Origin: Gemmataceae bacterium
GTDB lineage: Bacteria > Planctomycetota > Planctomycetia > Gemmatales > Gemmataceae
Assembly (NCBI GenBank): GCA_003136315.1
Contig: PLDW01000195.1
Location: 1 to 49,514 of the forward strand
DNA length: 49,514 nt
Reading direction: 5' to 3'
Below the pieces are notes generated by a model, which ran no database searches, was not told the origin of the DNA, and saw nothing but the letters and a program-made list of their open reading frames with translations. Positions 1-49,514 of the stretch are shown piece by piece (position 1 is the stretch's first letter; each line of letters opens with the position of its first letter). The position numbers and the translations under genes were made by a program.

Positions 1-430
1 ATTCCTGGCCGCGTAAAGTATAAGCCTGCAAGCATGGCAGCAGGCTGTCATGGGTTCTGCCGGAAAAGGGAGGGTGCGGGAACCGTAGGTTCCTGCAAAG
101 AAAGTGAGTCACTAACACTTTACATCACCGGACAGTCACGCGGTACTTCGCACCGATGACGAGCGGTAGTCATCTTTCCGGCGAATGCTGAAGTGGGGGC
201 AAGCCCGGGGAGAAGGGACCAAGAGGATGGAAGAGTTGTCCGGTAACTGCTTCAGAAAGCATAAGAATGCTGAAAATCCTGGGTGAATTGTGACCCTGAT
301 CTGGTTTCACAGCGCATGGCATCGTTGGGAGGGCGAGAAAAACACTTGAAAAACCAGGGAAAATCGTGTGTAGTGTCTGGCATGGGATTGTAGCCGTACG
401 ATCCAAATATGCAGCAGGAGCAACCAGAGG
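1..430. other. Non-coding stretch with a short hairpin
   Basis: No convincing gene is seen; the reverse-strand reading frames here look like chance. A hairpin with arms 76-84 and 88-96 (nine pairs, one G-T) and a three-base loop sits in it, without a following T run. An AGGAG at 416-420 serves the gene starting at 431. Confidence 0.4.
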
Positions 431-1060
431 ATGCCGAAAAGCCCGACGAAAAGAGAATACACCGCGCTGGAGCAAGCCTTCGACTGGTTCAACCGGGATC
501 TGTTCGGCGGCCAACTCACACCGTGCCTGATCACGTTTAACCGCCATTCGAAGGCGTACGGATACTATTGGGCCGGGAAGATCGAAGGCCGGAGAGGGAA
601 AATGCGGCATCCGATGGCGGAAATCGCGCTAAACCCCGACTCGTTCAGCAAGCGGGCGGACCGACAGATCATGTCGACACTCGTCCACGAGATGGTACAC
701 CACTGGCAGTACAGCCACGGCAATCCAGGGCGGGCGTGTTATCACAACCGCGAGTGGGCGGCTAAGATGATCGCAGTCGGCCTTATGCCGAGTTCAACCG
801 GAAAACCCGGTGGGCACGAGACCGGGGACAAAATGTCCCATTACATTATCAGGGACGGAGCGTTCAGCCGGGCCTGGGGTAAGCTGTTCCACACCGGCTT
901 TCGGCTGAGGTTACAATCACGGCCGGCCAGCCCAGGAAAGGACCGGAGCAAGCAAAAATTCACCTGCCCGATGTGTAGTATGAACGTTTGGGGCGCGGAC
1001 TCACTGGTCGGGTGCATTTCCTGTGTTCGCTGCAACCAAGTACTGGTCGAACGTGAATAA
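431..1060 (+). CDS. SprT-like zinc metallopeptidase
   Basis: This 209-residue protein resembles the SprT-like family. The zinc-binding helix HEMVH lies at residues 86-90 and a further His in HNREW (about 106) is a likely third ligand. The tail carries CPMC followed by two more Cys pairs, a zinc ribbon typical of SprT-like proteins. In eukaryotes the related Spartan degrades DNA-protein crosslinks; the bacterial members on mobile elements have no settled role, so a DNA-linked protease is only an inference. The ATG has AGGAG ten bases upstream. It stands alone on the plus strand, upstream of the HTH regulator at 1631, at the left of the putative element. Confidence 0.85.
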   Translation: MPKSPTKREYTALEQAFDWFNRDLFGGQLTPCLITFNRHSKAYGYYWAGKIEGRRGKMRHPMAEIALNPDSFSKRADRQIMSTLVHEMVHHWQYSHGNPGRACYHNREWAAKMIAVGLMPSSTGKPGGHETGDKMSHYIIRDGAFSRAWGKLFHTGFRLRLQSRPASPGKDRSKQKFTCPMCSMNVWGADSLVGCISCVRCNQVLVERE

Positions 1061-1072
1061 GAGCAGTGGGAG

Positions 1073-1498
1073 TCAGCTTCTTTTCACAGGGGGACTCGAA
1101 TCCGGAACCTCTGGCCCCAAACAGGTTTGAGTCACCAACCGGACGACCTCGGCTGCGTAGGTAGCAAGCAAACGTCCCCGGTCGTTTGGAAGAAGATCGT
1201 CATCAAGAAAATCGTCGCTTCCGGGTAAAATAACTGTGAGTGATTCCCGTACGCGGCGTCGGAATTTTGAAAATGCCGATTTGCTCATACTAACCGATCG
1301 TTGGGCAAGTGTCGATTGTTTACGTATCGGCCTTCGTAATTCTAACGATATATCTATTGTCGTAAAGATTTGATGAAGCCGAACCCAGCTTTCAAGTGGC
1401 AAGGCTTCAAGCAGGTCGCTGAGTCGTAAAGGCCGACTCTCAGGATGTGGAGTGTCCACGGGAATCACCCAGTTGAAGTTCGGCGCCGATACGCCCAA
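1073..1498 (-). CDS. Hypothetical protein, 141 residues
   Basis: An open frame starting at TTG and running toward the SprT-like gene, ending 12 bases after its stop. It is rich in Arg, Ser and Leu, with a central basic stretch around SKSAFSKFRRRVRES. No known domain is recognised, no ATG start is available at the 5' end, and no clear ribosome site is seen. It is divergent to the HTH regulator at 1631. It could be a real small gene of the element or a chance frame. Confidence 0.3.
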   Translation of the reverse strand: MGVSAPNFNWVIPVDTPHPESRPLRLSDLLEALPLESWVRLHQIFTTIDISLELRRPIRKQSTLAQRSVSMSKSAFSKFRRRVRESLTVILPGSDDFLDDDLLPNDRGRLLATYAAEVVRLVTQTCLGPEVPDSSPPVKRS

Positions 1499-1591
1499 AG
1501 ACTCTCGTGCGGGGAGAATCGCGGATGGCCGAGTGGCATTATGTCAGGCGAAGCCGTTCAATGAAAATAACATAGTTATTTAAATATTTTA

Positions 1592-1621
1592 TTGCATTAT
1601 TGTATAACTTTGCAATATAAT
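1592..1621 (+). promoter_or_regulatory. Putative promoter giving a leaderless mRNA
   Basis: TTGCAT at 1592-1597 and TATAAT at 1616-1621 are spaced 18 bases apart in a very AT-rich stretch. The start codon at 1631 is about ten bases after the -10 box, so transcription would begin at or next to the ATG, and no Shine-Dalgarno sequence is present. The elements TTGCA (1592-1596) and TGCAA (1611-1615) form an inverted repeat that could be an operator for the encoded regulator. Confidence 0.45.
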
Positions 1622-1630
1622 ATAATAATA

Positions 1631-2641
1631 ATGTTAGACAGTAAGTCGTTTCGTAGTTTGGCAATCGGTCATGACACCTTTGGCTATCAGCTTGCTTATG
1701 TGCGAGATGTGATCGCGGGGCTCACGCAGGCTGAGTTGGCAGAAGCCATTAACGAGGTCGTGTTGGGTCGGATCAATATTACCCGCATACACATCAAGAA
1801 CTGGGAGAACAACACGGACTTGGAGCAGGTGTCTCCGGGAGTGGTTGCAGCCATCACAGAGGTATTTAGTTCTCGACTGAACTATCAAGAACACGAAAAG
1901 AATGAACTGGCGGGGCGGCTTAAAGATGCTCTTGCGAAGAGTAGGCAAGAAGCCACTGTTCCGGGAGAGCACAAAAGCCCTGGCACCAGCTTCGGCGACT
2001 TGCTGAGCAAACTCAGGGAGGAGCAACTCGCCGCTACTCAGTCCGAACTGGCAGGGCTTTTGGTCCCGCTTGTCGCAGCGCATTCTGGCCCCGCTTCCCG
2101 CATCTCGTTTGACGACGTGTTTGCGGTCGAACGAGGCCTGGTGCCGCGACGAGAGTTTGTCGAAGCAGCGATCGAAGTATTCTTGGCTCGCGGAGTACCG
2201 ACGGACACCCTTCAAGTGTTGCGGGCGCAAGGTGAAGCAGCTTTAAAGCAGCCTTCCTATCCGCGGCCGTTGGCGGCTCACAGTACGGAGACATTGTTGA
2301 CACGAGCAGGACATATTCTCCTTTGCGAAGGGACTCAATCTGCGGAGTTCAAGCCAAGAAAGAGGCCACATTTCCTTGCTCCAAATATTCCGATGAAGCG
2401 ATCTTTCCGTGATATCGAGAACGGTTCGGGCGCTCCAGCTGCACTGATGCTGGCCCTCTTCAGTGACCGTCGGCTCGATACAGTTCGGGCTGATCACCGC
2501 GATGCGCTGCGAGATTACCTCCTACGCGAGGGCGTGCCAGCCGAAGAAATCCAAGAGTTCGATGCAATACTTCAAGAGATCAACATCCGAAAGGTCGGTT
2601 TCGCGGCGGGGCGTAGTCCGCCCCAAAGGCGATCGAGGTAG
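1631..2641 (+). CDS. Regulator with two XRE-like helix-turn-helix regions
   Basis: A 336-residue protein if started at the ATG at 1631; a frame from TTG at 1592 is open but would overlap the promoter. Two regions share one pattern: about residues 10-75 (TQAELAEAI, then IKNWENN) and about 120-185 (TQSELAGLL, then a VERG segment). Both resemble XRE/Cro-type HTH domains, the second more degenerate. The rest of the protein, about residues 200-336, has no recognised fold and ends in a basic tail. It is probably a DNA-binding regulator of the element. It converges directly on the membrane protein at 2642-3094 with no bases between the two stop codons. Confidence 0.6.
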   Translation: MLDSKSFRSLAIGHDTFGYQLAYVRDVIAGLTQAELAEAINEVVLGRINITRIHIKNWENNTDLEQVSPGVVAAITEVFSSRLNYQEHEKNELAGRLKDALAKSRQEATVPGEHKSPGTSFGDLLSKLREEQLAATQSELAGLLVPLVAAHSGPASRISFDDVFAVERGLVPRREFVEAAIEVFLARGVPTDTLQVLRAQGEAALKQPSYPRPLAAHSTETLLTRAGHILLCEGTQSAEFKPRKRPHFLAPNIPMKRSFRDIENGSGAPAALMLALFSDRRLDTVRADHRDALRDYLLREGVPAEEIQEFDAILQEINIRKVGFAAGRSPPQRRSR

Positions 2642-3094
2642 TTATGGGAGTGGGGTTCGATCATGTTGTCCCATACGCGTTCGGCGTCGATGGTTGCAGA
2701 CGCCCCAGATCAGAAGCGATGGGACCATCAGGTGAACGAGGAGGCAACTTTCGGCAATCGCCCAATTGAGGATCCCGATGGTGACCACGAGCCACGCGGA
2801 CAGGGCCAACCCCACCGTAATGATGACAGCCGCGGACAAATAGCCGAGCAGCTTGTTAATCCGATCGTTCTTGATTAGACCCCCACCTTGGATGACTACC
2901 TGCAAATAGATCGCGAGCAAGGTCAGGGCCACCCCACCAACCAGCATCGACCACCACCCGATCTCTGGGCCGGCCTGCGACATTTGCATCGATTGCACAT
3001 TGAGCACAGTGGTGGTCCCCCCGCTGATGACAGCGGTTGCAGGAACCAGCACCGGCCCACGTTTCGCAATCCAGCATTTCAGCACATCCTTCAT
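2642..3094 (-). CDS. Small integral membrane protein, unknown function
   Basis: A 150-residue protein with an ATG at 3092-3094 and a GAGG motif about eight bases upstream. Hydrophobic segments lie near residues 15-32, 47-68, 83-107 and 114-131, so it is likely to span the membrane three or four times; a charged, Arg-rich tail follows (about 134-143). No family is recognised. Its upstream region contains the first copy of the diverged repeat family (3151-3325). Confidence 0.5.
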   Translation of the reverse strand: MKDVLKCWIAKRGPVLVPATAVISGGTTTVLNVQSMQMSQAGPEIGWWSMLVGGVALTLLAIYLQVVIQGGGLIKNDRINKLLGYLSAAVIITVGLALSAWLVVTIGILNWAIAESCLLVHLMVPSLLIWGVCNHRRRTRMGQHDRTPLP

Positions 3095-3150
3095 GGCGAT
3101 ACCTCATGGGGGTTCAAGGCTTCCCGATGCTTCGGCAAGATACCGTTGGG

Positions 3151-3325
3151 TGCAAATCCTCGCCCTAAATGGTGCTGGTTAACCGAATTAGAGGGGATCA
3201 CCGCGAGCTACTTTGTGGAGGAAAACGATTCTTCTCAAATGTAATATACGCAGGCCGTAGAGCTGAAGCTACAGTTGCCCGAAGAAAATTTAAGTTTAGA
3301 ACGTGGCCAGAGGTTGAAGCCACCC
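3151..3325. repeat. Diverged interspersed repeat, copy A
   Basis: It begins with TGCAAATCCTCGCCCTAAAT and ends near GAGGTTGAAGCCACCC. The same head and tail motifs recur in copies B and C. It ends where the left target duplication of the MITE begins. Confidence 0.45.
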
Positions 3326-3332
3326 AATCAAG

Positions 3333-3463
3333 GTAACCGTTCACGGGCGAGGTGCTTGAAACTCAAGGTGTTTTTTAGTGCGCCCCTCACTTTTAGCCCG
3401 TTATGACACCCAGGGTCGCGAACAGTGCTTGAAATACGGTGCTTCCACCCCGTGAACGGTTAC
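3333..3463. mobile_element. Probable IS66-type MITE, 131 bp
   Basis: Perfect 15-bp terminal inverted repeats (GTAACCGTTCACGGG at 3333-3347; complement at 3449-3463) bound a 131-bp element with no reading frame. The outer 8 bases match 7 of 8: CAATCAAG at 3325-3332 and CGATCAAG at 3464-3471. IS66-family elements have ends beginning GTAA and make 8-bp target duplications, so this is best read as a non-autonomous derivative mobilised by an IS66 transposase not present here. Confidence 0.65.
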
Positions 3464-3481
3464 CGATCAAGTCCTATGAAA

Positions 3482-3676
3482 TGCAAATTCGTTGCCCTAA
3501 GTGATAGCTAGATAAATGATTACGGGGAGTCCGTCCGAAATCCCTTTGAAGTCCCAATCTCTCCTAAGGCAGAATTAACGGAGCCCGGTCAAGGGATGTG
3601 CCCGACTGGTGCCCTCAAGTTGAGGATTATATGGGCCGTCGGGTTGCCCGAACGTCGGGGGAGTAAAGTGCCACCG
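3482..3676. repeat. Diverged interspersed repeat, copy B
   Basis: Starts TGCAAATTCGTTGCCCTAAG and ends AGTAAAGTGCCACCG about 195 bases later; same order of motifs as copies A and C. No reading frame of note lies inside. Confidence 0.45.
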
Positions 3677-3767
3677 TCCCATGTGTCTCCAGCCAGCGCC
3701 TCCGGGCATCCTTGCGGTGTCTCAGAAGAGTTCTGGTTCAATGAGCCACCCTGGGCGACCAGGAGGT

Positions 3768-3799
3768 GCTAAATCCTTGCCCTGCGTGGCAGTAGCCAA
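3768..3799. repeat. Partial copy of the diverged repeat (head only)
   Basis: The stretch reads TGCTAAATCCTTGCCCTGCG and then GTGGCAGTAGCC, matching the head of copies A-C. I could not find a matching tail in the following 150 bases. Confidence 0.35.
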
Positions 3800-3953
3800 G
3801 GGGTGGGTACTACAAGAGAAGCTTGTTGAGGCAGGGGGTCGCCACGGATCCATCTTAGACGCGAGGCATAAATCAGGACATGGCTGATCAACAATTAAAT
3901 TGAAGGTTACCAAATTCAGAGATAGCTCATGCCCAGGTCAATCCTCATAGGTG

Positions 3954-4140
3954 TGTAAATTCCTTGCCCTAAGTGGTGGCCAAATAGCAAATTAAGTCGA
4001 TCCTCGCGAGTTATTTTACGAAGGACGCAGTCGCTCCCGAAGCACTATTAGTGGATCATCATGGTGGTTGTCCCGCTGGCATGCAGTTGGGATTTCGCGG
4101 GTAGTTGAAGATCCCAAACATCGGGAGTTCAAGTGCCACC
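3954..4140. repeat. Diverged interspersed repeat, copy C
   Basis: Starts TGTAAATTCCTTGCCCTAAG followed by TGGTGGCC and ends with TCGGGAGTTCAAGTGCCACC about 187 bases later. The tail matches that of copy B at 3643-3676, and the part after the head matches copy A (CGCGAG followed by a TA-TTT stretch). Confidence 0.45.
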
Positions 4141-4838
4141 GGCTTGCCCCAATGCCATGAAGGCGACAAAATTACCCAGATTACCAGGTAGGCTGCCATT
4201 TTGTCAGAATAACTGCCTTCATTCCTAGGCTCTCCACGATTAGGGATAGCGGAGAGCAGTGTTTCAGGGCGATCAGGATCACTTGGTTTGCTCCTTGGTG
4301 GCAGCTCGTGTCTGCCAACCAGGCCTAGGAGTTTGGGCCTAGGCTTTGAACCGTGACGGCAATGTCCGGGAGATCAGATTCAAAAGCGGTGACTGAGTCA
4401 CCCAACTAAGCCAAATGGTCGCAATCGATGACTCGGCAATAACTTCCGTCATCGATGTGGCCAGGTCGGGCGCAAGCGAGCCAAGCAGGCTCCTAGATCG
4501 TGATCAAAGCGGCTCCATCGCGGAGATTCAAGTTTGCGCTTCCGGTGCCGAAAAGCGGATCTTGTTCCGCAACTTGCATGGAATTCGGCGCAATTGCGGA
4601 TTCACGCCCGGATCATGAATTTGAAGAGGTGCCTCGGCAAAGAAAATTTGGTACTTACCAGCTTCAAAGAGGGAATTGCCTAGTCAGTTCTGGCGTCAGA
4701 CGCTATAGTGGTTAAGAATAGGGGGTGGGAAATCGGGCGAACCCTGGGTGTTTCGTCAGGTAAGTGCTCCATCCCACTCTAACTGATGGAGTCCCGCGAG
4801 GGCCTTCTGATTGAGCGGCAGCAGAGAGCAGAGGAGCC
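4141..4838. promoter_or_regulatory. Gene-free region with a possible promoter/operator
   Basis: No gene is seen. Near its end, a perfect inverted repeat GCGTCAGACGC (4693-4703) directly abuts TATAGT (4704-4709), which could be a -10 box; no good -35 element is found, so the promoter call is weak. It lies about 130 bases before the regulator gene at 4839 and would suit an autoregulated operon. GAGGAG at 4827-4832 is the ribosome site for that gene. Confidence 0.25.
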
Positions 4839-6626
4839 ATGAGCGAACAGCGCCGGAAGTCACCCCCCGGAAAAAAGCGTAAGCCAGCAGAGCTATTCCA
4901 AGAAAAGAAAGATGAGATCGCGGCTGTGCTTGTGAGGGTTGAGTTAATCAGAAGAGTACTCTCTCGGCAGGAAGCCGGGCTGACGCCACAGGAGGAGGCC
5001 GCGCTCAAGCAGATCGAGAAGTCTATCCAAGCTTCCCCCTACGGTCTCAACGAAAAGGTAGAAAGTCTCAGCGCGATCGAATCGATCCGGGAGGTGCTGT
5101 CCCGGCGGCAGATCGGACTCACTCCAGAGGAGAAGGATGAGATCAGCCGCGCGAGCTTGGACATCCAGGCTTGCTATGACGCTCTCGTCGAGAAAGATAA
5201 GTACAGCGAGATCAATCTTTTTACGTATAAAGTTCAGCGATACCTAGATGGCCTAAACTGGACCTATGCGGATTTGGCGCACCACATCAAAGTTTCGGCC
5301 GCGTTGGTAAGCGTATGGCTAGGTGATGGAAAAGATCGGGTTGTGCGGTTGCCTGCTAAAGATGATGTCTGTCGAATCGCTTGGGCGATTACTGGTGGAC
5401 AAGATGGTGAATTGAAGAGCTTGCGTGATGCTCCCGATGCTGGCGGAATCGCTCACGACTCATCCAAAGCTAGCGAGACGAAAAGGACAGATGGCGGCCG
5501 CTCCGGGCGAGGGGAATTAGCCTTTATTCTTGACGAGCTGCTCCAAGCAGCGGGATATGCGGGAGTTCAAGGCCGTGCCGAGAATCGGGCGTGGGAACGG
5601 ATCAGTGGAAGCTCTCATCTTGTCTCGATTACTCGTCCGAAATATGATACTGTGAGTGGAGAACATCTTCTGCCAACTGATCTGCGAGTCGGATGGGTTA
5701 CATCTAATCCTCTTTTCTATTTGCCTGCTGCTCTTGACGGTGGTCCGCAAGGCCTTGCTGCTGATATAGTTCGATGCCTGGCGGATTACCTCGGAGTCCG
5801 TTTAGATTGGGTAGACGTCCGCAGAAGGTCAGACCTCGGACGCTGTCTTCGTGAAGGCCAGATCGATCTAGTCGCCCCGATGGCAGTTCACTTCCCCAAG
5901 CGGATGATCGATATGAATTTCACGACAGGAATACCCGGTCTCCGTTGCGGCATGAATTGCATTCTCAAAAAATCCGAGATAGGGGAAGTGAGCACGACTG
6001 GCTTCCAACCGCAGCAGCTCAGCGAGGTGGATCCGGACCGGATTAAGATCGAGTACATGCCAGGTGACATCGGAGCATATGGAGTGTCACTGTTTGCACC
6101 TCGTTGGGCTATCAAGAACGATGTATTTCGTCCACACTCCGGCAATTCTATGACAGAGAAAAGTCCAGATCTGCAGTCGGTATATTCTGACCTCATTAAT
6201 TATCCCAGAGAATATGAGAATGGCGAGAAGGGACGAGTTCGCTGTTATCTGACCGGCCAACTCACTTGCTACAGGGGGGTGGTAGACTCGCGCGATAAGG
6301 TTGACTCGCCCGATAAGCTTGGACTATTACTTCCGCAAACAAAATCGCCCGTAAAACTTCCATATGCTTTCGGTGTTGCATATACCGAGCCACGTCTTCA
6401 TCGTATTATCGATAATTCTTTAAGAATAATATTTGATGATTACGATGTTATGTATCGATTGTACTATTCAGCACAAGATGATTTGCGAGATCTAGCTGAG
6501 GCTGATATAATTCATCTTGACGCCTCATCACCCCAATGGCTCACGAGTGTGTTAAAGGATCTTAAAATCAAGATTCATCCACACCTTGATCGACGGGCGC
6601 CTTCTACATCGAGTAACACTGCATGA
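4839..6626 (+). CDS. HTH regulator fused to a solute-binding-like domain
   Basis: A 595-residue protein with no signal peptide or membrane segment, so it should be cytoplasmic. Residues 36-75 and 81-120 are a duplicated helical unit (IRRVLSRQEAGLTPQEE and IREVLSRRQIGLTPEEK). Residues about 131-165 resemble an XRE-type HTH (WTYADLAHHI, then SAALVSVWLGDG). From about residue 281 to 580 the sequence resembles family-3 periplasmic solute-binding proteins (LRVGWVTSNPLFY at the start, then DIVRCLADYLGV and GQIDLVAPMAVHFPKR). The start has GAGGAG upstream. It overlaps the next gene, a true anchored solute-binding protein, by four bases and leads an ABC transporter operon. It is probably a one-component sensor that binds the transported solute and controls the operon; this is inference. 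Confidence 0.65.
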   Translation: MSEQRRKSPPGKKRKPAELFQEKKDEIAAVLVRVELIRRVLSRQEAGLTPQEEAALKQIEKSIQASPYGLNEKVESLSAIESIREVLSRRQIGLTPEEKDEISRASLDIQACYDALVEKDKYSEINLFTYKVQRYLDGLNWTYADLAHHIKVSAALVSVWLGDGKDRVVRLPAKDDVCRIAWAITGGQDGELKSLRDAPDAGGIAHDSSKASETKRTDGGRSGRGELAFILDELLQAAGYAGVQGRAENRAWERISGSSHLVSITRPKYDTVSGEHLLPTDLRVGWVTSNPLFYLPAALDGGPQGLAADIVRCLADYLGVRLDWVDVRRRSDLGRCLREGQIDLVAPMAVHFPKRMIDMNFTTGIPGLRCGMNCILKKSEIGEVSTTGFQPQQLSEVDPDRIKIEYMPGDIGAYGVSLFAPRWAIKNDVFRPHSGNSMTEKSPDLQSVYSDLINYPREYENGEKGRVRCYLTGQLTCYRGVVDSRDKVDSPDKLGLLLPQTKSPVKLPYAFGVAYTEPRLHRIIDNSLRIIFDDYDVMYRLYYSAQDDLRDLAEADIIHLDASSPQWLTSVLKDLKIKIHPHLDRRAPSTSSNTA

Positions 6627-7489
6627 ATCCACCGCATACTAGTCTATCGGCTTCGATCATGGCCTGGGCGGCGATGACTATCGCTTTGGTTGTCGCGGGG
6701 TATACTTATGTCCGGGACCGGGGGGAGCAGCGACCCACAGGCACGACCTCGGTTCTCCAACGTGTATCCGGATCAAACCAACTTCGTGCCGGGTTCATCG
6801 TGAATTCCCCGCAGGTAAGCAGAGACGCCAAGACGAGCGAGCTATCTGGCTATCATTATGATTTATTAAAAAAACTCGCAACTGAGGGTGGATTTGAAGT
6901 TGCCTTCGAGGAGACGACATTCTCTACGATGGTGGCTGCACTGAACTCGCACAATGTTGATGTCGTCATCGGTGGTGGATCCGAGAGCATACCGCGGGCG
7001 ATGGAAGTATCATTTACTGATCCGATTATGATCCTCGGGCTCGGGTATATCGCACGGAGTGACGACCCTCGATTCCAGTCGGTAGCCGATCTGAGCAGAC
7101 CGGGGATCAAAGTTGCCGTGACAGCAGGAGGTGCGAGCGCCGAGTACCAAAAGGAATATATGCCGCAAGCTGAGCCGGTGATACTCGCTCGAAGCGAATT
7201 GGCCAGGATCGTCCTGGAAGTCACTTCCGGGAGAGCCGACATAGGGATAGGAAATGTAAATAATTGTTTGCGCTTTGAGAAAGAACAACCTAACATCCGG
7301 TTTGTTACTAAGGGTAAGCCTTTCTACCGTTTCACAAGCGGGTTTGTCGTACGCCACGGTGACCCGGAGTGGTTGCAGTTCCTGAATTCCTCGATCCGCA
7401 ACCTCCAAACGAACGGCTTCACTGACAGATTGGAAGCGAAGTACAACCCTGATGGAATGCTCTGGACTCCCATAAAACTACCGCGATAG
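6623..7489 (+). CDS. ABC transporter solute-binding protein (family 3, amino-acid type)
   Basis: A 288-residue protein with an N-terminal hydrophobic segment at about residues 10-30 and no lipobox Cys, so it is probably an anchored or secreted binding protein. The rest follows the family-3 pattern: GYHYDLLKKLATEGGFEVAF, then ALNSHNVDVVIGG, then a second lobe with VAVTAGGASAEYQ and RADIGIGNVNNCL. Family-3 proteins usually bind polar amino acids or related molecules; the ligand cannot be read from the sequence. The ATG overlaps the regulator stop by four bases and the permease gene follows five bases later, so the four genes are one operon. Confidence 0.8.
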   Translation: MNPPHTSLSASIMAWAAMTIALVVAGYTYVRDRGEQRPTGTTSVLQRVSGSNQLRAGFIVNSPQVSRDAKTSELSGYHYDLLKKLATEGGFEVAFEETTFSTMVAALNSHNVDVVIGGGSESIPRAMEVSFTDPIMILGLGYIARSDDPRFQSVADLSRPGIKVAVTAGGASAEYQKEYMPQAEPVILARSELARIVLEVTSGRADIGIGNVNNCLRFEKEQPNIRFVTKGKPFYRFTSGFVVRHGDPEWLQFLNSSIRNLQTNGFTDRLEAKYNPDGMLWTPIKLPR

Positions 7490-7494
7490 GCCGA

Positions 7495-8190
7495 GTGAAC
7501 GAACCAATAATGCGATACCAATGGGACTTTGGGGTTGTCTGGGATTATCGATATGCCCTGCTTGATGGGCTCTTAATCACCATTCTTTTATCGGCCGCGG
7601 CGATCTTAACAGGAACAATTCTCGCAATACTGCTCGCTCTTGGCACAAGAATTGGCAATCCTGCGGTCCGAATCCTGATCTCCGCTGCTACTCAAATTGT
7701 TCGAGGCGTACCGCTGCTGGTAAGTCTTGTATTTGGGTATTACCTGCTCCCAACGCTGCTTGGCATTAAGCTTTCTGCCTTCTCCACTGCCTGGTGCATG
7801 CTTAGCTTGAATCTGGCGGCCTTTGCTGCCGACGTTTTGCGTGGCAGTATGCTCGCCGTTCCACGGGGGATCATAGAGGCCGGAATGGGGGTCGGAATGA
7901 CACGCATGAGCGTATTCTGGCGGATAGAGATTCCGGAAGTGATGCGCCGAAGCCTGCCGGCGCTTGTCGCTCTGTATATCTCTCTGTTTAAATATTCCAG
8001 CATTGCATCGGTCATTTCTGTTGCTGAACTGATGCGCAACGCAGACCTGATAATCGCAGAAAAATCTCGACCACTGGAAGTGTATTTCGCCGTCGCGGTC
8101 CTTTACCTCGCAGTTGTGCTGCCCCTTGGCTACGCGGCACGCTGGCTTGAACGACACTCGTGGTTTGGTCATGCAGCAGGCACCCAGTAA
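7495..8190 (+). CDS. ABC transporter permease (HisM/GlnP-like)
   Basis: A 231-residue inner-membrane protein with about five hydrophobic segments. The coupling-loop motif is clear at EAGMGVGMTRMSVFWRIEIP, where the family consensus has EAA, a Gly, and an I-x-L-P end; this loop contacts the ATPase. The GTG at 7495 is taken as start; an in-frame ATG at 7510 is an alternative. With only one permease gene in the operon, the transporter probably uses a homodimer. The stop codon overlaps the start of the ATPase gene (TAATG). Confidence 0.85.
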   Translation: MNEPIMRYQWDFGVVWDYRYALLDGLLITILLSAAAILTGTILAILLALGTRIGNPAVRILISAATQIVRGVPLLVSLVFGYYLLPTLLGIKLSAFSTAWCMLSLNLAAFAADVLRGSMLAVPRGIIEAGMGVGMTRMSVFWRIEIPEVMRRSLPALVALYISLFKYSSIASVISVAELMRNADLIIAEKSRPLEVYFAVAVLYLAVVLPLGYAARWLERHSWFGHAAGTQ

Positions 8191-8933
8191 TGATCAAGAT
8201 CACCGATATTACGAAGCGTTTCGGCGAACGGAAGGTGCTGCACGGAGTCTCGATGGAGGTGCGACCCGGACAACTCGTCGCACTCATCGGCCCGAGCGGT
8301 TGTGGAAAAACGACTCTCACTCGCTGTCTCACGGCGCTCGAACCATTCGACGAGGGCGAGGTTGTGGTGGACGGCCTCCGCTTGCGACAGGGGATGGGGG
8401 CATGGGATGAAACGGCGATTGCTGTACGGCGGCAGGTCGGGATAGTGTTTCAGGATCTTCGCCTGTGGCCGGCTCGGACCACACTCCAGCAGGTAACCGA
8501 CGGCCTCATCTCAGTCAAGCGACTGAGCCGCAAAGACGCTGACGCAGTGGCACGAAAATGGGCAGGGGAACTCGGGGTGGCAGAACATCTCGACCGATAC
8601 CCGGCGAACCTATCCGGAGGTGAACGACAGAGAGTCGCCCTCGCCAGGGCAGCGGCCTTGGAACCTGGCTATCTCCTTCTGGACGAGATTACATCGGCCC
8701 TCGATCCCATACTGGCAGGAGAGGTCGTCACCTTACTCTCCCATCTCAAGGACCGGGGGATGGGCTTGCTGCTGATCTCACACCAACTCGAATTCGTGCG
8801 GAGGTGCGCGGACATGGTGTACTTTATGAAGGAGGGGAGGGTCTGGGAAACCGGTCCGCCCGCTTCTGTCCTCGTCAATCCCTCTACACCCGAACTCGGT
8901 GAATTCGTCGCCGCGGTTCGTCGTGGGTGGTAG
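8190..8933 (+). CDS. ABC transporter ATPase, polar amino acid type
   Basis: A 247-residue ATPase from the ATG at 8190; an upstream GTG at 8160 is open but would overlap the permease. Walker A is GPSGCGKT (34-41), the signature LSGGERQRVALARA is near residue 140, Walker B is LLLDEITSALD near 160, and the switch His lies in LLLISHQLEF. The set is complete, so it should be active. It powers uptake by the permease and binding protein encoded just upstream. No hairpin with a T run is obvious after the stop. Confidence 0.88.
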   Translation: MIKITDITKRFGERKVLHGVSMEVRPGQLVALIGPSGCGKTTLTRCLTALEPFDEGEVVVDGLRLRQGMGAWDETAIAVRRQVGIVFQDLRLWPARTTLQQVTDGLISVKRLSRKDADAVARKWAGELGVAEHLDRYPANLSGGERQRVALARAAALEPGYLLLDEITSALDPILAGEVVTLLSHLKDRGMGLLLISHQLEFVRRCADMVYFMKEGRVWETGPPASVLVNPSTPELGEFVAAVRRGW

Positions 8934-9297
8934 TGGCCTAGCAGGTCAGTGAGACGGCAATTCCATCTCATCTTTTGGCATTTCGTACTGCGACACCGTT
9001 TGCGCCCATCCAGTGGTAGCTGGGTGATTCGTCGTTCAGTTTTTCGCACTTTGATATTCATATTGCAGGTAAACAGTCCCTGCCAGTCTATTGGACATGG
9101 TTTCCAGCCAGGAAACAGTCGTTGCCTCCCTGGCACCCGCTGCCCTTTTCAAGAATCAAGTCGCAACTCTAGGATGTATTCGTTCCTTGAAATCGGCGAT
9201 GTTCGATCGCCCCCCTCGACAATCCCTGCTTCCTGAACAGCGCGTGGACTTTTGGCGTCGCTCCTCGAACCTGGAGTATTTGCGTGACCCCGTCTGA
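8934..9297 (+). CDS. Intergenic stretch with a possible small gene (9097-9297)
   Basis: From 8934 to 9096 nothing clear is seen. An ATG at 9097 opens a 66-codon frame with a basic, Arg-rich product (RPPRQSLLPEQRVDFWRRSS) ending at 9297 and overlapping the next small frame by 14 bases. No ribosome site is found before the ATG. The coupling to the next frame is the only argument for it. Confidence 0.22.
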
Positions 9298-9469
9298 CAC
9301 ACACGCCTGTCCCGGCAGTTCTGACGATGACTGGGACGATTACCTGGCTCGCATCCACTGGCCGTCAGAGGGCGGTCAGGTCTCGCCGGATGAAGACCCG
9401 CCCGAACCGCCAGCTTCCCTCCGCGGAGGCCACCGACCACTGAACCGCACAACCACTTCAAATCCGTAA
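9284..9469 (+). CDS. Small acidic/proline-rich hypothetical protein
   Basis: A 61-codon frame from GTG with TGGAG upstream. The product has an acidic, Trp-containing core (SSDDDWDDYLARIHWP) and a Pro-rich second half. It ends 15 bases before the next gene, and the spacing suggests one transcript with the VirD4-like cluster. No family is recognised. Confidence 0.35.
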   Translation: MTPSDTHACPGSSDDDWDDYLARIHWPSEGGQVSPDEDPPEPPASLRGGHRPLNRTTTSNP

Positions 9470-9484
9470 CCTCTGGAGGAGCTT

Positions 9485-10426
9485 ATGAGCAACCGCCGCG
9501 AAGAACTCGATCAGATCAGGCGAATCCTAACCCGTTTCTCTCGCCCGAACCACACCATCCGGTCCGTGGCTGCCGCTGCAATGTTGGAGGGACTCGGCAA
9601 CGACAAAGTCCCCCGTCTCATATCCCGCGCGGTGGACCTCGCGGGCGGGGAGGTCACCCAGTTCCTCGACAATCATATCGTTCTAACTCCGCTCGGGGAC
9701 AAATTCCGTCTGTGGCTCGAAGACCTGCACTCCATCCAGAAGTCGCAGGCAGAACGCACCGAGGAACTCCGGATTGCGGTCCACCCAGGAGTGGACTCCG
9801 GCATGTTGGTCCCGGCCATTGCAGCGTTCACCCCCAAGTTCAGCTTCGTCGCGCTGCGAATCGACATTCTTAGCGACGGTATGCAGGAGGCTGTGGATTC
9901 CGGGCTCTTCGCGTTCGGGGTGACGTTGGAGGTTTCTGAGCGAGAGGGTGACGGCGATCGGATCGAACCCCCTGTTCCGGCTTCAGTTCGGATCTCCCAC
10001 GGACATCGGCTGGCAAAAGTTGGAGGTGTGATCGACGCGGAACATTTCACTCCTGCCGATCGCGTGCTGCTCGCGCCAGGGATTGTGGGCCGCGTGAGCG
10101 AACTGCTGCGTCGAGTTCCCTCGGTCAACCGTATCGAGGTCGGCCCGGAAATGCTTCGAGCCCTTGTGGCCGTGGGCGGTCTCGGGATCGAGTTCGCTCA
10201 TCCGTCCCGAGTATCAGGCGAATCCTTCACTCGACTCCCCGCCTTAGGCGTCGAGCCGGTCTGTCTCGGCTTGGTCCTTCCACGACGACGAACGCAGAAC
10301 GGGGAACCGGCCAAGTTCCTAATCGAGGCCATCCGCACTGCGGTCCGGGAGGCAGCCGAACAAGCGATTCCACTCCCCGAACTCCCCGATCTGGAGTTCC
10401 CGCTTCCAGAGCCCCTTTCCGCCTGA
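9485..10426 (+). CDS. LysR-like effector-domain protein, atypical N terminus
   Basis: A 313-residue protein with GGAGG six bases before the ATG. Residues about 95-300 resemble the LysR substrate-binding domain: ELRIAVHPGV at its start, then GIVGRVSELL, VALGGLG-like VAVGGLGIEFAHPSRV, and EPAKFLIEAIRTAVREA at the end. The N terminus (about 1-75) could hold a divergent winged helix (HTIRSVAAAAMLEGLG), but the usual LysR HTH is not obvious. The C terminus is a Pro/Leu-rich tail. It heads a cluster with a related short gene and the VirD4-like ATPase. It may regulate transfer; this is inference. Confidence 0.5.
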   Translation: MSNRREELDQIRRILTRFSRPNHTIRSVAAAAMLEGLGNDKVPRLISRAVDLAGGEVTQFLDNHIVLTPLGDKFRLWLEDLHSIQKSQAERTEELRIAVHPGVDSGMLVPAIAAFTPKFSFVALRIDILSDGMQEAVDSGLFAFGVTLEVSEREGDGDRIEPPVPASVRISHGHRLAKVGGVIDAEHFTPADRVLLAPGIVGRVSELLRRVPSVNRIEVGPEMLRALVAVGGLGIEFAHPSRVSGESFTRLPALGVEPVCLGLVLPRRRTQNGEPAKFLIEAIRTAVREAAEQAIPLPELPDLEFPLPEPLSA

Positions 10427-10548
10427 CGTTCGAGGGGCATCTCCGTTCATTCCCCTGGCGATAGTCGCGAGGGGAAGTGAGGTGAACGTAACCGAGTTCG
10501 CCCGAGACCCGCGTTTTGTCCTGAATTCCCAAACCCAACGAGGACCGC

Positions 10549-10887
10549 ATGCAATCGTCTTCCCGAACTCCGATCCCACGCACCGCCCGGACACTGGCCG
10601 CTGCTGGTTTGGGCTTGGGCACTCGAACTCTCCGTGGATGGATCTGGGCTCCTAACGAGAACCAACCATTCCGCCGGTTGACCGTGACGGGAATCGAACG
10701 TGAACACTGTTACTTATACCTCCCGCGGAAGTCCGCCGACTTGTCCGAACCCGCCAAGTTCCTGATCGCAGCCTTTCGCGACCTGATTCGGGGCCTGCCT
10801 CTACCGTTACCAATTCCACTCGAAGAGCCTCTGATCGAGTCCTTGCCCGAGATTCCTCTGGTCCCCACCAAGCCGCTCCCGGCCTGA
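10549..10887 (+). CDS. Short relative of the LysR-like protein's C terminus
   Basis: A 112-residue product with GAGGA upstream. Its segment EPAKFLIAAFRDLIRGL matches EPAKFLIEAIRTAVREA in the upstream protein, and both end in Pro/Leu-rich tails with paired PLP and LPE motifs. It lacks the first two-thirds of the larger protein. It may be a partial duplication kept as a small gene, or a decaying copy; the good ribosome site and intact frame favour a gene. Confidence 0.45.
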   Translation: MQSSSRTPIPRTARTLAAAGLGLGTRTLRGWIWAPNENQPFRRLTVTGIEREHCYLYLPRKSADLSEPAKFLIAAFRDLIRGLPLPLPIPLEEPLIESLPEIPLVPTKPLPA

Positions 10888-10931
10888 CCGTTCGATTTCT
10901 AAATCCTTACTCGCCCGCAACGGAGACGAAG

Positions 10932-12398
10932 ATGACGAACCCGAAAGCGAAGAGACCTGAACTGCATCCGCAACCGATTGCCACCCAGCAGCGATTTCTT
11001 CCCGACGAGCCCATCCTCCAGGTCACGCCCGACGATGTACTCACATGCAGAAATATGTTCGATGGGACAATTATTACCGGCGGGAGCGGTTCCGGGAAGA
11101 CGAGCGGGCCAGGCGCTACCCTGGCAGCGGCCCTCCTCCCCCGAGCCGGGTTCCTGATACTCTGCGCAAAGCCTGGGGAAGCGGAGTTATGGGAAAAACG
11201 CGCAGAAATGGCCGGCCGGGCGGCCGACGTCCGCCGGTTCGCGGTCGATCAGCCGTACCGGATCAACCTGCTTGACTATGCCTTCAGGCAACCTGGCGCT
11301 GATCGCGGCGGCAACGATCCTCAGAATGTGGTCGATCTGCTGATGCGCCTCCAGGAGGTAAAAACCGGCCAAGGAGCGGCCGCTGGCGGCGAATCCGCAT
11401 TCTGGATCTCCAGCAGCCGCCAGGTGAAGACCGCCGCCGTGTCGCTTCTCGGCGCGGCCGGCGAGCCCATCACCTTCGATGCCATCAATGCGGTCATCGA
11501 CTCGGCTCCTTACTCCCCTGATGATATCACCAGTCCGAAGTGGCAATCGTCCAGCTACTTTAATTCTCTTCTCGATCCCATCGCCGCGAGGGAGTCGAGA
11601 CTAACCGCTGTTCAGCGGAACGACGCCCGAGTGGCGATGGAGTTCTTCGTCAGCCGGTTCGCCCGGCTCGACCCCCGCACAAGGAGCGGAATTCTCGCGA
11701 CGATTCAGAGCATTATCTGGCCGTTTCTCTGTGGACCTTCTGCCGAACTCTGCGGCACCACAACGAACCTCACCCCGGAGGATATTTTCCGGGGGCGAAT
11801 CGTGATCCTGGACCTGCCAATTAAACTCTATCATGAAAGCGGTCTTTTGATCCAAACCTGCTGGAAGCTCCTGTTTCAGCGGGCGGCCGAGGCGAGAGAC
11901 CTGAGCCGGTACCCGCTTCCGGTCTGCCTCTGGGCCGACGAGGCGCAACACTTCACTACCAGCTACGACTCGCTTTTTCAGGCCACTGCGAGATCTTCTC
12001 GCGTTGCGACCGTGTATCTCACACAAACTCTTGACAGCCTGCGGGCTCGCTTCCCGGGTCCGAGCGGAGACGCCGAGGTGCAGTCCCTGATTTCAAACTT
12101 GGCTAATAAGATTATGTGTGCAAACGATCATGCTGCTACTAATAAGTTCGCCTCTGACGCAATCGGCCAAACGTGGATAACCCAGATGAATTCGTCGGCC
12201 TCGATCAGCAACGAAGGCAACATGACGGCCGGCGGTGGAACGAGCGCCTCCCGTCGCTACCGTTTGGAACCTTCCGAATTCCTGAAACTCCGCAGGGGCG
12301 GACCTGATGGTGTGGTGGACGCGATCATGTTTAGGGCCGGAACGCCGTTCCGAGCCACAAATACCAATCACCTGCGACTGGCGTTCCGCCAGGGGTGA
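10932..12398 (+). CDS. VirD4/TraG-like ATPase (conjugative coupling type)
   Basis: A 488-residue NTPase with Walker A GGSGSGKTSG at residues 50-59, a Walker B segment LPVCLWADEAQHF near 330-342, and the following STVYLTQ-like motif (RVATVYLTQTLDSL) typical of TraG/TraD/VirD4 C-terminal regions. No clear transmembrane segment precedes the motor domain; the next gene encodes a membrane protein that may anchor it. GGAGACGAAG precedes the ATG. In known systems such ATPases deliver DNA or proteins to a type IV secretion channel. No relaxase or channel gene is in view, so it could also serve a mobilisable element or a different translocation role. Confidence 0.75.
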   Translation: MTNPKAKRPELHPQPIATQQRFLPDEPILQVTPDDVLTCRNMFDGTIITGGSGSGKTSGPGATLAAALLPRAGFLILCAKPGEAELWEKRAEMAGRAADVRRFAVDQPYRINLLDYAFRQPGADRGGNDPQNVVDLLMRLQEVKTGQGAAAGGESAFWISSSRQVKTAAVSLLGAAGEPITFDAINAVIDSAPYSPDDITSPKWQSSSYFNSLLDPIAARESRLTAVQRNDARVAMEFFVSRFARLDPRTRSGILATIQSIIWPFLCGPSAELCGTTTNLTPEDIFRGRIVILDLPIKLYHESGLLIQTCWKLLFQRAAEARDLSRYPLPVCLWADEAQHFTTSYDSLFQATARSSRVATVYLTQTLDSLRARFPGPSGDAEVQSLISNLANKIMCANDHAATNKFASDAIGQTWITQMNSSASISNEGNMTAGGGTSASRRYRLEPSEFLKLRRGGPDGVVDAIMFRAGTPFRATNTNHLRLAFRQG

Positions 12399-12434
12399 TC
12401 CCCTTCTCGCCCCGTGATGAAAGGAATGTGACTC

Positions 12435-13379
12435 ATGAAACACGGTGAAACTCAAATGAAGCCCGGAGAGATGCAGTTCGAGCACAACTACCACACCAGA
12501 TTCGCGAGGATGTGGCTGCTGCTGCCGGACCATATCAAGGGCTGGTTCGTCATCGGACAGGTGGTGCTTGAAGAGCTTCTGATCTACTTCACCAGCCCCG
12601 TCGAGGTGCTACTTCGATACCGGTTCGGTGTGCGGTCACTGTCTTTGCTCCTGGTCTTGCAACTGGTGAACGCGGTGTGGCTGCTGCAACTCTACGTCGG
12701 CCGGATAAGCCCGGCAGCGGTGATGTTCGCAGCGGCGGCCGCAACCGCCGCAATCTACCACTACTGGGAGTCGCGGAGAGACGAGCGGAATGGGGAAAGG
12801 CATCGCCATACCTATTCTCCGGGCGATCCCCTGCCCTTCTGGTGGCCGATTCGCTCACTTCTCGCCCGTATGGGGATCAACCGCGAGAAGTGGCTCTCGG
12901 ACTGGATGATCACCCGGTTCGGCGAGCCGGGTCTCTGTCTCCTCGCCGGGGCGATCCTCTACACGACCGTTCAGGGGCTTGCAACCTACTTCCTGATCGC
13001 GGCGGGCGCCTTGCTGCTGAAAGGGCAGATTGTGTACTTAAGAATGGTCAACATGGAGAGAGATCGGCTCGACGCAAAACTCGCTGCTGAGTGGGTGTCA
13101 GCCGAGGATTTTCTCAACTCACCGAACCAGGACCGAGTTTTCATGGTGACCGTCATTCGGTCGCCAGTGATCCACAAAACGGAGGAGTTTTCCGAACCAC
13201 TCCCAAAGCCGGAACAGGGGTGGCATGACCCTCCCATTCCAGCGATACCGGAACCGGTATCCGTGACGATTGAATGCCCCTCCTGCCACGGGCGGCTGAA
13301 GGTGAAGGAAAAACACCGGGGCCGGCGATGCTCCTGCCCGGCCTGCAAAACGTCGTTCATGATCCCCACGGAGGGGTAG
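12435..13379 (+). CDS. Membrane protein with C-terminal zinc ribbon
   Basis: A 314-residue protein with hydrophobic segments at about residues 38-55, 68-90, 95-112 and 160-190. A soluble tail ends in a zinc ribbon: CPSCHGRLKVKEKHRGRRC followed by SCPAC (about 277-305), common in planctomycete proteins. It lies 36 bases after the VirD4-like ATPase gene and is probably its membrane partner. I see no close family. Confidence 0.55.
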   Translation: MKHGETQMKPGEMQFEHNYHTRFARMWLLLPDHIKGWFVIGQVVLEELLIYFTSPVEVLLRYRFGVRSLSLLLVLQLVNAVWLLQLYVGRISPAAVMFAAAAATAAIYHYWESRRDERNGERHRHTYSPGDPLPFWWPIRSLLARMGINREKWLSDWMITRFGEPGLCLLAGAILYTTVQGLATYFLIAAGALLLKGQIVYLRMVNMERDRLDAKLAAEWVSAEDFLNSPNQDRVFMVTVIRSPVIHKTEEFSEPLPKPEQGWHDPPIPAIPEPVSVTIECPSCHGRLKVKEKHRGRRCSCPACKTSFMIPTEG

Positions 13380-13420
13380 GTCTCCTCTTCACACCAGTCC
13401 TTTAACCGGAGAATCAAGCG

Positions 13421-13660
13421 ATGGAGAACAGTCAGCGCAAGATGTCCTTGCAAGAGGTAGTCGCACAACTCCGCCAAACTGGCCAGATGCCCAATGTGCA
13501 AGCCCGATTGGTGGAGCAGGTAGCTGCCAAGGACATCGGCAAACAGCCTCCGCGGGTCAGTCCCGGGATGCAGAAATCCGGGTGGTCACCTCCGGCCCGG
13601 GAGCGGAACCAGCCGAAAGAGCAGGGACGGCCGGGTCCAGACATCGGGATGGCGAGGTAG
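13421..13660 (+). CDS. Small hydrophilic protein, unknown function
   Basis: A 79-residue product with GGAGA before the ATG. An N-terminal helix (SLQEVVAQLRQTGQMPNVQARLVEQ) is followed by a Pro-, Arg- and Gln-rich tail. It is the last gene of the ATPase cluster and converges on the PIN-domain gene. Confidence 0.45.
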   Translation: MENSQRKMSLQEVVAQLRQTGQMPNVQARLVEQVAAKDIGKQPPRVSPGMQKSGWSPPARERNQPKEQGRPGPDIGMAR

Positions 13661-13691
13661 CTGTAGTGATGCGATCTAATGGACGCGGTAA

Positions 13692-14069
13692 TCAGGCGCG
13701 AAGGATCGGGATGCCGTAATCGGCGAGTTTCCCGTCCGCGGTCACCAGGGTCGCCTGTTCGACCGCGGCTTGGGCGACCAGCATGCGGTCGAATGGATCG
13801 GAATGCACTGGAGGAAGCGCAAAGGCGGCTTCGGCATGGTCGAGATTGACTGACAGCGTTGTGAACCGATTATCTTGGAAGAGTTGCAGATAATTGTCTG
13901 GAGTCTTGAGTTTACCTCTGGCTCTTTTGAGACCAAGCTCCCACACGGAGACGACACTTACGAGTATCTCGGAATGAGGAGAGGAGATCAGTTCGATCGC
14001 CATTGGTGAGAGGGTTGGATCGCTTATTGCCCACCAAAGCAGAACGTGACTATCGAGGAGATACCGCAT
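13692..14069 (-). CDS. vapC: VapC-type PIN-domain toxin
   Basis: A 125-residue PIN nuclease. The acidic residues expected at the active site are present: D6 (LLDSHVLLWW), E44 (SVWELGLKR), D91/D94 (SDPFDRMLVAQA) and D112 (LVTADGKL). VapC toxins cut specific RNAs, usually tRNA or rRNA, when the antitoxin is lost. The ATG overlaps the antitoxin stop by one base, the usual toxin-second order. The length and motifs are typical, so it is probably active. Confidence 0.88.
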   Translation of the reverse strand: MRYLLDSHVLLWWAISDPTLSPMAIELISSPHSEILVSVVSVWELGLKRARGKLKTPDNYLQLFQDNRFTTLSVNLDHAEAAFALPPVHSDPFDRMLVAQAAVEQATLVTADGKLADYGIPILRA

Positions 14070-14344
14070 TAGCCCAGCGGCGTAGGCTTGATTCCGCCCG
14101 GTAGGAGGTCTCCCTTGTAGAAGAGACGTTCAATTTCCGGATCTGGGGCGTCGAAGTCGGGGGCCATCCAAACCAGTCCTTTCCATTGGCCACCTTTGCG
14201 TGGCTGGAGTTGGGCAGGCGAATAGGGAACGATCATGGCGACCGGATTTCCGTTGCGGCCGATGACGATCGTTTGGCCGGCCTCGGCTTCGCTGATGAGT
14301 TTCGAGAAATGCGTTTTGCCTTCGTGAATGTTAATGACCTGCAC
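14069..14344 (-). CDS. Phd/YefM-type antitoxin of the PIN pair
   Basis: A 91-residue antitoxin starting at GTG (14342-14344) with AGGAGG four bases upstream. The N-terminal half has the Phd/YefM pattern (NIHEGKTHFSKLISEAEAGQTIVI, then NGNPVAMIVP), which forms the DNA-binding fold; the C-terminal part is the likely toxin-binding segment. Upstream on its strand an imperfect inverted repeat (ACTA-GCTAAGT-TAGT near 14381-14395) is a possible operator. Confidence 0.85.
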   Translation of the reverse strand: MQVINIHEGKTHFSKLISEAEAGQTIVIGRNGNPVAMIVPYSPAQLQPRKGGQWKGLVWMAPDFDAPDPEIERLFYKGDLLPGGIKPTPLG

Positions 14345-14429
14345 AATGCCTCCTTGGAGATCTATTTTACACTATCGCAACTAGCTAAGTTAGTCAATAT
14401 ATTTATATAGTCCTTAATACTGTATGTAA

Positions 14430-14936
14430 TTAGACCGATGTCCGGGCTGCGATTTTCGAGATCGGCAGGATCAGGCGATGCGGCTGGTCTTCAAGCGATA
14501 CAAAGCCGTATCTCCGGTAAAACGAGGCGGCTTTGTCGTCGATGGCTTCCACCAGCGCGGCATGAATGCCCAGATCGTCCGAGAGCACAGAAGCTCGCCA
14601 GAGCGAATCGAGCAATAGCTTCTCGCCGAGAAGCCATCCCTGATTTTCCTTGGCAACGACGAGACGGCCAATCAACGCAACTGGAACGGGATGGCGGGGC
14701 AATTTTCTCCCAAGATCGGTGGGCAGGGATTCAAAAGGGGTAGATCCCGCAACGATGGTGTAGTAGCCGTCGACAGTTCTCGAACCGGGCGAGACGGCAA
14801 CGTAGGTCTTGCCAAGTCTCCGTTGTTCATACTGGCTCGCCAGGAGTCGGATGAAGTTATCGAGAGACGCTACACCGCATGAGAATTCGGAACGAACGTG
14901 GTCGGAACGGAATCGTTCGATCTGCCAATCAGTCAA
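14430..14936 (-). CDS. GNAT acetyltransferase toxin (TacT-like)
   Basis: A 168-residue GNAT protein. The start is taken as TTG at 14934-14936, which overlaps the antitoxin stop; a longer frame from 15074 would cover most of the antitoxin gene. Typical motifs are FSCGVASLDNFIRLLASQ near the N terminus, GYYTIVAG, VALIGRLVVAKENQGWLLGEKLL (acetyl-CoA loop, Q-G-W-L-L-G) and SFYRRYGF. TacT-type toxins acetylate the amino acid on charged tRNA; the specific substrate cannot be read here. Confidence 0.82.
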   Translation of the reverse strand: MTDWQIERFRSDHVRSEFSCGVASLDNFIRLLASQYEQRRLGKTYVAVSPGSRTVDGYYTIVAGSTPFESLPTDLGRKLPRHPVPVALIGRLVVAKENQGWLLGEKLLLDSLWRASVLSDDLGIHAALVEAIDDKAASFYRRYGFVSLEDQPHRLILPISKIAARTSV

Positions 14937-15207
14937 AGCGGACCTTCTGGCGTTCCATCGCTTTGCGTAGAGCCTCGTTCGGCGGCGACGTATCTTCGAG
15001 GGCAGCCAAGAAGATTTCGCGATCCCGGTCGGAGAGCGGCAACAAGGATTCTTCCATGAACCGGATTTCATCAACGGGAATGGTCTTGGCCAGGCGAACC
15101 CGATATTCGGTATCGCTCACCTGTTCCACCAAAAGCGTTTCATTTGCCATCTTATTCGAGAGTAACACCCGGCCTTTGGCGTCGGCTGTACGAGTTTCTG
15201 TATGCAT
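14929..15207 (-). CDS. Antitoxin of the GNAT pair (AbrB-like plus DUF1778-like tail)
   Basis: A 92-residue product from the ATG at 15205-15207, with GAGG eight bases upstream; a longer frame to 15285 lies in AT-rich promoter DNA. The N-terminal half resembles an AbrB/SpoVT strand fold (DAKGRVLLSNKMANETLLVEQV, EYRVRLAK). The tail LSDRDREIFLAALEDTSPPNEALRKAMER is like the DUF1778 antitoxin tail that wraps the GNAT toxin. Most TacA antitoxins use a ribbon-helix-helix N terminus, so this combination is a variant. Confidence 0.75.
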   Translation of the reverse strand: MHTETRTADAKGRVLLSNKMANETLLVEQVSDTEYRVRLAKTIPVDEIRFMEESLLPLSDRDREIFLAALEDTSPPNEALRKAMERQKVRFD

Positions 15208-15241
15208 GATTGCCTCAATTAAATATATAAACAATTGAATT

Positions 15242-15270
15242 ACTATATAGTATATAATTCCGCTTGTAAA
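15242..15270 (-). promoter_or_regulatory. Putative promoter/operator of the GNAT TA pair
   Basis: On the minus strand, TTTACA (15265-15270) and TATAGT (15242-15247) are 17 bases apart. The palindrome ACTATATAGT (15242-15251) covers the -10 box, as expected for autorepression by the antitoxin. The start codon lies about 37 bases downstream. Confidence 0.5.
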
Positions 15271-15469
15271 GTGGGAATTGATCAAAACAACTGATTCGTG
15301 ATTATTCCCACATTATTGAATAAACTAAATTAACGAAGAATAATATCCTTTATTCTGCGCTAACGATAACCATGTTACATTTGCGTCGAAAGAGTAGCGT
15401 TTCGACATATATTCCGCGGGACGACCTAAAATGGAGGATTGGTCGAGACGCATTATACCATGACTAATC
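15271..15469. other. AT-rich intergenic region, no gene seen
   Basis: This divergent spacer lies between the GNAT antitoxin promoter and the HTH gene at 15470. It is rich in A and T and has no frame worth calling. Confidence 0.5.
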
Positions 15470-15802
15470 ATGACTCTAACTGTCGATGAACGAAAGCAGT
15501 TGACGCCTTACTTCGGATTGGAATCACCCAAACCCGCTCCGCTTTTCCTCGCTGAGGCAGACGGACGGGAACTACTTGCAGTGATCCTCGCACGTCTGGA
15601 GAGGATCGAAGCGATCATACACCCGCCAGCGCCCGCAACACCCCATCTCACTGCAAAGGAAGCAGCTGCTTATCTTCGGATCAGCTACAGCACATTCCGG
15701 AAGAAGGCAACGAAGATCCGACGCCAGCCAGGGACTGGGCGATACCGCATTGAGGATCTGGACGAGTTCGCAGCGAGTCTGCGGCCGAAGCGGAAACGCT
15801 AG
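15470..15802 (+). CDS. Excisionase-like helix-turn-helix protein
   Basis: A 110-residue protein. Its last 52 residues carry a MerR/excisionase-type HTH (LTAKEAAAYLRISYSTFRKK) and a wing (RYRIEDLDEFAASL) before a basic end. The N-terminal half has a helix (LLAVILARLERIEAIIHP) that may mediate dimerisation. A near-copy of the HTH part (159 bases) lies just before the integrase at 16934-17092. It may control excision or transcription of the element. Confidence 0.7.
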   Translation: MTLTVDERKQLTPYFGLESPKPAPLFLAEADGRELLAVILARLERIEAIIHPPAPATPHLTAKEAAAYLRISYSTFRKKATKIRRQPGTGRYRIEDLDEFAASLRPKRKR

Positions 15803-15844
15803 ACGTAAATGGGATTGGTAACAACTGATTGTGCTTTGGTTGGA

Positions 15845-15878
15845 CACCACCCGCCCTGATGTGATGGCTTGGGTGGTG
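15845..15878. terminator. Possible terminator hairpin between converging genes
   Basis: CACCACCC (15845-15852) pairs with GGGTGGTG (15871-15878). It lies between the ends of two convergent genes, but no T run follows on either strand, so intrinsic termination is not certain. Confidence 0.35.
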
Positions 15879-15980
15879 ATGAGTCGAGGGCCACCCAGGG
15901 AAGAAGAGCTGAATCCAGACTGCACAGCACCGAAGTAGAACTACAAATCGCATAAGGCGAGACCTCATCCCAGACACTCG

Positions 15981-16190
15981 CTAACTGGAAGGGGTCGCCC
16001 CCACTGGTTCAAGATGCGATTCTACTACCTCGACATAACCAGGACGCGGCTTCCGCCGGATCAGGACGCGATACACCTTCGCCCCCTTCGGTCCAAGGGG
16101 GCCTCGGTACTCGGCGATCCGGCCGATCCTTCCAGCCTGCGTCTTGAGCTTCACGCGATCGCCGATTTTGAACGCGCCAGTTTCCGGCAT
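15981..16190 (-). CDS. Small SH3/KOW-like partner of the HEPN gene
   Basis: A 69-residue protein with GGAGG six bases before its ATG (16188-16190). The pattern FKIGDRVKLKTQ, GRIGRI, a YRV-type strand and EVVESHLEPV suggests a small beta-barrel such as an SH3/KOW-like domain. It lies 21 bases after the HEPN-like gene, on the same transcript. It may be the antitoxin or an accessory factor, which is inference. Confidence 0.5.
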   Translation of the reverse strand: MPETGAFKIGDRVKLKTQAGRIGRIAEYRGPLGPKGAKVYRVLIRRKPRPGYVEVVESHLEPVGATPSS

Positions 16191-16211
16191 CGAAAGCCTC
16201 CACGAAGCGGT

Positions 16212-16802
16212 TCACCACGGTGGGCTCCCCGTCAGAGCCATTACCTGATTGTACAGCGCCTCGTCCAGTTGAGTTGCCAGCCCATCGCAGGAATTCTTCC
16301 AAGCGGTAACCGTGGCAAGTACAAGCGGACCACTAGCCGACGGTGCGGTGAGCGAGTGTGCGGCATAATTCCGCCACTCGTTCAGTGCCGCAATATGTTG
16401 AAGTCTCAGCTGATAAGTTGCCGTAGTGACTCCGCCCGGAGCCGCTGCCGCCGTCAACAATGCTGTCCCGAGGTCAAATCCGAAACGGTCGAAGTCGGCA
16501 CGGATCGACCTCCACTTGGGGTTTACCCGGTCAAGCTCCAGCCCAGCAGCTCCCATCGCTTCGATAAAGCCCATCATCGGTATGGTCGCGGCGTTCACTG
16601 CAACGATCGTGAGGCATTCCGTGTAAAGATCTCGGCAGAAGCCCTGGAGGTTCGCACTCAGAAGCATCACGTAACCCCGAAGCATCTCGTCGGCCAACGC
16701 TGTTGGGGGCCCGGGTGCGAACTTCGCCGCGCATTCGGCGTCGTAGCCATTCAGGCGAGGAAGGCGGTCGTTTGTCCACATCGTCAGAGCGGTCGAAGGC
16801 AT
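16212..16802 (-). CDS. HEPN-like protein, possible RNase toxin
   Basis: A 196-residue all-helical protein. RNYAAH at residues 144-149 fits the R-x4-H motif that forms the active site of HEPN ribonucleases, within EWRNYAAHSL, and an N-terminal segment (LSANLQGFCRDLYTECL) resembles the first helices of RiboL-PSP-type HEPN domains. The ATG at 16800-16802 has no strong ribosome site; an alternative ATG at 16779-16781 exists. With the small gene downstream it looks like a two-gene module, and it sits between two copies of an HTH gene inside an integrative element, where defence or toxin modules are common. Confidence 0.55.
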   Translation of the reverse strand: MPSTALTMWTNDRLPRLNGYDAECAAKFAPGPPTALADEMLRGYVMLLSANLQGFCRDLYTECLTIVAVNAATIPMMGFIEAMGAAGLELDRVNPKWRSIRADFDRFGFDLGTALLTAAAAPGGVTTATYQLRLQHIAALNEWRNYAAHSLTAPSASGPLVLATVTAWKNSCDGLATQLDEALYNQVMALTGSPPW

Positions 16803-16927
16803 CGCAGCAACTCGCTGTGACGGCGGAGAACACTTTTTCGATTTGGGCGCTTGCGTCTGGGACGGTTCAAACTCCTACCATGCGGCTTGGCTCCAGGTGA
16901 AGGCGAGAATACCTGCTCATTCCCATC

Positions 16928-17092
16928 TTGTCCCATCTCACCCCCCGAGAAGCCGCCGCTTACCTCCGCATCAGCTACAGCACCTTCCGCAAGAAGGCGA
17001 CGAAGATCCGACGCCAGCTTGGAACGGGGCGTTACCGCATTGAGGATTTGGACGAGTTCGCCTCATCTCTACGGCCGAAACGGAAAAGATAA
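16928..17092 (+). pseudogene. Truncated or short copy of the excisionase-like HTH gene
   Basis: The frame encodes LTPREAAAYLRISYSTFRKK, then a wing and a basic end almost identical to the last 52 residues of the protein at 15470-15802, over the same length (159 bases). Upstream the frame is blocked by TGA at 16898 and has no ATG, only TTG at 16928, so the first half is lost. A functional short excisionase translated from TTG cannot be excluded, as it lies 74 bases before the integrase, the usual position for one. Confidence 0.6.
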
Positions 17093-17108
17093 AAGTGTGG
17101 GAAAGCTA

Positions 17109-17144
17109 TTGCTCTCTACCCTGCCTCTGGTACTATACCAGAGG
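17109..17144 (+). promoter_or_regulatory. Putative integrase promoter with a palindromic operator
   Basis: A perfect inverted repeat, CCTCTGGTA (17124-17132) and TACCAGAGG (17136-17144) with a 3-base centre, covers a possible -10 TACTAT (17131-17136); TTGCTC (17109-17114) is 16 bases upstream. It lies 22 bases before the integrase ATG. It may be the binding site of an element repressor; alternatively the transcript folds into a hairpin that limits translation. Confidence 0.5.
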
Positions 17145-17166
17145 ATTCAAATAAAGGGGGTAGAAC

Positions 17167-18393
17167 ATGCCAAGACGAGCCGAGTTCTACACGCAACTAG
17201 GAGACGGCCCCAAAGCCCAGTCGATCGGCTACAGCACAACCGAACGAGACGGGTTTCTCGGGGTTCGGTTCATCGGGCCGGACGGGAAGCGCCTGGAAAA
17301 GATGACGGCTTGTAAGAAGAAGGACGCCAATTTCCACATCGAAGCGGCAAAGATCATCGTCAAGGCGTTTGTTAAACAACCTGAGCTCTTCCCCCAGCAT
17401 GTCAATTTTGAGGATGCTCTGACCGAAGTAATTAAGACCTCCGCCGACTTGCGACCAGCTACTATTCTCCAGTTTCGCAAGTCCATCAAGATGCTCCGAA
17501 CCGTACTGAACGCCGATGATAAATTGGCCGTGAAGCCAATCGGCCCTTCCGACATAACCCCGGAACTTGCAAGCCGCTTCGGTCGGCTGTTCCTCTCCAC
17601 CAAGTATACCAGGGGCTCAAGCAAGATCGAACGAAAACGGTCGCCGGTTACGCTCTCGTTCTACTTGCGGGGGCTTTCCTCTTTGTGGGGACAGTTCCAG
17701 GAACTCGGTTACGTCCAATCCAATCCTTGGGCCAATGTCCGCCGTCCCCAGCTTGAGAAGAAGGACAAGTACGTTCCCACAGAGGAAGAGATCGAAGCGT
17801 TCTTTGCGTGGATCGGTGCCAAGTACCCCACCTGGGAACGGCTCGACTCGCTGTTGAAACTTAAATTGCTCTCGGGTTGCCGGACTGCTGACATATGCCA
17901 ACTGAAATCAGACCAGTTGAGAAATGGTCAACTGGTATTCGATCCATCGCAGACGAAAACGAAGACGGGGCGGACCGTGCCACTACCTGAAGACCTGTTC
18001 AACACTCTTCAGAGGTTGGCCGGGCCAGAGTGGATGTGGGACGGGTGGAACGATGACGTGAGGAAGTTCCGCCCGAGTAAGAACAAAGTACCGGACCAGT
18101 TCCAGGCATCGACCGTGTATTGCGTTCTTGCGAATATATTTCGAGAATATTCCGACAATCATCCCAGCCAGCCCCGTCTCGCTCCCCACGCATTCCGTCG
18201 GCGGGCAATCACGGTGATGGTGACCGAAACCCAATCCGTAGACCTGACCGCCCAAGCACTGGGGGTGAACCCCTTGACCGCCCGAACCTACTACCTTGAT
18301 GCACAACGGGCATTCAACACGGCCGATGCCTTTAAGATCGCTACTGAAAAGCTACTCCCCAAGAACCCTCCCAAGGGTGACCGCCCACACTAA
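17167..18393 (+). CDS. Tyrosine recombinase (integrase)
   Basis: A 408-residue integrase with AGGGGG upstream of its ATG. The C-terminal catalytic domain shows R239 in LLSGCRTADIC, H341 and R344 in HAFRRRA, and the nucleophile Y375 or Y376 in ARTYYLDA. The middle region (about 75-190) is a core-binding domain, and the N-terminal ~70 residues may bind arm sites. It probably integrates and excises the element at the tRNA 3' end found about 180 bases downstream. All catalytic residues appear present. Confidence 0.88.
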   Translation: MPRRAEFYTQLGDGPKAQSIGYSTTERDGFLGVRFIGPDGKRLEKMTACKKKDANFHIEAAKIIVKAFVKQPELFPQHVNFEDALTEVIKTSADLRPATILQFRKSIKMLRTVLNADDKLAVKPIGPSDITPELASRFGRLFLSTKYTRGSSKIERKRSPVTLSFYLRGLSSLWGQFQELGYVQSNPWANVRRPQLEKKDKYVPTEEEIEAFFAWIGAKYPTWERLDSLLKLKLLSGCRTADICQLKSDQLRNGQLVFDPSQTKTKTGRTVPLPEDLFNTLQRLAGPEWMWDGWNDDVRKFRPSKNKVPDQFQASTVYCVLANIFREYSDNHPSQPRLAPHAFRRRAITVMVTETQSVDLTAQALGVNPLTARTYYLDAQRAFNTADAFKIATEKLLPKNPPKGDRPH

Positions 18394-18413
18394 GGGAACA
18401 GTCGATTAGTTGG

Positions 18414-18431
18414 CGCCTAGAAAACTAGGCG
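18414..18431 (+). terminator. Short hairpin after the integrase
   Basis: CGCCTAG, a four-A loop and CTAGGCG form a perfect 7-bp stem 20 bases after the stop. It lacks a T run, so it is a weak terminator candidate. Confidence 0.35.
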
Positions 18432-18437
18432 ATTCCT

Positions 18438-18459
18438 GCCCACACTATGCCCACACTAT
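18438..18459. repeat. Tandem 11-mers left of the att core
   Basis: GCCCACACTAT occurs twice in a row (18438-18448 and 18449-18459). A further CCCACACTA lies at the very end of the integrase gene (18384-18392). Such iterated motifs next to an attachment site may be arm-type binding sites for the recombinase. Confidence 0.4.
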
Positions 18460-18569
18460 TCGGGAACTTGGGGGCACAAACAGGAACATTGCAGAACAAC
18501 TGGCAGAGTAAGAAAGCCTTGAAATGCTAGAGAATCGTGAAATCTAAGGTGTTGTTGAGTATGTGGTCA

Positions 18570-18616
18570 GTCGCTTCATAAGCGACGGGTCGCCGGTTCA
18601 ATTCCGGCCCCCGCTA
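18570..18616 (+). tRNA. 3' fragment of a tRNA(CAT), putative att site
   Basis: An anticodon arm (GTCGC, loop TTCATAA, GCGAC; anticodon CAT), variable GGGTC, T arm (GCCGG, TTCAATT, CCGGC), 3' acceptor strand CCCCGCT and discriminator A are all in place. No D arm or 5' acceptor strand (which would need AGCGGGG) precedes it, so this is only the 3' part. That is the piece left at one end when an element inserts into a tRNA gene. Confidence 0.7.
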
Positions 18617-18620
18617 CTAA

Positions 18621-18651
18621 ACAGAACCCCTGGAAATACCAGGGGTTCTGT
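18621..18651 (+). terminator. Strong hairpin after the tRNA fragment
   Basis: ACAGAACCCCTGG and CCAGGGGTTCTGT pair perfectly over 13 bp around AAATA, followed by CGTTCT. It is probably the original terminator of the tRNA gene, and so marks chromosomal DNA on the right side of the junction. Confidence 0.65.
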
Positions 18652-18692
18652 CGTTCTAGGAAGACCCTATTGTAACCACTGAAACAGAACAA

Positions 18693-18714
18693 TCCCCCAC
18701 TATTCCCCCACTAT
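18693..18714. repeat. Tandem 11-mers right of the att core
   Basis: TCCCCCACTAT occurs twice in a row (18693-18703 and 18704-18714). It is similar to, but not the same as, the pair on the left side, and lies beyond the terminator, in what should be chromosomal flank. Confidence 0.35.
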
Positions 18715-19713
18715 TTGACCACCACTTCTTCTGCCAGTTACCCTAACCGACTCCCCGATCTTGGCTGATGCTGTTTCCAGGTAGCCACTGGCCGGACTCG
18801 CTTCTGGGTGGCGCGAGAGCATTCCTCGGCCGCGAACATCAGTTCGCCTACCAAGAAACTGACAATTCATTGACAAGAGATGGGTTGATCAAGCCACTCT
18901 GGAAGCAGGTGGGCTGACAAAGTCGAGCCGGGTCGGATGGAATGCTTCGGCTGGAGCCGGATTCTGACAAGGCTGCTGAGGTGGGAAGGTTGCTCCACCG
19001 AGGCGGATTGTCAATTACCAGCGCCTGAAGGCGGTGGCTTGCAGGTAGCGTCTTTCGACCTCCCGCATTGAGTCTTGCGACTCGTTGGGCCAGTTGACAC
19101 CCCTTGCCAGGGGGCCACGGTTTGACCCGTGGGGTGGCCGGTGACAGAAGGGACGGCATAGGCACGGGTCGCTGCCGCTGGGGATCGCTCCCCACCTGCC
19201 GACTCCAGACCAGCTAGGAGCTGATAGCTTGTAGCTGACAGCCAAACCAAGCCGTGTGTTTTCTGGCTCCGAGCTCCAAGCGACAAGCTCCTAGCCAGAT
19301 GTCGAGGTCCACAAGGCCAGTTGATTTTCACCCGAACTTGGAGGTCGGCAATTCCCACGCCAGCTATAGCAGGCGGTCCCCTTGCCGGGAATTGATGGGG
19401 TGCAGAATCCAGGTGGTCGAGTAGGTTCGGCGACCATCCGTGACACGATCCAATCTGGGCCTGCTTTGAGTACCAGGATTCCCATTTCGGGCGTCAGGAG
19501 AGCAAGGTAGGAGGATCTTGATTGCCCTCGCGAGCCCTGGTATCTCAGCCCGAGGTTTATAGCCAGCGGTTCCGAAAACCGCAGCCGTGATCAAGGGCGA
19601 GGTAACCTGTGGTTGTAGGCCAGAGTGTTTAAGACGGCGCGAGTCAGATCATAATTCAGGGGAGACGAAGCAAATCCCGACAGCAGCGAATAAAACCATC
19701 AGTCATCATACCC
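18715..19713. other. Gene-free kilobase with an inverted repeat
   Basis: No convincing gene is seen; the reverse-strand frames are compositionally odd and overlap each other. An imperfect inverted repeat pairs 19214-19237 (CTAGGAGCTGATAGCTTG...) with 19271-19294 (...GACAAGCTCCTAG). It may be a remnant of older insertions next to the attachment site. Confidence 0.4.
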
Positions 19714-19741
19714 TTGACAGCAGGTCGTTACTACTTAATGT
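19714..19741 (+). promoter_or_regulatory. Putative promoter of the 13-gene block
   Basis: A perfect -35 TTGACA (19714-19719) and TAATGT (19736-19741) are 16 bases apart. The leader would be about 20 bases, with AGGGGGA at 19751-19757 and the GTG start at 19767. Confidence 0.5.
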
Positions 19742-19766
19742 GTAAGAACTAGGGGGATCTTTCACT

Positions 19767-21374
19767 GTGGTAGAGATCGCGGGAGTGGCCGTGAACCCGT
19801 CACACGCTGGATCTCAATGGGGTTGGGTCGGGGAGCGAACCGTGTGGGAAACGTTCTCCCGCTCGGACCTTCGAACGATCCAGGCAGCTTACCCGGAGGC
19901 CCCTACCCAAGGGCTGACTCGCGATCTCGATCCCGGTGCGACCTATACCCCCCCACCGCCTCTCGCCCGGCCGTTCCCGTCCTGGGTCGTGGTGTCGCGA
20001 TCGTCCACAGGGTGGGTCCGATACGCCCTTCCGCTGCCAATCCGGGAACCGTTTGAACTCTTCAGCCTGAGTAAGCTCGTTGAGAAATTACATGCCGAAC
20101 GGGCGGCAGATCGGTTGACCAAGACCAGCCAGGCACTAGACGATCTGGACCAGATCGCATACGCCCTAATCGATTGGGTCGCCGGATTGCACCGTGCCGA
20201 GCAGTCTGCCGGGTTGCTGACCCCAGAGGGGGTGTTTTGGTATCGTGAGCCGACCCCGGATGGGGCTGAGCGACTAACGCTTGTCCCGGTTGACTGGGGT
20301 TTCGAGTGTTCTCGGGCTGGTGCGAAGCCAATCTGGTTCTCGCGGGAGGCACGCGGCCAGCCATACTGGAATGCGGACCCAGCGAAAATGTGCGAGTTAC
20401 CGGTTGACCGTCAGCGAGACTGGCGAACGCTGGCGCGCGTGTTTGACTGGGTGATGACACGGGTTCCAGGAGGGCTCCTATCGACCTCGGATTGTCACCC
20501 AAGGCTGGACAAGGATACACGACATCCAGCATTCGGCATTTTAGAGCGAGTGTTCCGCGAGAAGGCGACGAAACCGGCAGACCTGAAAGACGGTTTATCG
20601 AGCGTTGGCTCTAGACTAAGTGAGTTTTTTCTAGTGCCCCCGCCGCCGCCCCCGCCCGCCCCGCCGGTGTGGAGGCGACCGCGGTATCAGATCGCCGCCG
20701 TGGCAGCAATCTTGGCGGTCGCAGCCTGCGTATACCTTTTCGTGCCGCCCCCGCCGCCCCCGCCCCCGTATTGTGCAGACTGCCCAAAGGATTCTCCCCT
20801 GTATCGGTTACTGTTCGAGTTCGAGGCGGCTGTGAAGGCGAAGGACGGGGGGAAGAAGTTGCGAGTGTATGAGGAGATGGCTGCGGCCCAACAGACAAGC
20901 ACCGGCAGCCGGGCTGGGATCGAACAGGAGTGCCTGGGCAAACTCCTCCCGGAAGTTCTCCCGCCGACTGGGTGCCCACAAGGGTCCGCTCTCGCTCGGC
21001 CGCTCGGTAAGTTATCCGAAGCCTTGAAACGTGAGGAGAAAACCGAGTTCACCGACCTCGACCGGCTGGATCAGATTGTTGGATTGCTCGACGAGGTGCG
21101 TGCCGCAGCCCGGAGCCCGGCCGCGGAGGTCTCCGCCCGGGAGACTGAACTTTACCGGGCCGGCTGCCGTGCGACCTCGGCGGTGTTCCACAAGACGGGC
21201 GGGGGTAGCCGCTTTAAGGAATACTGCCAGAGCCAAAGTTTAGACTTTGAGAGGGTGGCGCAGCCGGCATTCCGCCGGTTCGCCAGGTTGTGGACCCGAT
21301 TCCAGTCACTCTGTCCCCAGGATATGGAGGAGGCTCGGCCGTGGGATCAAGAAACCGAAGATTGGTCGAAGTAG
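19767..21374 (+). CDS. Membrane-anchored degenerate kinase-like protein
   Basis: A 535-residue protein from GTG with AGGGGGA ten bases upstream. Residues about 120-240 follow a kinase C-lobe: IDWVAGLHRAEQSAGLLTPEGVFWY in the catalytic-loop position, VPVDWGFE in the DFG position, and DWRTLARVFDWVMT like helix F. The catalytic Asp and the metal-binding Asn appear replaced (GLLTPEG), and no Gly-rich loop is seen, so it is probably a pseudokinase. A single TM (about 310-330) is flanked by runs of proline, and a ~200-residue extracytoplasmic Cys-containing domain follows. It opens the operon and may be its membrane sensor. Confidence 0.5.
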   Translation: MVEIAGVAVNPSHAGSQWGWVGERTVWETFSRSDLRTIQAAYPEAPTQGLTRDLDPGATYTPPPPLARPFPSWVVVSRSSTGWVRYALPLPIREPFELFSLSKLVEKLHAERAADRLTKTSQALDDLDQIAYALIDWVAGLHRAEQSAGLLTPEGVFWYREPTPDGAERLTLVPVDWGFECSRAGAKPIWFSREARGQPYWNADPAKMCELPVDRQRDWRTLARVFDWVMTRVPGGLLSTSDCHPRLDKDTRHPAFGILERVFREKATKPADLKDGLSSVGSRLSEFFLVPPPPPPPAPPVWRRPRYQIAAVAAILAVAACVYLFVPPPPPPPPYCADCPKDSPLYRLLFEFEAAVKAKDGGKKLRVYEEMAAAQQTSTGSRAGIEQECLGKLLPEVLPPTGCPQGSALARPLGKLSEALKREEKTEFTDLDRLDQIVGLLDEVRAAARSPAAEVSARETELYRAGCRATSAVFHKTGGGSRFKEYCQSQSLDFERVAQPAFRRFARLWTRFQSLCPQDMEEARPWDQETEDWSK

Positions 21375-22672
21375 CCCTCGGGGTCGTCGCCGTGCTGGGA
21401 ACGGCCGCCCTCGTCCGTTCAGGTATTTCCGACGCCCCAGTGGTGAAAGCCGCCCCGGCTCCGGGAGCAAAGGACGACAAGCCTGCCTTGGTCCTGGCGC
21501 TGCGGACAGCCCGTGCGACGAACAAACGGGACATTGAGGATAGCTTCAAGGTTTTACAAAAGCAGATAGAGGCCAACAATCGAACATCTGATAAACTGAA
21601 GATTGAAATGTCTTGGGCGAGTGTGGAGGTATTTCGCTCGAACAAACCCGGATACGAATCGGTTCGGACGATGATCGAGGGCCGTGGGGTTCCGGTCGCC
21701 TCAGCAGGAGACGGGGGCGGGAAGCCCACACTCATTTTCCGTGACGATTCGACCCGGCCGATGTTCCAAGTGGTATCCGGGAACCCGTCCGACAACATCA
21801 TGGCGTTGACGATCACTTTCAAAGGCGAGAAGAGTGTGGAGTTCTCCCCGTCGGCCCCGGACGGCCCGTTCGTGTACAACAAGACCAAGGACAAATATTA
21901 CTTTGACCCTGAAGTGGCAAAGTTCCCGTTGGGCGCAGAGCCGATCTCGTTCGTGCTGAAGGTCCGGCGTGGGGGAAAAGAGATTAACCTCCCATCGGCC
22001 GACTGGCCCCAAGAACAATTCGATTACTGGATTATTCGCGTCAGCGATTGGAAGGGAAACATCGCCGAACTCATCCGCCTTTTCAAGAACGACACCGACG
22101 ACCGGAACGGGTTGGTCAACCCGTACGACCTCTCCGGGTCAACGTTCACGACGTTTGGGGTTGGAACGGCCCTCCTGGACATCCCCCCGCTCGGAAACGA
22201 GGGGTTTGATGGGAATGTGTTCCGGTTCGCGGTTACTCTGGGCACGGCCCAGAAGAAGACGACCAAGGTTTGGATGCGATTCCCACTTACCAAAGCGGAC
22301 GCCGAGAAGCAGGCGGAGGATCTCGGTGGGTTGGGTTTCTTGGATTTGATCAAGCACATCGAGATGAGCAACGGGATGGTGTCCTCGGACACCCCCCTGG
22401 CACTGACAGACCCGAAGATGTCCGCGGTGTGGATCGAACTGACAAAGGGCACGGGCGAGTATTCCCGGACGTGCGCTGTTCCAAAGCCAGACGATTGGAA
22501 GAAAGACTTCAAGGGACCGGTCTACAGGCTGGTCGTCTTTCAGGGTGGGGAATCGGCGATCCAGTTTCCAGTCGCTGGGAAGGCAACGAAGGTGAAGGTC
22601 GAGCTGATCGACAAGTGGTCGTTCTTCACTCCAGAGGGCGGTCAACCGAAACCCCCAGCCCTGGGGAAGTAA
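21341..22672 (+). CDS. Anchored extracytoplasmic protein, unknown fold
   Basis: Starting at GTG 21341 gives 443 residues; GGAGGAGG lies just upstream, better than the more distal GTG at 21290. A basic start (GSRNRRL) and one TM (about 12-28) are followed by a large soluble domain with many beta-strand-like stretches (ALTITFKGEKSVEFSP, YRLVVFQGGESAIQFP). It overlaps the preceding gene by 34 bases. No family is recognised; a surface or periplasmic structural role is possible. Confidence 0.5.
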   Translation: MGSRNRRLVEVALGVVAVLGTAALVRSGISDAPVVKAAPAPGAKDDKPALVLALRTARATNKRDIEDSFKVLQKQIEANNRTSDKLKIEMSWASVEVFRSNKPGYESVRTMIEGRGVPVASAGDGGGKPTLIFRDDSTRPMFQVVSGNPSDNIMALTITFKGEKSVEFSPSAPDGPFVYNKTKDKYYFDPEVAKFPLGAEPISFVLKVRRGGKEINLPSADWPQEQFDYWIIRVSDWKGNIAELIRLFKNDTDDRNGLVNPYDLSGSTFTTFGVGTALLDIPPLGNEGFDGNVFRFAVTLGTAQKKTTKVWMRFPLTKADAEKQAEDLGGLGFLDLIKHIEMSNGMVSSDTPLALTDPKMSAVWIELTKGTGEYSRTCAVPKPDDWKKDFKGPVYRLVVFQGGESAIQFPVAGKATKVKVELIDKWSFFTPEGGQPKPPALGK

Positions 22673-22690
22673 CCCACACCCGGTGACACT

Positions 22691-22711
22691 GCCCGGCCGC
22701 TGAGGCCGGGC
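22691..22711 (+). promoter_or_regulatory. Intra-operon hairpin
   Basis: GCCCGGCC, loop GCTGA and GGCCGGGC form a perfect 8-bp GC stem in the 68-base gap before the GTPase gene. No T run follows, so it may be an mRNA processing or stability element rather than a terminator. Confidence 0.4.
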
Positions 22712-22740
22712 GATTTCCTACACCCGTCCCGGACCCCTCC

Positions 22741-24894
22741 ATGCCCCTCACCCCCGCCGAGTGCCCCCTCAGCTCGCCCCCGACGGTCGCCTTGTATAAC
22801 CGGCTTGAGGCGGCAGTCGGGAAAGTCCGCGATCAGCTTCCGAAACTGTGGGCCACGGTCGAACAGAACCCGGGTCCGGCTGGCCGGTCAGCCTTGCCCG
22901 CCCGCACCGCCGCGCTCGCCGATGTCCTCCGACGGACGCGGTACAGGGTCGGATTTCTCGGTCGCAGCCAAGTCGGCAAATCGACCACATTCAACAATGT
23001 CCTGGGGGTAAGGAAAGAAGAGAGTCCGTCCAAGGAGGGTCGCGGGGAGCCGACTACCAGCGCCGTCACCCGACTGTTTCGGGTTTCCCCTGGGCAGCCG
23101 CCGTCCTGCCACCTGTTGTTCATGACCCAAGTCCAGTTCCAGGAACGGCGGGTCGATTTGTGCAAGAGTAACGGGATTCCTGAGATCCCGGTCGATGTGG
23201 CCAAGGACCATCGGGTGCTGTCCCAAGAAAATGACGCGCTTTTTGCCCAGATCGAGGCCCTCCGTACTGGCGCCCCGGACACGGCCGACCTCACCCTCAA
23301 ACACCGCCGCCGATACTTCGCCCGGCTGCTCAAGAGTTTCCGCCAGTTCGGAGAGCGGTTCGTCAGGCCCACTCCGGTCCGGGTGCCTGGGGAATACGCC
23401 CGGCGGGGCGAGTACGCAAACCACCCGGACGGTGAGGCAGCGAGCGAGTACCTGCTGCTCCGGGAGGTGGAGATCGGGTTCCCAACTGACCGGATCGACG
23501 ACAAACTTGAGATGATCGATCTACCTGGGCTCGGGGCTCAGACGGTCGAGGATGACTCGCTCACCTTGGCATACCTCCCTACTCTGGACGGCGGGTTGGT
23601 GTTCCAAAGTACCGAACAGGTTGCTTCGATCGAGGTGGTTCGGCTGTTGAGTGAGTTCCGCAAGGCGTTCCGCTCCGACCTGAAGGATCGTGTTTGGATG
23701 GTGATCACAAAGTTCGACGGGCTTAGCCAAACCACCTTGTACGGGGATGAAGCCAGCCCGGCCACGGTCTTCGACAGCTTGGACCGGACACTTCGGGACA
23801 GTGGGCTACCGCACGGGCAGGTGCTATTCGTCGGGAACGAGTATTACAAGACGTTCACAGCCGCCCAGGCCGCCCACCCTGGCCCGCTCCCACCTGACCG
23901 GATTCAGGATCTGCTCAAACTCCGGCCCGGGGAGGACGGCCGGCCGGAGATTCCGCCCGTACTTGAGAGGTATGAGGGGCTGAAAGCGGCATACCTTCAT
24001 GTGATCGCCGATGGCGGAGTGCCCCGCATTCGCGATGTGATCGGACAGACCCTGGCCGGGGCGGTTCAAGCGAAGGTTCAGGAGGACGCCCGGCGAGAGA
24101 TCCAAGATGTGGCTACTGGTTTGGCCCAGCGGGTATCCGCCGGGCGGGATCAATCGGCCATGAATCTGGACCAGATTGAGGCGGCGGCCAAGTGGGAGGC
24201 GGCGGTCGAGCGAGCTGCGGCCGCCGCGACTGCCTCCCGACTGACCGAGGCCCCGCTCCGCCGGCTCGGTCAACAACTGCGCAGTTTGTTCGCCAACCTC
24301 TCTGGCGTGGCAACCAGCCAGTCGCCGGACGAATTGGTTCGCAAACATAACGAGCGACTCGCCCCACTCCTTCGGACGAAAGCCGTTGCGGACGCCAAAG
24401 CCGAGGCTCTCCCAGCCGTTGTGGAAGTAGTCTGCAAATTCTTAGAAGACGAAGGACAACGTGAGGTCGGTGTCAGTGGCTTGCGGGAGTGGCTCCCGGC
24501 CCTGGTGTTGCCTGACGCCGGGGCTCCGGCTGAAGCCCTCCGAAAAGCCCTTGACCAGGACATCGTGCGGGCCGCCGACTGGCTCACGCCGGTGTTCGAT
24601 TCGTTCGACAAAAGCAAGTTGTTTACTGCGGTCCCGAAGCTCCAGCCAGCCGACCCTGGGTTCGCCCCAAAGCTATCGGCCGACGAGTACAAACGAATCA
24701 TGCTTGGGAAGCTCGACACGATGGTCGGAGAAGCAGCACATGCGATAGCCGAGCGGGTTCGGGCTCGGTTCGATGACCTTCGTCAGCAACTCGGTTGGCT
24801 CGGGAACGTCGGGTCGAACGATGCCCCGGGGGACACTGCGTTATACGACACCCTGATCAGGGAACTCGAGGGGATTGCCCATGACGCCGGGTAA
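22741..24894 (+). CDS. Dynamin-like GTPase
   Basis: A 717-residue GTPase. G1 is GRSQVGKS (74-81), a G2 Thr lies in EPTTSAV (about 105), G3 is DLPGLG (about 260-265) and G4 is TKFD (about 322-325). The long insert between G2 and G3 and the helical, Ala-rich second half (about 430-717) resemble bacterial dynamin-like proteins, which remodel membranes. No hydrophobic paddle is obvious. The stop overlaps the Hsp70-like start, so the two are probably translated together. SrfC of enterobacteria is a GTPase encoded with an Hsp70-like SrfB, which may be a distant parallel. Confidence 0.75.
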   Translation: MPLTPAECPLSSPPTVALYNRLEAAVGKVRDQLPKLWATVEQNPGPAGRSALPARTAALADVLRRTRYRVGFLGRSQVGKSTTFNNVLGVRKEESPSKEGRGEPTTSAVTRLFRVSPGQPPSCHLLFMTQVQFQERRVDLCKSNGIPEIPVDVAKDHRVLSQENDALFAQIEALRTGAPDTADLTLKHRRRYFARLLKSFRQFGERFVRPTPVRVPGEYARRGEYANHPDGEAASEYLLLREVEIGFPTDRIDDKLEMIDLPGLGAQTVEDDSLTLAYLPTLDGGLVFQSTEQVASIEVVRLLSEFRKAFRSDLKDRVWMVITKFDGLSQTTLYGDEASPATVFDSLDRTLRDSGLPHGQVLFVGNEYYKTFTAAQAAHPGPLPPDRIQDLLKLRPGEDGRPEIPPVLERYEGLKAAYLHVIADGGVPRIRDVIGQTLAGAVQAKVQEDARREIQDVATGLAQRVSAGRDQSAMNLDQIEAAAKWEAAVERAAAAATASRLTEAPLRRLGQQLRSLFANLSGVATSQSPDELVRKHNERLAPLLRTKAVADAKAEALPAVVEVVCKFLEDEGQREVGVSGLREWLPALVLPDAGAPAEALRKALDQDIVRAADWLTPVFDSFDKSKLFTAVPKLQPADPGFAPKLSADEYKRIMLGKLDTMVGEAAHAIAERVRARFDDLRQQLGWLGNVGSNDAPGDTALYDTLIRELEGIAHDAG

Positions 24895-27475
24895 CCCGAC
24901 GGACGTGATGGTCAAGGTCAAGGATCTCTGGCAGTTGACCGGACTTCGGCCTCACCCAGCCGAGAAACGGCTGCTGTCCGAGTGGACGGGGATACCGTCT
25001 GATCGGGCACCTGAACGATATTTGGTGCTTGTGGAGTGGGATGCCAGGCTGACGTACCTGCAAGTGGCCGTCTCCGCCTCGGGGGTGACGACCGATGTTG
25101 GCCGCCCTGGCAACTCGACCCCATTCAGTTCAGACCCGAGTGCCGCGGTCGCCCTGTTTACTCGGTATGGGTGGCCCGAAAATCGGATGCCCGAGTCAGT
25201 CCGGGCATCCGACCTGGACCAGCCAACAATGCGATTCCTGATCGCCGAAGTTCCAACCACCGGACGGTCGGCTCGTGGCCCGACCACAGAGACTGCGCTG
25301 GCCCTCATATTGACAGTTGACACCGATGACCAAGAGTTCCGGAGATACGGTAACTGGAAGACTCCTCTGGGTGGGGCAGCCTTCGACCCAGCCCCGATCC
25401 TGACAATCACCTCCTACTTCCCGCAGAATTCGACTGGTCGGCCAGTCAAGACCGAGGGTCACAGGAGGGTTCTCCTCCAACTCTCCCCCGCCACGATGAT
25501 GGAGGAATACACGGGATACTTGGCTCTGGACCTCGGTAACACGAACTCCGGGCTTGCGTTCATGGCCCCTGGGGATCCAGATGCGGAGAAGGTGATGATG
25601 GTCGGGGGGGCCGGTGTAACCCCGACGGCGGTCCGAATTCGCTCGGTGGGGGTAGTTCCGCCCCCAGTCAAGCCCGCTCCTGGCAAACCGGCCGGCGGCC
25701 CCTTGATCCCCACCGCCGAATACGAAATTGGGTACGATGCGATGGTCGGGGGCAGCGGTACCTTGGTCCTTGGAGCAAAGCGGTTGCTGGCTGCCCCGGA
25801 CACGGCCCCCGATCCGGGCTACACGGTTTCGGTCGGTAGCCGGGAGCAAGCCATCCCCCGACAACTCCCAGCAGAACTGTTTATCACCGGGATGCTCCGG
25901 AAGTTCCACGCGGAAAAGCAAAAACGGATCACGCGGCTGGCCGTCACCTGCCCAACGACGTTTACCGATCGTGAGATCGCACAACTCACCGAAGTCGTCT
26001 TCCGGGCGGCGATCCGTGCAATGAGGTTTGACAAATACCCGCCCCCGGCGATCGCCCAGAAATTGAAGGACAGTATAATCCCACTGGTGATCGACGAGGC
26101 ATCGGCGGCAGCGTTTTTCTTCCTCTACCGGGATTTCATCCGAGCCGTTGGGGGTACTCGTGGTGTCAGGTATATGTATCCGAAGGGGGTAAACCTGCTG
26201 CTGTATGATTGCGGGGGAGGGACGACAGATTTAGCTCTCGTTCACTTGCGCCCCGCGTCCAAAGAGGATCTTGACAAAGCTGAACGGGGTGGGGACACCG
26301 CAGCCTTCACCCACCTCCACATTGACGTACTCGGACGGACAGGGATGCGGGGGTTTGGCGGGGATAACATCACGCAAGCTACTTTCCGCCTGATCAAGGC
26401 AAAACTCGCGGCCGGCAGTGGTGACCCGCCAGCGCCACGGGTGCCCGACGACCCGGCCTTGTTGAAGTCGTTCCTGGATGATCCCGATACGCAAGAGCGG
26501 ATTGATGCGGTCATCCCCACCCGATTCCGAGATCCGAATAATCCGACTCGCAAGCGACCAGAATTGAGACGGGATCAGATCGAAGGCCGCGAGGCCAATC
26601 ACCTGGAGCTATGGCAGTGGGCCGAGGCTGTGAAGATCGCCTTATCCGTCCCTGGGACGAGTGAAACGACGGTCGCCCCCGTCCAGGAGCAGGAGGGGAG
26701 ACAATCCCTCTTGCACGTTCTCGCCACGGCGTGGGGTTCCGACCACGACGATGCTTTCGTGCGGGCGGCCAGCGTAAAAATTCGGCGAGACGAACTCGAC
26801 GAATTGGTCCGCGACTCCGTCAAAGAAAGTGTCGATAAGGCCAACCGCCTGATCACTGATCGGCTCAAGGGAGGGGAAATCCACAGGGTGTATGTGGTAG
26901 GGAACGCGGCCCGTTATCCGCTGATCCGGGAGATGATTGAGCAGGATCTCCAGGCCCGATTTCTGACGCCGGGCGAGGGGATCGACCACCGGTTGGTACT
27001 CGATTCCGGTAACTTGAAGCACGCCGTTGCCAAGGGTGCCGTCATCGCCCTCCGGTTGCTCGGTGAAATGGAAGGGTTTGATGTCTCGTACGACCGCGAG
27101 TTGATCCGTCGCCTTCCGCACCACATCGGCTACCTGAACATGAGCCGGGAGGTCAAGCCGCAACCGGTCTACCGAGAACACGAGCGGTATCAGGATCTCA
27201 AGCCGATACCGATCCCGGTCCCGAAGGCGATCCCCGGGCAGAAGCGAATCGGGGCGGGGTTTGCCTTGTCCCGTCAGTGGCCCGGCGAGGATACCTGGGA
27301 GCGATACATCCGCTTCCAGTTCGACCAACCGGTCGATGGCCCGCTGCAACTCAAACACGAGCCGAACCCGCCGCGGTTTGTCCTACGGGACGAAGGAAAA
27401 TCGAAGCAGGAGGCCGTCGGGGTGGAGGAAGCCCTCGCCGAGTACGTTTCCCCGGCCCAACAGGGCTTATACTAA
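24881..27475 (+). CDS. Hsp70/actin-fold ATPase (SrfB-like)
   Basis: An 864-residue protein from ATG 24881, with GAGGGG upstream; the two codons before it are part of a TTG frame. An N-terminal ~205-residue domain has no clear match. Then follow the actin-fold motifs: YLALDLGNTNSGLAF (phosphate 1, about 212-226), LLLYDCGGGTTDLALV (phosphate 2, about 439-454) and VYVVGNAARYPLIREMI (adenosine motif, about 669-685). There is no peptide-binding domain like DnaK's; the C terminus (about 730-864) differs. It probably uses ATP to control a partner, and the neighbouring GTPase is the obvious candidate. Confidence 0.75.
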   Translation: MTPGNPTDVMVKVKDLWQLTGLRPHPAEKRLLSEWTGIPSDRAPERYLVLVEWDARLTYLQVAVSASGVTTDVGRPGNSTPFSSDPSAAVALFTRYGWPENRMPESVRASDLDQPTMRFLIAEVPTTGRSARGPTTETALALILTVDTDDQEFRRYGNWKTPLGGAAFDPAPILTITSYFPQNSTGRPVKTEGHRRVLLQLSPATMMEEYTGYLALDLGNTNSGLAFMAPGDPDAEKVMMVGGAGVTPTAVRIRSVGVVPPPVKPAPGKPAGGPLIPTAEYEIGYDAMVGGSGTLVLGAKRLLAAPDTAPDPGYTVSVGSREQAIPRQLPAELFITGMLRKFHAEKQKRITRLAVTCPTTFTDREIAQLTEVVFRAAIRAMRFDKYPPPAIAQKLKDSIIPLVIDEASAAAFFFLYRDFIRAVGGTRGVRYMYPKGVNLLLYDCGGGTTDLALVHLRPASKEDLDKAERGGDTAAFTHLHIDVLGRTGMRGFGGDNITQATFRLIKAKLAAGSGDPPAPRVPDDPALLKSFLDDPDTQERIDAVIPTRFRDPNNPTRKRPELRRDQIEGREANHLELWQWAEAVKIALSVPGTSETTVAPVQEQEGRQSLLHVLATAWGSDHDDAFVRAASVKIRRDELDELVRDSVKESVDKANRLITDRLKGGEIHRVYVVGNAARYPLIREMIEQDLQARFLTPGEGIDHRLVLDSGNLKHAVAKGAVIALRLLGEMEGFDVSYDRELIRRLPHHIGYLNMSREVKPQPVYREHERYQDLKPIPIPVPKAIPGQKRIGAGFALSRQWPGEDTWERYIRFQFDQPVDGPLQLKHEPNPPRFVLRDEGKSKQEAVGVEEALAEYVSPAQQGLY

Positions 27476-27490
27476 CCGCTTGAGGGTGGG

Positions 27491-30400
27491 ATGCGTGTGG
27501 ACCAGGCAGACCTGGACAGCCTCCGGGCAGCAGTTCACGAGGCGGTCACCCAGTGGCAACTGCTGCTCGGGTTTGAGCGTTACGCCCGCGGCTGTCCTGG
27601 GCCGGACGGAACGGGGGCAGTCGCAGTCGCGGCCAAGACCGCAGCCGCCCGCGGGCCGTTGCTCCCCGGAGGAGGGCCAGAGGGGCTTGATCGCCCACTC
27701 TCTCCTCCTGTCGATGCCCGCTTTCGGGATCTTCTCGTGGGGGCATTCACGTCAGGGCAACCCAGTTCCCCCAACACGGACCCAGCCAAGGTCGTCAGCG
27801 CCTGCTACGACGCAGCACGCCAAAGTGGACAGCTCGAACTCCCGTCGGCAGTGTGGCCCTACCACGCCGACGACTGGTATCCAGTCGCGTGGGTCTGGGC
27901 CGCTGAAGCGCTTTATCAGTGGGCCACAGTCCCACCCCCCGCAGCTCCGGTCGATCTCGGATACGACCCTCAATTGGTGGGGGAGATCCATCGCTGGGTC
28001 GGAGCGAATAGCAGCGATAGACTCGCTCAGACACACACTGCTCAGGCCACGATCCTCCTCCGCCGTGCGGCGGAGGCGCTCACCCCTCGGTCGATCCCCA
28101 CCCCCGACGCCGCCTGGAGAGCGGCTGACTGGTATCGGCTCATGCAACTCGTTGTTGGGCTCCCCCCCTCGTGGCCACCAGTCCAGATCGCCGCGTTTCG
28201 GCGGGAGTGGGGGAGACTCGCCCCGAACCACCTGGACCCGTTCAGCCCCGAACGGTGGGCTCGCGGGGATGGACAGCGAGACTTCCAACAATGGCTGAAG
28301 AAGTCCAGGGAGAACGCTCGATTGCGGCTAATCGACCGGCTCCTGGCTATCCTGGACGATTTGGATGCGGGTAGCCAACTCCCGACTGAAGTCTGGAAAG
28401 AGGTCAAGGCGTTCGCCGTCAGAGTCAGTCCTCTCGGCTATGGCCAACCCCGGTTAGTGCGTGATCCGACGGCCGCTGAATCCGCCGAGTGCAAGAAGGT
28501 GGAGTGGGCTGGAGAGGTCGACACCCTCAAGTCGTCCGGGTGGGTGTTGGAGCGAAGTCAGTCAATCCAGGTCATCCGTCCGGCGGTCATTCAGGAATCC
28601 CGGCCACCGCCAGATGTGGTCGAGCTAGTCAAAAAACTCGCCCGGGCAGTCGAAAAGCAGGATCCCCGATTGGCTAAAGACTGTCACGCCATCGCGGTCA
28701 CCACAAAGACTGTGGACTGGGCAGAACGGCTTACCGCGGCGACCGCCGTCGAGTGGTGGCGTGTGCTCCAACGGGGGCTTGGCTGGGCGGTGGAAGACCC
28801 CAGCCTGAAGGCGGATGTCGTGAAGCTGGTCGAAGCCTGCCAAAAGGTTGGGCTAACGCTAGTCGATCTTGAGCCACCTGGACCCGGCCAACCCTCTGAG
28901 GTTGCTGGATGGATCGCGTACCCGGTCTCGTCGGCTGACGGCCCGACGCCGCTTCCCCTCCCACGCGGGGCGAACAATTACGGGGTTGGGCTACGGTATC
29001 CGGGGAGTGACACGATTTTACTGCCTGATGGCTGGCTGAGGATCAGCCAAAATCGTCTCAACGCAAGTCCTCTGTTTCGTTGGCGGGAGGCCGCCGAAAT
29101 GAAGCTGAACGAACTTAGGGATCAGGTCAAGGAATGGCACGGGTGGGCGAAGATCGACTCCATCGTCCTGGATGCCGCTTACACCCGCTCCGAGGTCGAT
29201 CCGACGCTAGCGGTCGAACTGTTCACGTCTCTGTGCGACCAGATCAATGAGACCGGGATTGGGGAGCTGTTCCGCGCGCTTGCAAGGATGCTCTACGACC
29301 AGCTCAAAACCGATAAAGCAACCCGGATCCGCCCGGCACTGAACGACCGACTCAAGCCAGAGTCCCTGACGGCCGAACCCGAACCGGATGTGGAGGTTCA
29401 GTGGAAGACATCGACCGAGAAGCCTGGCGAGAAGCCTGGCGAGATCTTGCGAGTCCTGCGGTATGGCATCGGGAAACGGCCCCCGAAACTCGAATTGTTG
29501 GCCGGCCCGACGGGGGACAAAGTCGCGGACTTACTCACCCTCGAACCCTGTCCGATCCCGACGCCCGAACTCGATAAGTTGGTCAAGGCCGTTCGGAATG
29601 TCGTTTGGGCGAAGGGGAGCCGCGACAAAGCGTTGAGAGCAGCCTTTGCGGACTTTGACTCGTTTCTGCTCAGTGATCGCGCGTGGGGCTGGCTGACTCG
29701 GTTGGCCAGGACCGTCACGGCGGGGACCGACACGCCCGAGCGAGCCACCGCTCGGGCGTGGTGGAAAGTATTGTTCGGGGCCGAGAGGGTCGAGGTCGTC
29801 CAGGTTTACCCCGTCATCAACCAGGACACATGGGAAGTGACCTGGCCGGCAGACGTGCCCTGGGGATCCGAGGTTGAGTGGAAGCCGGACGCAGCCGTGA
29901 TCGGGCATCCGGTCGGGCAAGTCGGCCGATTCGCGACTGTTTCCGAAGGAGCACGGGGCGATTTCAGCCTCGGCCCCCTGATCAACCGCGGCCCTGTGTA
30001 TCGCTACAACGGCGTTGCTGAGGCTGCAAAACCGTTCGGGAGCGAACTGAAAGCACCACTCGCAGATCTGTGGGCTGCAACGGTGGGGTTCGTCCTGACA
30101 GGCCGTGCTCCCACTGATAAAACCCTTGTAAAAGATCTGCTCGACCGGGCAGCGGCGGACATTGCTAAGGGCGAGGACGACAGGACTACGGCCGCCACCC
30201 GCCTGGCTCTCGCGGTCGGAAAATGGCTCGCTGCCGTCTCGTTGCGGCTACTCCCAACAATTTGGGATCCGAACCGCCCGTCTGTGATCAGCAAACTGGA
30301 ACACAGGGAGCTCGAGGTCGGCCCAATCGTCTATAACCATGCCAAGCCAGGCGAGTGGATCCTCAACCGGTTTGGGATCGGGAGCGGGAAATCAGACCAA

Positions 30401-30847
30401 ATACTCCGACTGGCCACGGTCGCCAAGTCGGCGGGTCCAGAGCCGAAGGGTTTGGCCGAGTTGAGAGAGGCCCTCGCTGCCATCCGCACACCGGAAGCAG
30501 AGTCTCTCAACAAACTGATCGATGGGTGGGCAGAGGCTTCCGCTACCGAGAAATTCATCCCCGCCGCGACAAATTGGTACATGAAGTTCTGGCGCGCTGC
30601 AGAGCTTACGATAATCGATTCCTCGTTACCTCCGCCCTGGAAGAGGGCCGCTGTCGCGATCGCAAGTCTCCTTGAGGAGTTTCAAATCACCACGTTCTCT
30701 CTGAAGAAGTGGGAAGATGTTCTGGATGGGTGGGCCGAGAAGGTATCCTCCGATGCCAGGTCCAGCAAGGTCCGGCGGGTACTCCGCCCGGGTCTATCGA
30801 AAGACAAGAAGACACTCGTGGTAAGGGCTCTCGTTGAACTGGAGTAA
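27491..30847 (+). CDS. Very large protein (1118 residues) of unknown function
   Basis: A soluble, mostly helical, Trp-rich protein with no TM or signal peptide. Two regions look beta-rich and similar in style (about 335-370 and 770-820, with VEWAGEVDTLKSSGW and VEWKPDAAVIGHPVG). No known domain is recognised. It starts 15 bases after the Hsp70-like gene, so it is likely to act in the same complex, possibly as a scaffold, co-chaperone or exchange factor; this is inference only. Confidence 0.65.
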   Translation: MRVDQADLDSLRAAVHEAVTQWQLLLGFERYARGCPGPDGTGAVAVAAKTAAARGPLLPGGGPEGLDRPLSPPVDARFRDLLVGAFTSGQPSSPNTDPAKVVSACYDAARQSGQLELPSAVWPYHADDWYPVAWVWAAEALYQWATVPPPAAPVDLGYDPQLVGEIHRWVGANSSDRLAQTHTAQATILLRRAAEALTPRSIPTPDAAWRAADWYRLMQLVVGLPPSWPPVQIAAFRREWGRLAPNHLDPFSPERWARGDGQRDFQQWLKKSRENARLRLIDRLLAILDDLDAGSQLPTEVWKEVKAFAVRVSPLGYGQPRLVRDPTAAESAECKKVEWAGEVDTLKSSGWVLERSQSIQVIRPAVIQESRPPPDVVELVKKLARAVEKQDPRLAKDCHAIAVTTKTVDWAERLTAATAVEWWRVLQRGLGWAVEDPSLKADVVKLVEACQKVGLTLVDLEPPGPGQPSEVAGWIAYPVSSADGPTPLPLPRGANNYGVGLRYPGSDTILLPDGWLRISQNRLNASPLFRWREAAEMKLNELRDQVKEWHGWAKIDSIVLDAAYTRSEVDPTLAVELFTSLCDQINETGIGELFRALARMLYDQLKTDKATRIRPALNDRLKPESLTAEPEPDVEVQWKTSTEKPGEKPGEILRVLRYGIGKRPPKLELLAGPTGDKVADLLTLEPCPIPTPELDKLVKAVRNVVWAKGSRDKALRAAFADFDSFLLSDRAWGWLTRLARTVTAGTDTPERATARAWWKVLFGAERVEVVQVYPVINQDTWEVTWPADVPWGSEVEWKPDAAVIGHPVGQVGRFATVSEGARGDFSLGPLINRGPVYRYNGVAEAAKPFGSELKAPLADLWAATVGFVLTGRAPTDKTLVKDLLDRAAADIAKGEDDRTTAATRLALAVGKWLAAVSLRLLPTIWDPNRPSVISKLEHRELEVGPIVYNHAKPGEWILNRFGIGSGKSDQILRLATVAKSAGPEPKGLAELREALAAIRTPEAESLNKLIDGWAEASATEKFIPAATNWYMKFWRAAELTIIDSSLPPPWKRAAVAIASLLEEFQITTFSLKKWEDVLDGWAEKVSSDARSSKVRRVLRPGLSKDKKTLVVRALVELE

Positions 30848-30850
30848 GTG

Positions 30851-31774
30851 ATGGCCGAAAACGACCTGACCGCGGAACTCCCGCAGGTCCGAAACTGGTG
30901 GGTGGCAGTGGTAACCGGCATCGCAGCGGCAACCGCGGGGGCTGCCGCTGCGAACGCTGACGCGCTCGCCGGGGTGGCCGCCTTGGCCCCGCTGCGTCAG
31001 GGGATCGGACCGTATAATAACTGGGCCGTGCTCGGCGGAGTGGCCGCGATCGGCGGTCTCGCCTGCTTGCTCGCGGCCGATATGTGGGTGCTGTCCAGGT
31101 GGGCTGTTGAGGTGCGACGATTCGACCCACCAGAACTACCGCCGAACGGCTGGCTTGACCGAGCGTACCAGCACTGTCTCGGTCTCGCCAGCATTGGGCA
31201 AAGGAGCACCATCGACGAAATCCGCCAGCAGATCCGGGTCCGGTCGGAAGAGTACCGACACGCGGCGGCAGTCGGCTGGCTGTTCAAATACTACCTCTTG
31301 GCGTTCGTAATACCGACTGCCGGACTCGGCGTGGCGATCCTGAACCTGCGGACGGCCGGTCCAGCGTTCCCGGTCGCTGAGATCCTCTGGCCAGTGGCTG
31401 GTGGCACACTCGCGGCTGGAGCCATCCTCGTTATCGCCCTCCTGTATTCGCGTTCCATTACGAAAACAATTAATATTTGGCGCGATAAAACGATCAGGAC
31501 GGCGAACGCTCAGATGTCTGGCCCGGTCGTCACCCCCCCCGTCCCCGTTCGTCTGCCCTCACCACCCGCGTCCGACCCCGCTCACCAGTTCGCTCTACCC
31601 GCAGCACCACCCGCGTCCGACCCCCCTCGGGAGTGGTCGGACGAGCGACCAGAACCGGCGCAGGAATGGGACGATGTACGGCCACAGCGGGCAGCGGCCC
31701 CAGTACCCCCCCCGCCACCCCCAAGCGATGACCAGTTCGAGGACTACTACAGCGTGTTCGGCAAGAAGCCGTAA
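30851..31774 (+). CDS. Multi-pass membrane protein with proline-rich tail
   Basis: A 307-residue protein from ATG 30851; the GTG at 30848 is an alternative. Four hydrophobic segments lie near residues 18-45, 58-80, 145-165 and 175-198, with a helical domain between the second and third. A cytoplasmic Pro/Asp-rich tail has repeats around HPRPTPL-like DNA (PPASDP occurs more than once in the protein) and ends DQFEDYYSVFGKKP, a possible interaction peptide. It may link the soluble NTPases to the membrane. Confidence 0.6.
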   Translation: MAENDLTAELPQVRNWWVAVVTGIAAATAGAAAANADALAGVAALAPLRQGIGPYNNWAVLGGVAAIGGLACLLAADMWVLSRWAVEVRRFDPPELPPNGWLDRAYQHCLGLASIGQRSTIDEIRQQIRVRSEEYRHAAAVGWLFKYYLLAFVIPTAGLGVAILNLRTAGPAFPVAEILWPVAGGTLAAGAILVIALLYSRSITKTINIWRDKTIRTANAQMSGPVVTPPVPVRLPSPPASDPAHQFALPAAPPASDPPREWSDERPEPAQEWDDVRPQRAAAPVPPPPPPSDDQFEDYYSVFGKKP

Positions 31775-31807
31775 TCGACCCGATCAAGGCCCCTCAAGGA
31801 CAACCCG

Positions 31808-33634
31808 ATGGTCGCCGAGTTCCGAGTCTGGTTACTGTGGTGGGTCTGGGTGGTCGCGATGAACGCGGGAGGTGTCGCAGCGTACCTCGCGGCCCCCGCC
31901 AAACCGTCGACCGCGGAGGACCAAACCAACATCTGGCTTGAGACCAACCGCCCAGAGGTCGGGCCTGATGAGGCGGACCGATGGGTGACGGTGTCCGCAA
32001 AGACAAGCCTCGCCCCAAAGGTGGACCTCCCCCTCCGCTGGGCTTACACCGGGGCAGACGAGGTTGAGTTTGACGGGCCAATCACCCCGCCGATGAAGGT
32101 CGGGCAGACAGAGGCGGTGGTGCGGTTCAGGGTTCCCAGGCCAAACCCGGGGTCATCCGAGCGAGTCGTTGTCATCAAGTTGGAGCCCGACTCACGTACG
32201 CCGATCCAGTTTGTACTTGCAGCGGGCCGAGACAGCACGAAGGTCGTGGTCAAGGCTGCGACTCAGGAACCGTTGAACCCGTCCACGCCATCAGGCCCCC
32301 AGGTCCGGGTGTGGCTGACAGTCGATAAGCGGGAATTGGCTGCTGATGCCACGGACCGCCTGGTGACCTTTACCGCCCACGCGGATCCCGCTCCAACAGC
32401 CACGATCCAACTCGACTGCCGCTTGAATGACGGTAGCTTGGCGGCCGGAGAGGGGTTTGAGTTTGCCGACCCGAAAATCACGAAGTTCATGATCAATGCC
32501 AATGAACACTCTGGGTCCATTGGATTGAAGATCGCCCCTCTCCAAGGGACGACGGACAAAGTGATCAAGGTTGGGCTGGTCGAAGGTCCAAAATCGTACA
32601 AATTGCACGACTCAAACTCCACATCTCTCTCAGTTAACGTGAAGGCCCCCAGGCCAGCCTACAAAATCCTGGTCAAGACCGACCGCAGCTCAGACCCAAA
32701 CACGGGCGAAGTCACCGTCGCGGTCCGGGTGGAGGTGAAGGGCGACAAGACGGTTTCAAACATCTTGTTCGGGGTCGTCCCTGGGACGGCAAAGGAGGGC
32801 GAGGACTACCGGATTGATGGGGCGACTCCGACATCCGGCGGCAAATACCAACTCACCGGAATGGTCCGCTCCTTCGCGGTCCGGCTCCCGATCAACCCAC
32901 TTCTCCCTCCAAAGCAGACAATCGTGCTGATGTTCGATCCTATCGATGGATACGAGTTCATCGATCCTGGTGAGGGTAAGGTGGAGATCTCCATCGTCCC
33001 GGACGACTCGAATCGCGACGTGCTGATTCTCGTGGCGGCAACGGACGATCTCTTCGGGACAAACGGAACGCCGACCACTCGGGCAGAGGCGCTGGCTCAA
33101 CAACTCAAGCCACTGATCATGAAACACCGGGGTCGGCTCGTAGGTGGGGGGGTGTACGTCGTTCCATTTCCCAGTGTGGCGAAAGCGGACCTGCTGCCGA
33201 CCAGCTGGGAGCAGGGATTCTGGGATCCGGGTAAAGCCCTGCCAAAGGTCGTGAACGGTCAATTCACGACCTGGACCCAAGATAACCACCTGCACGAACT
33301 CTGCCGGGCCTCGTTTGTGGCTCGGGCAGCCATCACAGACCGACTCAAGGAACGTGGACGGCCCACCCCCCCCAAGACTGCGATCCTCTGGGTCACTGAG
33401 AAGTTACCCCGAGAGTATGGCCAGCGGGCCGCGTCATTCGAAAGGGACGGCGACCCGGATGCGAAGGAGGCTGCGGAGAAAGGCCCAACCTCGCTCTTCT
33501 GGGTGAAGACCGTTCCCCCCCTGGAACGCAGTCTCCAAATGGAACTCCGGAAGGTGTTCAACCCGGTGGATTCAGAAAAGGCCATCCGTGCCGGGAGTGA
33601 CGCGGCCGACTTGTTGGATGAATGGTTGAAGTAG
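31808..33634 (+). CDS. Anchored Calx-beta/Ig-like repeat protein
   Basis: A 608-residue protein with an N-terminal TM (about 5-28) and no lipobox. Three beta-sandwich stretches follow (about 40-145, 160-275 and 280-395); the third has the Calx-beta-like pattern KEGEDYRIDG, then PLLPPKQTIVLMFD and EFIDPGEGKVEISI. Residues about 400-605 form another domain that starts RDVLILVAATDDLFGTNG and includes AILWVTEK, perhaps a Rossmann-like or vWA-like fold without a full MIDAS. It probably displays an adhesive or sensory region outside the cytoplasmic membrane. Confidence 0.55.
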   Translation: MVAEFRVWLLWWVWVVAMNAGGVAAYLAAPAKPSTAEDQTNIWLETNRPEVGPDEADRWVTVSAKTSLAPKVDLPLRWAYTGADEVEFDGPITPPMKVGQTEAVVRFRVPRPNPGSSERVVVIKLEPDSRTPIQFVLAAGRDSTKVVVKAATQEPLNPSTPSGPQVRVWLTVDKRELAADATDRLVTFTAHADPAPTATIQLDCRLNDGSLAAGEGFEFADPKITKFMINANEHSGSIGLKIAPLQGTTDKVIKVGLVEGPKSYKLHDSNSTSLSVNVKAPRPAYKILVKTDRSSDPNTGEVTVAVRVEVKGDKTVSNILFGVVPGTAKEGEDYRIDGATPTSGGKYQLTGMVRSFAVRLPINPLLPPKQTIVLMFDPIDGYEFIDPGEGKVEISIVPDDSNRDVLILVAATDDLFGTNGTPTTRAEALAQQLKPLIMKHRGRLVGGGVYVVPFPSVAKADLLPTSWEQGFWDPGKALPKVVNGQFTTWTQDNHLHELCRASFVARAAITDRLKERGRPTPPKTAILWVTEKLPREYGQRAASFERDGDPDAKEAAEKGPTSLFWVKTVPPLERSLQMELRKVFNPVDSEKAIRAGSDAADLLDEWLK

Positions 33635-33662
33635 CGATCTGTTCCTTGAACCCGAGGCCGCT

Positions 33663-35309
33663 ATGGCACCCCCCGGATCGTCGGACCAAGCTCAGGACGG
33701 TCTGCCCCTCACCCCAGACGCCGTAGCCGCCCCCCCGTTGCCCGACGTGCCGCATGGAGGTCTCACGCCCGATCCTCTCTTAACGGCAGGGGCTCTGGGG
33801 TTGGAGGGGGCATCGGGTTCCTCCAACCCGACATCGTCCACAGGTCACACGGGCTCCGGCACCCCCCTAGAGAGCACCGATCCGCAAGGCCAACTCGCAC
33901 TCGCTGCCAGTGGCCAACCGACCGTGGAGGTGAACCCCACTCCTGCGGCCCTCCCCCAGCCCGTCATCACCGGTGACAGCCCATCCTGCGTGATGGCCTT
34001 GAAGATCCTTCGCCAGATGCAAGACGCTCCCCCAGCGGATCGCCCCAACTCCCGTCGCATCATCCAACCGACCCTCCTCGTATCCCATCTGCTCCTTCTC
34101 GGTTTGGTCATCGTTCTGCTTATGCGGAAGATTCCCGAGCCGACGCAAGTCGATCTTTCTGGGGTCGAGGCCAGGCTGAAGGCCGCCGAAAAGAGCATCC
34201 AGGCCACCAAAGAGGGGCTGGGTGTCCTTGATGACCATGTCCGGAATAACCCACCGACTCTCTCCGATAAGCAACTGGATTCGGTCGCCAAGGCGGTCGA
34301 GAGGCCAGTGTCGACGCGGTTGGAAAAGTGGGACACATCCCTGGTGACATTCAAGGGTGCGGCCAACGACTGGCAGAGAGCCGGGGATGAGCTCAAACTT
34401 GTTACCAAGGATACAGCCGAGGCACTCAAGAATGAGCGAAACGAGAAAGTCACGAAGAAATTAATCGACGATGCGGTAGGCAAGGCCGCTAGCGATTTTG
34501 TAGAAAAGACCAAACAGTTCAAGGATGAGATCCAGCAAGGGGTCGCGGTCGTATTGAATAACAAGGTGACCGGGCGGTTGGACGGTGTCGAGGCGGCCGT
34601 GAGTGGACTGCGGACAGCAACTGGCGGGTTGCTCACCCGTCTCCAGGTCGAGGCCCGTCCGCAAGACATCGCAGTCGTCTTGTTTCACGCAAGTACCATC
34701 GACGCCAGGCCCTTCGTCCCCCCGGTCCAGGCTGTGGTCATCGAGTCGGGACTTCGCGAGCGATATGCCGGTACGGTCCGGTTCGGCGTTTACCTGGCGA
34801 ACGAGGGAGGGCTTGTCCGGGAGGCGACTGGACGGGTCGCCTCCCTCCGGGGGTTGGAAGAAGCGCCGACTGTCGGCTCCTCGCAAAATGCTGTTGGCGG
34901 AGTGGCCGGGATCGCGGTGGGATTGCTCTTCGCCCCGGACCCCAAGCGGGCACTGAATGGGCCGAAGAACGAAGAGGGGCAGTTGACCGAAAAGACTCAG
35001 CTTTTCAATCCGAGAACGGATCTCTTCGATCCGGTAACACCCCCCGGTTGGGCCGCTGCCAGAAGGTGTGTCCTGGTGGTTAGCGACGATTCCGACCCAC
35101 CCCCGGCCAATGCCCCCGGCTGGGTCCAGGTCGGGGCGGACGCAATCGTCGTAGCCCGGACCGACACTCCAAACGCGGTCAAAGTTCTCGCCTGGTCCCA
35201 GTTTTGCCGGGATCATGGTGGGGTTGCTGTCCCGGTCACGAGGGGATACCCCCAGGCCAAGCCGGACGAGTTCCGTGCCGTATTGGGCCGGTTGATCCAG
35301 CCTAACTGA
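33663..35309 (+). CDS. TM/coiled-coil protein with C-terminal domain
   Basis: A 548-residue protein. The first ~120 residues are Pro/Thr/Ser-rich and disordered-looking, a TM lies at about 138-157 (LLVSHLLLLGLVIVLLM), a long coiled coil runs from about 165 to 330 (with KAAEKSIQATKEGLGVLDD and similar heptads), and a compact domain follows (QDIAVVLFHAST, GVYLANEGGLVREATG, RRCVLVVSDDSDPP). The layout fits a membrane-crossing stalk. The C-terminal domain is not recognised. Confidence 0.55.
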   Translation: MAPPGSSDQAQDGLPLTPDAVAAPPLPDVPHGGLTPDPLLTAGALGLEGASGSSNPTSSTGHTGSGTPLESTDPQGQLALAASGQPTVEVNPTPAALPQPVITGDSPSCVMALKILRQMQDAPPADRPNSRRIIQPTLLVSHLLLLGLVIVLLMRKIPEPTQVDLSGVEARLKAAEKSIQATKEGLGVLDDHVRNNPPTLSDKQLDSVAKAVERPVSTRLEKWDTSLVTFKGAANDWQRAGDELKLVTKDTAEALKNERNEKVTKKLIDDAVGKAASDFVEKTKQFKDEIQQGVAVVLNNKVTGRLDGVEAAVSGLRTATGGLLTRLQVEARPQDIAVVLFHASTIDARPFVPPVQAVVIESGLRERYAGTVRFGVYLANEGGLVREATGRVASLRGLEEAPTVGSSQNAVGGVAGIAVGLLFAPDPKRALNGPKNEEGQLTEKTQLFNPRTDLFDPVTPPGWAAARRCVLVVSDDSDPPPANAPGWVQVGADAIVVARTDTPNAVKVLAWSQFCRDHGGVAVPVTRGYPQAKPDEFRAVLGRLIQPN

Positions 35310-35333
35310 CCCAGAACACTTTGAGGGAAACCC

Positions 35334-38159
35334 ATGTTCCGCACTTGTTGGCTGGTGGTCGCTGTGGTTTTGGGCGTCCTCGCAACTCCGGCTCATGCTC
35401 AGCCGAAAGCAGCGAAGAAGTATTTACGTGGCGACCCACTCGAACTCCGCGGGGAGAAGAATTTCCTGAGACCAGTCGTGGTCCGGGTGGCCGCCGCCCG
35501 CTTCGTCCCCCGGGAAGAGCCGAGCCTGCAAGCCGCGGCATACCCTGGGGCGGTCGGGTTCGAGTTCCTGGCTGAGGCGTATCTGGTGGTCAGTCAGCAG
35601 GACACCGGGTTCAGTTTCCTCGCCCTACCTGCGGCAGACATGAAAACGATCAAAGAACCCCTCGGGTGGGTGCCAACGGGCCTGTTGGTGATCGCGGACG
35701 AGGCCCGCAAACTCCCCGGCGGGGACGTCCATGAGAAGGCGGTGATCGTCAACACCGATGTTTCGATCCAGGAAGATCGGACGTTCCTCACCTTGCCAAA
35801 GGATTTCGCGGCGGACTTCGAGGAACCCAAGGTCAGTGCTCGAATTCGGAAGGAGTTCCAGGACAAGAAGTACCTGGAGCTATCCGACAACGCCAAGATC
35901 CAGATCAGCCCCTTCGACGCCACGGCCCGGCTGATTGTGGACGAGGCACCAGGCCGGTTCTATCGGTTCGAGGTTCGTCCCAACCCAGCAGGTGAGATGA
36001 TCGTCATGGACAGTTATGGGATGGCTGCCGTCGATGATAACCCGTTCCCCAAAGACGGGACAAAAAGTACCCTCCCACCGCCGGTCCGCCGGAACGGGTT
36101 CCGGCTGGCGAACACGTTCTACGTGTACGCTGTCTACCCTACAGCCGACAAACCGACTCATTATCTGCTGGGTATCGATTCAAATATCAAGGCTGGACAG
36201 GATGCAAACGTTGTGATCAAAGGATGGGTTCCCAACACCCGGATTCGCCCGTGGAACACCGGGGAGGCGCTTCGGTGGGCCAGCATGCCCCCCGACCGGG
36301 AACCTGGCGTGGTTCTCGCCAGCAGGGAAGGGGCCGATAACTGGTGGAAGGACAAGGAGAAGAAGAAGTCAGTGAAACAGGTCGTGACCGAGACGCCAGG
36401 GATCAAGTGGACGCCCTATACCGCCCGGATACTGACCCTCCGTGGGCACGAACCCAAGACCATCGGCCCAGGGCCAGACCCAGTACATATGCTGTTCGAA
36501 GTGGCGGCCCCTGGGGTCGTCAACACCCAGACCGGGACAATCAAGGCCGGCGGAGTGAGCGAGGCGACCACCAAGGCCAGATTGGCCGTCCTGCTCGAAG
36601 GGTCGAAAAAACTCGACATCGTGTTCGTGATCGATGACAGCCAGAGTATGGAGAGCTACTTCAAGCCAGTCGGGGACATTGTCGAGGAAGTGCTCAAGGA
36701 CGCGTTGAACAACCGGGAGACGGTGACACCGCCAAAACCCGGGACGGTCACTCGACTCCGGGTTGGGGTCACGTTTTACAGCGACTACGAGGCCGGGAAG
36801 CCGGTGATTCGCCTGGCCCCTGGCCCCGACGGGCAGCCTGGGCCGAAGATGTGGGAGATCTTCAACATCCAAACCTCCGCTGAACAGGCCGCCAATAACC
36901 TCCACCGCCTGGTTGGTGACGAGAATGACGTGCAGTCGATCAAAGGGCACAAATTCCGCCCCGGCGGTGACGAGCCGGAGCAACTCTTTCAGGGGATCTA
37001 CGACGGGGTCCAGGAACTCCAGGACGAGTTGGCCCAGGCCCCGCTCGCGCGACGGGTGCTGATCCTCATCGGAGACATGGCGAGCCACCCACTCCGGCTG
37101 GGCAAGAAGGAGCTGACCGACACGGAGGCGATCACTGCGATAGTGAAGAAACTCAACCCCAACCCACCCGGGAAGGCGATCCCGGGAGAGAACGGCGAGA
37201 ACCCATTCGAGTTCTACGCCGTCCGGGTGGAAGGCAACGACAGCAACCCGAAGGCCCGGCGACTGGACGCGATCCGGATGCGAACCCAGATGCTCGACCT
37301 GTGCGACGCTCTGAACGCCCGCTACCAGGAATGGAATCCCAACCCCGAGAAGCCGAGTGTGGTCGCCCGGTTCTTCCCGGACGGTGGCCGGGAGAAGCCA
37401 GAGGCCCAACTCCCGTTGATCCAGGTCGAGGAATTGACCAAGGCCCTCCGGGCCAGGTTCCTCCAAATCCGGGCGGACCAGGAACGACTCATCGGCGGGA
37501 TTAGCGCGCTTCAAGCGGGGGAATGGCCGGCCAATCCCAATCAACTCGATCCTACTGTGGTCAGTGGTCTTCGGGCGGCGGGTCTGGACCCGCAGCAATT
37601 CGCCAAGACTGATGCGTTTGAAGTGTACTTGACGGGATACGTATGGCGACATACCCGAGTGGGGAGCGAGCAGAATCAGGTGCAAACCGAATTTTTTCTG
37701 TCTGCGGGACAATTGGATCTGCTTATTAGTTCTCTCGATGCGTTTGCCGGAGCGACCCGCGATGTTCTGGAGAGTCCCACCAAACTCCAGACGCTGTACT
37801 CCGAGCAACTCAAGGGTCTTGCTCGGGAAGATCAATCATTTATATCGTTCAAAGATGCATTCAAGTCACGGTTTGGCATCATCACTCGTACCGATTTTTT
37901 AAAAAAGCAACTCGTTGATTTGAAAGAGGGTTTGAAAGCAGACGGTCTGGAGGTTGTTGAACTGCGACGGAAAGTGGAGCGGCTGAAGGACATCCGTGCG
38001 GGATACGACCGCCCGATGACAATTCAGAAGGTGGGCGAGAAGTACAAGCTCAACATGCCCGAGTTGGACGACAAGTACCGGCTCAAGGAACTGAACTACT
38101 TCACCCAACCGGGTTCGCAGGTGAAGTATTATTGGATTCCAATCGAAGAGTTACCGTAA
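35334..38159 (+). CDS. Secreted vWA-domain protein, paralog 1 (intact MIDAS)
   Basis: A 941-residue protein with a signal peptide ending AHA-QP near residue 22. Two SH3-like stretches follow, with GWVPTGLLV near 110-120 and GWVPNTRIRPW near 295-305. A vWA domain begins near residue 425; its MIDAS D-x-S-x-S is D434, S436 and S438 in DDSQSMES. The C-terminal ~240 residues are helical and AT-rich in the DNA. vWA domains bind metal and partner proteins. It heads a run of three related genes and is the only one with a full MIDAS. Confidence 0.7.
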   Translation: MFRTCWLVVAVVLGVLATPAHAQPKAAKKYLRGDPLELRGEKNFLRPVVVRVAAARFVPREEPSLQAAAYPGAVGFEFLAEAYLVVSQQDTGFSFLALPAADMKTIKEPLGWVPTGLLVIADEARKLPGGDVHEKAVIVNTDVSIQEDRTFLTLPKDFAADFEEPKVSARIRKEFQDKKYLELSDNAKIQISPFDATARLIVDEAPGRFYRFEVRPNPAGEMIVMDSYGMAAVDDNPFPKDGTKSTLPPPVRRNGFRLANTFYVYAVYPTADKPTHYLLGIDSNIKAGQDANVVIKGWVPNTRIRPWNTGEALRWASMPPDREPGVVLASREGADNWWKDKEKKKSVKQVVTETPGIKWTPYTARILTLRGHEPKTIGPGPDPVHMLFEVAAPGVVNTQTGTIKAGGVSEATTKARLAVLLEGSKKLDIVFVIDDSQSMESYFKPVGDIVEEVLKDALNNRETVTPPKPGTVTRLRVGVTFYSDYEAGKPVIRLAPGPDGQPGPKMWEIFNIQTSAEQAANNLHRLVGDENDVQSIKGHKFRPGGDEPEQLFQGIYDGVQELQDELAQAPLARRVLILIGDMASHPLRLGKKELTDTEAITAIVKKLNPNPPGKAIPGENGENPFEFYAVRVEGNDSNPKARRLDAIRMRTQMLDLCDALNARYQEWNPNPEKPSVVARFFPDGGREKPEAQLPLIQVEELTKALRARFLQIRADQERLIGGISALQAGEWPANPNQLDPTVVSGLRAAGLDPQQFAKTDAFEVYLTGYVWRHTRVGSEQNQVQTEFFLSAGQLDLLISSLDAFAGATRDVLESPTKLQTLYSEQLKGLAREDQSFISFKDAFKSRFGIITRTDFLKKQLVDLKEGLKADGLEVVELRRKVERLKDIRAGYDRPMTIQKVGEKYKLNMPELDDKYRLKELNYFTQPGSQVKYYWIPIEELP

Positions 38160-38227
38160 GCCTCAGGCTGGTCAGATTCAATTGCCCGACCAACCGACTG
38201 GAATGCACCGAACACCCGAGGTAAGGC

Positions 38228-41032
38228 ATGTTCCGCTTCCACTGGACAGCCACCATCATGGCCTTGGTTCTGATGGCTGCCCCGACCTCGGCTCAGCCAA
38301 GGCCAGCGAAGCAGTACAAACGTGGCGACCCGCTCGAACTCCGCGGGGAGAAGAATTTCCAGAGGCCGATCGTGGTCCGGGTGGCCGCCGCCCGCTTCGT
38401 CCCGCGGGAAGAGCCGAGCCTGCAAGCCGCGGCATACCCGGGGGCTACTGGGTTTGAGTTCCTGGCCGAAGCGTACTTGGCGGCCACTGAGCAGGACACC
38501 GGGTTCAGCTTCCTTGCCCTAACCGGAGACCGGAAGACCATCAAGGAGCCGCTTGGGTGGGTGCCAACGGGCCTGCTCGTGTTTGCAGACGAGGCTCGTA
38601 AACTCCCAGGGGGGAATGTCCATGAAAAGGCGGTGATCGTCAACACTGTAGACTCGATCCAAGAAGACCGGACATTCCTGACCTTGCCCAAAGAGTTCGC
38701 CGCTGACTTTGACGTTTCCGTGGTCAGCGACCAAATCAAAAAGGCGTTTCAGGACAAGAAGAACCTGGAACTGTCGGACAAAGCCAAGATCCAGGTTAGC
38801 CCGTTCGATGCCACGGTTCGCTTGATCATGGACGATGCCCCGGGCCGGTTCTATCGGTTCGAGGTGCGGCCCAACCCCGCGGGTGAGATGGTTGTCATGG
38901 ATAGCTACGGGATGGCAGCGGTCGACGACAACCCGTTCCCCAGAGACGGGGCGAAGGATGGGCTCCCGCCACCTGTCCGGCGGAGTGCGGTACGGCTAGC
39001 AAACACGTTCTACGTGTACGCTGTCTATCCTTCTGCCGACAAGCCGACTCATTATCTCCTGGGCCTCAGCTCCAATATCAAGGTGGGCGAGGCCCCAGAG
39101 GTTGTGATCAAAGGGTGGGTGCCCCACACCCGAATTCGCCCGTGGAACACCGGGGAGGCGCTTCGTTGGGCCAACATGCCCCCCGATCGGGAACCTGGGG
39201 TGGTTCTCGCCAGCAGGGAAGGGGCCGATAACTGGTGGAAGGACAAGGAGAAGAAGAAGTTAGTGAAGCAGGTCGTGACCGAGACGCCAGGAATCAAGTG
39301 GGCACCGTACACAGCCCGGATGCTGGTGCTTAGCGGGCATGAGCCAAAGGTTATGGCCCTGGGTCAGGATCCGGTCCCGATGTTGTTCGAGGTGGCGGTC
39401 CCAGGGGTTCTCAACACCCAGACAGGGACGATCAAGTCTGGCGGCGTGGATGTTGCGGCAATCAAGGCCAAACTGAGTGCCCTGTACGAAGGGTCAAAAA
39501 AACTCGACATCGTGTTTGTGATCGATGACAGTCAGAGGATGGAGAGCTACTTCAAGCCGGTCGGAGACATTGTCGAGGAGGTGCTCAAGGATGCGTTGAT
39601 TAACCGTGAGACCGTGACCCCGTCAAAACCGGGGACGGTCACCCGCCTCCGAGTGGGTATCACTTTCTACAGCGACTACGAGGCCGGGAAGCCGGTGATC
39701 CGCCTGGCCCCCACCCCCGATGGGCAACCTGGGCCAAAGATGTGGGAGATCTTCAATAGCCAAACCTCCGCCGTACAGGCCGCCAATAACCTCCGACGCC
39801 TGGTCGGCGACATTAAGGGGCACCAGTTCCGCCCGGGCGGTGACGACCCGGACCAACTCTTTCAGGGGATCTACGATGCAGTCGATGAAGTACAGGATGA
39901 GTTGGCCCAAGCTCCCCTGGCGCGGCGGGTGATGATCCTCATCGGAGACATGGCGAGCCACCCACTCCGGTTGGGCAAGAAGGAGCTGACCGACACAGAG
40001 GCGATCACTGCGATGGTGAAGAAACTCAACCCGAACCCGCCAGGGAAGGCGATCCCGGGGGAGAACGGCGAGAACCCCTTCGAGTTCTACGCCGTCCGGG
40101 TGGAAGGCAACGACAGCAACCCGAAGGCCCGGCGGCTGGACGCGATCCGGATGCGAACCCAGATGCTCGACCTGTGCGACGCTCTGAACGCTCGCTACCA
40201 GGAATGGAACCCCAACCCTGAGAAGCCGAGTGTGGTCGCCCGGTTCTTCCCGGACGGTGGGCGGGACAAGCCAGAGGCCCAACTCCCGTTGATCCAGGTC
40301 GAGGAATTGACCAAGGCCCTCCGGGCCAGGTTCCTCCAAATCCGGGCGGACCAGGAACGACTCATCGGGGGGGTCAGTGCTCTCCAGGCGGGAGAATGGC
40401 CTGCCAGTCCCTATCAGCTCGATCCTCGGGTGGTCAGTGCTCTTCGGGCGGCGGGCCTGGACCCACAGCAATTAGCCAAGACCGATGCGTTTGAAATCTA
40501 CCTGACAGGATATGTGTGGCGATACATGCGAGGAGGGGGCGAACAGAAGCAGGTGCAGACCGAATTTTTTCTCGCCGAAGGAGAATTAGATCAACTTATC
40601 TATTCTCTCGATGCGTTCGTTGGAGCGACCCGGGATGTCCTGGAGAATCCAACACGCTTTCAGACATTATATACAGAGCAACTTAAGGCACTTGCTCGGG
40701 AGGATCGTTCCTTCGTTTCATTTGCAGATGCGTTTAAATCAAAATTTGGTATTATTACTCGCACTAATTTTTTGCAGAAAACCCGCACTGATTTGACGGA
40801 AGGTCTAAAAGCAGATGGTTTGGAGATCGCAGAGCTGCGACAGAAGGTGGAGCGGCTGAAGGACACCCGGGCGGGTTACGATCGCCCAATCAAGATCGAG
40901 AAGGTGGGCGAGAGATACAGGCTCACGATCCCCGAGTTGGACGACAAGTACCGACTCAAGGAGCCAAATTATTTCACCCAGCCGGGTTCGTCTGTGAAGT
41001 ACTACTGGATTCCCATTGATGAGTTGCCATGA
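38228..41032 (+). CDS. Secreted vWA-domain protein, paralog 2 (damaged MIDAS)
   Basis: A 934-residue paralog of the preceding protein along its whole length, with a similar signal peptide (ending SAQP). The MIDAS position reads DDSQRMES: D433 and S435 are kept, but the last Ser is Arg (R437, codon at 39536-39538), so metal binding is probably lost or altered. It also lacks about six residues near the vWA end (ENDVQS in paralog 1). Long stretches, for example 40060-40365, are almost identical in DNA to paralog 1, which suggests gene conversion. Its stop overlaps the third paralog by four bases. Confidence 0.7.
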   Translation: MFRFHWTATIMALVLMAAPTSAQPRPAKQYKRGDPLELRGEKNFQRPIVVRVAAARFVPREEPSLQAAAYPGATGFEFLAEAYLAATEQDTGFSFLALTGDRKTIKEPLGWVPTGLLVFADEARKLPGGNVHEKAVIVNTVDSIQEDRTFLTLPKEFAADFDVSVVSDQIKKAFQDKKNLELSDKAKIQVSPFDATVRLIMDDAPGRFYRFEVRPNPAGEMVVMDSYGMAAVDDNPFPRDGAKDGLPPPVRRSAVRLANTFYVYAVYPSADKPTHYLLGLSSNIKVGEAPEVVIKGWVPHTRIRPWNTGEALRWANMPPDREPGVVLASREGADNWWKDKEKKKLVKQVVTETPGIKWAPYTARMLVLSGHEPKVMALGQDPVPMLFEVAVPGVLNTQTGTIKSGGVDVAAIKAKLSALYEGSKKLDIVFVIDDSQRMESYFKPVGDIVEEVLKDALINRETVTPSKPGTVTRLRVGITFYSDYEAGKPVIRLAPTPDGQPGPKMWEIFNSQTSAVQAANNLRRLVGDIKGHQFRPGGDDPDQLFQGIYDAVDEVQDELAQAPLARRVMILIGDMASHPLRLGKKELTDTEAITAMVKKLNPNPPGKAIPGENGENPFEFYAVRVEGNDSNPKARRLDAIRMRTQMLDLCDALNARYQEWNPNPEKPSVVARFFPDGGRDKPEAQLPLIQVEELTKALRARFLQIRADQERLIGGVSALQAGEWPASPYQLDPRVVSALRAAGLDPQQLAKTDAFEIYLTGYVWRYMRGGGEQKQVQTEFFLAEGELDQLIYSLDAFVGATRDVLENPTRFQTLYTEQLKALAREDRSFVSFADAFKSKFGIITRTNFLQKTRTDLTEGLKADGLEIAELRQKVERLKDTRAGYDRPIKIEKVGERYRLTIPELDDKYRLKEPNYFTQPGSSVKYYWIPIDELP

Positions 41033-42852
41033 GCCACGCATGGGACGAACTCGCTCACCCAACCTCCACGATTGGTATGCTACCGCAGCATCACCCAGAT
41101 CGGCCCGGAAAGCTGAGACAAGCTGTAATCCGTGCGTTCTGTACGACGCTCGGTAGCTTGGTCTCCGTGGCTTCGTGGATCTCCGCACAACCGCTTCCAC
41201 CTCAGCCGTACAAGAGCGGCGGCCCGCTTGAACTCCGCGGACCGAACAAGAAGCCGGTCCTGGTTCGCGTGGCTGCCTCCCGATTCATCTCTCGCGCAGA
41301 GCCGAACCTGAAGGCTGCGGCGTACCCCCAACCAGCCTATTTCCAGGAATTCTTGGCTGAGGCGTATCTGGCGGGAGATGACAAGGCGACTGGGTTCAGC
41401 TTCCTCGCCACGAGTGACGACAAAAAAACAATCAAGGCCCTGCTTGGGTGGGTGCCGACGGACCTATTGGTATTCGGAGATGAGGCTCACAAATTGCCTA
41501 ACAGTGATCTCTACGAGAAGGCCGTGATCGTCAACACCGAGGACTCGATCCACGAGGACCGGACATTCCTCACCCTCCCCAAAGAGTGTGAGGTCGATTT
41601 CAACAGCCGCAACATGAGCGACCGCATCCGCAAAAAATTTCAGGACAAGAAGAGCCTGGGATTATCGAACAAGGCCAGGATTGAGGTCAGCGAGTTCGAC
41701 CCCAAGACTTGGCTCATCGTGGATGAAGCCCCAGACCACTTTTATCAGTTCGAGGTCCGGGCCAATGTCGCGGGCGAGTTGGACGTAGTGGACAGTTATG
41801 AGATGGCCGCGGTGGATGACAACCCTTTCCAGAACGCGGCAAAGGACGGGCTTCCACCGCCGACACGTCGAAGTGGGCTCCGGCTGGCAAACACCTACTA
41901 TGTGTACGGCTCTTATCCCGCCACGTGCCCCTCGCATTATCTTCTCGGCGTAGGCCCGAATATTAAAGCAACGGAAGACCCGGACAATGTCATTAAGGGT
42001 TGGGTTCGGGCGAACCGAGTGAGATTGTGGAACACTCGCATGGGCCTTCGCTGGACCGACATGCCACAGCAGCAACAGCGAGAACCTGGGAAAGTGCTTG
42101 CCAGCCCTGAGGGTGCCGGTAACTGGTTGAAAGGAAAGCCAGCGAAAGAAATCGCGAGCGAGCCACCAAATTTTCACTGGAAACCATCCGACAAGCGAAT
42201 GTTGCTTACCGGAAGGGCCGAACCTGCCACCCCACTGCACCAAATCTTGTTCGAGGTGGCTGCCCCCTGCGTAACTCGCGTGCCTCCCAAGAATGAGCCA
42301 GTCTCGGTACATTCGATTGGATATGTCTGGCACCATGCCCGGGGAGCAGCAGTTGGTACGGCTCAGGTCAAGCGAGAACTGTTTCTTTCGGAATATGATC
42401 TGCGATTATTAATCGACACAATCAAAGCTTACATCGATGCCCCGCGGGACACACTGGAGAATGCAGATATTCTCCGTGAGTATTACCCTAAAATAATTAA
42501 AGATTATTTTGAGAAGACTCCGCCATTCCAATCGCTCAAAGAAGCATTCTATGCGCGATTCGGTTACACTTCCCAGGCCAAGCTGCTCGATATCAGGGCG
42601 GGAATGATAAGCAAGGGGATCTGGTCTGGAGATCAAGAAGCGGTTGAACTTAAAAAGAAATTAGAGCGATTGATTGACATAATCGAAGGCTACGATCGCC
42701 CGAGCTTCATCAAGACGGATAAGACGGGCTTGAATTACCAACTCGACATTCCCCCGAGAGAGGACAAGTACCGGCGCAAGGAGGACAACTACTTCATCCA
42801 ACCGGGATCGCCGATGAAGTACTACTGGGTTCCGATCGAGGAGTTGCCGTGA
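41029..42852 (+). CDS. Secreted paralog 3, vWA domain deleted
   Basis: A 607-residue relative of the two preceding proteins. It keeps the SH3-like N-terminal half and the helical C-terminal part (YVWHHARG, FLSEYDLRLLIDTIKAYIDA, KKLERLIDIIEGYDRP), but the ~345 residues that hold the vWA domain are missing and the flanks join near PCVTRVPPKNEPVSVHSIGY. About 30 extra residues precede the likely signal peptide (VIRAFCTTLGSLVSVASWISAQP). It overlaps the ABC ATPase gene by four bases (GTGA). It may compete with or cap the vWA-containing paralogs. Confidence 0.65.
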   Translation: MSHAWDELAHPTSTIGMLPQHHPDRPGKLRQAVIRAFCTTLGSLVSVASWISAQPLPPQPYKSGGPLELRGPNKKPVLVRVAASRFISRAEPNLKAAAYPQPAYFQEFLAEAYLAGDDKATGFSFLATSDDKKTIKALLGWVPTDLLVFGDEAHKLPNSDLYEKAVIVNTEDSIHEDRTFLTLPKECEVDFNSRNMSDRIRKKFQDKKSLGLSNKARIEVSEFDPKTWLIVDEAPDHFYQFEVRANVAGELDVVDSYEMAAVDDNPFQNAAKDGLPPPTRRSGLRLANTYYVYGSYPATCPSHYLLGVGPNIKATEDPDNVIKGWVRANRVRLWNTRMGLRWTDMPQQQQREPGKVLASPEGAGNWLKGKPAKEIASEPPNFHWKPSDKRMLLTGRAEPATPLHQILFEVAAPCVTRVPPKNEPVSVHSIGYVWHHARGAAVGTAQVKRELFLSEYDLRLLIDTIKAYIDAPRDTLENADILREYYPKIIKDYFEKTPPFQSLKEAFYARFGYTSQAKLLDIRAGMISKGIWSGDQEAVELKKKLERLIDIIEGYDRPSFIKTDKTGLNYQLDIPPREDKYRRKEDNYFIQPGSPMKYYWVPIEELP

Positions 42853-43715
42853 GCTTCGAGCTCCACGAAGTCGGGTTCCGGCATCGCACCGCCAGACCCG
42901 GTGACAGAGATGCCCTGGCCGGTGTGACCGCTGCATTCCCAGCCGGGGCGGTGTCGGCCGTTCTGGGGATCTCCGGGTCTGGTAAGACCACCCTCCTGAA
43001 CTTGCTCGGTCGGCTCTGGGACGGACCACCAACCACTGGCCGGATCACCTACACCGGACGTAACGGCGGCGACTACGCCGACCTCACGCCGTCCGCCGCT
43101 GGCCGGCTCCGACGGGAGCACTTCGGGTTCGTCCTCCAGTCCGCGTTCCTCATCGGTCACCTGACGTGCGCTGAGAACATCGGGGTTCCGCTCGTCCTCA
43201 ATCGCGTCCGCGATGCCGATTTCCGCATCCGCGGCCTGCTCATGCGCGCCGAGATGGAGCACCTCGCCAGCCGCCCTGCTCGTCGGATGTCCGGGGGGGA
43301 GCGGCAGCGGGCCGCCGTACTCCGGGCCGTTGTCCACGATCCGGACATCCTGTTCGCGGACGAGCCGTTCAGCAACCTCGACCCGCACAGCACCGACCGC
43401 GTCATCGATCTGTTCCGGGCGTGGCAGGCAGGCGACCTGTCCCCTCAGAAGAACGCCCACCCGCGCACACTCATCCTGGTGACTCACGACCTCCCCACCG
43501 CTTGGGGGCTTGTCGTGCCCCCTGACCACCTACGACACTCGACCTGGCGATCGGGTGGGTTCTTGCTTCTCCGCGCGGGGCTCCCGGTCCGGGTCGGCAC
43601 GGCAGACACATCCGACGCTCTCATTCCACCTGAGGCCATCCCTGGCGGCCACGCCGAGCTCCGCCGATTGATCATGCCCTCCCCGAACCAGTCTCCCGCC
43701 GAAGGCCGCCCATGA
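42849..43715 (+). CDS. ABC ATPase (LolD/MacB-like)
   Basis: A 288-residue ATPase from GTG. Walker A is ISGSGKTT, the signature is MSGGERQRAAVLRA, Walker B is LFADEPFSNLD and the switch His is in LVTHDLP. It is most like ATPases that work with FtsX-type permeases, and the next gene is one. The extended C terminus (about 225-288) has an SGGFLLLRAGLP stretch beyond the usual end. It probably drives a mechanical step outside the membrane rather than classical transport. Confidence 0.8.
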   Translation: MSFELHEVGFRHRTARPGDRDALAGVTAAFPAGAVSAVLGISGSGKTTLLNLLGRLWDGPPTTGRITYTGRNGGDYADLTPSAAGRLRREHFGFVLQSAFLIGHLTCAENIGVPLVLNRVRDADFRIRGLLMRAEMEHLASRPARRMSGGERQRAAVLRAVVHDPDILFADEPFSNLDPHSTDRVIDLFRAWQAGDLSPQKNAHPRTLILVTHDLPTAWGLVVPPDHLRHSTWRSGGFLLLRAGLPVRVGTADTSDALIPPEAIPGGHAELRRLIMPSPNQSPAEGRP

Positions 43716-45241
43716 TGACCCGGTTCGTCCTTTTGTACGCCTGGCGAGATCTGACAGACCCGGCAACCTCCCGGAGCACCGTTGTCGCGTTCGCCACCCT
43801 GGCCGCCGCGATCGCCGCCACCCTCGGCGGGTTCGGGTTCACATTCGGGGTCGAGCAGGTCAGCCGCAGACGATTGGAGGTCGACCCGTTCGTTCGCACA
43901 CTCTGGACGGGCGGGTGGAGCAGTCGAGAAATGATCACCCCGAGTGTTCTCGCAAAGCTCCGGGAGACGACCCCGGCAGGAACCCGGGTGTACCCGTTCC
44001 ATAACATCCTGATCGAGTTCACCAGGAGTGACGGGACTGCCGAGGGATTCGTCGGGCGGACGATCAGCTTCGAGGAGGGGAAGGCAGACGATTTGTTTGC
44101 CAGCCGCCCGGTCCAGCCCGGCGGTCGGTTACTCCACGATCCCGCCGACGAGGGCATCGTCGCGACCCCTGGCTTATTGCGAAACCTCGGCTTCGATCCC
44201 GCCAGGCCGCCACTCCACCTGACCGGTTCTTACCGGCGGAATCAGCCACGCCGTATTCCCATCCTCGGCGTGACAGGGGAGAATCTTCCACAGCACCACC
44301 TGTTCGTCATTGGAGGCGAATACGTCCGAGAGTTGGGGAGCACGATCGGCTCGAAGGACGGGCTCCTCGCGGTGTCCACGACGGGCTTGCCGCCGGAGTG
44401 GGCCGAAGAATACCACTCCCGTATTCCCCCAAGAGTCCGCGACGCAGCCCGGATCATAGACTCTCGCATCGACATCCGCCCCGATGAATCGTTGGTAGAT
44501 GGAACTCTTTTCTGGCGTCTCCGATTACCTCCGACGGCCCTGGGGCAATCGGTCAGTTGGTGGCAGGACGTCGTCCAGGCGATGGACCATGAGTTGCAAC
44601 AGCTCCGCCCACTCACCAGTGCTCGGCTCACAGTGAACACCAGTGGTCTGCCGAAGACGTCGCCGGACCCGCAAACCAACCACGACATGGTCGCGGTGGT
44701 GGTTCCGAGCCTGGACGAGTTGGTTCCCGCGGCCGATGCCGTCGCAGGGATCGAGGCCCCGGGCGGGGCACTCCCGGTCAACCGGGACGCCGTCGAGAAA
44801 GTGGTTCGAGTCAACGAGCAGACACGGCTGATGGTCCAGGCGGTGACCGTGGTCGAACTGTTCCTGGTCTTGATCGTTGGGTGGAACCTGTTCGCCACCC
44901 AGGCCATGCGAGCTGACCGGCAGATCGCTGAAGTCGGAATGCTCAAGGCGATGGGGATGCCACGGCGGGTGGTGGTGGCGGCCTACCTGACCGAAGCGGT
45001 CATGCTCTGGCTCCCGGCTGCGGTCGCAGGGACTGCGGCCGGGATCCTGGCCGCGTACGGGGCAGCGTGGTGGCGGTATCACGGTGACCCGCAGGCAATC
45101 CGGGACGGCTTCTACTGGACCTGGCGGCTCCTGGGCCAGGTGCTCGGCTGTTCGGCTGGCCTGACGCTGGTGTGCGCTGGACTGGCGACCATTCGACCGG
45201 TCCTCGCGTCCCCGAGTGAGACGCTCAGGGACGGACGCTAA
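43712..45241 (+). CDS. FtsX-like permease
   Basis: A 509-residue protein with one N-terminal TM (about 22-45), a large extracytoplasmic domain (about 60-360) and three C-terminal TMs (about 373-390, 425-450 and 475-495). The cytoplasmic loop RADRQIAEVGMLKAMGMPRRVVV is the FtsX/LolCE hallmark. It overlaps the ATPase gene by four bases. With that ATPase it forms a type VII-like ABC system which may act on the secreted vWA proteins. It is the last gene of the tightly packed block. Confidence 0.8.
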   Translation: MMTRFVLLYAWRDLTDPATSRSTVVAFATLAAAIAATLGGFGFTFGVEQVSRRRLEVDPFVRTLWTGGWSSREMITPSVLAKLRETTPAGTRVYPFHNILIEFTRSDGTAEGFVGRTISFEEGKADDLFASRPVQPGGRLLHDPADEGIVATPGLLRNLGFDPARPPLHLTGSYRRNQPRRIPILGVTGENLPQHHLFVIGGEYVRELGSTIGSKDGLLAVSTTGLPPEWAEEYHSRIPPRVRDAARIIDSRIDIRPDESLVDGTLFWRLRLPPTALGQSVSWWQDVVQAMDHELQQLRPLTSARLTVNTSGLPKTSPDPQTNHDMVAVVVPSLDELVPAADAVAGIEAPGGALPVNRDAVEKVVRVNEQTRLMVQAVTVVELFLVLIVGWNLFATQAMRADRQIAEVGMLKAMGMPRRVVVAAYLTEAVMLWLPAAVAGTAAGILAAYGAAWWRYHGDPQAIRDGFYWTWRLLGQVLGCSAGLTLVCAGLATIRPVLASPSETLRDGR

Positions 45242-45383
45242 CAATCCTCGCGACAGGATCGGGACTGCGGCGGCATTCTCCCGGATTTGGGCGGAAAATG
45301 AGTTGCAATCCCCCTAGAGTAGGTTTATCGTCGGTTTAGTGAATTTGGGCAATTTGTAGAGCCTACATCGTCTGGAGACTTCC

Positions 45384-46571
45384 ATGCCAGTTCGCCTCGA
45401 TCGCTTCAAGCCGTGGTGGTTGGTGCCAGTTGTGCCCTTCACCGGGTTGGTCCTACTCGGCGGGGTTCTGCTTTGCTCGGGCTCTGATCGCGAACCATCT
45501 TCCGTCGCGGAGGCGGGGCTGGAGGCTACTCCCGCAACATTCTCGCCCGACCTCACCGACTCGCCCCCGCTTGCCGTTCCGGCAGTATCGCTCCCGGTAG
45601 CACCCACGGTCGTTGCTGTCGCTCCGACCCCCCGGACAGTCGTGGCCGTCGCTCCGACCCCCCGGACAGTCGTGGCCGTCGCCCCAGCCCCTCGGACAGT
45701 CGTGGCCATCGCCCCAGCCCCTCGGACAGTCGTGGCCATCGCCCCCGCCCCTCGGACAGTCGTGGCGATGGCCCCGACTCCCCGGACGGTCGTGGCCATC
45801 GCCCCAGCCCCCCGGACAGTTATGGCCATCGCCCCCGCACCCAGAGCCGCGGGTTCGTCGGCACAGGATGCCCAAGCAGTTGTGATTTTGGATCTGTTGC
45901 TGTCCCACGTTTCAATCGCTCGATCCACCCCGCTCGCACACCAGGAGGGTGCCCTCGAGAAGAAACTCGCGGACTTGACTCCAGAGGGACTCGCTGAGTT
46001 GGTGCGGAAGTACAGCGGAAGTTTTGAAATGTTTGTAAGTAAGAAAAAGTGGGAAGAGCTGACTAATGCCAAGATCGTATTTACGGACGATAAAGTCAAG
46101 TACTCTAAGACCAGCATCGAGTTCACGACCAACCCTCTCCCGACTCAAGCCGAAGCCCAGAAACTCGTCGCTCAACTGACCGAAGTGGTGGTGAATGGTA
46201 ATGATCGCTCGGCATCGGGCGCCCTCTACCTACTGTTCCGGGAGATTCTCGTTCAAAAGGAAATGTATTCCCAGGAGGATTTCGATAGCTGGTGGAAGGC
46301 ATTCAAAGTTATCATCGTCGCGAAGGAGGAGAAGAACGAGGGACCTAAGAAGCAAGAGCCCAAGACAAGCGAGCCGGTCCCGCTGGTTGTGGTGCCCTGC
46401 CCGTGCTACTCCCAGCCGGCCCCAGTTCTCGTTTCCAGGTGCTGCCCGATCGTGACCTGTGAATCACACTACCGGATCTGCCAGCAGATCTCCTGTCCGG
46501 TGGTGACGTGCGAGCCGCAGCGACGGGTGTGTGGGCTTATCCGAGGGGTCAAATCACGTTCGTGCAGGTAG
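45384..46571 (+). CDS. Anchored protein with decapeptide repeats and Cys-rich tail
   Basis: A 395-residue protein with an N-terminal hydrophobic segment (about 12-30, ending GGVLLCSGS; a lipobox-like Cys could allow lipidation). Eight repeats of TVVAVAPTPR-type follow (residues 75-154). A helical domain (about 165-305) with EFMFVSKKKWEEL-like sequence is followed by a tail with 13 Cys (PCPCYSQP, RCCPIVTCESHYRICQQISC). The tail resembles small Cys-rich planctomycete surface motifs. It is separated from the operon by 142 bases. Confidence 0.6.
   Translation: MPVRLDRFKPWWLVPVVPFTGLVLLGGVLLCSGSDREPSSVAEAGLEATPATFSPDLTDSPPLAVPAVSLPVAPTVVAVAPTPRTVVAVAPTPRTVVAVAPAPRTVVAIAPAPRTVVAIAPAPRTVVAMAPTPRTVVAIAPAPRTVMAIAPAPRAAGSSAQDAQAVVILDLLLSHVSIARSTPLAHQEGALEKKLADLTPEGLAELVRKYSGSFEMFVSKKKWEELTNAKIVFTDDKVKYSKTSIEFTTNPLPTQAEAQKLVAQLTEVVVNGNDRSASGALYLLFREILVQKEMYSQEDFDSWWKAFKVIIVAKEEKNEGPKKQEPKTSEPVPLVVVPCPCYSQPAPVLVSRCCPIVTCESHYRICQQISCPVVTCEPQRRVCGLIRGVKSRSCR
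45606..45845 (+). repeat. Eight 30-bp in-frame tandem repeats
   Basis: Units of 30 bases run without spacers, each coding for a decapeptide of the type TVVA(V/I/M)AP(T/A)PR. Differences are mostly at third codon positions, plus T/A and V/I/M swaps. The copy number is likely to vary among strains. Confidence 0.85.
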
Positions 46572-47092
46572 TGTCCTGAGCTGAAACAGGTTTTTCAACT
46601 GCCTTCAGGTCTGCGGTTGTCCGGCCGCAGACCCGGCCCCTCTCGCAGACCCCAGCCACGGCAATTCCTCCAGCCGACGACCGGAACCAGCGAAACGATC
46701 AGCCCAGCTGGCCGACTACTCATCAACGCTTCGGCCCACAGTTGCGGATCGTCCTCGCCGCGACCTCCAGGCAATCCAACACCGCCCACTTGGCCAGCCA
46801 CCGCACCACTCGGTCACGGAGTGGCGGACGCGGTTTGCCCCGCGTCGCCCGACGGGTTGAAGGCGTTCGCAAGCGAATCGGAAGAGATATCAAGTTTCAC
46901 AGATTCTTAACCGAACCCCAGCGGGACAAGCCTCCCTCGTACCATCGAGCACCTGCTGCCGTAGTGCAATTAGCAGGTGGGTGGCTCGCCCCACAGCGTC
47001 CGATTACTCGGAACCTGCGAAAGTCCGTATATCTCCCCCTTGCGGGTGCCTCGTCCATATACTAACCCGAAGTCACCAGCTTTGGAGAGCAT
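46572..47092. other. Intergenic stretch with a hairpin
   Basis: No gene is convincing here. GGTCTGCGG and CCGCAGACC (46608-46633) form a 9-bp stem 36 bases after the preceding stop, a possible terminator without a T run. GGAGAG lies just upstream of the kinase ATG at 47093. Confidence 0.4.
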
Positions 47093-49336
47093 ATGGACCC
47101 CCGCCCAATCCCCTCCGGGTCTGACCCGGCAGGCAGTGAGCCAGCCCCCGCGCCGGCCCCGGCTGACTCCACTCCTCCACCCATCCCAAGCTCTGCTGCG
47201 GACCCCGCGCAGGGACCGGTTCGCGCGGACTCCACCCCTGTCCCCGAGGCCAAACCTCTTACGGACGTGCGAACACCTGGCCGACCTCCAGTCGTCATCG
47301 AGTCAAAAATCGGGTCCAGACTGATTCCGCTCCCCGACCCCAAACCAATTCCAGCCCCCGCCCCCGAACAGGAGCCAGACTCCTCTTACCGCGACTATCC
47401 GTTCCTCTCCCCGCCTGATCACGATCACCCGGGGGATCTTGGCCAGCTGGGGCAGCGGTATCGGGTGGTGAAATTATTGGGTCTCGGCGGCATGGGGTAC
47501 GTTTTCGAAGCCTTTGACGAGAACCTTAAACGGAAGATTGCGCTCAAAGTGATGCTTCCGAATGTGGCCGCCGACCAGACTAACCGAACCCGATTCATGA
47601 AGGAGGCGAGAGCTGCGGCCGGGATCAAGTCGGACAATGTGGTCGTCATCTACGATGTGGGTCAAGAGAAGGATATCCCGTACCTGGCAATGGAATACCT
47701 TCACGGCTCGAACCTGGACAGCTGGCTGAAGGCACGGAAGCCGCCGGTGCCGGGCACCCAAATGATCGAGATGGCAAAGGGCATTCTGAAAGGGCTGATC
47801 GCAGCACACGAAAAGGGTCTCATACACCGGGACATCAAGCCGGCCAACCTCTGGGTTGAGGCCGGAACCGACCGTATCAAGCTGCTCGACTTCGGGATCA
47901 CCCGAATGAGTGACGCCAATGATGGACTGACTCCAATAGACGAGAATCTGACTACGCCCACCCAGATTATGGGCACCCCTGCGTACATGTCTCCCGAGCA
48001 AGCCCAGCTCAAGCCAGTCGACCACCGTGCCGACCTGTTTAGCGTTGGAGTTGTCCTCTATCAGATGCTCACAGGTAAAAGCCCATTCGCTCGTAACCAT
48101 CCGCAGGTTGCATTGTTCGCGGTAGTGGTCGATCCAGTTCAACCTGCGGCTTCACTAAAAGCTGGAATCCCCGACGCCTTGGCGGGGTTGATTGATCGCC
48201 TTCTATCCAAGAATCCGGACGGCCGCCCAGCAACGGCAGTAGCAGCCCTGACGGAGGTGGAGAAGATCAAGCAGCCAGCAACACCGCCAGCGGCCCGTGA
48301 AGATGTGTTGAAGATCAGGAAGCAATCCCCGCCGCCGGGTCCAGGCTGGGCGTGGAGCCGGTCTGGGGCACTCGTGCTCGTGCTGGGCGCGGTGGTGGTA
48401 ATGCTGGGCGCTGTGGTCGTTCTTGCCATCGGCTTGTCGAATCAGAAACCGACTGAGCCGACTCCGTATGACCGCCCGCCCGAAAAGTTGCCCGCTCCCG
48501 AACCAATCGACCCATTCCCCGACACTCCATTTCTCCCCGGTGAGATTAAAGAGGGGTTTTCGTACGTGAGAGAAGGGGATCAAGTGAAAGGCGTGCGCAG
48601 GGTGTTGAAACTGGACATAGGGGGTGGGCATTCAATAGAGTTCGTCCGCATCCCAAAGGGCAGCTTCATGATGGGTGCCCCAACTGGGGAGAATGGTGCG
48701 GAGCCCGACGAGCAACCGCAGCGGAATGTGGTGATCAAACAGGATTTCTTCATGGGGAAGTTTGAGGTGACCCAGGCCCAGTACTTGGCTGTGATGAGAA
48801 ATAATCCCAGTTACTTCAAGGGAGACAACTTACCTGTTGAATCGGTGACATGGTACAAGGCCAAGGAGTTCTGCGAGCAGGTATCCGCGCGAACGAATCG
48901 AGCGGTACGACTGCCGAGCGAGGCGGAATGGGAATATGCCTGTCGTGCGAGCACGAAGACCCCATTCCACTTCGGATCGATTCTGAACGGGGAACAGGCG
49001 CACTGCGACGGGCTCGAACCCTTTGGGATCGAACACGGAGGGAAAATCGCACAGACAACTAAAGAGGTAGGTCTTCTCCCACCGAATCTGTGGGGCCTAT
49101 ACGATATGCATGGTAATGTCTGGGAATGGTGCGAAGACTATTATGGTCCATACTCTGCGTTAAAAAATCAAGATGACCCTATTCAATTAAAAAGCCAATT
49201 GGATGACAACCGCATCAGTCGTGGTGGCTGCTGGAGTAGTAGTGCCAAGAAATGCCGTTCTGCTGAGCGCAGTAGTACCTCGCCCAATGTGTGTGACCAA
49301 TACTACGGTTTTCGCGTCTGCTTCCGCCCGAACTGA
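47093..49336 (+). CDS. Transmembrane Ser/Thr kinase with FGE-sulfatase domain
   Basis: A 747-residue protein. A Pro-rich start (1-110) is followed by a Hanks-type kinase: Gly loop LLGLGGMGYVFEA (near 124), Lys in ALKVMLP (about 151), HRDIKPAN (about 245) and DFG (about 266), all intact. A TM lies at about 424-447, and an FGE-sulfatase-type domain at about 510-747 has LPSEAEWEYACRA, GLYDMHGNVWEWCEDYYG and SRGGCWSSSAKKCRSAER. The catalytic Cys pair of true formylglycine enzymes is not in its usual context, so the domain is probably a ligand-binding sensor. This fusion is typical of planctomycetes. Confidence 0.85.
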   Translation: MDPRPIPSGSDPAGSEPAPAPAPADSTPPPIPSSAADPAQGPVRADSTPVPEAKPLTDVRTPGRPPVVIESKIGSRLIPLPDPKPIPAPAPEQEPDSSYRDYPFLSPPDHDHPGDLGQLGQRYRVVKLLGLGGMGYVFEAFDENLKRKIALKVMLPNVAADQTNRTRFMKEARAAAGIKSDNVVVIYDVGQEKDIPYLAMEYLHGSNLDSWLKARKPPVPGTQMIEMAKGILKGLIAAHEKGLIHRDIKPANLWVEAGTDRIKLLDFGITRMSDANDGLTPIDENLTTPTQIMGTPAYMSPEQAQLKPVDHRADLFSVGVVLYQMLTGKSPFARNHPQVALFAVVVDPVQPAASLKAGIPDALAGLIDRLLSKNPDGRPATAVAALTEVEKIKQPATPPAAREDVLKIRKQSPPPGPGWAWSRSGALVLVLGAVVVMLGAVVVLAIGLSNQKPTEPTPYDRPPEKLPAPEPIDPFPDTPFLPGEIKEGFSYVREGDQVKGVRRVLKLDIGGGHSIEFVRIPKGSFMMGAPTGENGAEPDEQPQRNVVIKQDFFMGKFEVTQAQYLAVMRNNPSYFKGDNLPVESVTWYKAKEFCEQVSARTNRAVRLPSEAEWEYACRASTKTPFHFGSILNGEQAHCDGLEPFGIEHGGKIAQTTKEVGLLPPNLWGLYDMHGNVWEWCEDYYGPYSALKNQDDPIQLKSQLDDNRISRGGCWSSSAKKCRSAERSSTSPNVCDQYYGFRVCFRPN

Positions 49337-49514
49337 CCGCTGTCAATTGCTGGACTGTTTTGCCGTCTATATTTGTGATGATTTTACGATGCCGGTGCGG
49401 CCACGTACCGTGCCCGAGGATCGACAGCTTGGCCTGGCGAGCGCCTGATGGGCGATCAGATTTTTTTCCATTTATGAATGAGCCGAGGAACTTCGGTGGT
49501 GCCCCAGCAGCGTG
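49337..49514. other. Downstream non-coding end of the window
   Basis: No gene or clear hairpin is seen in the last 178 bases. Confidence 0.4.

Follow-up and report, generated by a model that had tools for sequence, protein, structure and literature searches.

In SrfABC systems (PF07520, PF10139) an SrfB-like Hsp70 lies beside a large partner protein, and SrfC is GTPase-like. The kinase PpkA bears a vWA domain. In host-associated Deltaproteobacteria srfB and srfC adjoin ppkA and tagQ, most genomes also carry the TagS/TagT ABC pair, and T6SS machinery occurs in only one of these srfB/srfC-ppkA genomes (PMC3608642). GAP1-N2 systems, a published class of conflict systems known from planctomycetes among others, are assigned a membrane-proximal location and bring vWA, Hsp70, kinase or SH3 parts together with GTPases (PMC7159879). 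Lysis after phage infection is delayed by the bacterial dynamin DynA (PMC8844932).

Here we describe a block of thirteen genes in a 49,514-nucleotide stretch of DNA from a Gemmataceae bacterium, the whole of which is called the window. Like GAP1-N2 systems, the block is GTPase-centred, membrane-proximal and planctomycete, with vWA, Hsp70, kinase, SH3 and transmembrane (TM) parts; unlike them, it lacks GAP1, its dynamin-like GTPase is unmatched to the neighbouring zinc-ribbon GTPase, its Hsp70 is SrfB-like, and it has an FtsX/ABC pair and a pseudokinase, which are not among the themes described in sections 27 and 29 of PMC7159879. It shares an SrfB-like Hsp70 and a large neighbouring protein with SrfABC, but the SrfC model does not recognise its GTPase, the gene before SrfB is not matched by g5, the order is different and there are extra genes. 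The combination of SrfB, kinase and ABC pair, mostly without T6SS machinery, resembles the srfB/srfC-ppkA-tagQRST clusters (PMC3608642), whereas here the kinase is a pseudokinase, the exported vWA proteins are separate and no TagQ/TagR counterpart was identified. The dynamin-type GTPase domain is shared with SynDLP and DynA, but here the surrounding operon is conserved and includes a dedicated Hsp70. A LolD-type ATPase and a four-TM FtsX permease with a large loop resemble LolCDE, MacB and FtsEX; the pair nevertheless scored below the cut-off of all NCBIfam families listed, and its partner genes are unlike theirs.

Organisation of the thirteen-gene block

The features are as follows, with equivalence to other loci given where it bears on the assignment.

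19714..19741, +, candidate promoter TTGACA-N16-TAATGT
19767..21374, +, g1, core gene, pseudokinase with one TM segment (309-327) followed by an extracytoplasmic part
21341..22672, +, g2, core gene, exported or anchored protein, start uncertain
22741..24894, +, g3, core gene, dynamin-like GTPase (Dynamin_N in 8/8 family members)
24875..27475, +, g4, core gene, Hsp70-like ATPase, distantly SrfB-like (PF00012 match)
27491..30847, +, g5, core gene, mostly helical, C-terminal region conserved, without known family
30848..31774, +, g6, multi-TM membrane protein of ~300 aa with a polar tail, position and layout as in other extended loci
31808..33634, +, g7, N-terminal hydrophobic stretch and large extracytoplasmic part, equated with genes of other loci by position only
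33663..35309, +, g8, Pro-rich at the start, with a single TM segment (136-154) and, by reading, a coiled-coil-like part, likewise equated by position only
35334..38159, +, g9, SH3-like/vWA protein, exported, MIDAS intact (DDSQS)
38228..41032, +, g10, tandem duplicate sharing 84% identity with g9
41029..42852, +, g11, tandem paralog without vWA domain
42849..43715, +, g12, LolD/MacB/FtsE-type ABC ATPase (PF00005, 81.2 bits)
43712..45241, +, g13, FtsX-type permease with four TM segments, a large loop separating TM1 from TM2

The ORF coordinates of the window bore out the preliminary description of thirteen same-strand genes (19767-45241, +) with gaps of at most 68 bases and several overlaps. Gaps measured 68, 15, 0, 33, 28, 24 and 68 bases and overlaps 20, 4, 4 and 4 bases. 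There is a further overlap between g1 and g2, the start of g2 being uncertain (~21341-21362). The first gene downstream starts 142 bases beyond g13. The TTGACA-type promoter proposed earlier is the sole match in the window to TTGACA-N15..19-TANNNT (0.54 expected by chance) and stops 25 bases short of the g1 start codon, but was absent from the output of a generic promoter scan. It is a plausible promoter of the block.

The block is conserved in gene order among Planctomycetota

The operon was found in 10 of the 59 genomes searched, its own included, at 11 loci, and scanning genome contigs with an alignment gave 8 further loci, some partial, in named records. Across the whole collection, the window Hsp70 alone retrieved no relative; the alignment query returned 13 loci, 5 of them apparently already known. 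Records hit by the collection-wide contig scan were planctomycete, plus one under a Bacteroidales title that is apparently identical to G025 of the window's family. The GTPase and Hsp70 of other loci are only 22-32% identical to those of the window, and gene order is nevertheless kept. Because order is preserved in such deeply diverged loci, the block is more than a chance assembly. One genome carries the operon twice, with 31% Hsp70 identity between the copies.

Five genes are common to the loci, encoding the transmembrane pseudokinase, exported g2, the dynamin-like GTPase, the Hsp70-like ATPase and g5. A g2 profile detected 10/59 genomes, 9 of which also gave a strong Hsp70 match (E<=1e-179; Fisher P 8e-10 for co-occurrence in the 59 genomes); in the tenth, G034, the locus is broken by contig ends. 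Across the phylum, g2 occurred in 2/392 genomes. Around Hsp70 genes of the wider superfamily, a GTPase of the same family was also present in 16 of 23 stretches; it was not seen in the other 7, some of which are short contigs.

The envelope half (g6, g7, g8, the SH3-like/vWA protein and the LolD/FtsX-type ABC pair) is variable: some loci have it, others do not. In complete loci, g6-g13 are all-or-none, and trees are consistent with one loss. No full-length vWA protein of the g9 family was found in the five compact genomes. The nine non-NTPase genes had been expected to behave as one unit; instead, g2 and g5 follow the core and g6-g13 come or go together. Random variation of the neighbours was looked for and not found, in line with the proposal that cytosolic, membrane and exported proteins are kept as a unit. 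We regard the block as a predicted accessory operon conserved within Planctomycetota.

The core encodes a dynamin-like GTPase and a distant relative of SrfB

Dynamin_N (PF00350) matched 8/8 GTPase family members (best 1.9e-9), the window g3 itself falling under the cut-off (1.3e-4 and 22.5 bits, cut-off 27). The best PDB match of g3 was SynDLP (8e-10), with mitofusins next, and the family alignment keeps the G1, G3 and G4 residues. These signatures give g3 a predicted GTPase domain of dynamin type, in which the P-loop and the switch motifs are intact. The g4 protein matched PF00012 with 26.1 bits (cut-off 20.6) and Hsp70, DnaK and Sse1 in the PDB. ATPase motif columns are invariant in the family alignment, which assigns g4 to the Hsp70 superfamily with predicted phosphate and adenosine motifs.

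The SrfB model (PF07520) matched 5/9 Hsp70 family members (best E 3.2e-4), the window Hsp70 falling under its cut-off of 27.1 (E 0.36, 9.2 bits). Conversely, the Hsp70 family profile recovered a true planctomycete SrfB (E 1e-12; hhalign probability 87), and 11 of the 16 SrfB-model matches in the 392 genomes fall at Hsp70-profile sites, C223 included. By profile comparison, the g4 Hsp70 is thus a distant relative of SrfB. The SrfC model (PF10139) reached 1/8 GTPase members (E 0.017) and gave nothing at E<=0.01 in G000 and G052, with two candidates scored in each, so that g3 is not recognised as SrfC. The GTPase precedes the Hsp70 in every locus read that has both, unlike SrfA-SrfB-SrfC. The likeness to SrfB/SrfC put forward in the preliminary description therefore holds, distantly, for the Hsp70 and fails for the GTPase and the gene order.

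The HRD aspartate is missing from g1 in 16/16 aligned rows, and a Pfam search of g1 gave no match. The g2 protein has a hydrophobic N-terminal segment followed by ~400 aa rich in beta strands. Structure models, made for g2 and g5 only among the 13 proteins, were weak (g2, pLDDT 66 and pTM 0.39; g5, pLDDT 51, ~60-84 in the C-terminal part, and pTM 0.32), and Foldseek returned no match for either at E<=0.001. The g5 profile missed the g5 of G027, which was assigned by position only. The hhalign probability of g5 being GAP1 was 0.1, and that of g3 being a homolog of the DO-GTPase or neighbouring zinc-ribbon GTPase was 0.4; both identities were rejected.

The envelope half comprises exported vWA proteins and an ABC pair

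In an all-against-all comparison of g6-g8, the window's own copies matched nothing, significant pairs being limited to G052_b/L044_b and L038_a/L039_a. The g7 signal anchor was assigned by reading, the hydropathy scan not having flagged the stretch; the L044 counterpart of g7 contains Calx-beta domains (E 2.7e-23). The SH3-like label of g9 is likewise a reading, without family match. The MIDAS motif of g10 carries a Ser->Arg change, and Ka/Ks against g9 is 0.14. Three secreted vWA-family paralogs had been described, but g11 retains the N- and C-terminal parts and has lost the whole vWA domain (Ka/Ks 0.20-0.23 against g9 and g10). A TssR match of the vWA proteins (E 0.025) was put down to a likely motif likeness instead of kinship. 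Among the best 25 of 174-183 NCBIfam families, the top match of g12 was LolD (E 1.4e-35), below the LolD cut-off; g13 matched PF02687 with 41 bits (cut-off 25.5).

Genomic context and linkage to GAP1-N2 systems

The region 1.2-2.6 kb upstream of the block holds an integrase and the 3' fragment of a tRNA-Met. Because the tRNA fragment sits between the integrase and the operon, the operon is probably outside the integrase element; the integrase has no counterpart among the loci read. Neither has the downstream gene at 45384-46571, which was not retained as a member. The kinase-FGE gene at 47093-49336 was also rejected, kinase matches occurring only in wider-superfamily stretches and none beside the operon.

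A PADLOC-DB 2.0.0 search (E<=0.1) of 10 of the 13 operon proteins (g10, g12 and g13 left out) gave no defence-system match, the sole match being g5 to Cas6b at chance level (E 0.062). Ten flanking proteins from other loci yielded one phospholipase only. No operon relatives were found in viral contigs or plasmids.

The operon adjoins GAP1-N2/GTPase genes in 3/10 carrier genomes, representing 2 independent events. In G005 and G015, GAP1-N2 and a zinc-ribbon GTPase lie next to the operon; G003, close kin of G005, shares the arrangement of G005. Assuming uniform placement, and within carrier genomes only, P(>=2) is 1.1e-4 within 5 kb. The other 7/10 carriers showed no linkage. GAP1-N2 and its GTPase were not found on the window contig, and in G000 GAP1-N2 lies on other contigs. 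Zavarzinella formosa DSM 19928 has both an extended locus and a GAP1-N2 gene.

Discussion

With its gene order kept in distant relatives, the operon looks like a real cell-envelope machine. We favour, tentatively and at somewhat less than even confidence, an accessory, regulated, envelope-spanning multi-NTPase machine of conflict or envelope-stress type. This reading draws on the conserved order, the intact GTPase and Hsp70 motifs, the likeness to dynamin, the patchy spread, the adjacency to GAP1-N2, the make-up of published GAP1-N2 systems and the delayed lysis conferred by DynA. It is weakened by a linkage of only 2 independent events, by the lack of a PADLOC, virus or plasmid link and by the 7/23 Hsp70 stretches without the GTPase. 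The conflict function guessed at earlier gains indirect support from the three linked carriers, but not from the seven others, and a patchy operon can equally serve an ecological envelope function.

In the proposed mechanism, the exported vWA, Calx-beta and g2 proteins would contact a partner, the outer membrane or the cell wall. A change would then be relayed across the inner membrane to g5 by the transmembrane pseudokinase together with the FtsX-type ABC pair, upon which the dynamin-like GTPase would polymerise on the inner membrane and seal, deform or sever it. The dedicated Hsp70-like ATPase would load or dismantle the GTPase polymer, which would thereby be restrained until triggered. Compact forms without the envelope half probably retain the GTPase/Hsp70 act and take their input elsewhere, perhaps from GAP1 and its GTPase.

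It is possible, at distinctly lower confidence, that in this operon a dedicated Hsp70 and a scaffold drive both assembly and disassembly of a bacterial dynamin under an extracellular switch, and that planctomycetes use it, once triggered, to seal membranes or to destroy themselves. The pseudokinase, the exported vWA proteins and the FtsX-type ABC mechanotransmitter would then form the outside switch. If true, this would be an analogue of the eukaryotic dynamin/Hsc70 cycles in vesicle traffic.

A doubtful but serious alternative is an optional, housekeeping-like device for envelope remodelling, uptake or trafficking, in which the dynamin and the Hsp70 invaginate or cut the membrane and the envelope half acts as cargo receptor or anchor. 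SynDLP and mitofusins as top PDB matches, the large exported and membrane half and the low Ka/Ks among the three tandem proteins are all in keeping with it, and planctomycete membranes are heavily invaginated (PMC8567305). However, with 10/59 genomes, and 2/392 by g2, the cell plan does not need the operon; divergence is strong, and no full-length vWA protein of this family was found in the five compact genomes.

Less probable is a transmembrane signalling relay in the manner of TagQRST-PpkA threonine phosphorylation joined to SrfABC, possibly steering a secretion system. The composition is similar (kinase, ABC pair, SrfB-like Hsp70 and GTPase partner), but none of the 16 g1 rows has the HRD aspartate expected of an active kinase, the vWA domains are on separate proteins, and the conserved set holds no TagQ/TagR-type gene. 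Three FtsX proteins gave NCBIfam matches, none of them to a TagS-named family. TssC is present in just 4/10 carrier genomes and was not found in G052, a one-contig genome with an extended locus.

That the block is a planctomycete SrfABC operon with extra genes is improbable, for all the reciprocal matches between its Hsp70 family and SrfB: the SrfC model is silent in G000 and G052, the order is GTPase-Hsp70, the window Hsp70 scores far below the SrfB cut-off, and g5 does not match the partial gene preceding SrfB in G402 (hhalign probability 0.2). Unrelated genes joined by chance or by an integrated element, as the upstream integrase and tRNA-Met fragment might suggest, are a highly improbable explanation, already contradicted by the gene order kept across Planctomycetota, by the tRNA fragment between integrase and operon and by the lack of the integrase at other loci.

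With its function inferred, the operon links two poorly understood sets, the SrfB-type Hsp70s with large partner GTPases and the GAP1-N2 GTPase-centred systems. The forms with and without the envelope half constitute a natural experiment, and Zavarzinella formosa, a named isolate, offers a testable setting for the role of a dynamin with its own Hsp70 in bacteria with unusual membranes.

Organisation of the operon and its surroundings

Thirteen open reading frames were present on the forward strand at 19767-45241, as the preliminary description had reported, and its claim of tight spacing was borne out: no computed intergenic gap exceeds 68 bases, and several neighbouring genes overlap. Features discussed for the window are:

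10932-12398: VirD4/TraG-like coupling ATPase, read from sequence only
14430-15074: GNAT-type acetyltransferase, read likewise
17167-18393: tyrosine integrase gene
18574-18614: 3' fragment of tRNA-Met
19767-45241 (+): operon, comprising the core (g1 pseudokinase, g2, g3 GTPase, g4 Hsp70-like ATPase, g5) and the envelope half (g6 to g13)
45384-46571: gene 3' of the operon, with VVA(V/I)AP(T/A)PRT repeat units near the protein N-terminus
47093-49336: fusion of a protein kinase, a transmembrane segment and an FGE-sulfatase domain

A candidate promoter, TTGACA-N16-TAATGT, ends 25 bases upstream of the g1 start codon. It was the sole match to this pattern in the window (0.54 expected by chance) and was absent from the output of a generic promoter scan of the window. 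Terminator-like sites in the window were not more frequent than in shuffled sequence. None of the other loci read showed a counterpart of gene 45384-46571. Genome G161 (L147) too encodes a kinase-FGE fusion, upstream of an SrfB-like Hsp70 and separated from it by two genes.

The tRNA-Met fragment, just after the integrase gene, is identical over 41 bases to G000:C174:45844-45884 in the window's own genome (G000), where an intact tRNA-Met is predicted. It probably marks the edge of an integrated element, with the remaining genes of that element to the left and the operon just outside. The VirD4/TraG-like ATPase and GNAT-type acetyltransferase read there are consistent with a conjugative element.

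The core occurs in two locus forms

Using the window Hsp70 as a query, 12 of 59 genomes (its own included) matched at E<=1e-3. An Hsp70 profile matched 13 of 59 at E<=1e-8, nine of them strongly (E<=1e-179; G005 is truncated at the edge of a contig) and four weakly (G010, G022, G036, G038). Gene neighbourhoods were inspected in the 12 genomes from the window query and at 8 new loci, leaving out G022 and G036. Those of G009, G010 and G038 showed members of the wider Hsp70 superfamily, and these genomes were dropped from the carrier counts. The order pseudokinase-g2-GTPase-Hsp70-g5 was found in an extended form, with the envelope half, and a compact form without it.

Locus forms, by genome (G), contig (C) or locus stretch (L)
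Extended, through to FtsX (neighbourhood reading): window, G000 contig C223, G015, G052, G027 (g5 of G027 assigned by position alone)
Extended as far as the available sequence reaches: L042, L044, L041, L038 (L038 starts inside the upstream genes and lacks an ABC gene over the 1.2 kb past its vWA gene)
Two operon ends on two short contigs: G034
Compact, within long contigs, no recognised envelope gene after g5: G013, G012
Compact, split over two contigs, no envelope genes after g5: G005
Compact, contig end reached: G003, G025
Too short for full classing: L039, L040, L043, L045

A tandem pair of g2-type genes follows the pseudokinase in L124 (G034:C82). Next to the compact locus of G013, L023:6417-7742 encodes on the opposite strand a patatin-like phospholipase resembling PADLOC phospholipase effectors (E 6.9e-16).

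Co-occurrence in planctomycete genomes had been proposed as a check; g2 was found in 10 of 59 and a strong Hsp70 in nine of the same ten (Fisher P 8e-10, uncorrected for kinship), the exception being G034, whose assembly is broken there. At E<=1e-8 the vWA profile matched 14 of 59 genomes, nine of them over about 130-145 profile positions covering the vWA domain only. The full vWA protein was present in 5 of the 10 g2 genomes and 0 of the 49 others (P 5e-5, likewise uncorrected), and a full-length member of the g9 family was found in none of the five compact genomes. Across 392 genomes of the phylum, g2 occurred in at least two (G000, G052) and the broader Hsp70 superfamily in at least 28; these are lower bounds, at most four or two candidates per genome having been scored.

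Core proteins and their relation to SrfABC

The g1 product is a predicted pseudokinase with one transmembrane segment; the HRD aspartate is kept in 0 of 16 aligned rows and the lysine after it in 3 of 16. The g3 product is a dynamin-like GTPase. Dynamin_N was matched by all eight family members, window g3 itself falling below the cut-off, and the eight aligned members keep the P-loop, DxPG and G4 aspartate without change. Searched against the PDB, the family profile matched SynDLP, with E 8e-10 to its full-length chain and 1.7e-10 to a shorter construct, as well as mitofusins. The Hsp70-like g4 matched PF00012 (26.1 bits, cut-off 20.6), and its ATPase motif residues are invariant across nine members. 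The ATPase part is followed by what we take, from the usual layout of Hsp70, to be a beta-type substrate-binding domain; PDB alignments to Sse1 extend into this putative region. No family library searched gave a meaningful match for g2 or g5, and their predicted structures were too weak for a fold to be named.

The Hsp70/GTPase pair had been likened to SrfB/SrfC, and the likeness held for g4 but not for the GTPase. The g4-family profile matched a true SrfB (E 1e-12; hhalign probability 87). Pfam SrfB was in turn matched by five of nine g4 family members (best 3.2e-4, window 0.36) and by a wider-superfamily Hsp70 at 4.8e-6. Ten of the 392 genomes matched the SrfB model, with 16 matches in all: a true SrfB (G402, 7e-99), 11 at places found by the Hsp70 profile (C223 included) and four elsewhere. 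The SrfC model did not match the GTPases of G000 and G052 and gave one clear match, in G402, and g5 did not match the partial gene preceding SrfB there. From these comparisons, g4 is a distant relative of SrfB and the operon is not SrfABC.

The envelope half

Family matches identify g12 and g13 as a LolD/FtsX-type pair. Three secreted vWA paralogs had been proposed; g9 and g10 are indeed exported vWA proteins, the latter having lost the last MIDAS serine, whereas g11 has lost its vWA domain completely. Pairwise Ka/Ks values are low (g9-g10 0.14, g9-g11 0.23, g10-g11 0.20), consistent with purifying selection acting on each of the three. Between g9 and g10, two blocks of 100 columns within the vWA/C-terminal region have Ks of 0.22 and 0.28, far below the 0.40-2.15 of other blocks, which suggests gene conversion between the two genes (35334-41032) over part of this region. 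Repeated GWVP modules are called SH3-like here as a reading with no family match. The g7 counterpart in L044 has Calx-beta domains. Beside the Zavarzinella operon (G015), on the opposite strand, L027:12747-13799 encodes a four-transmembrane protein with a Pro-rich tail and a g6-like layout.

Evolution of the operon and linkage to GAP1-N2 genes

Compact loci form one group in both trees (support 87/98 for Hsp70, 91/94 for GTPase), and extended loci would need two changes, which fits g6-g13 having been lost once. Rooting is insecure in these trees, as are several long branches, that of G027 most of all. The window copy is separate from its genus mates G003 and G005 in both trees, and the second copy in its genome is 31% (Hsp70) and 28% (GTPase) identical, which suggests that the operon moved horizontally or that its copies are old paralogs.

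Downstream of the operon in G015 come one same-strand gene, one opposite-strand gene and a GAP1-N2 gene (PF20013, 31.7 bits, cut-off 24), then genes for a zinc-ribbon GTPase and for a MoxR-like ATPase, both named by sequence reading. In G005, g1 is immediately preceded by a GAP1-N2 gene and by a GTPase with 34% identity to its G015 counterpart; in G003 it is immediately preceded by the same GTPase and the end of GAP1. G003 and G005 are closely related, with 76-78% identity here, so the three cases amount to two independent linkage events. Under uniform placement, at least two linkages have a chance of 1.1e-4 (within 5 kb) or 1.8e-3 (20 kb), values that island clustering would raise. None was seen in the remaining seven carriers: GAP1-N2 lies away from the operon in G000 (two operon copies), G013, G025, G027 and G052, on other contigs in drafts, and was not found at E<=0.01 in G012 and G034. 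The remaining loci of the pool did not match these GAP1/GTPase proteins.

Possible working and role

In the best-supported scheme, a cytosolic GTPase/Hsp70/scaffold core would sit beneath the membrane-spanning pseudokinase. The optional envelope half may extend to the cell wall or further, and its ABC pair could push a change across the membrane. By analogy with their families, the dynamin would polymerise at the membrane and the Hsp70 may act as loader or disassembler. Alternatively, on the basis of PMC3608642, the operon may be a relay like TagQRST-PpkA; TssC occurs in just 4 of 10 carriers, which weighs against an obligate link with type VI secretion. Published open-licence literature, among the matches listed, held no recognised account of this operon. 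For the GTPase/Hsp70 core and its envelope half, the patchy distribution, modular loss, strong divergence and GAP1-N2 linkage, together with the GAP1-N2 conflict systems described in PMC7159879 and the anti-lysis role of DynA (PMC8844932), lead us to infer that the operon may serve in conflict or envelope stress.
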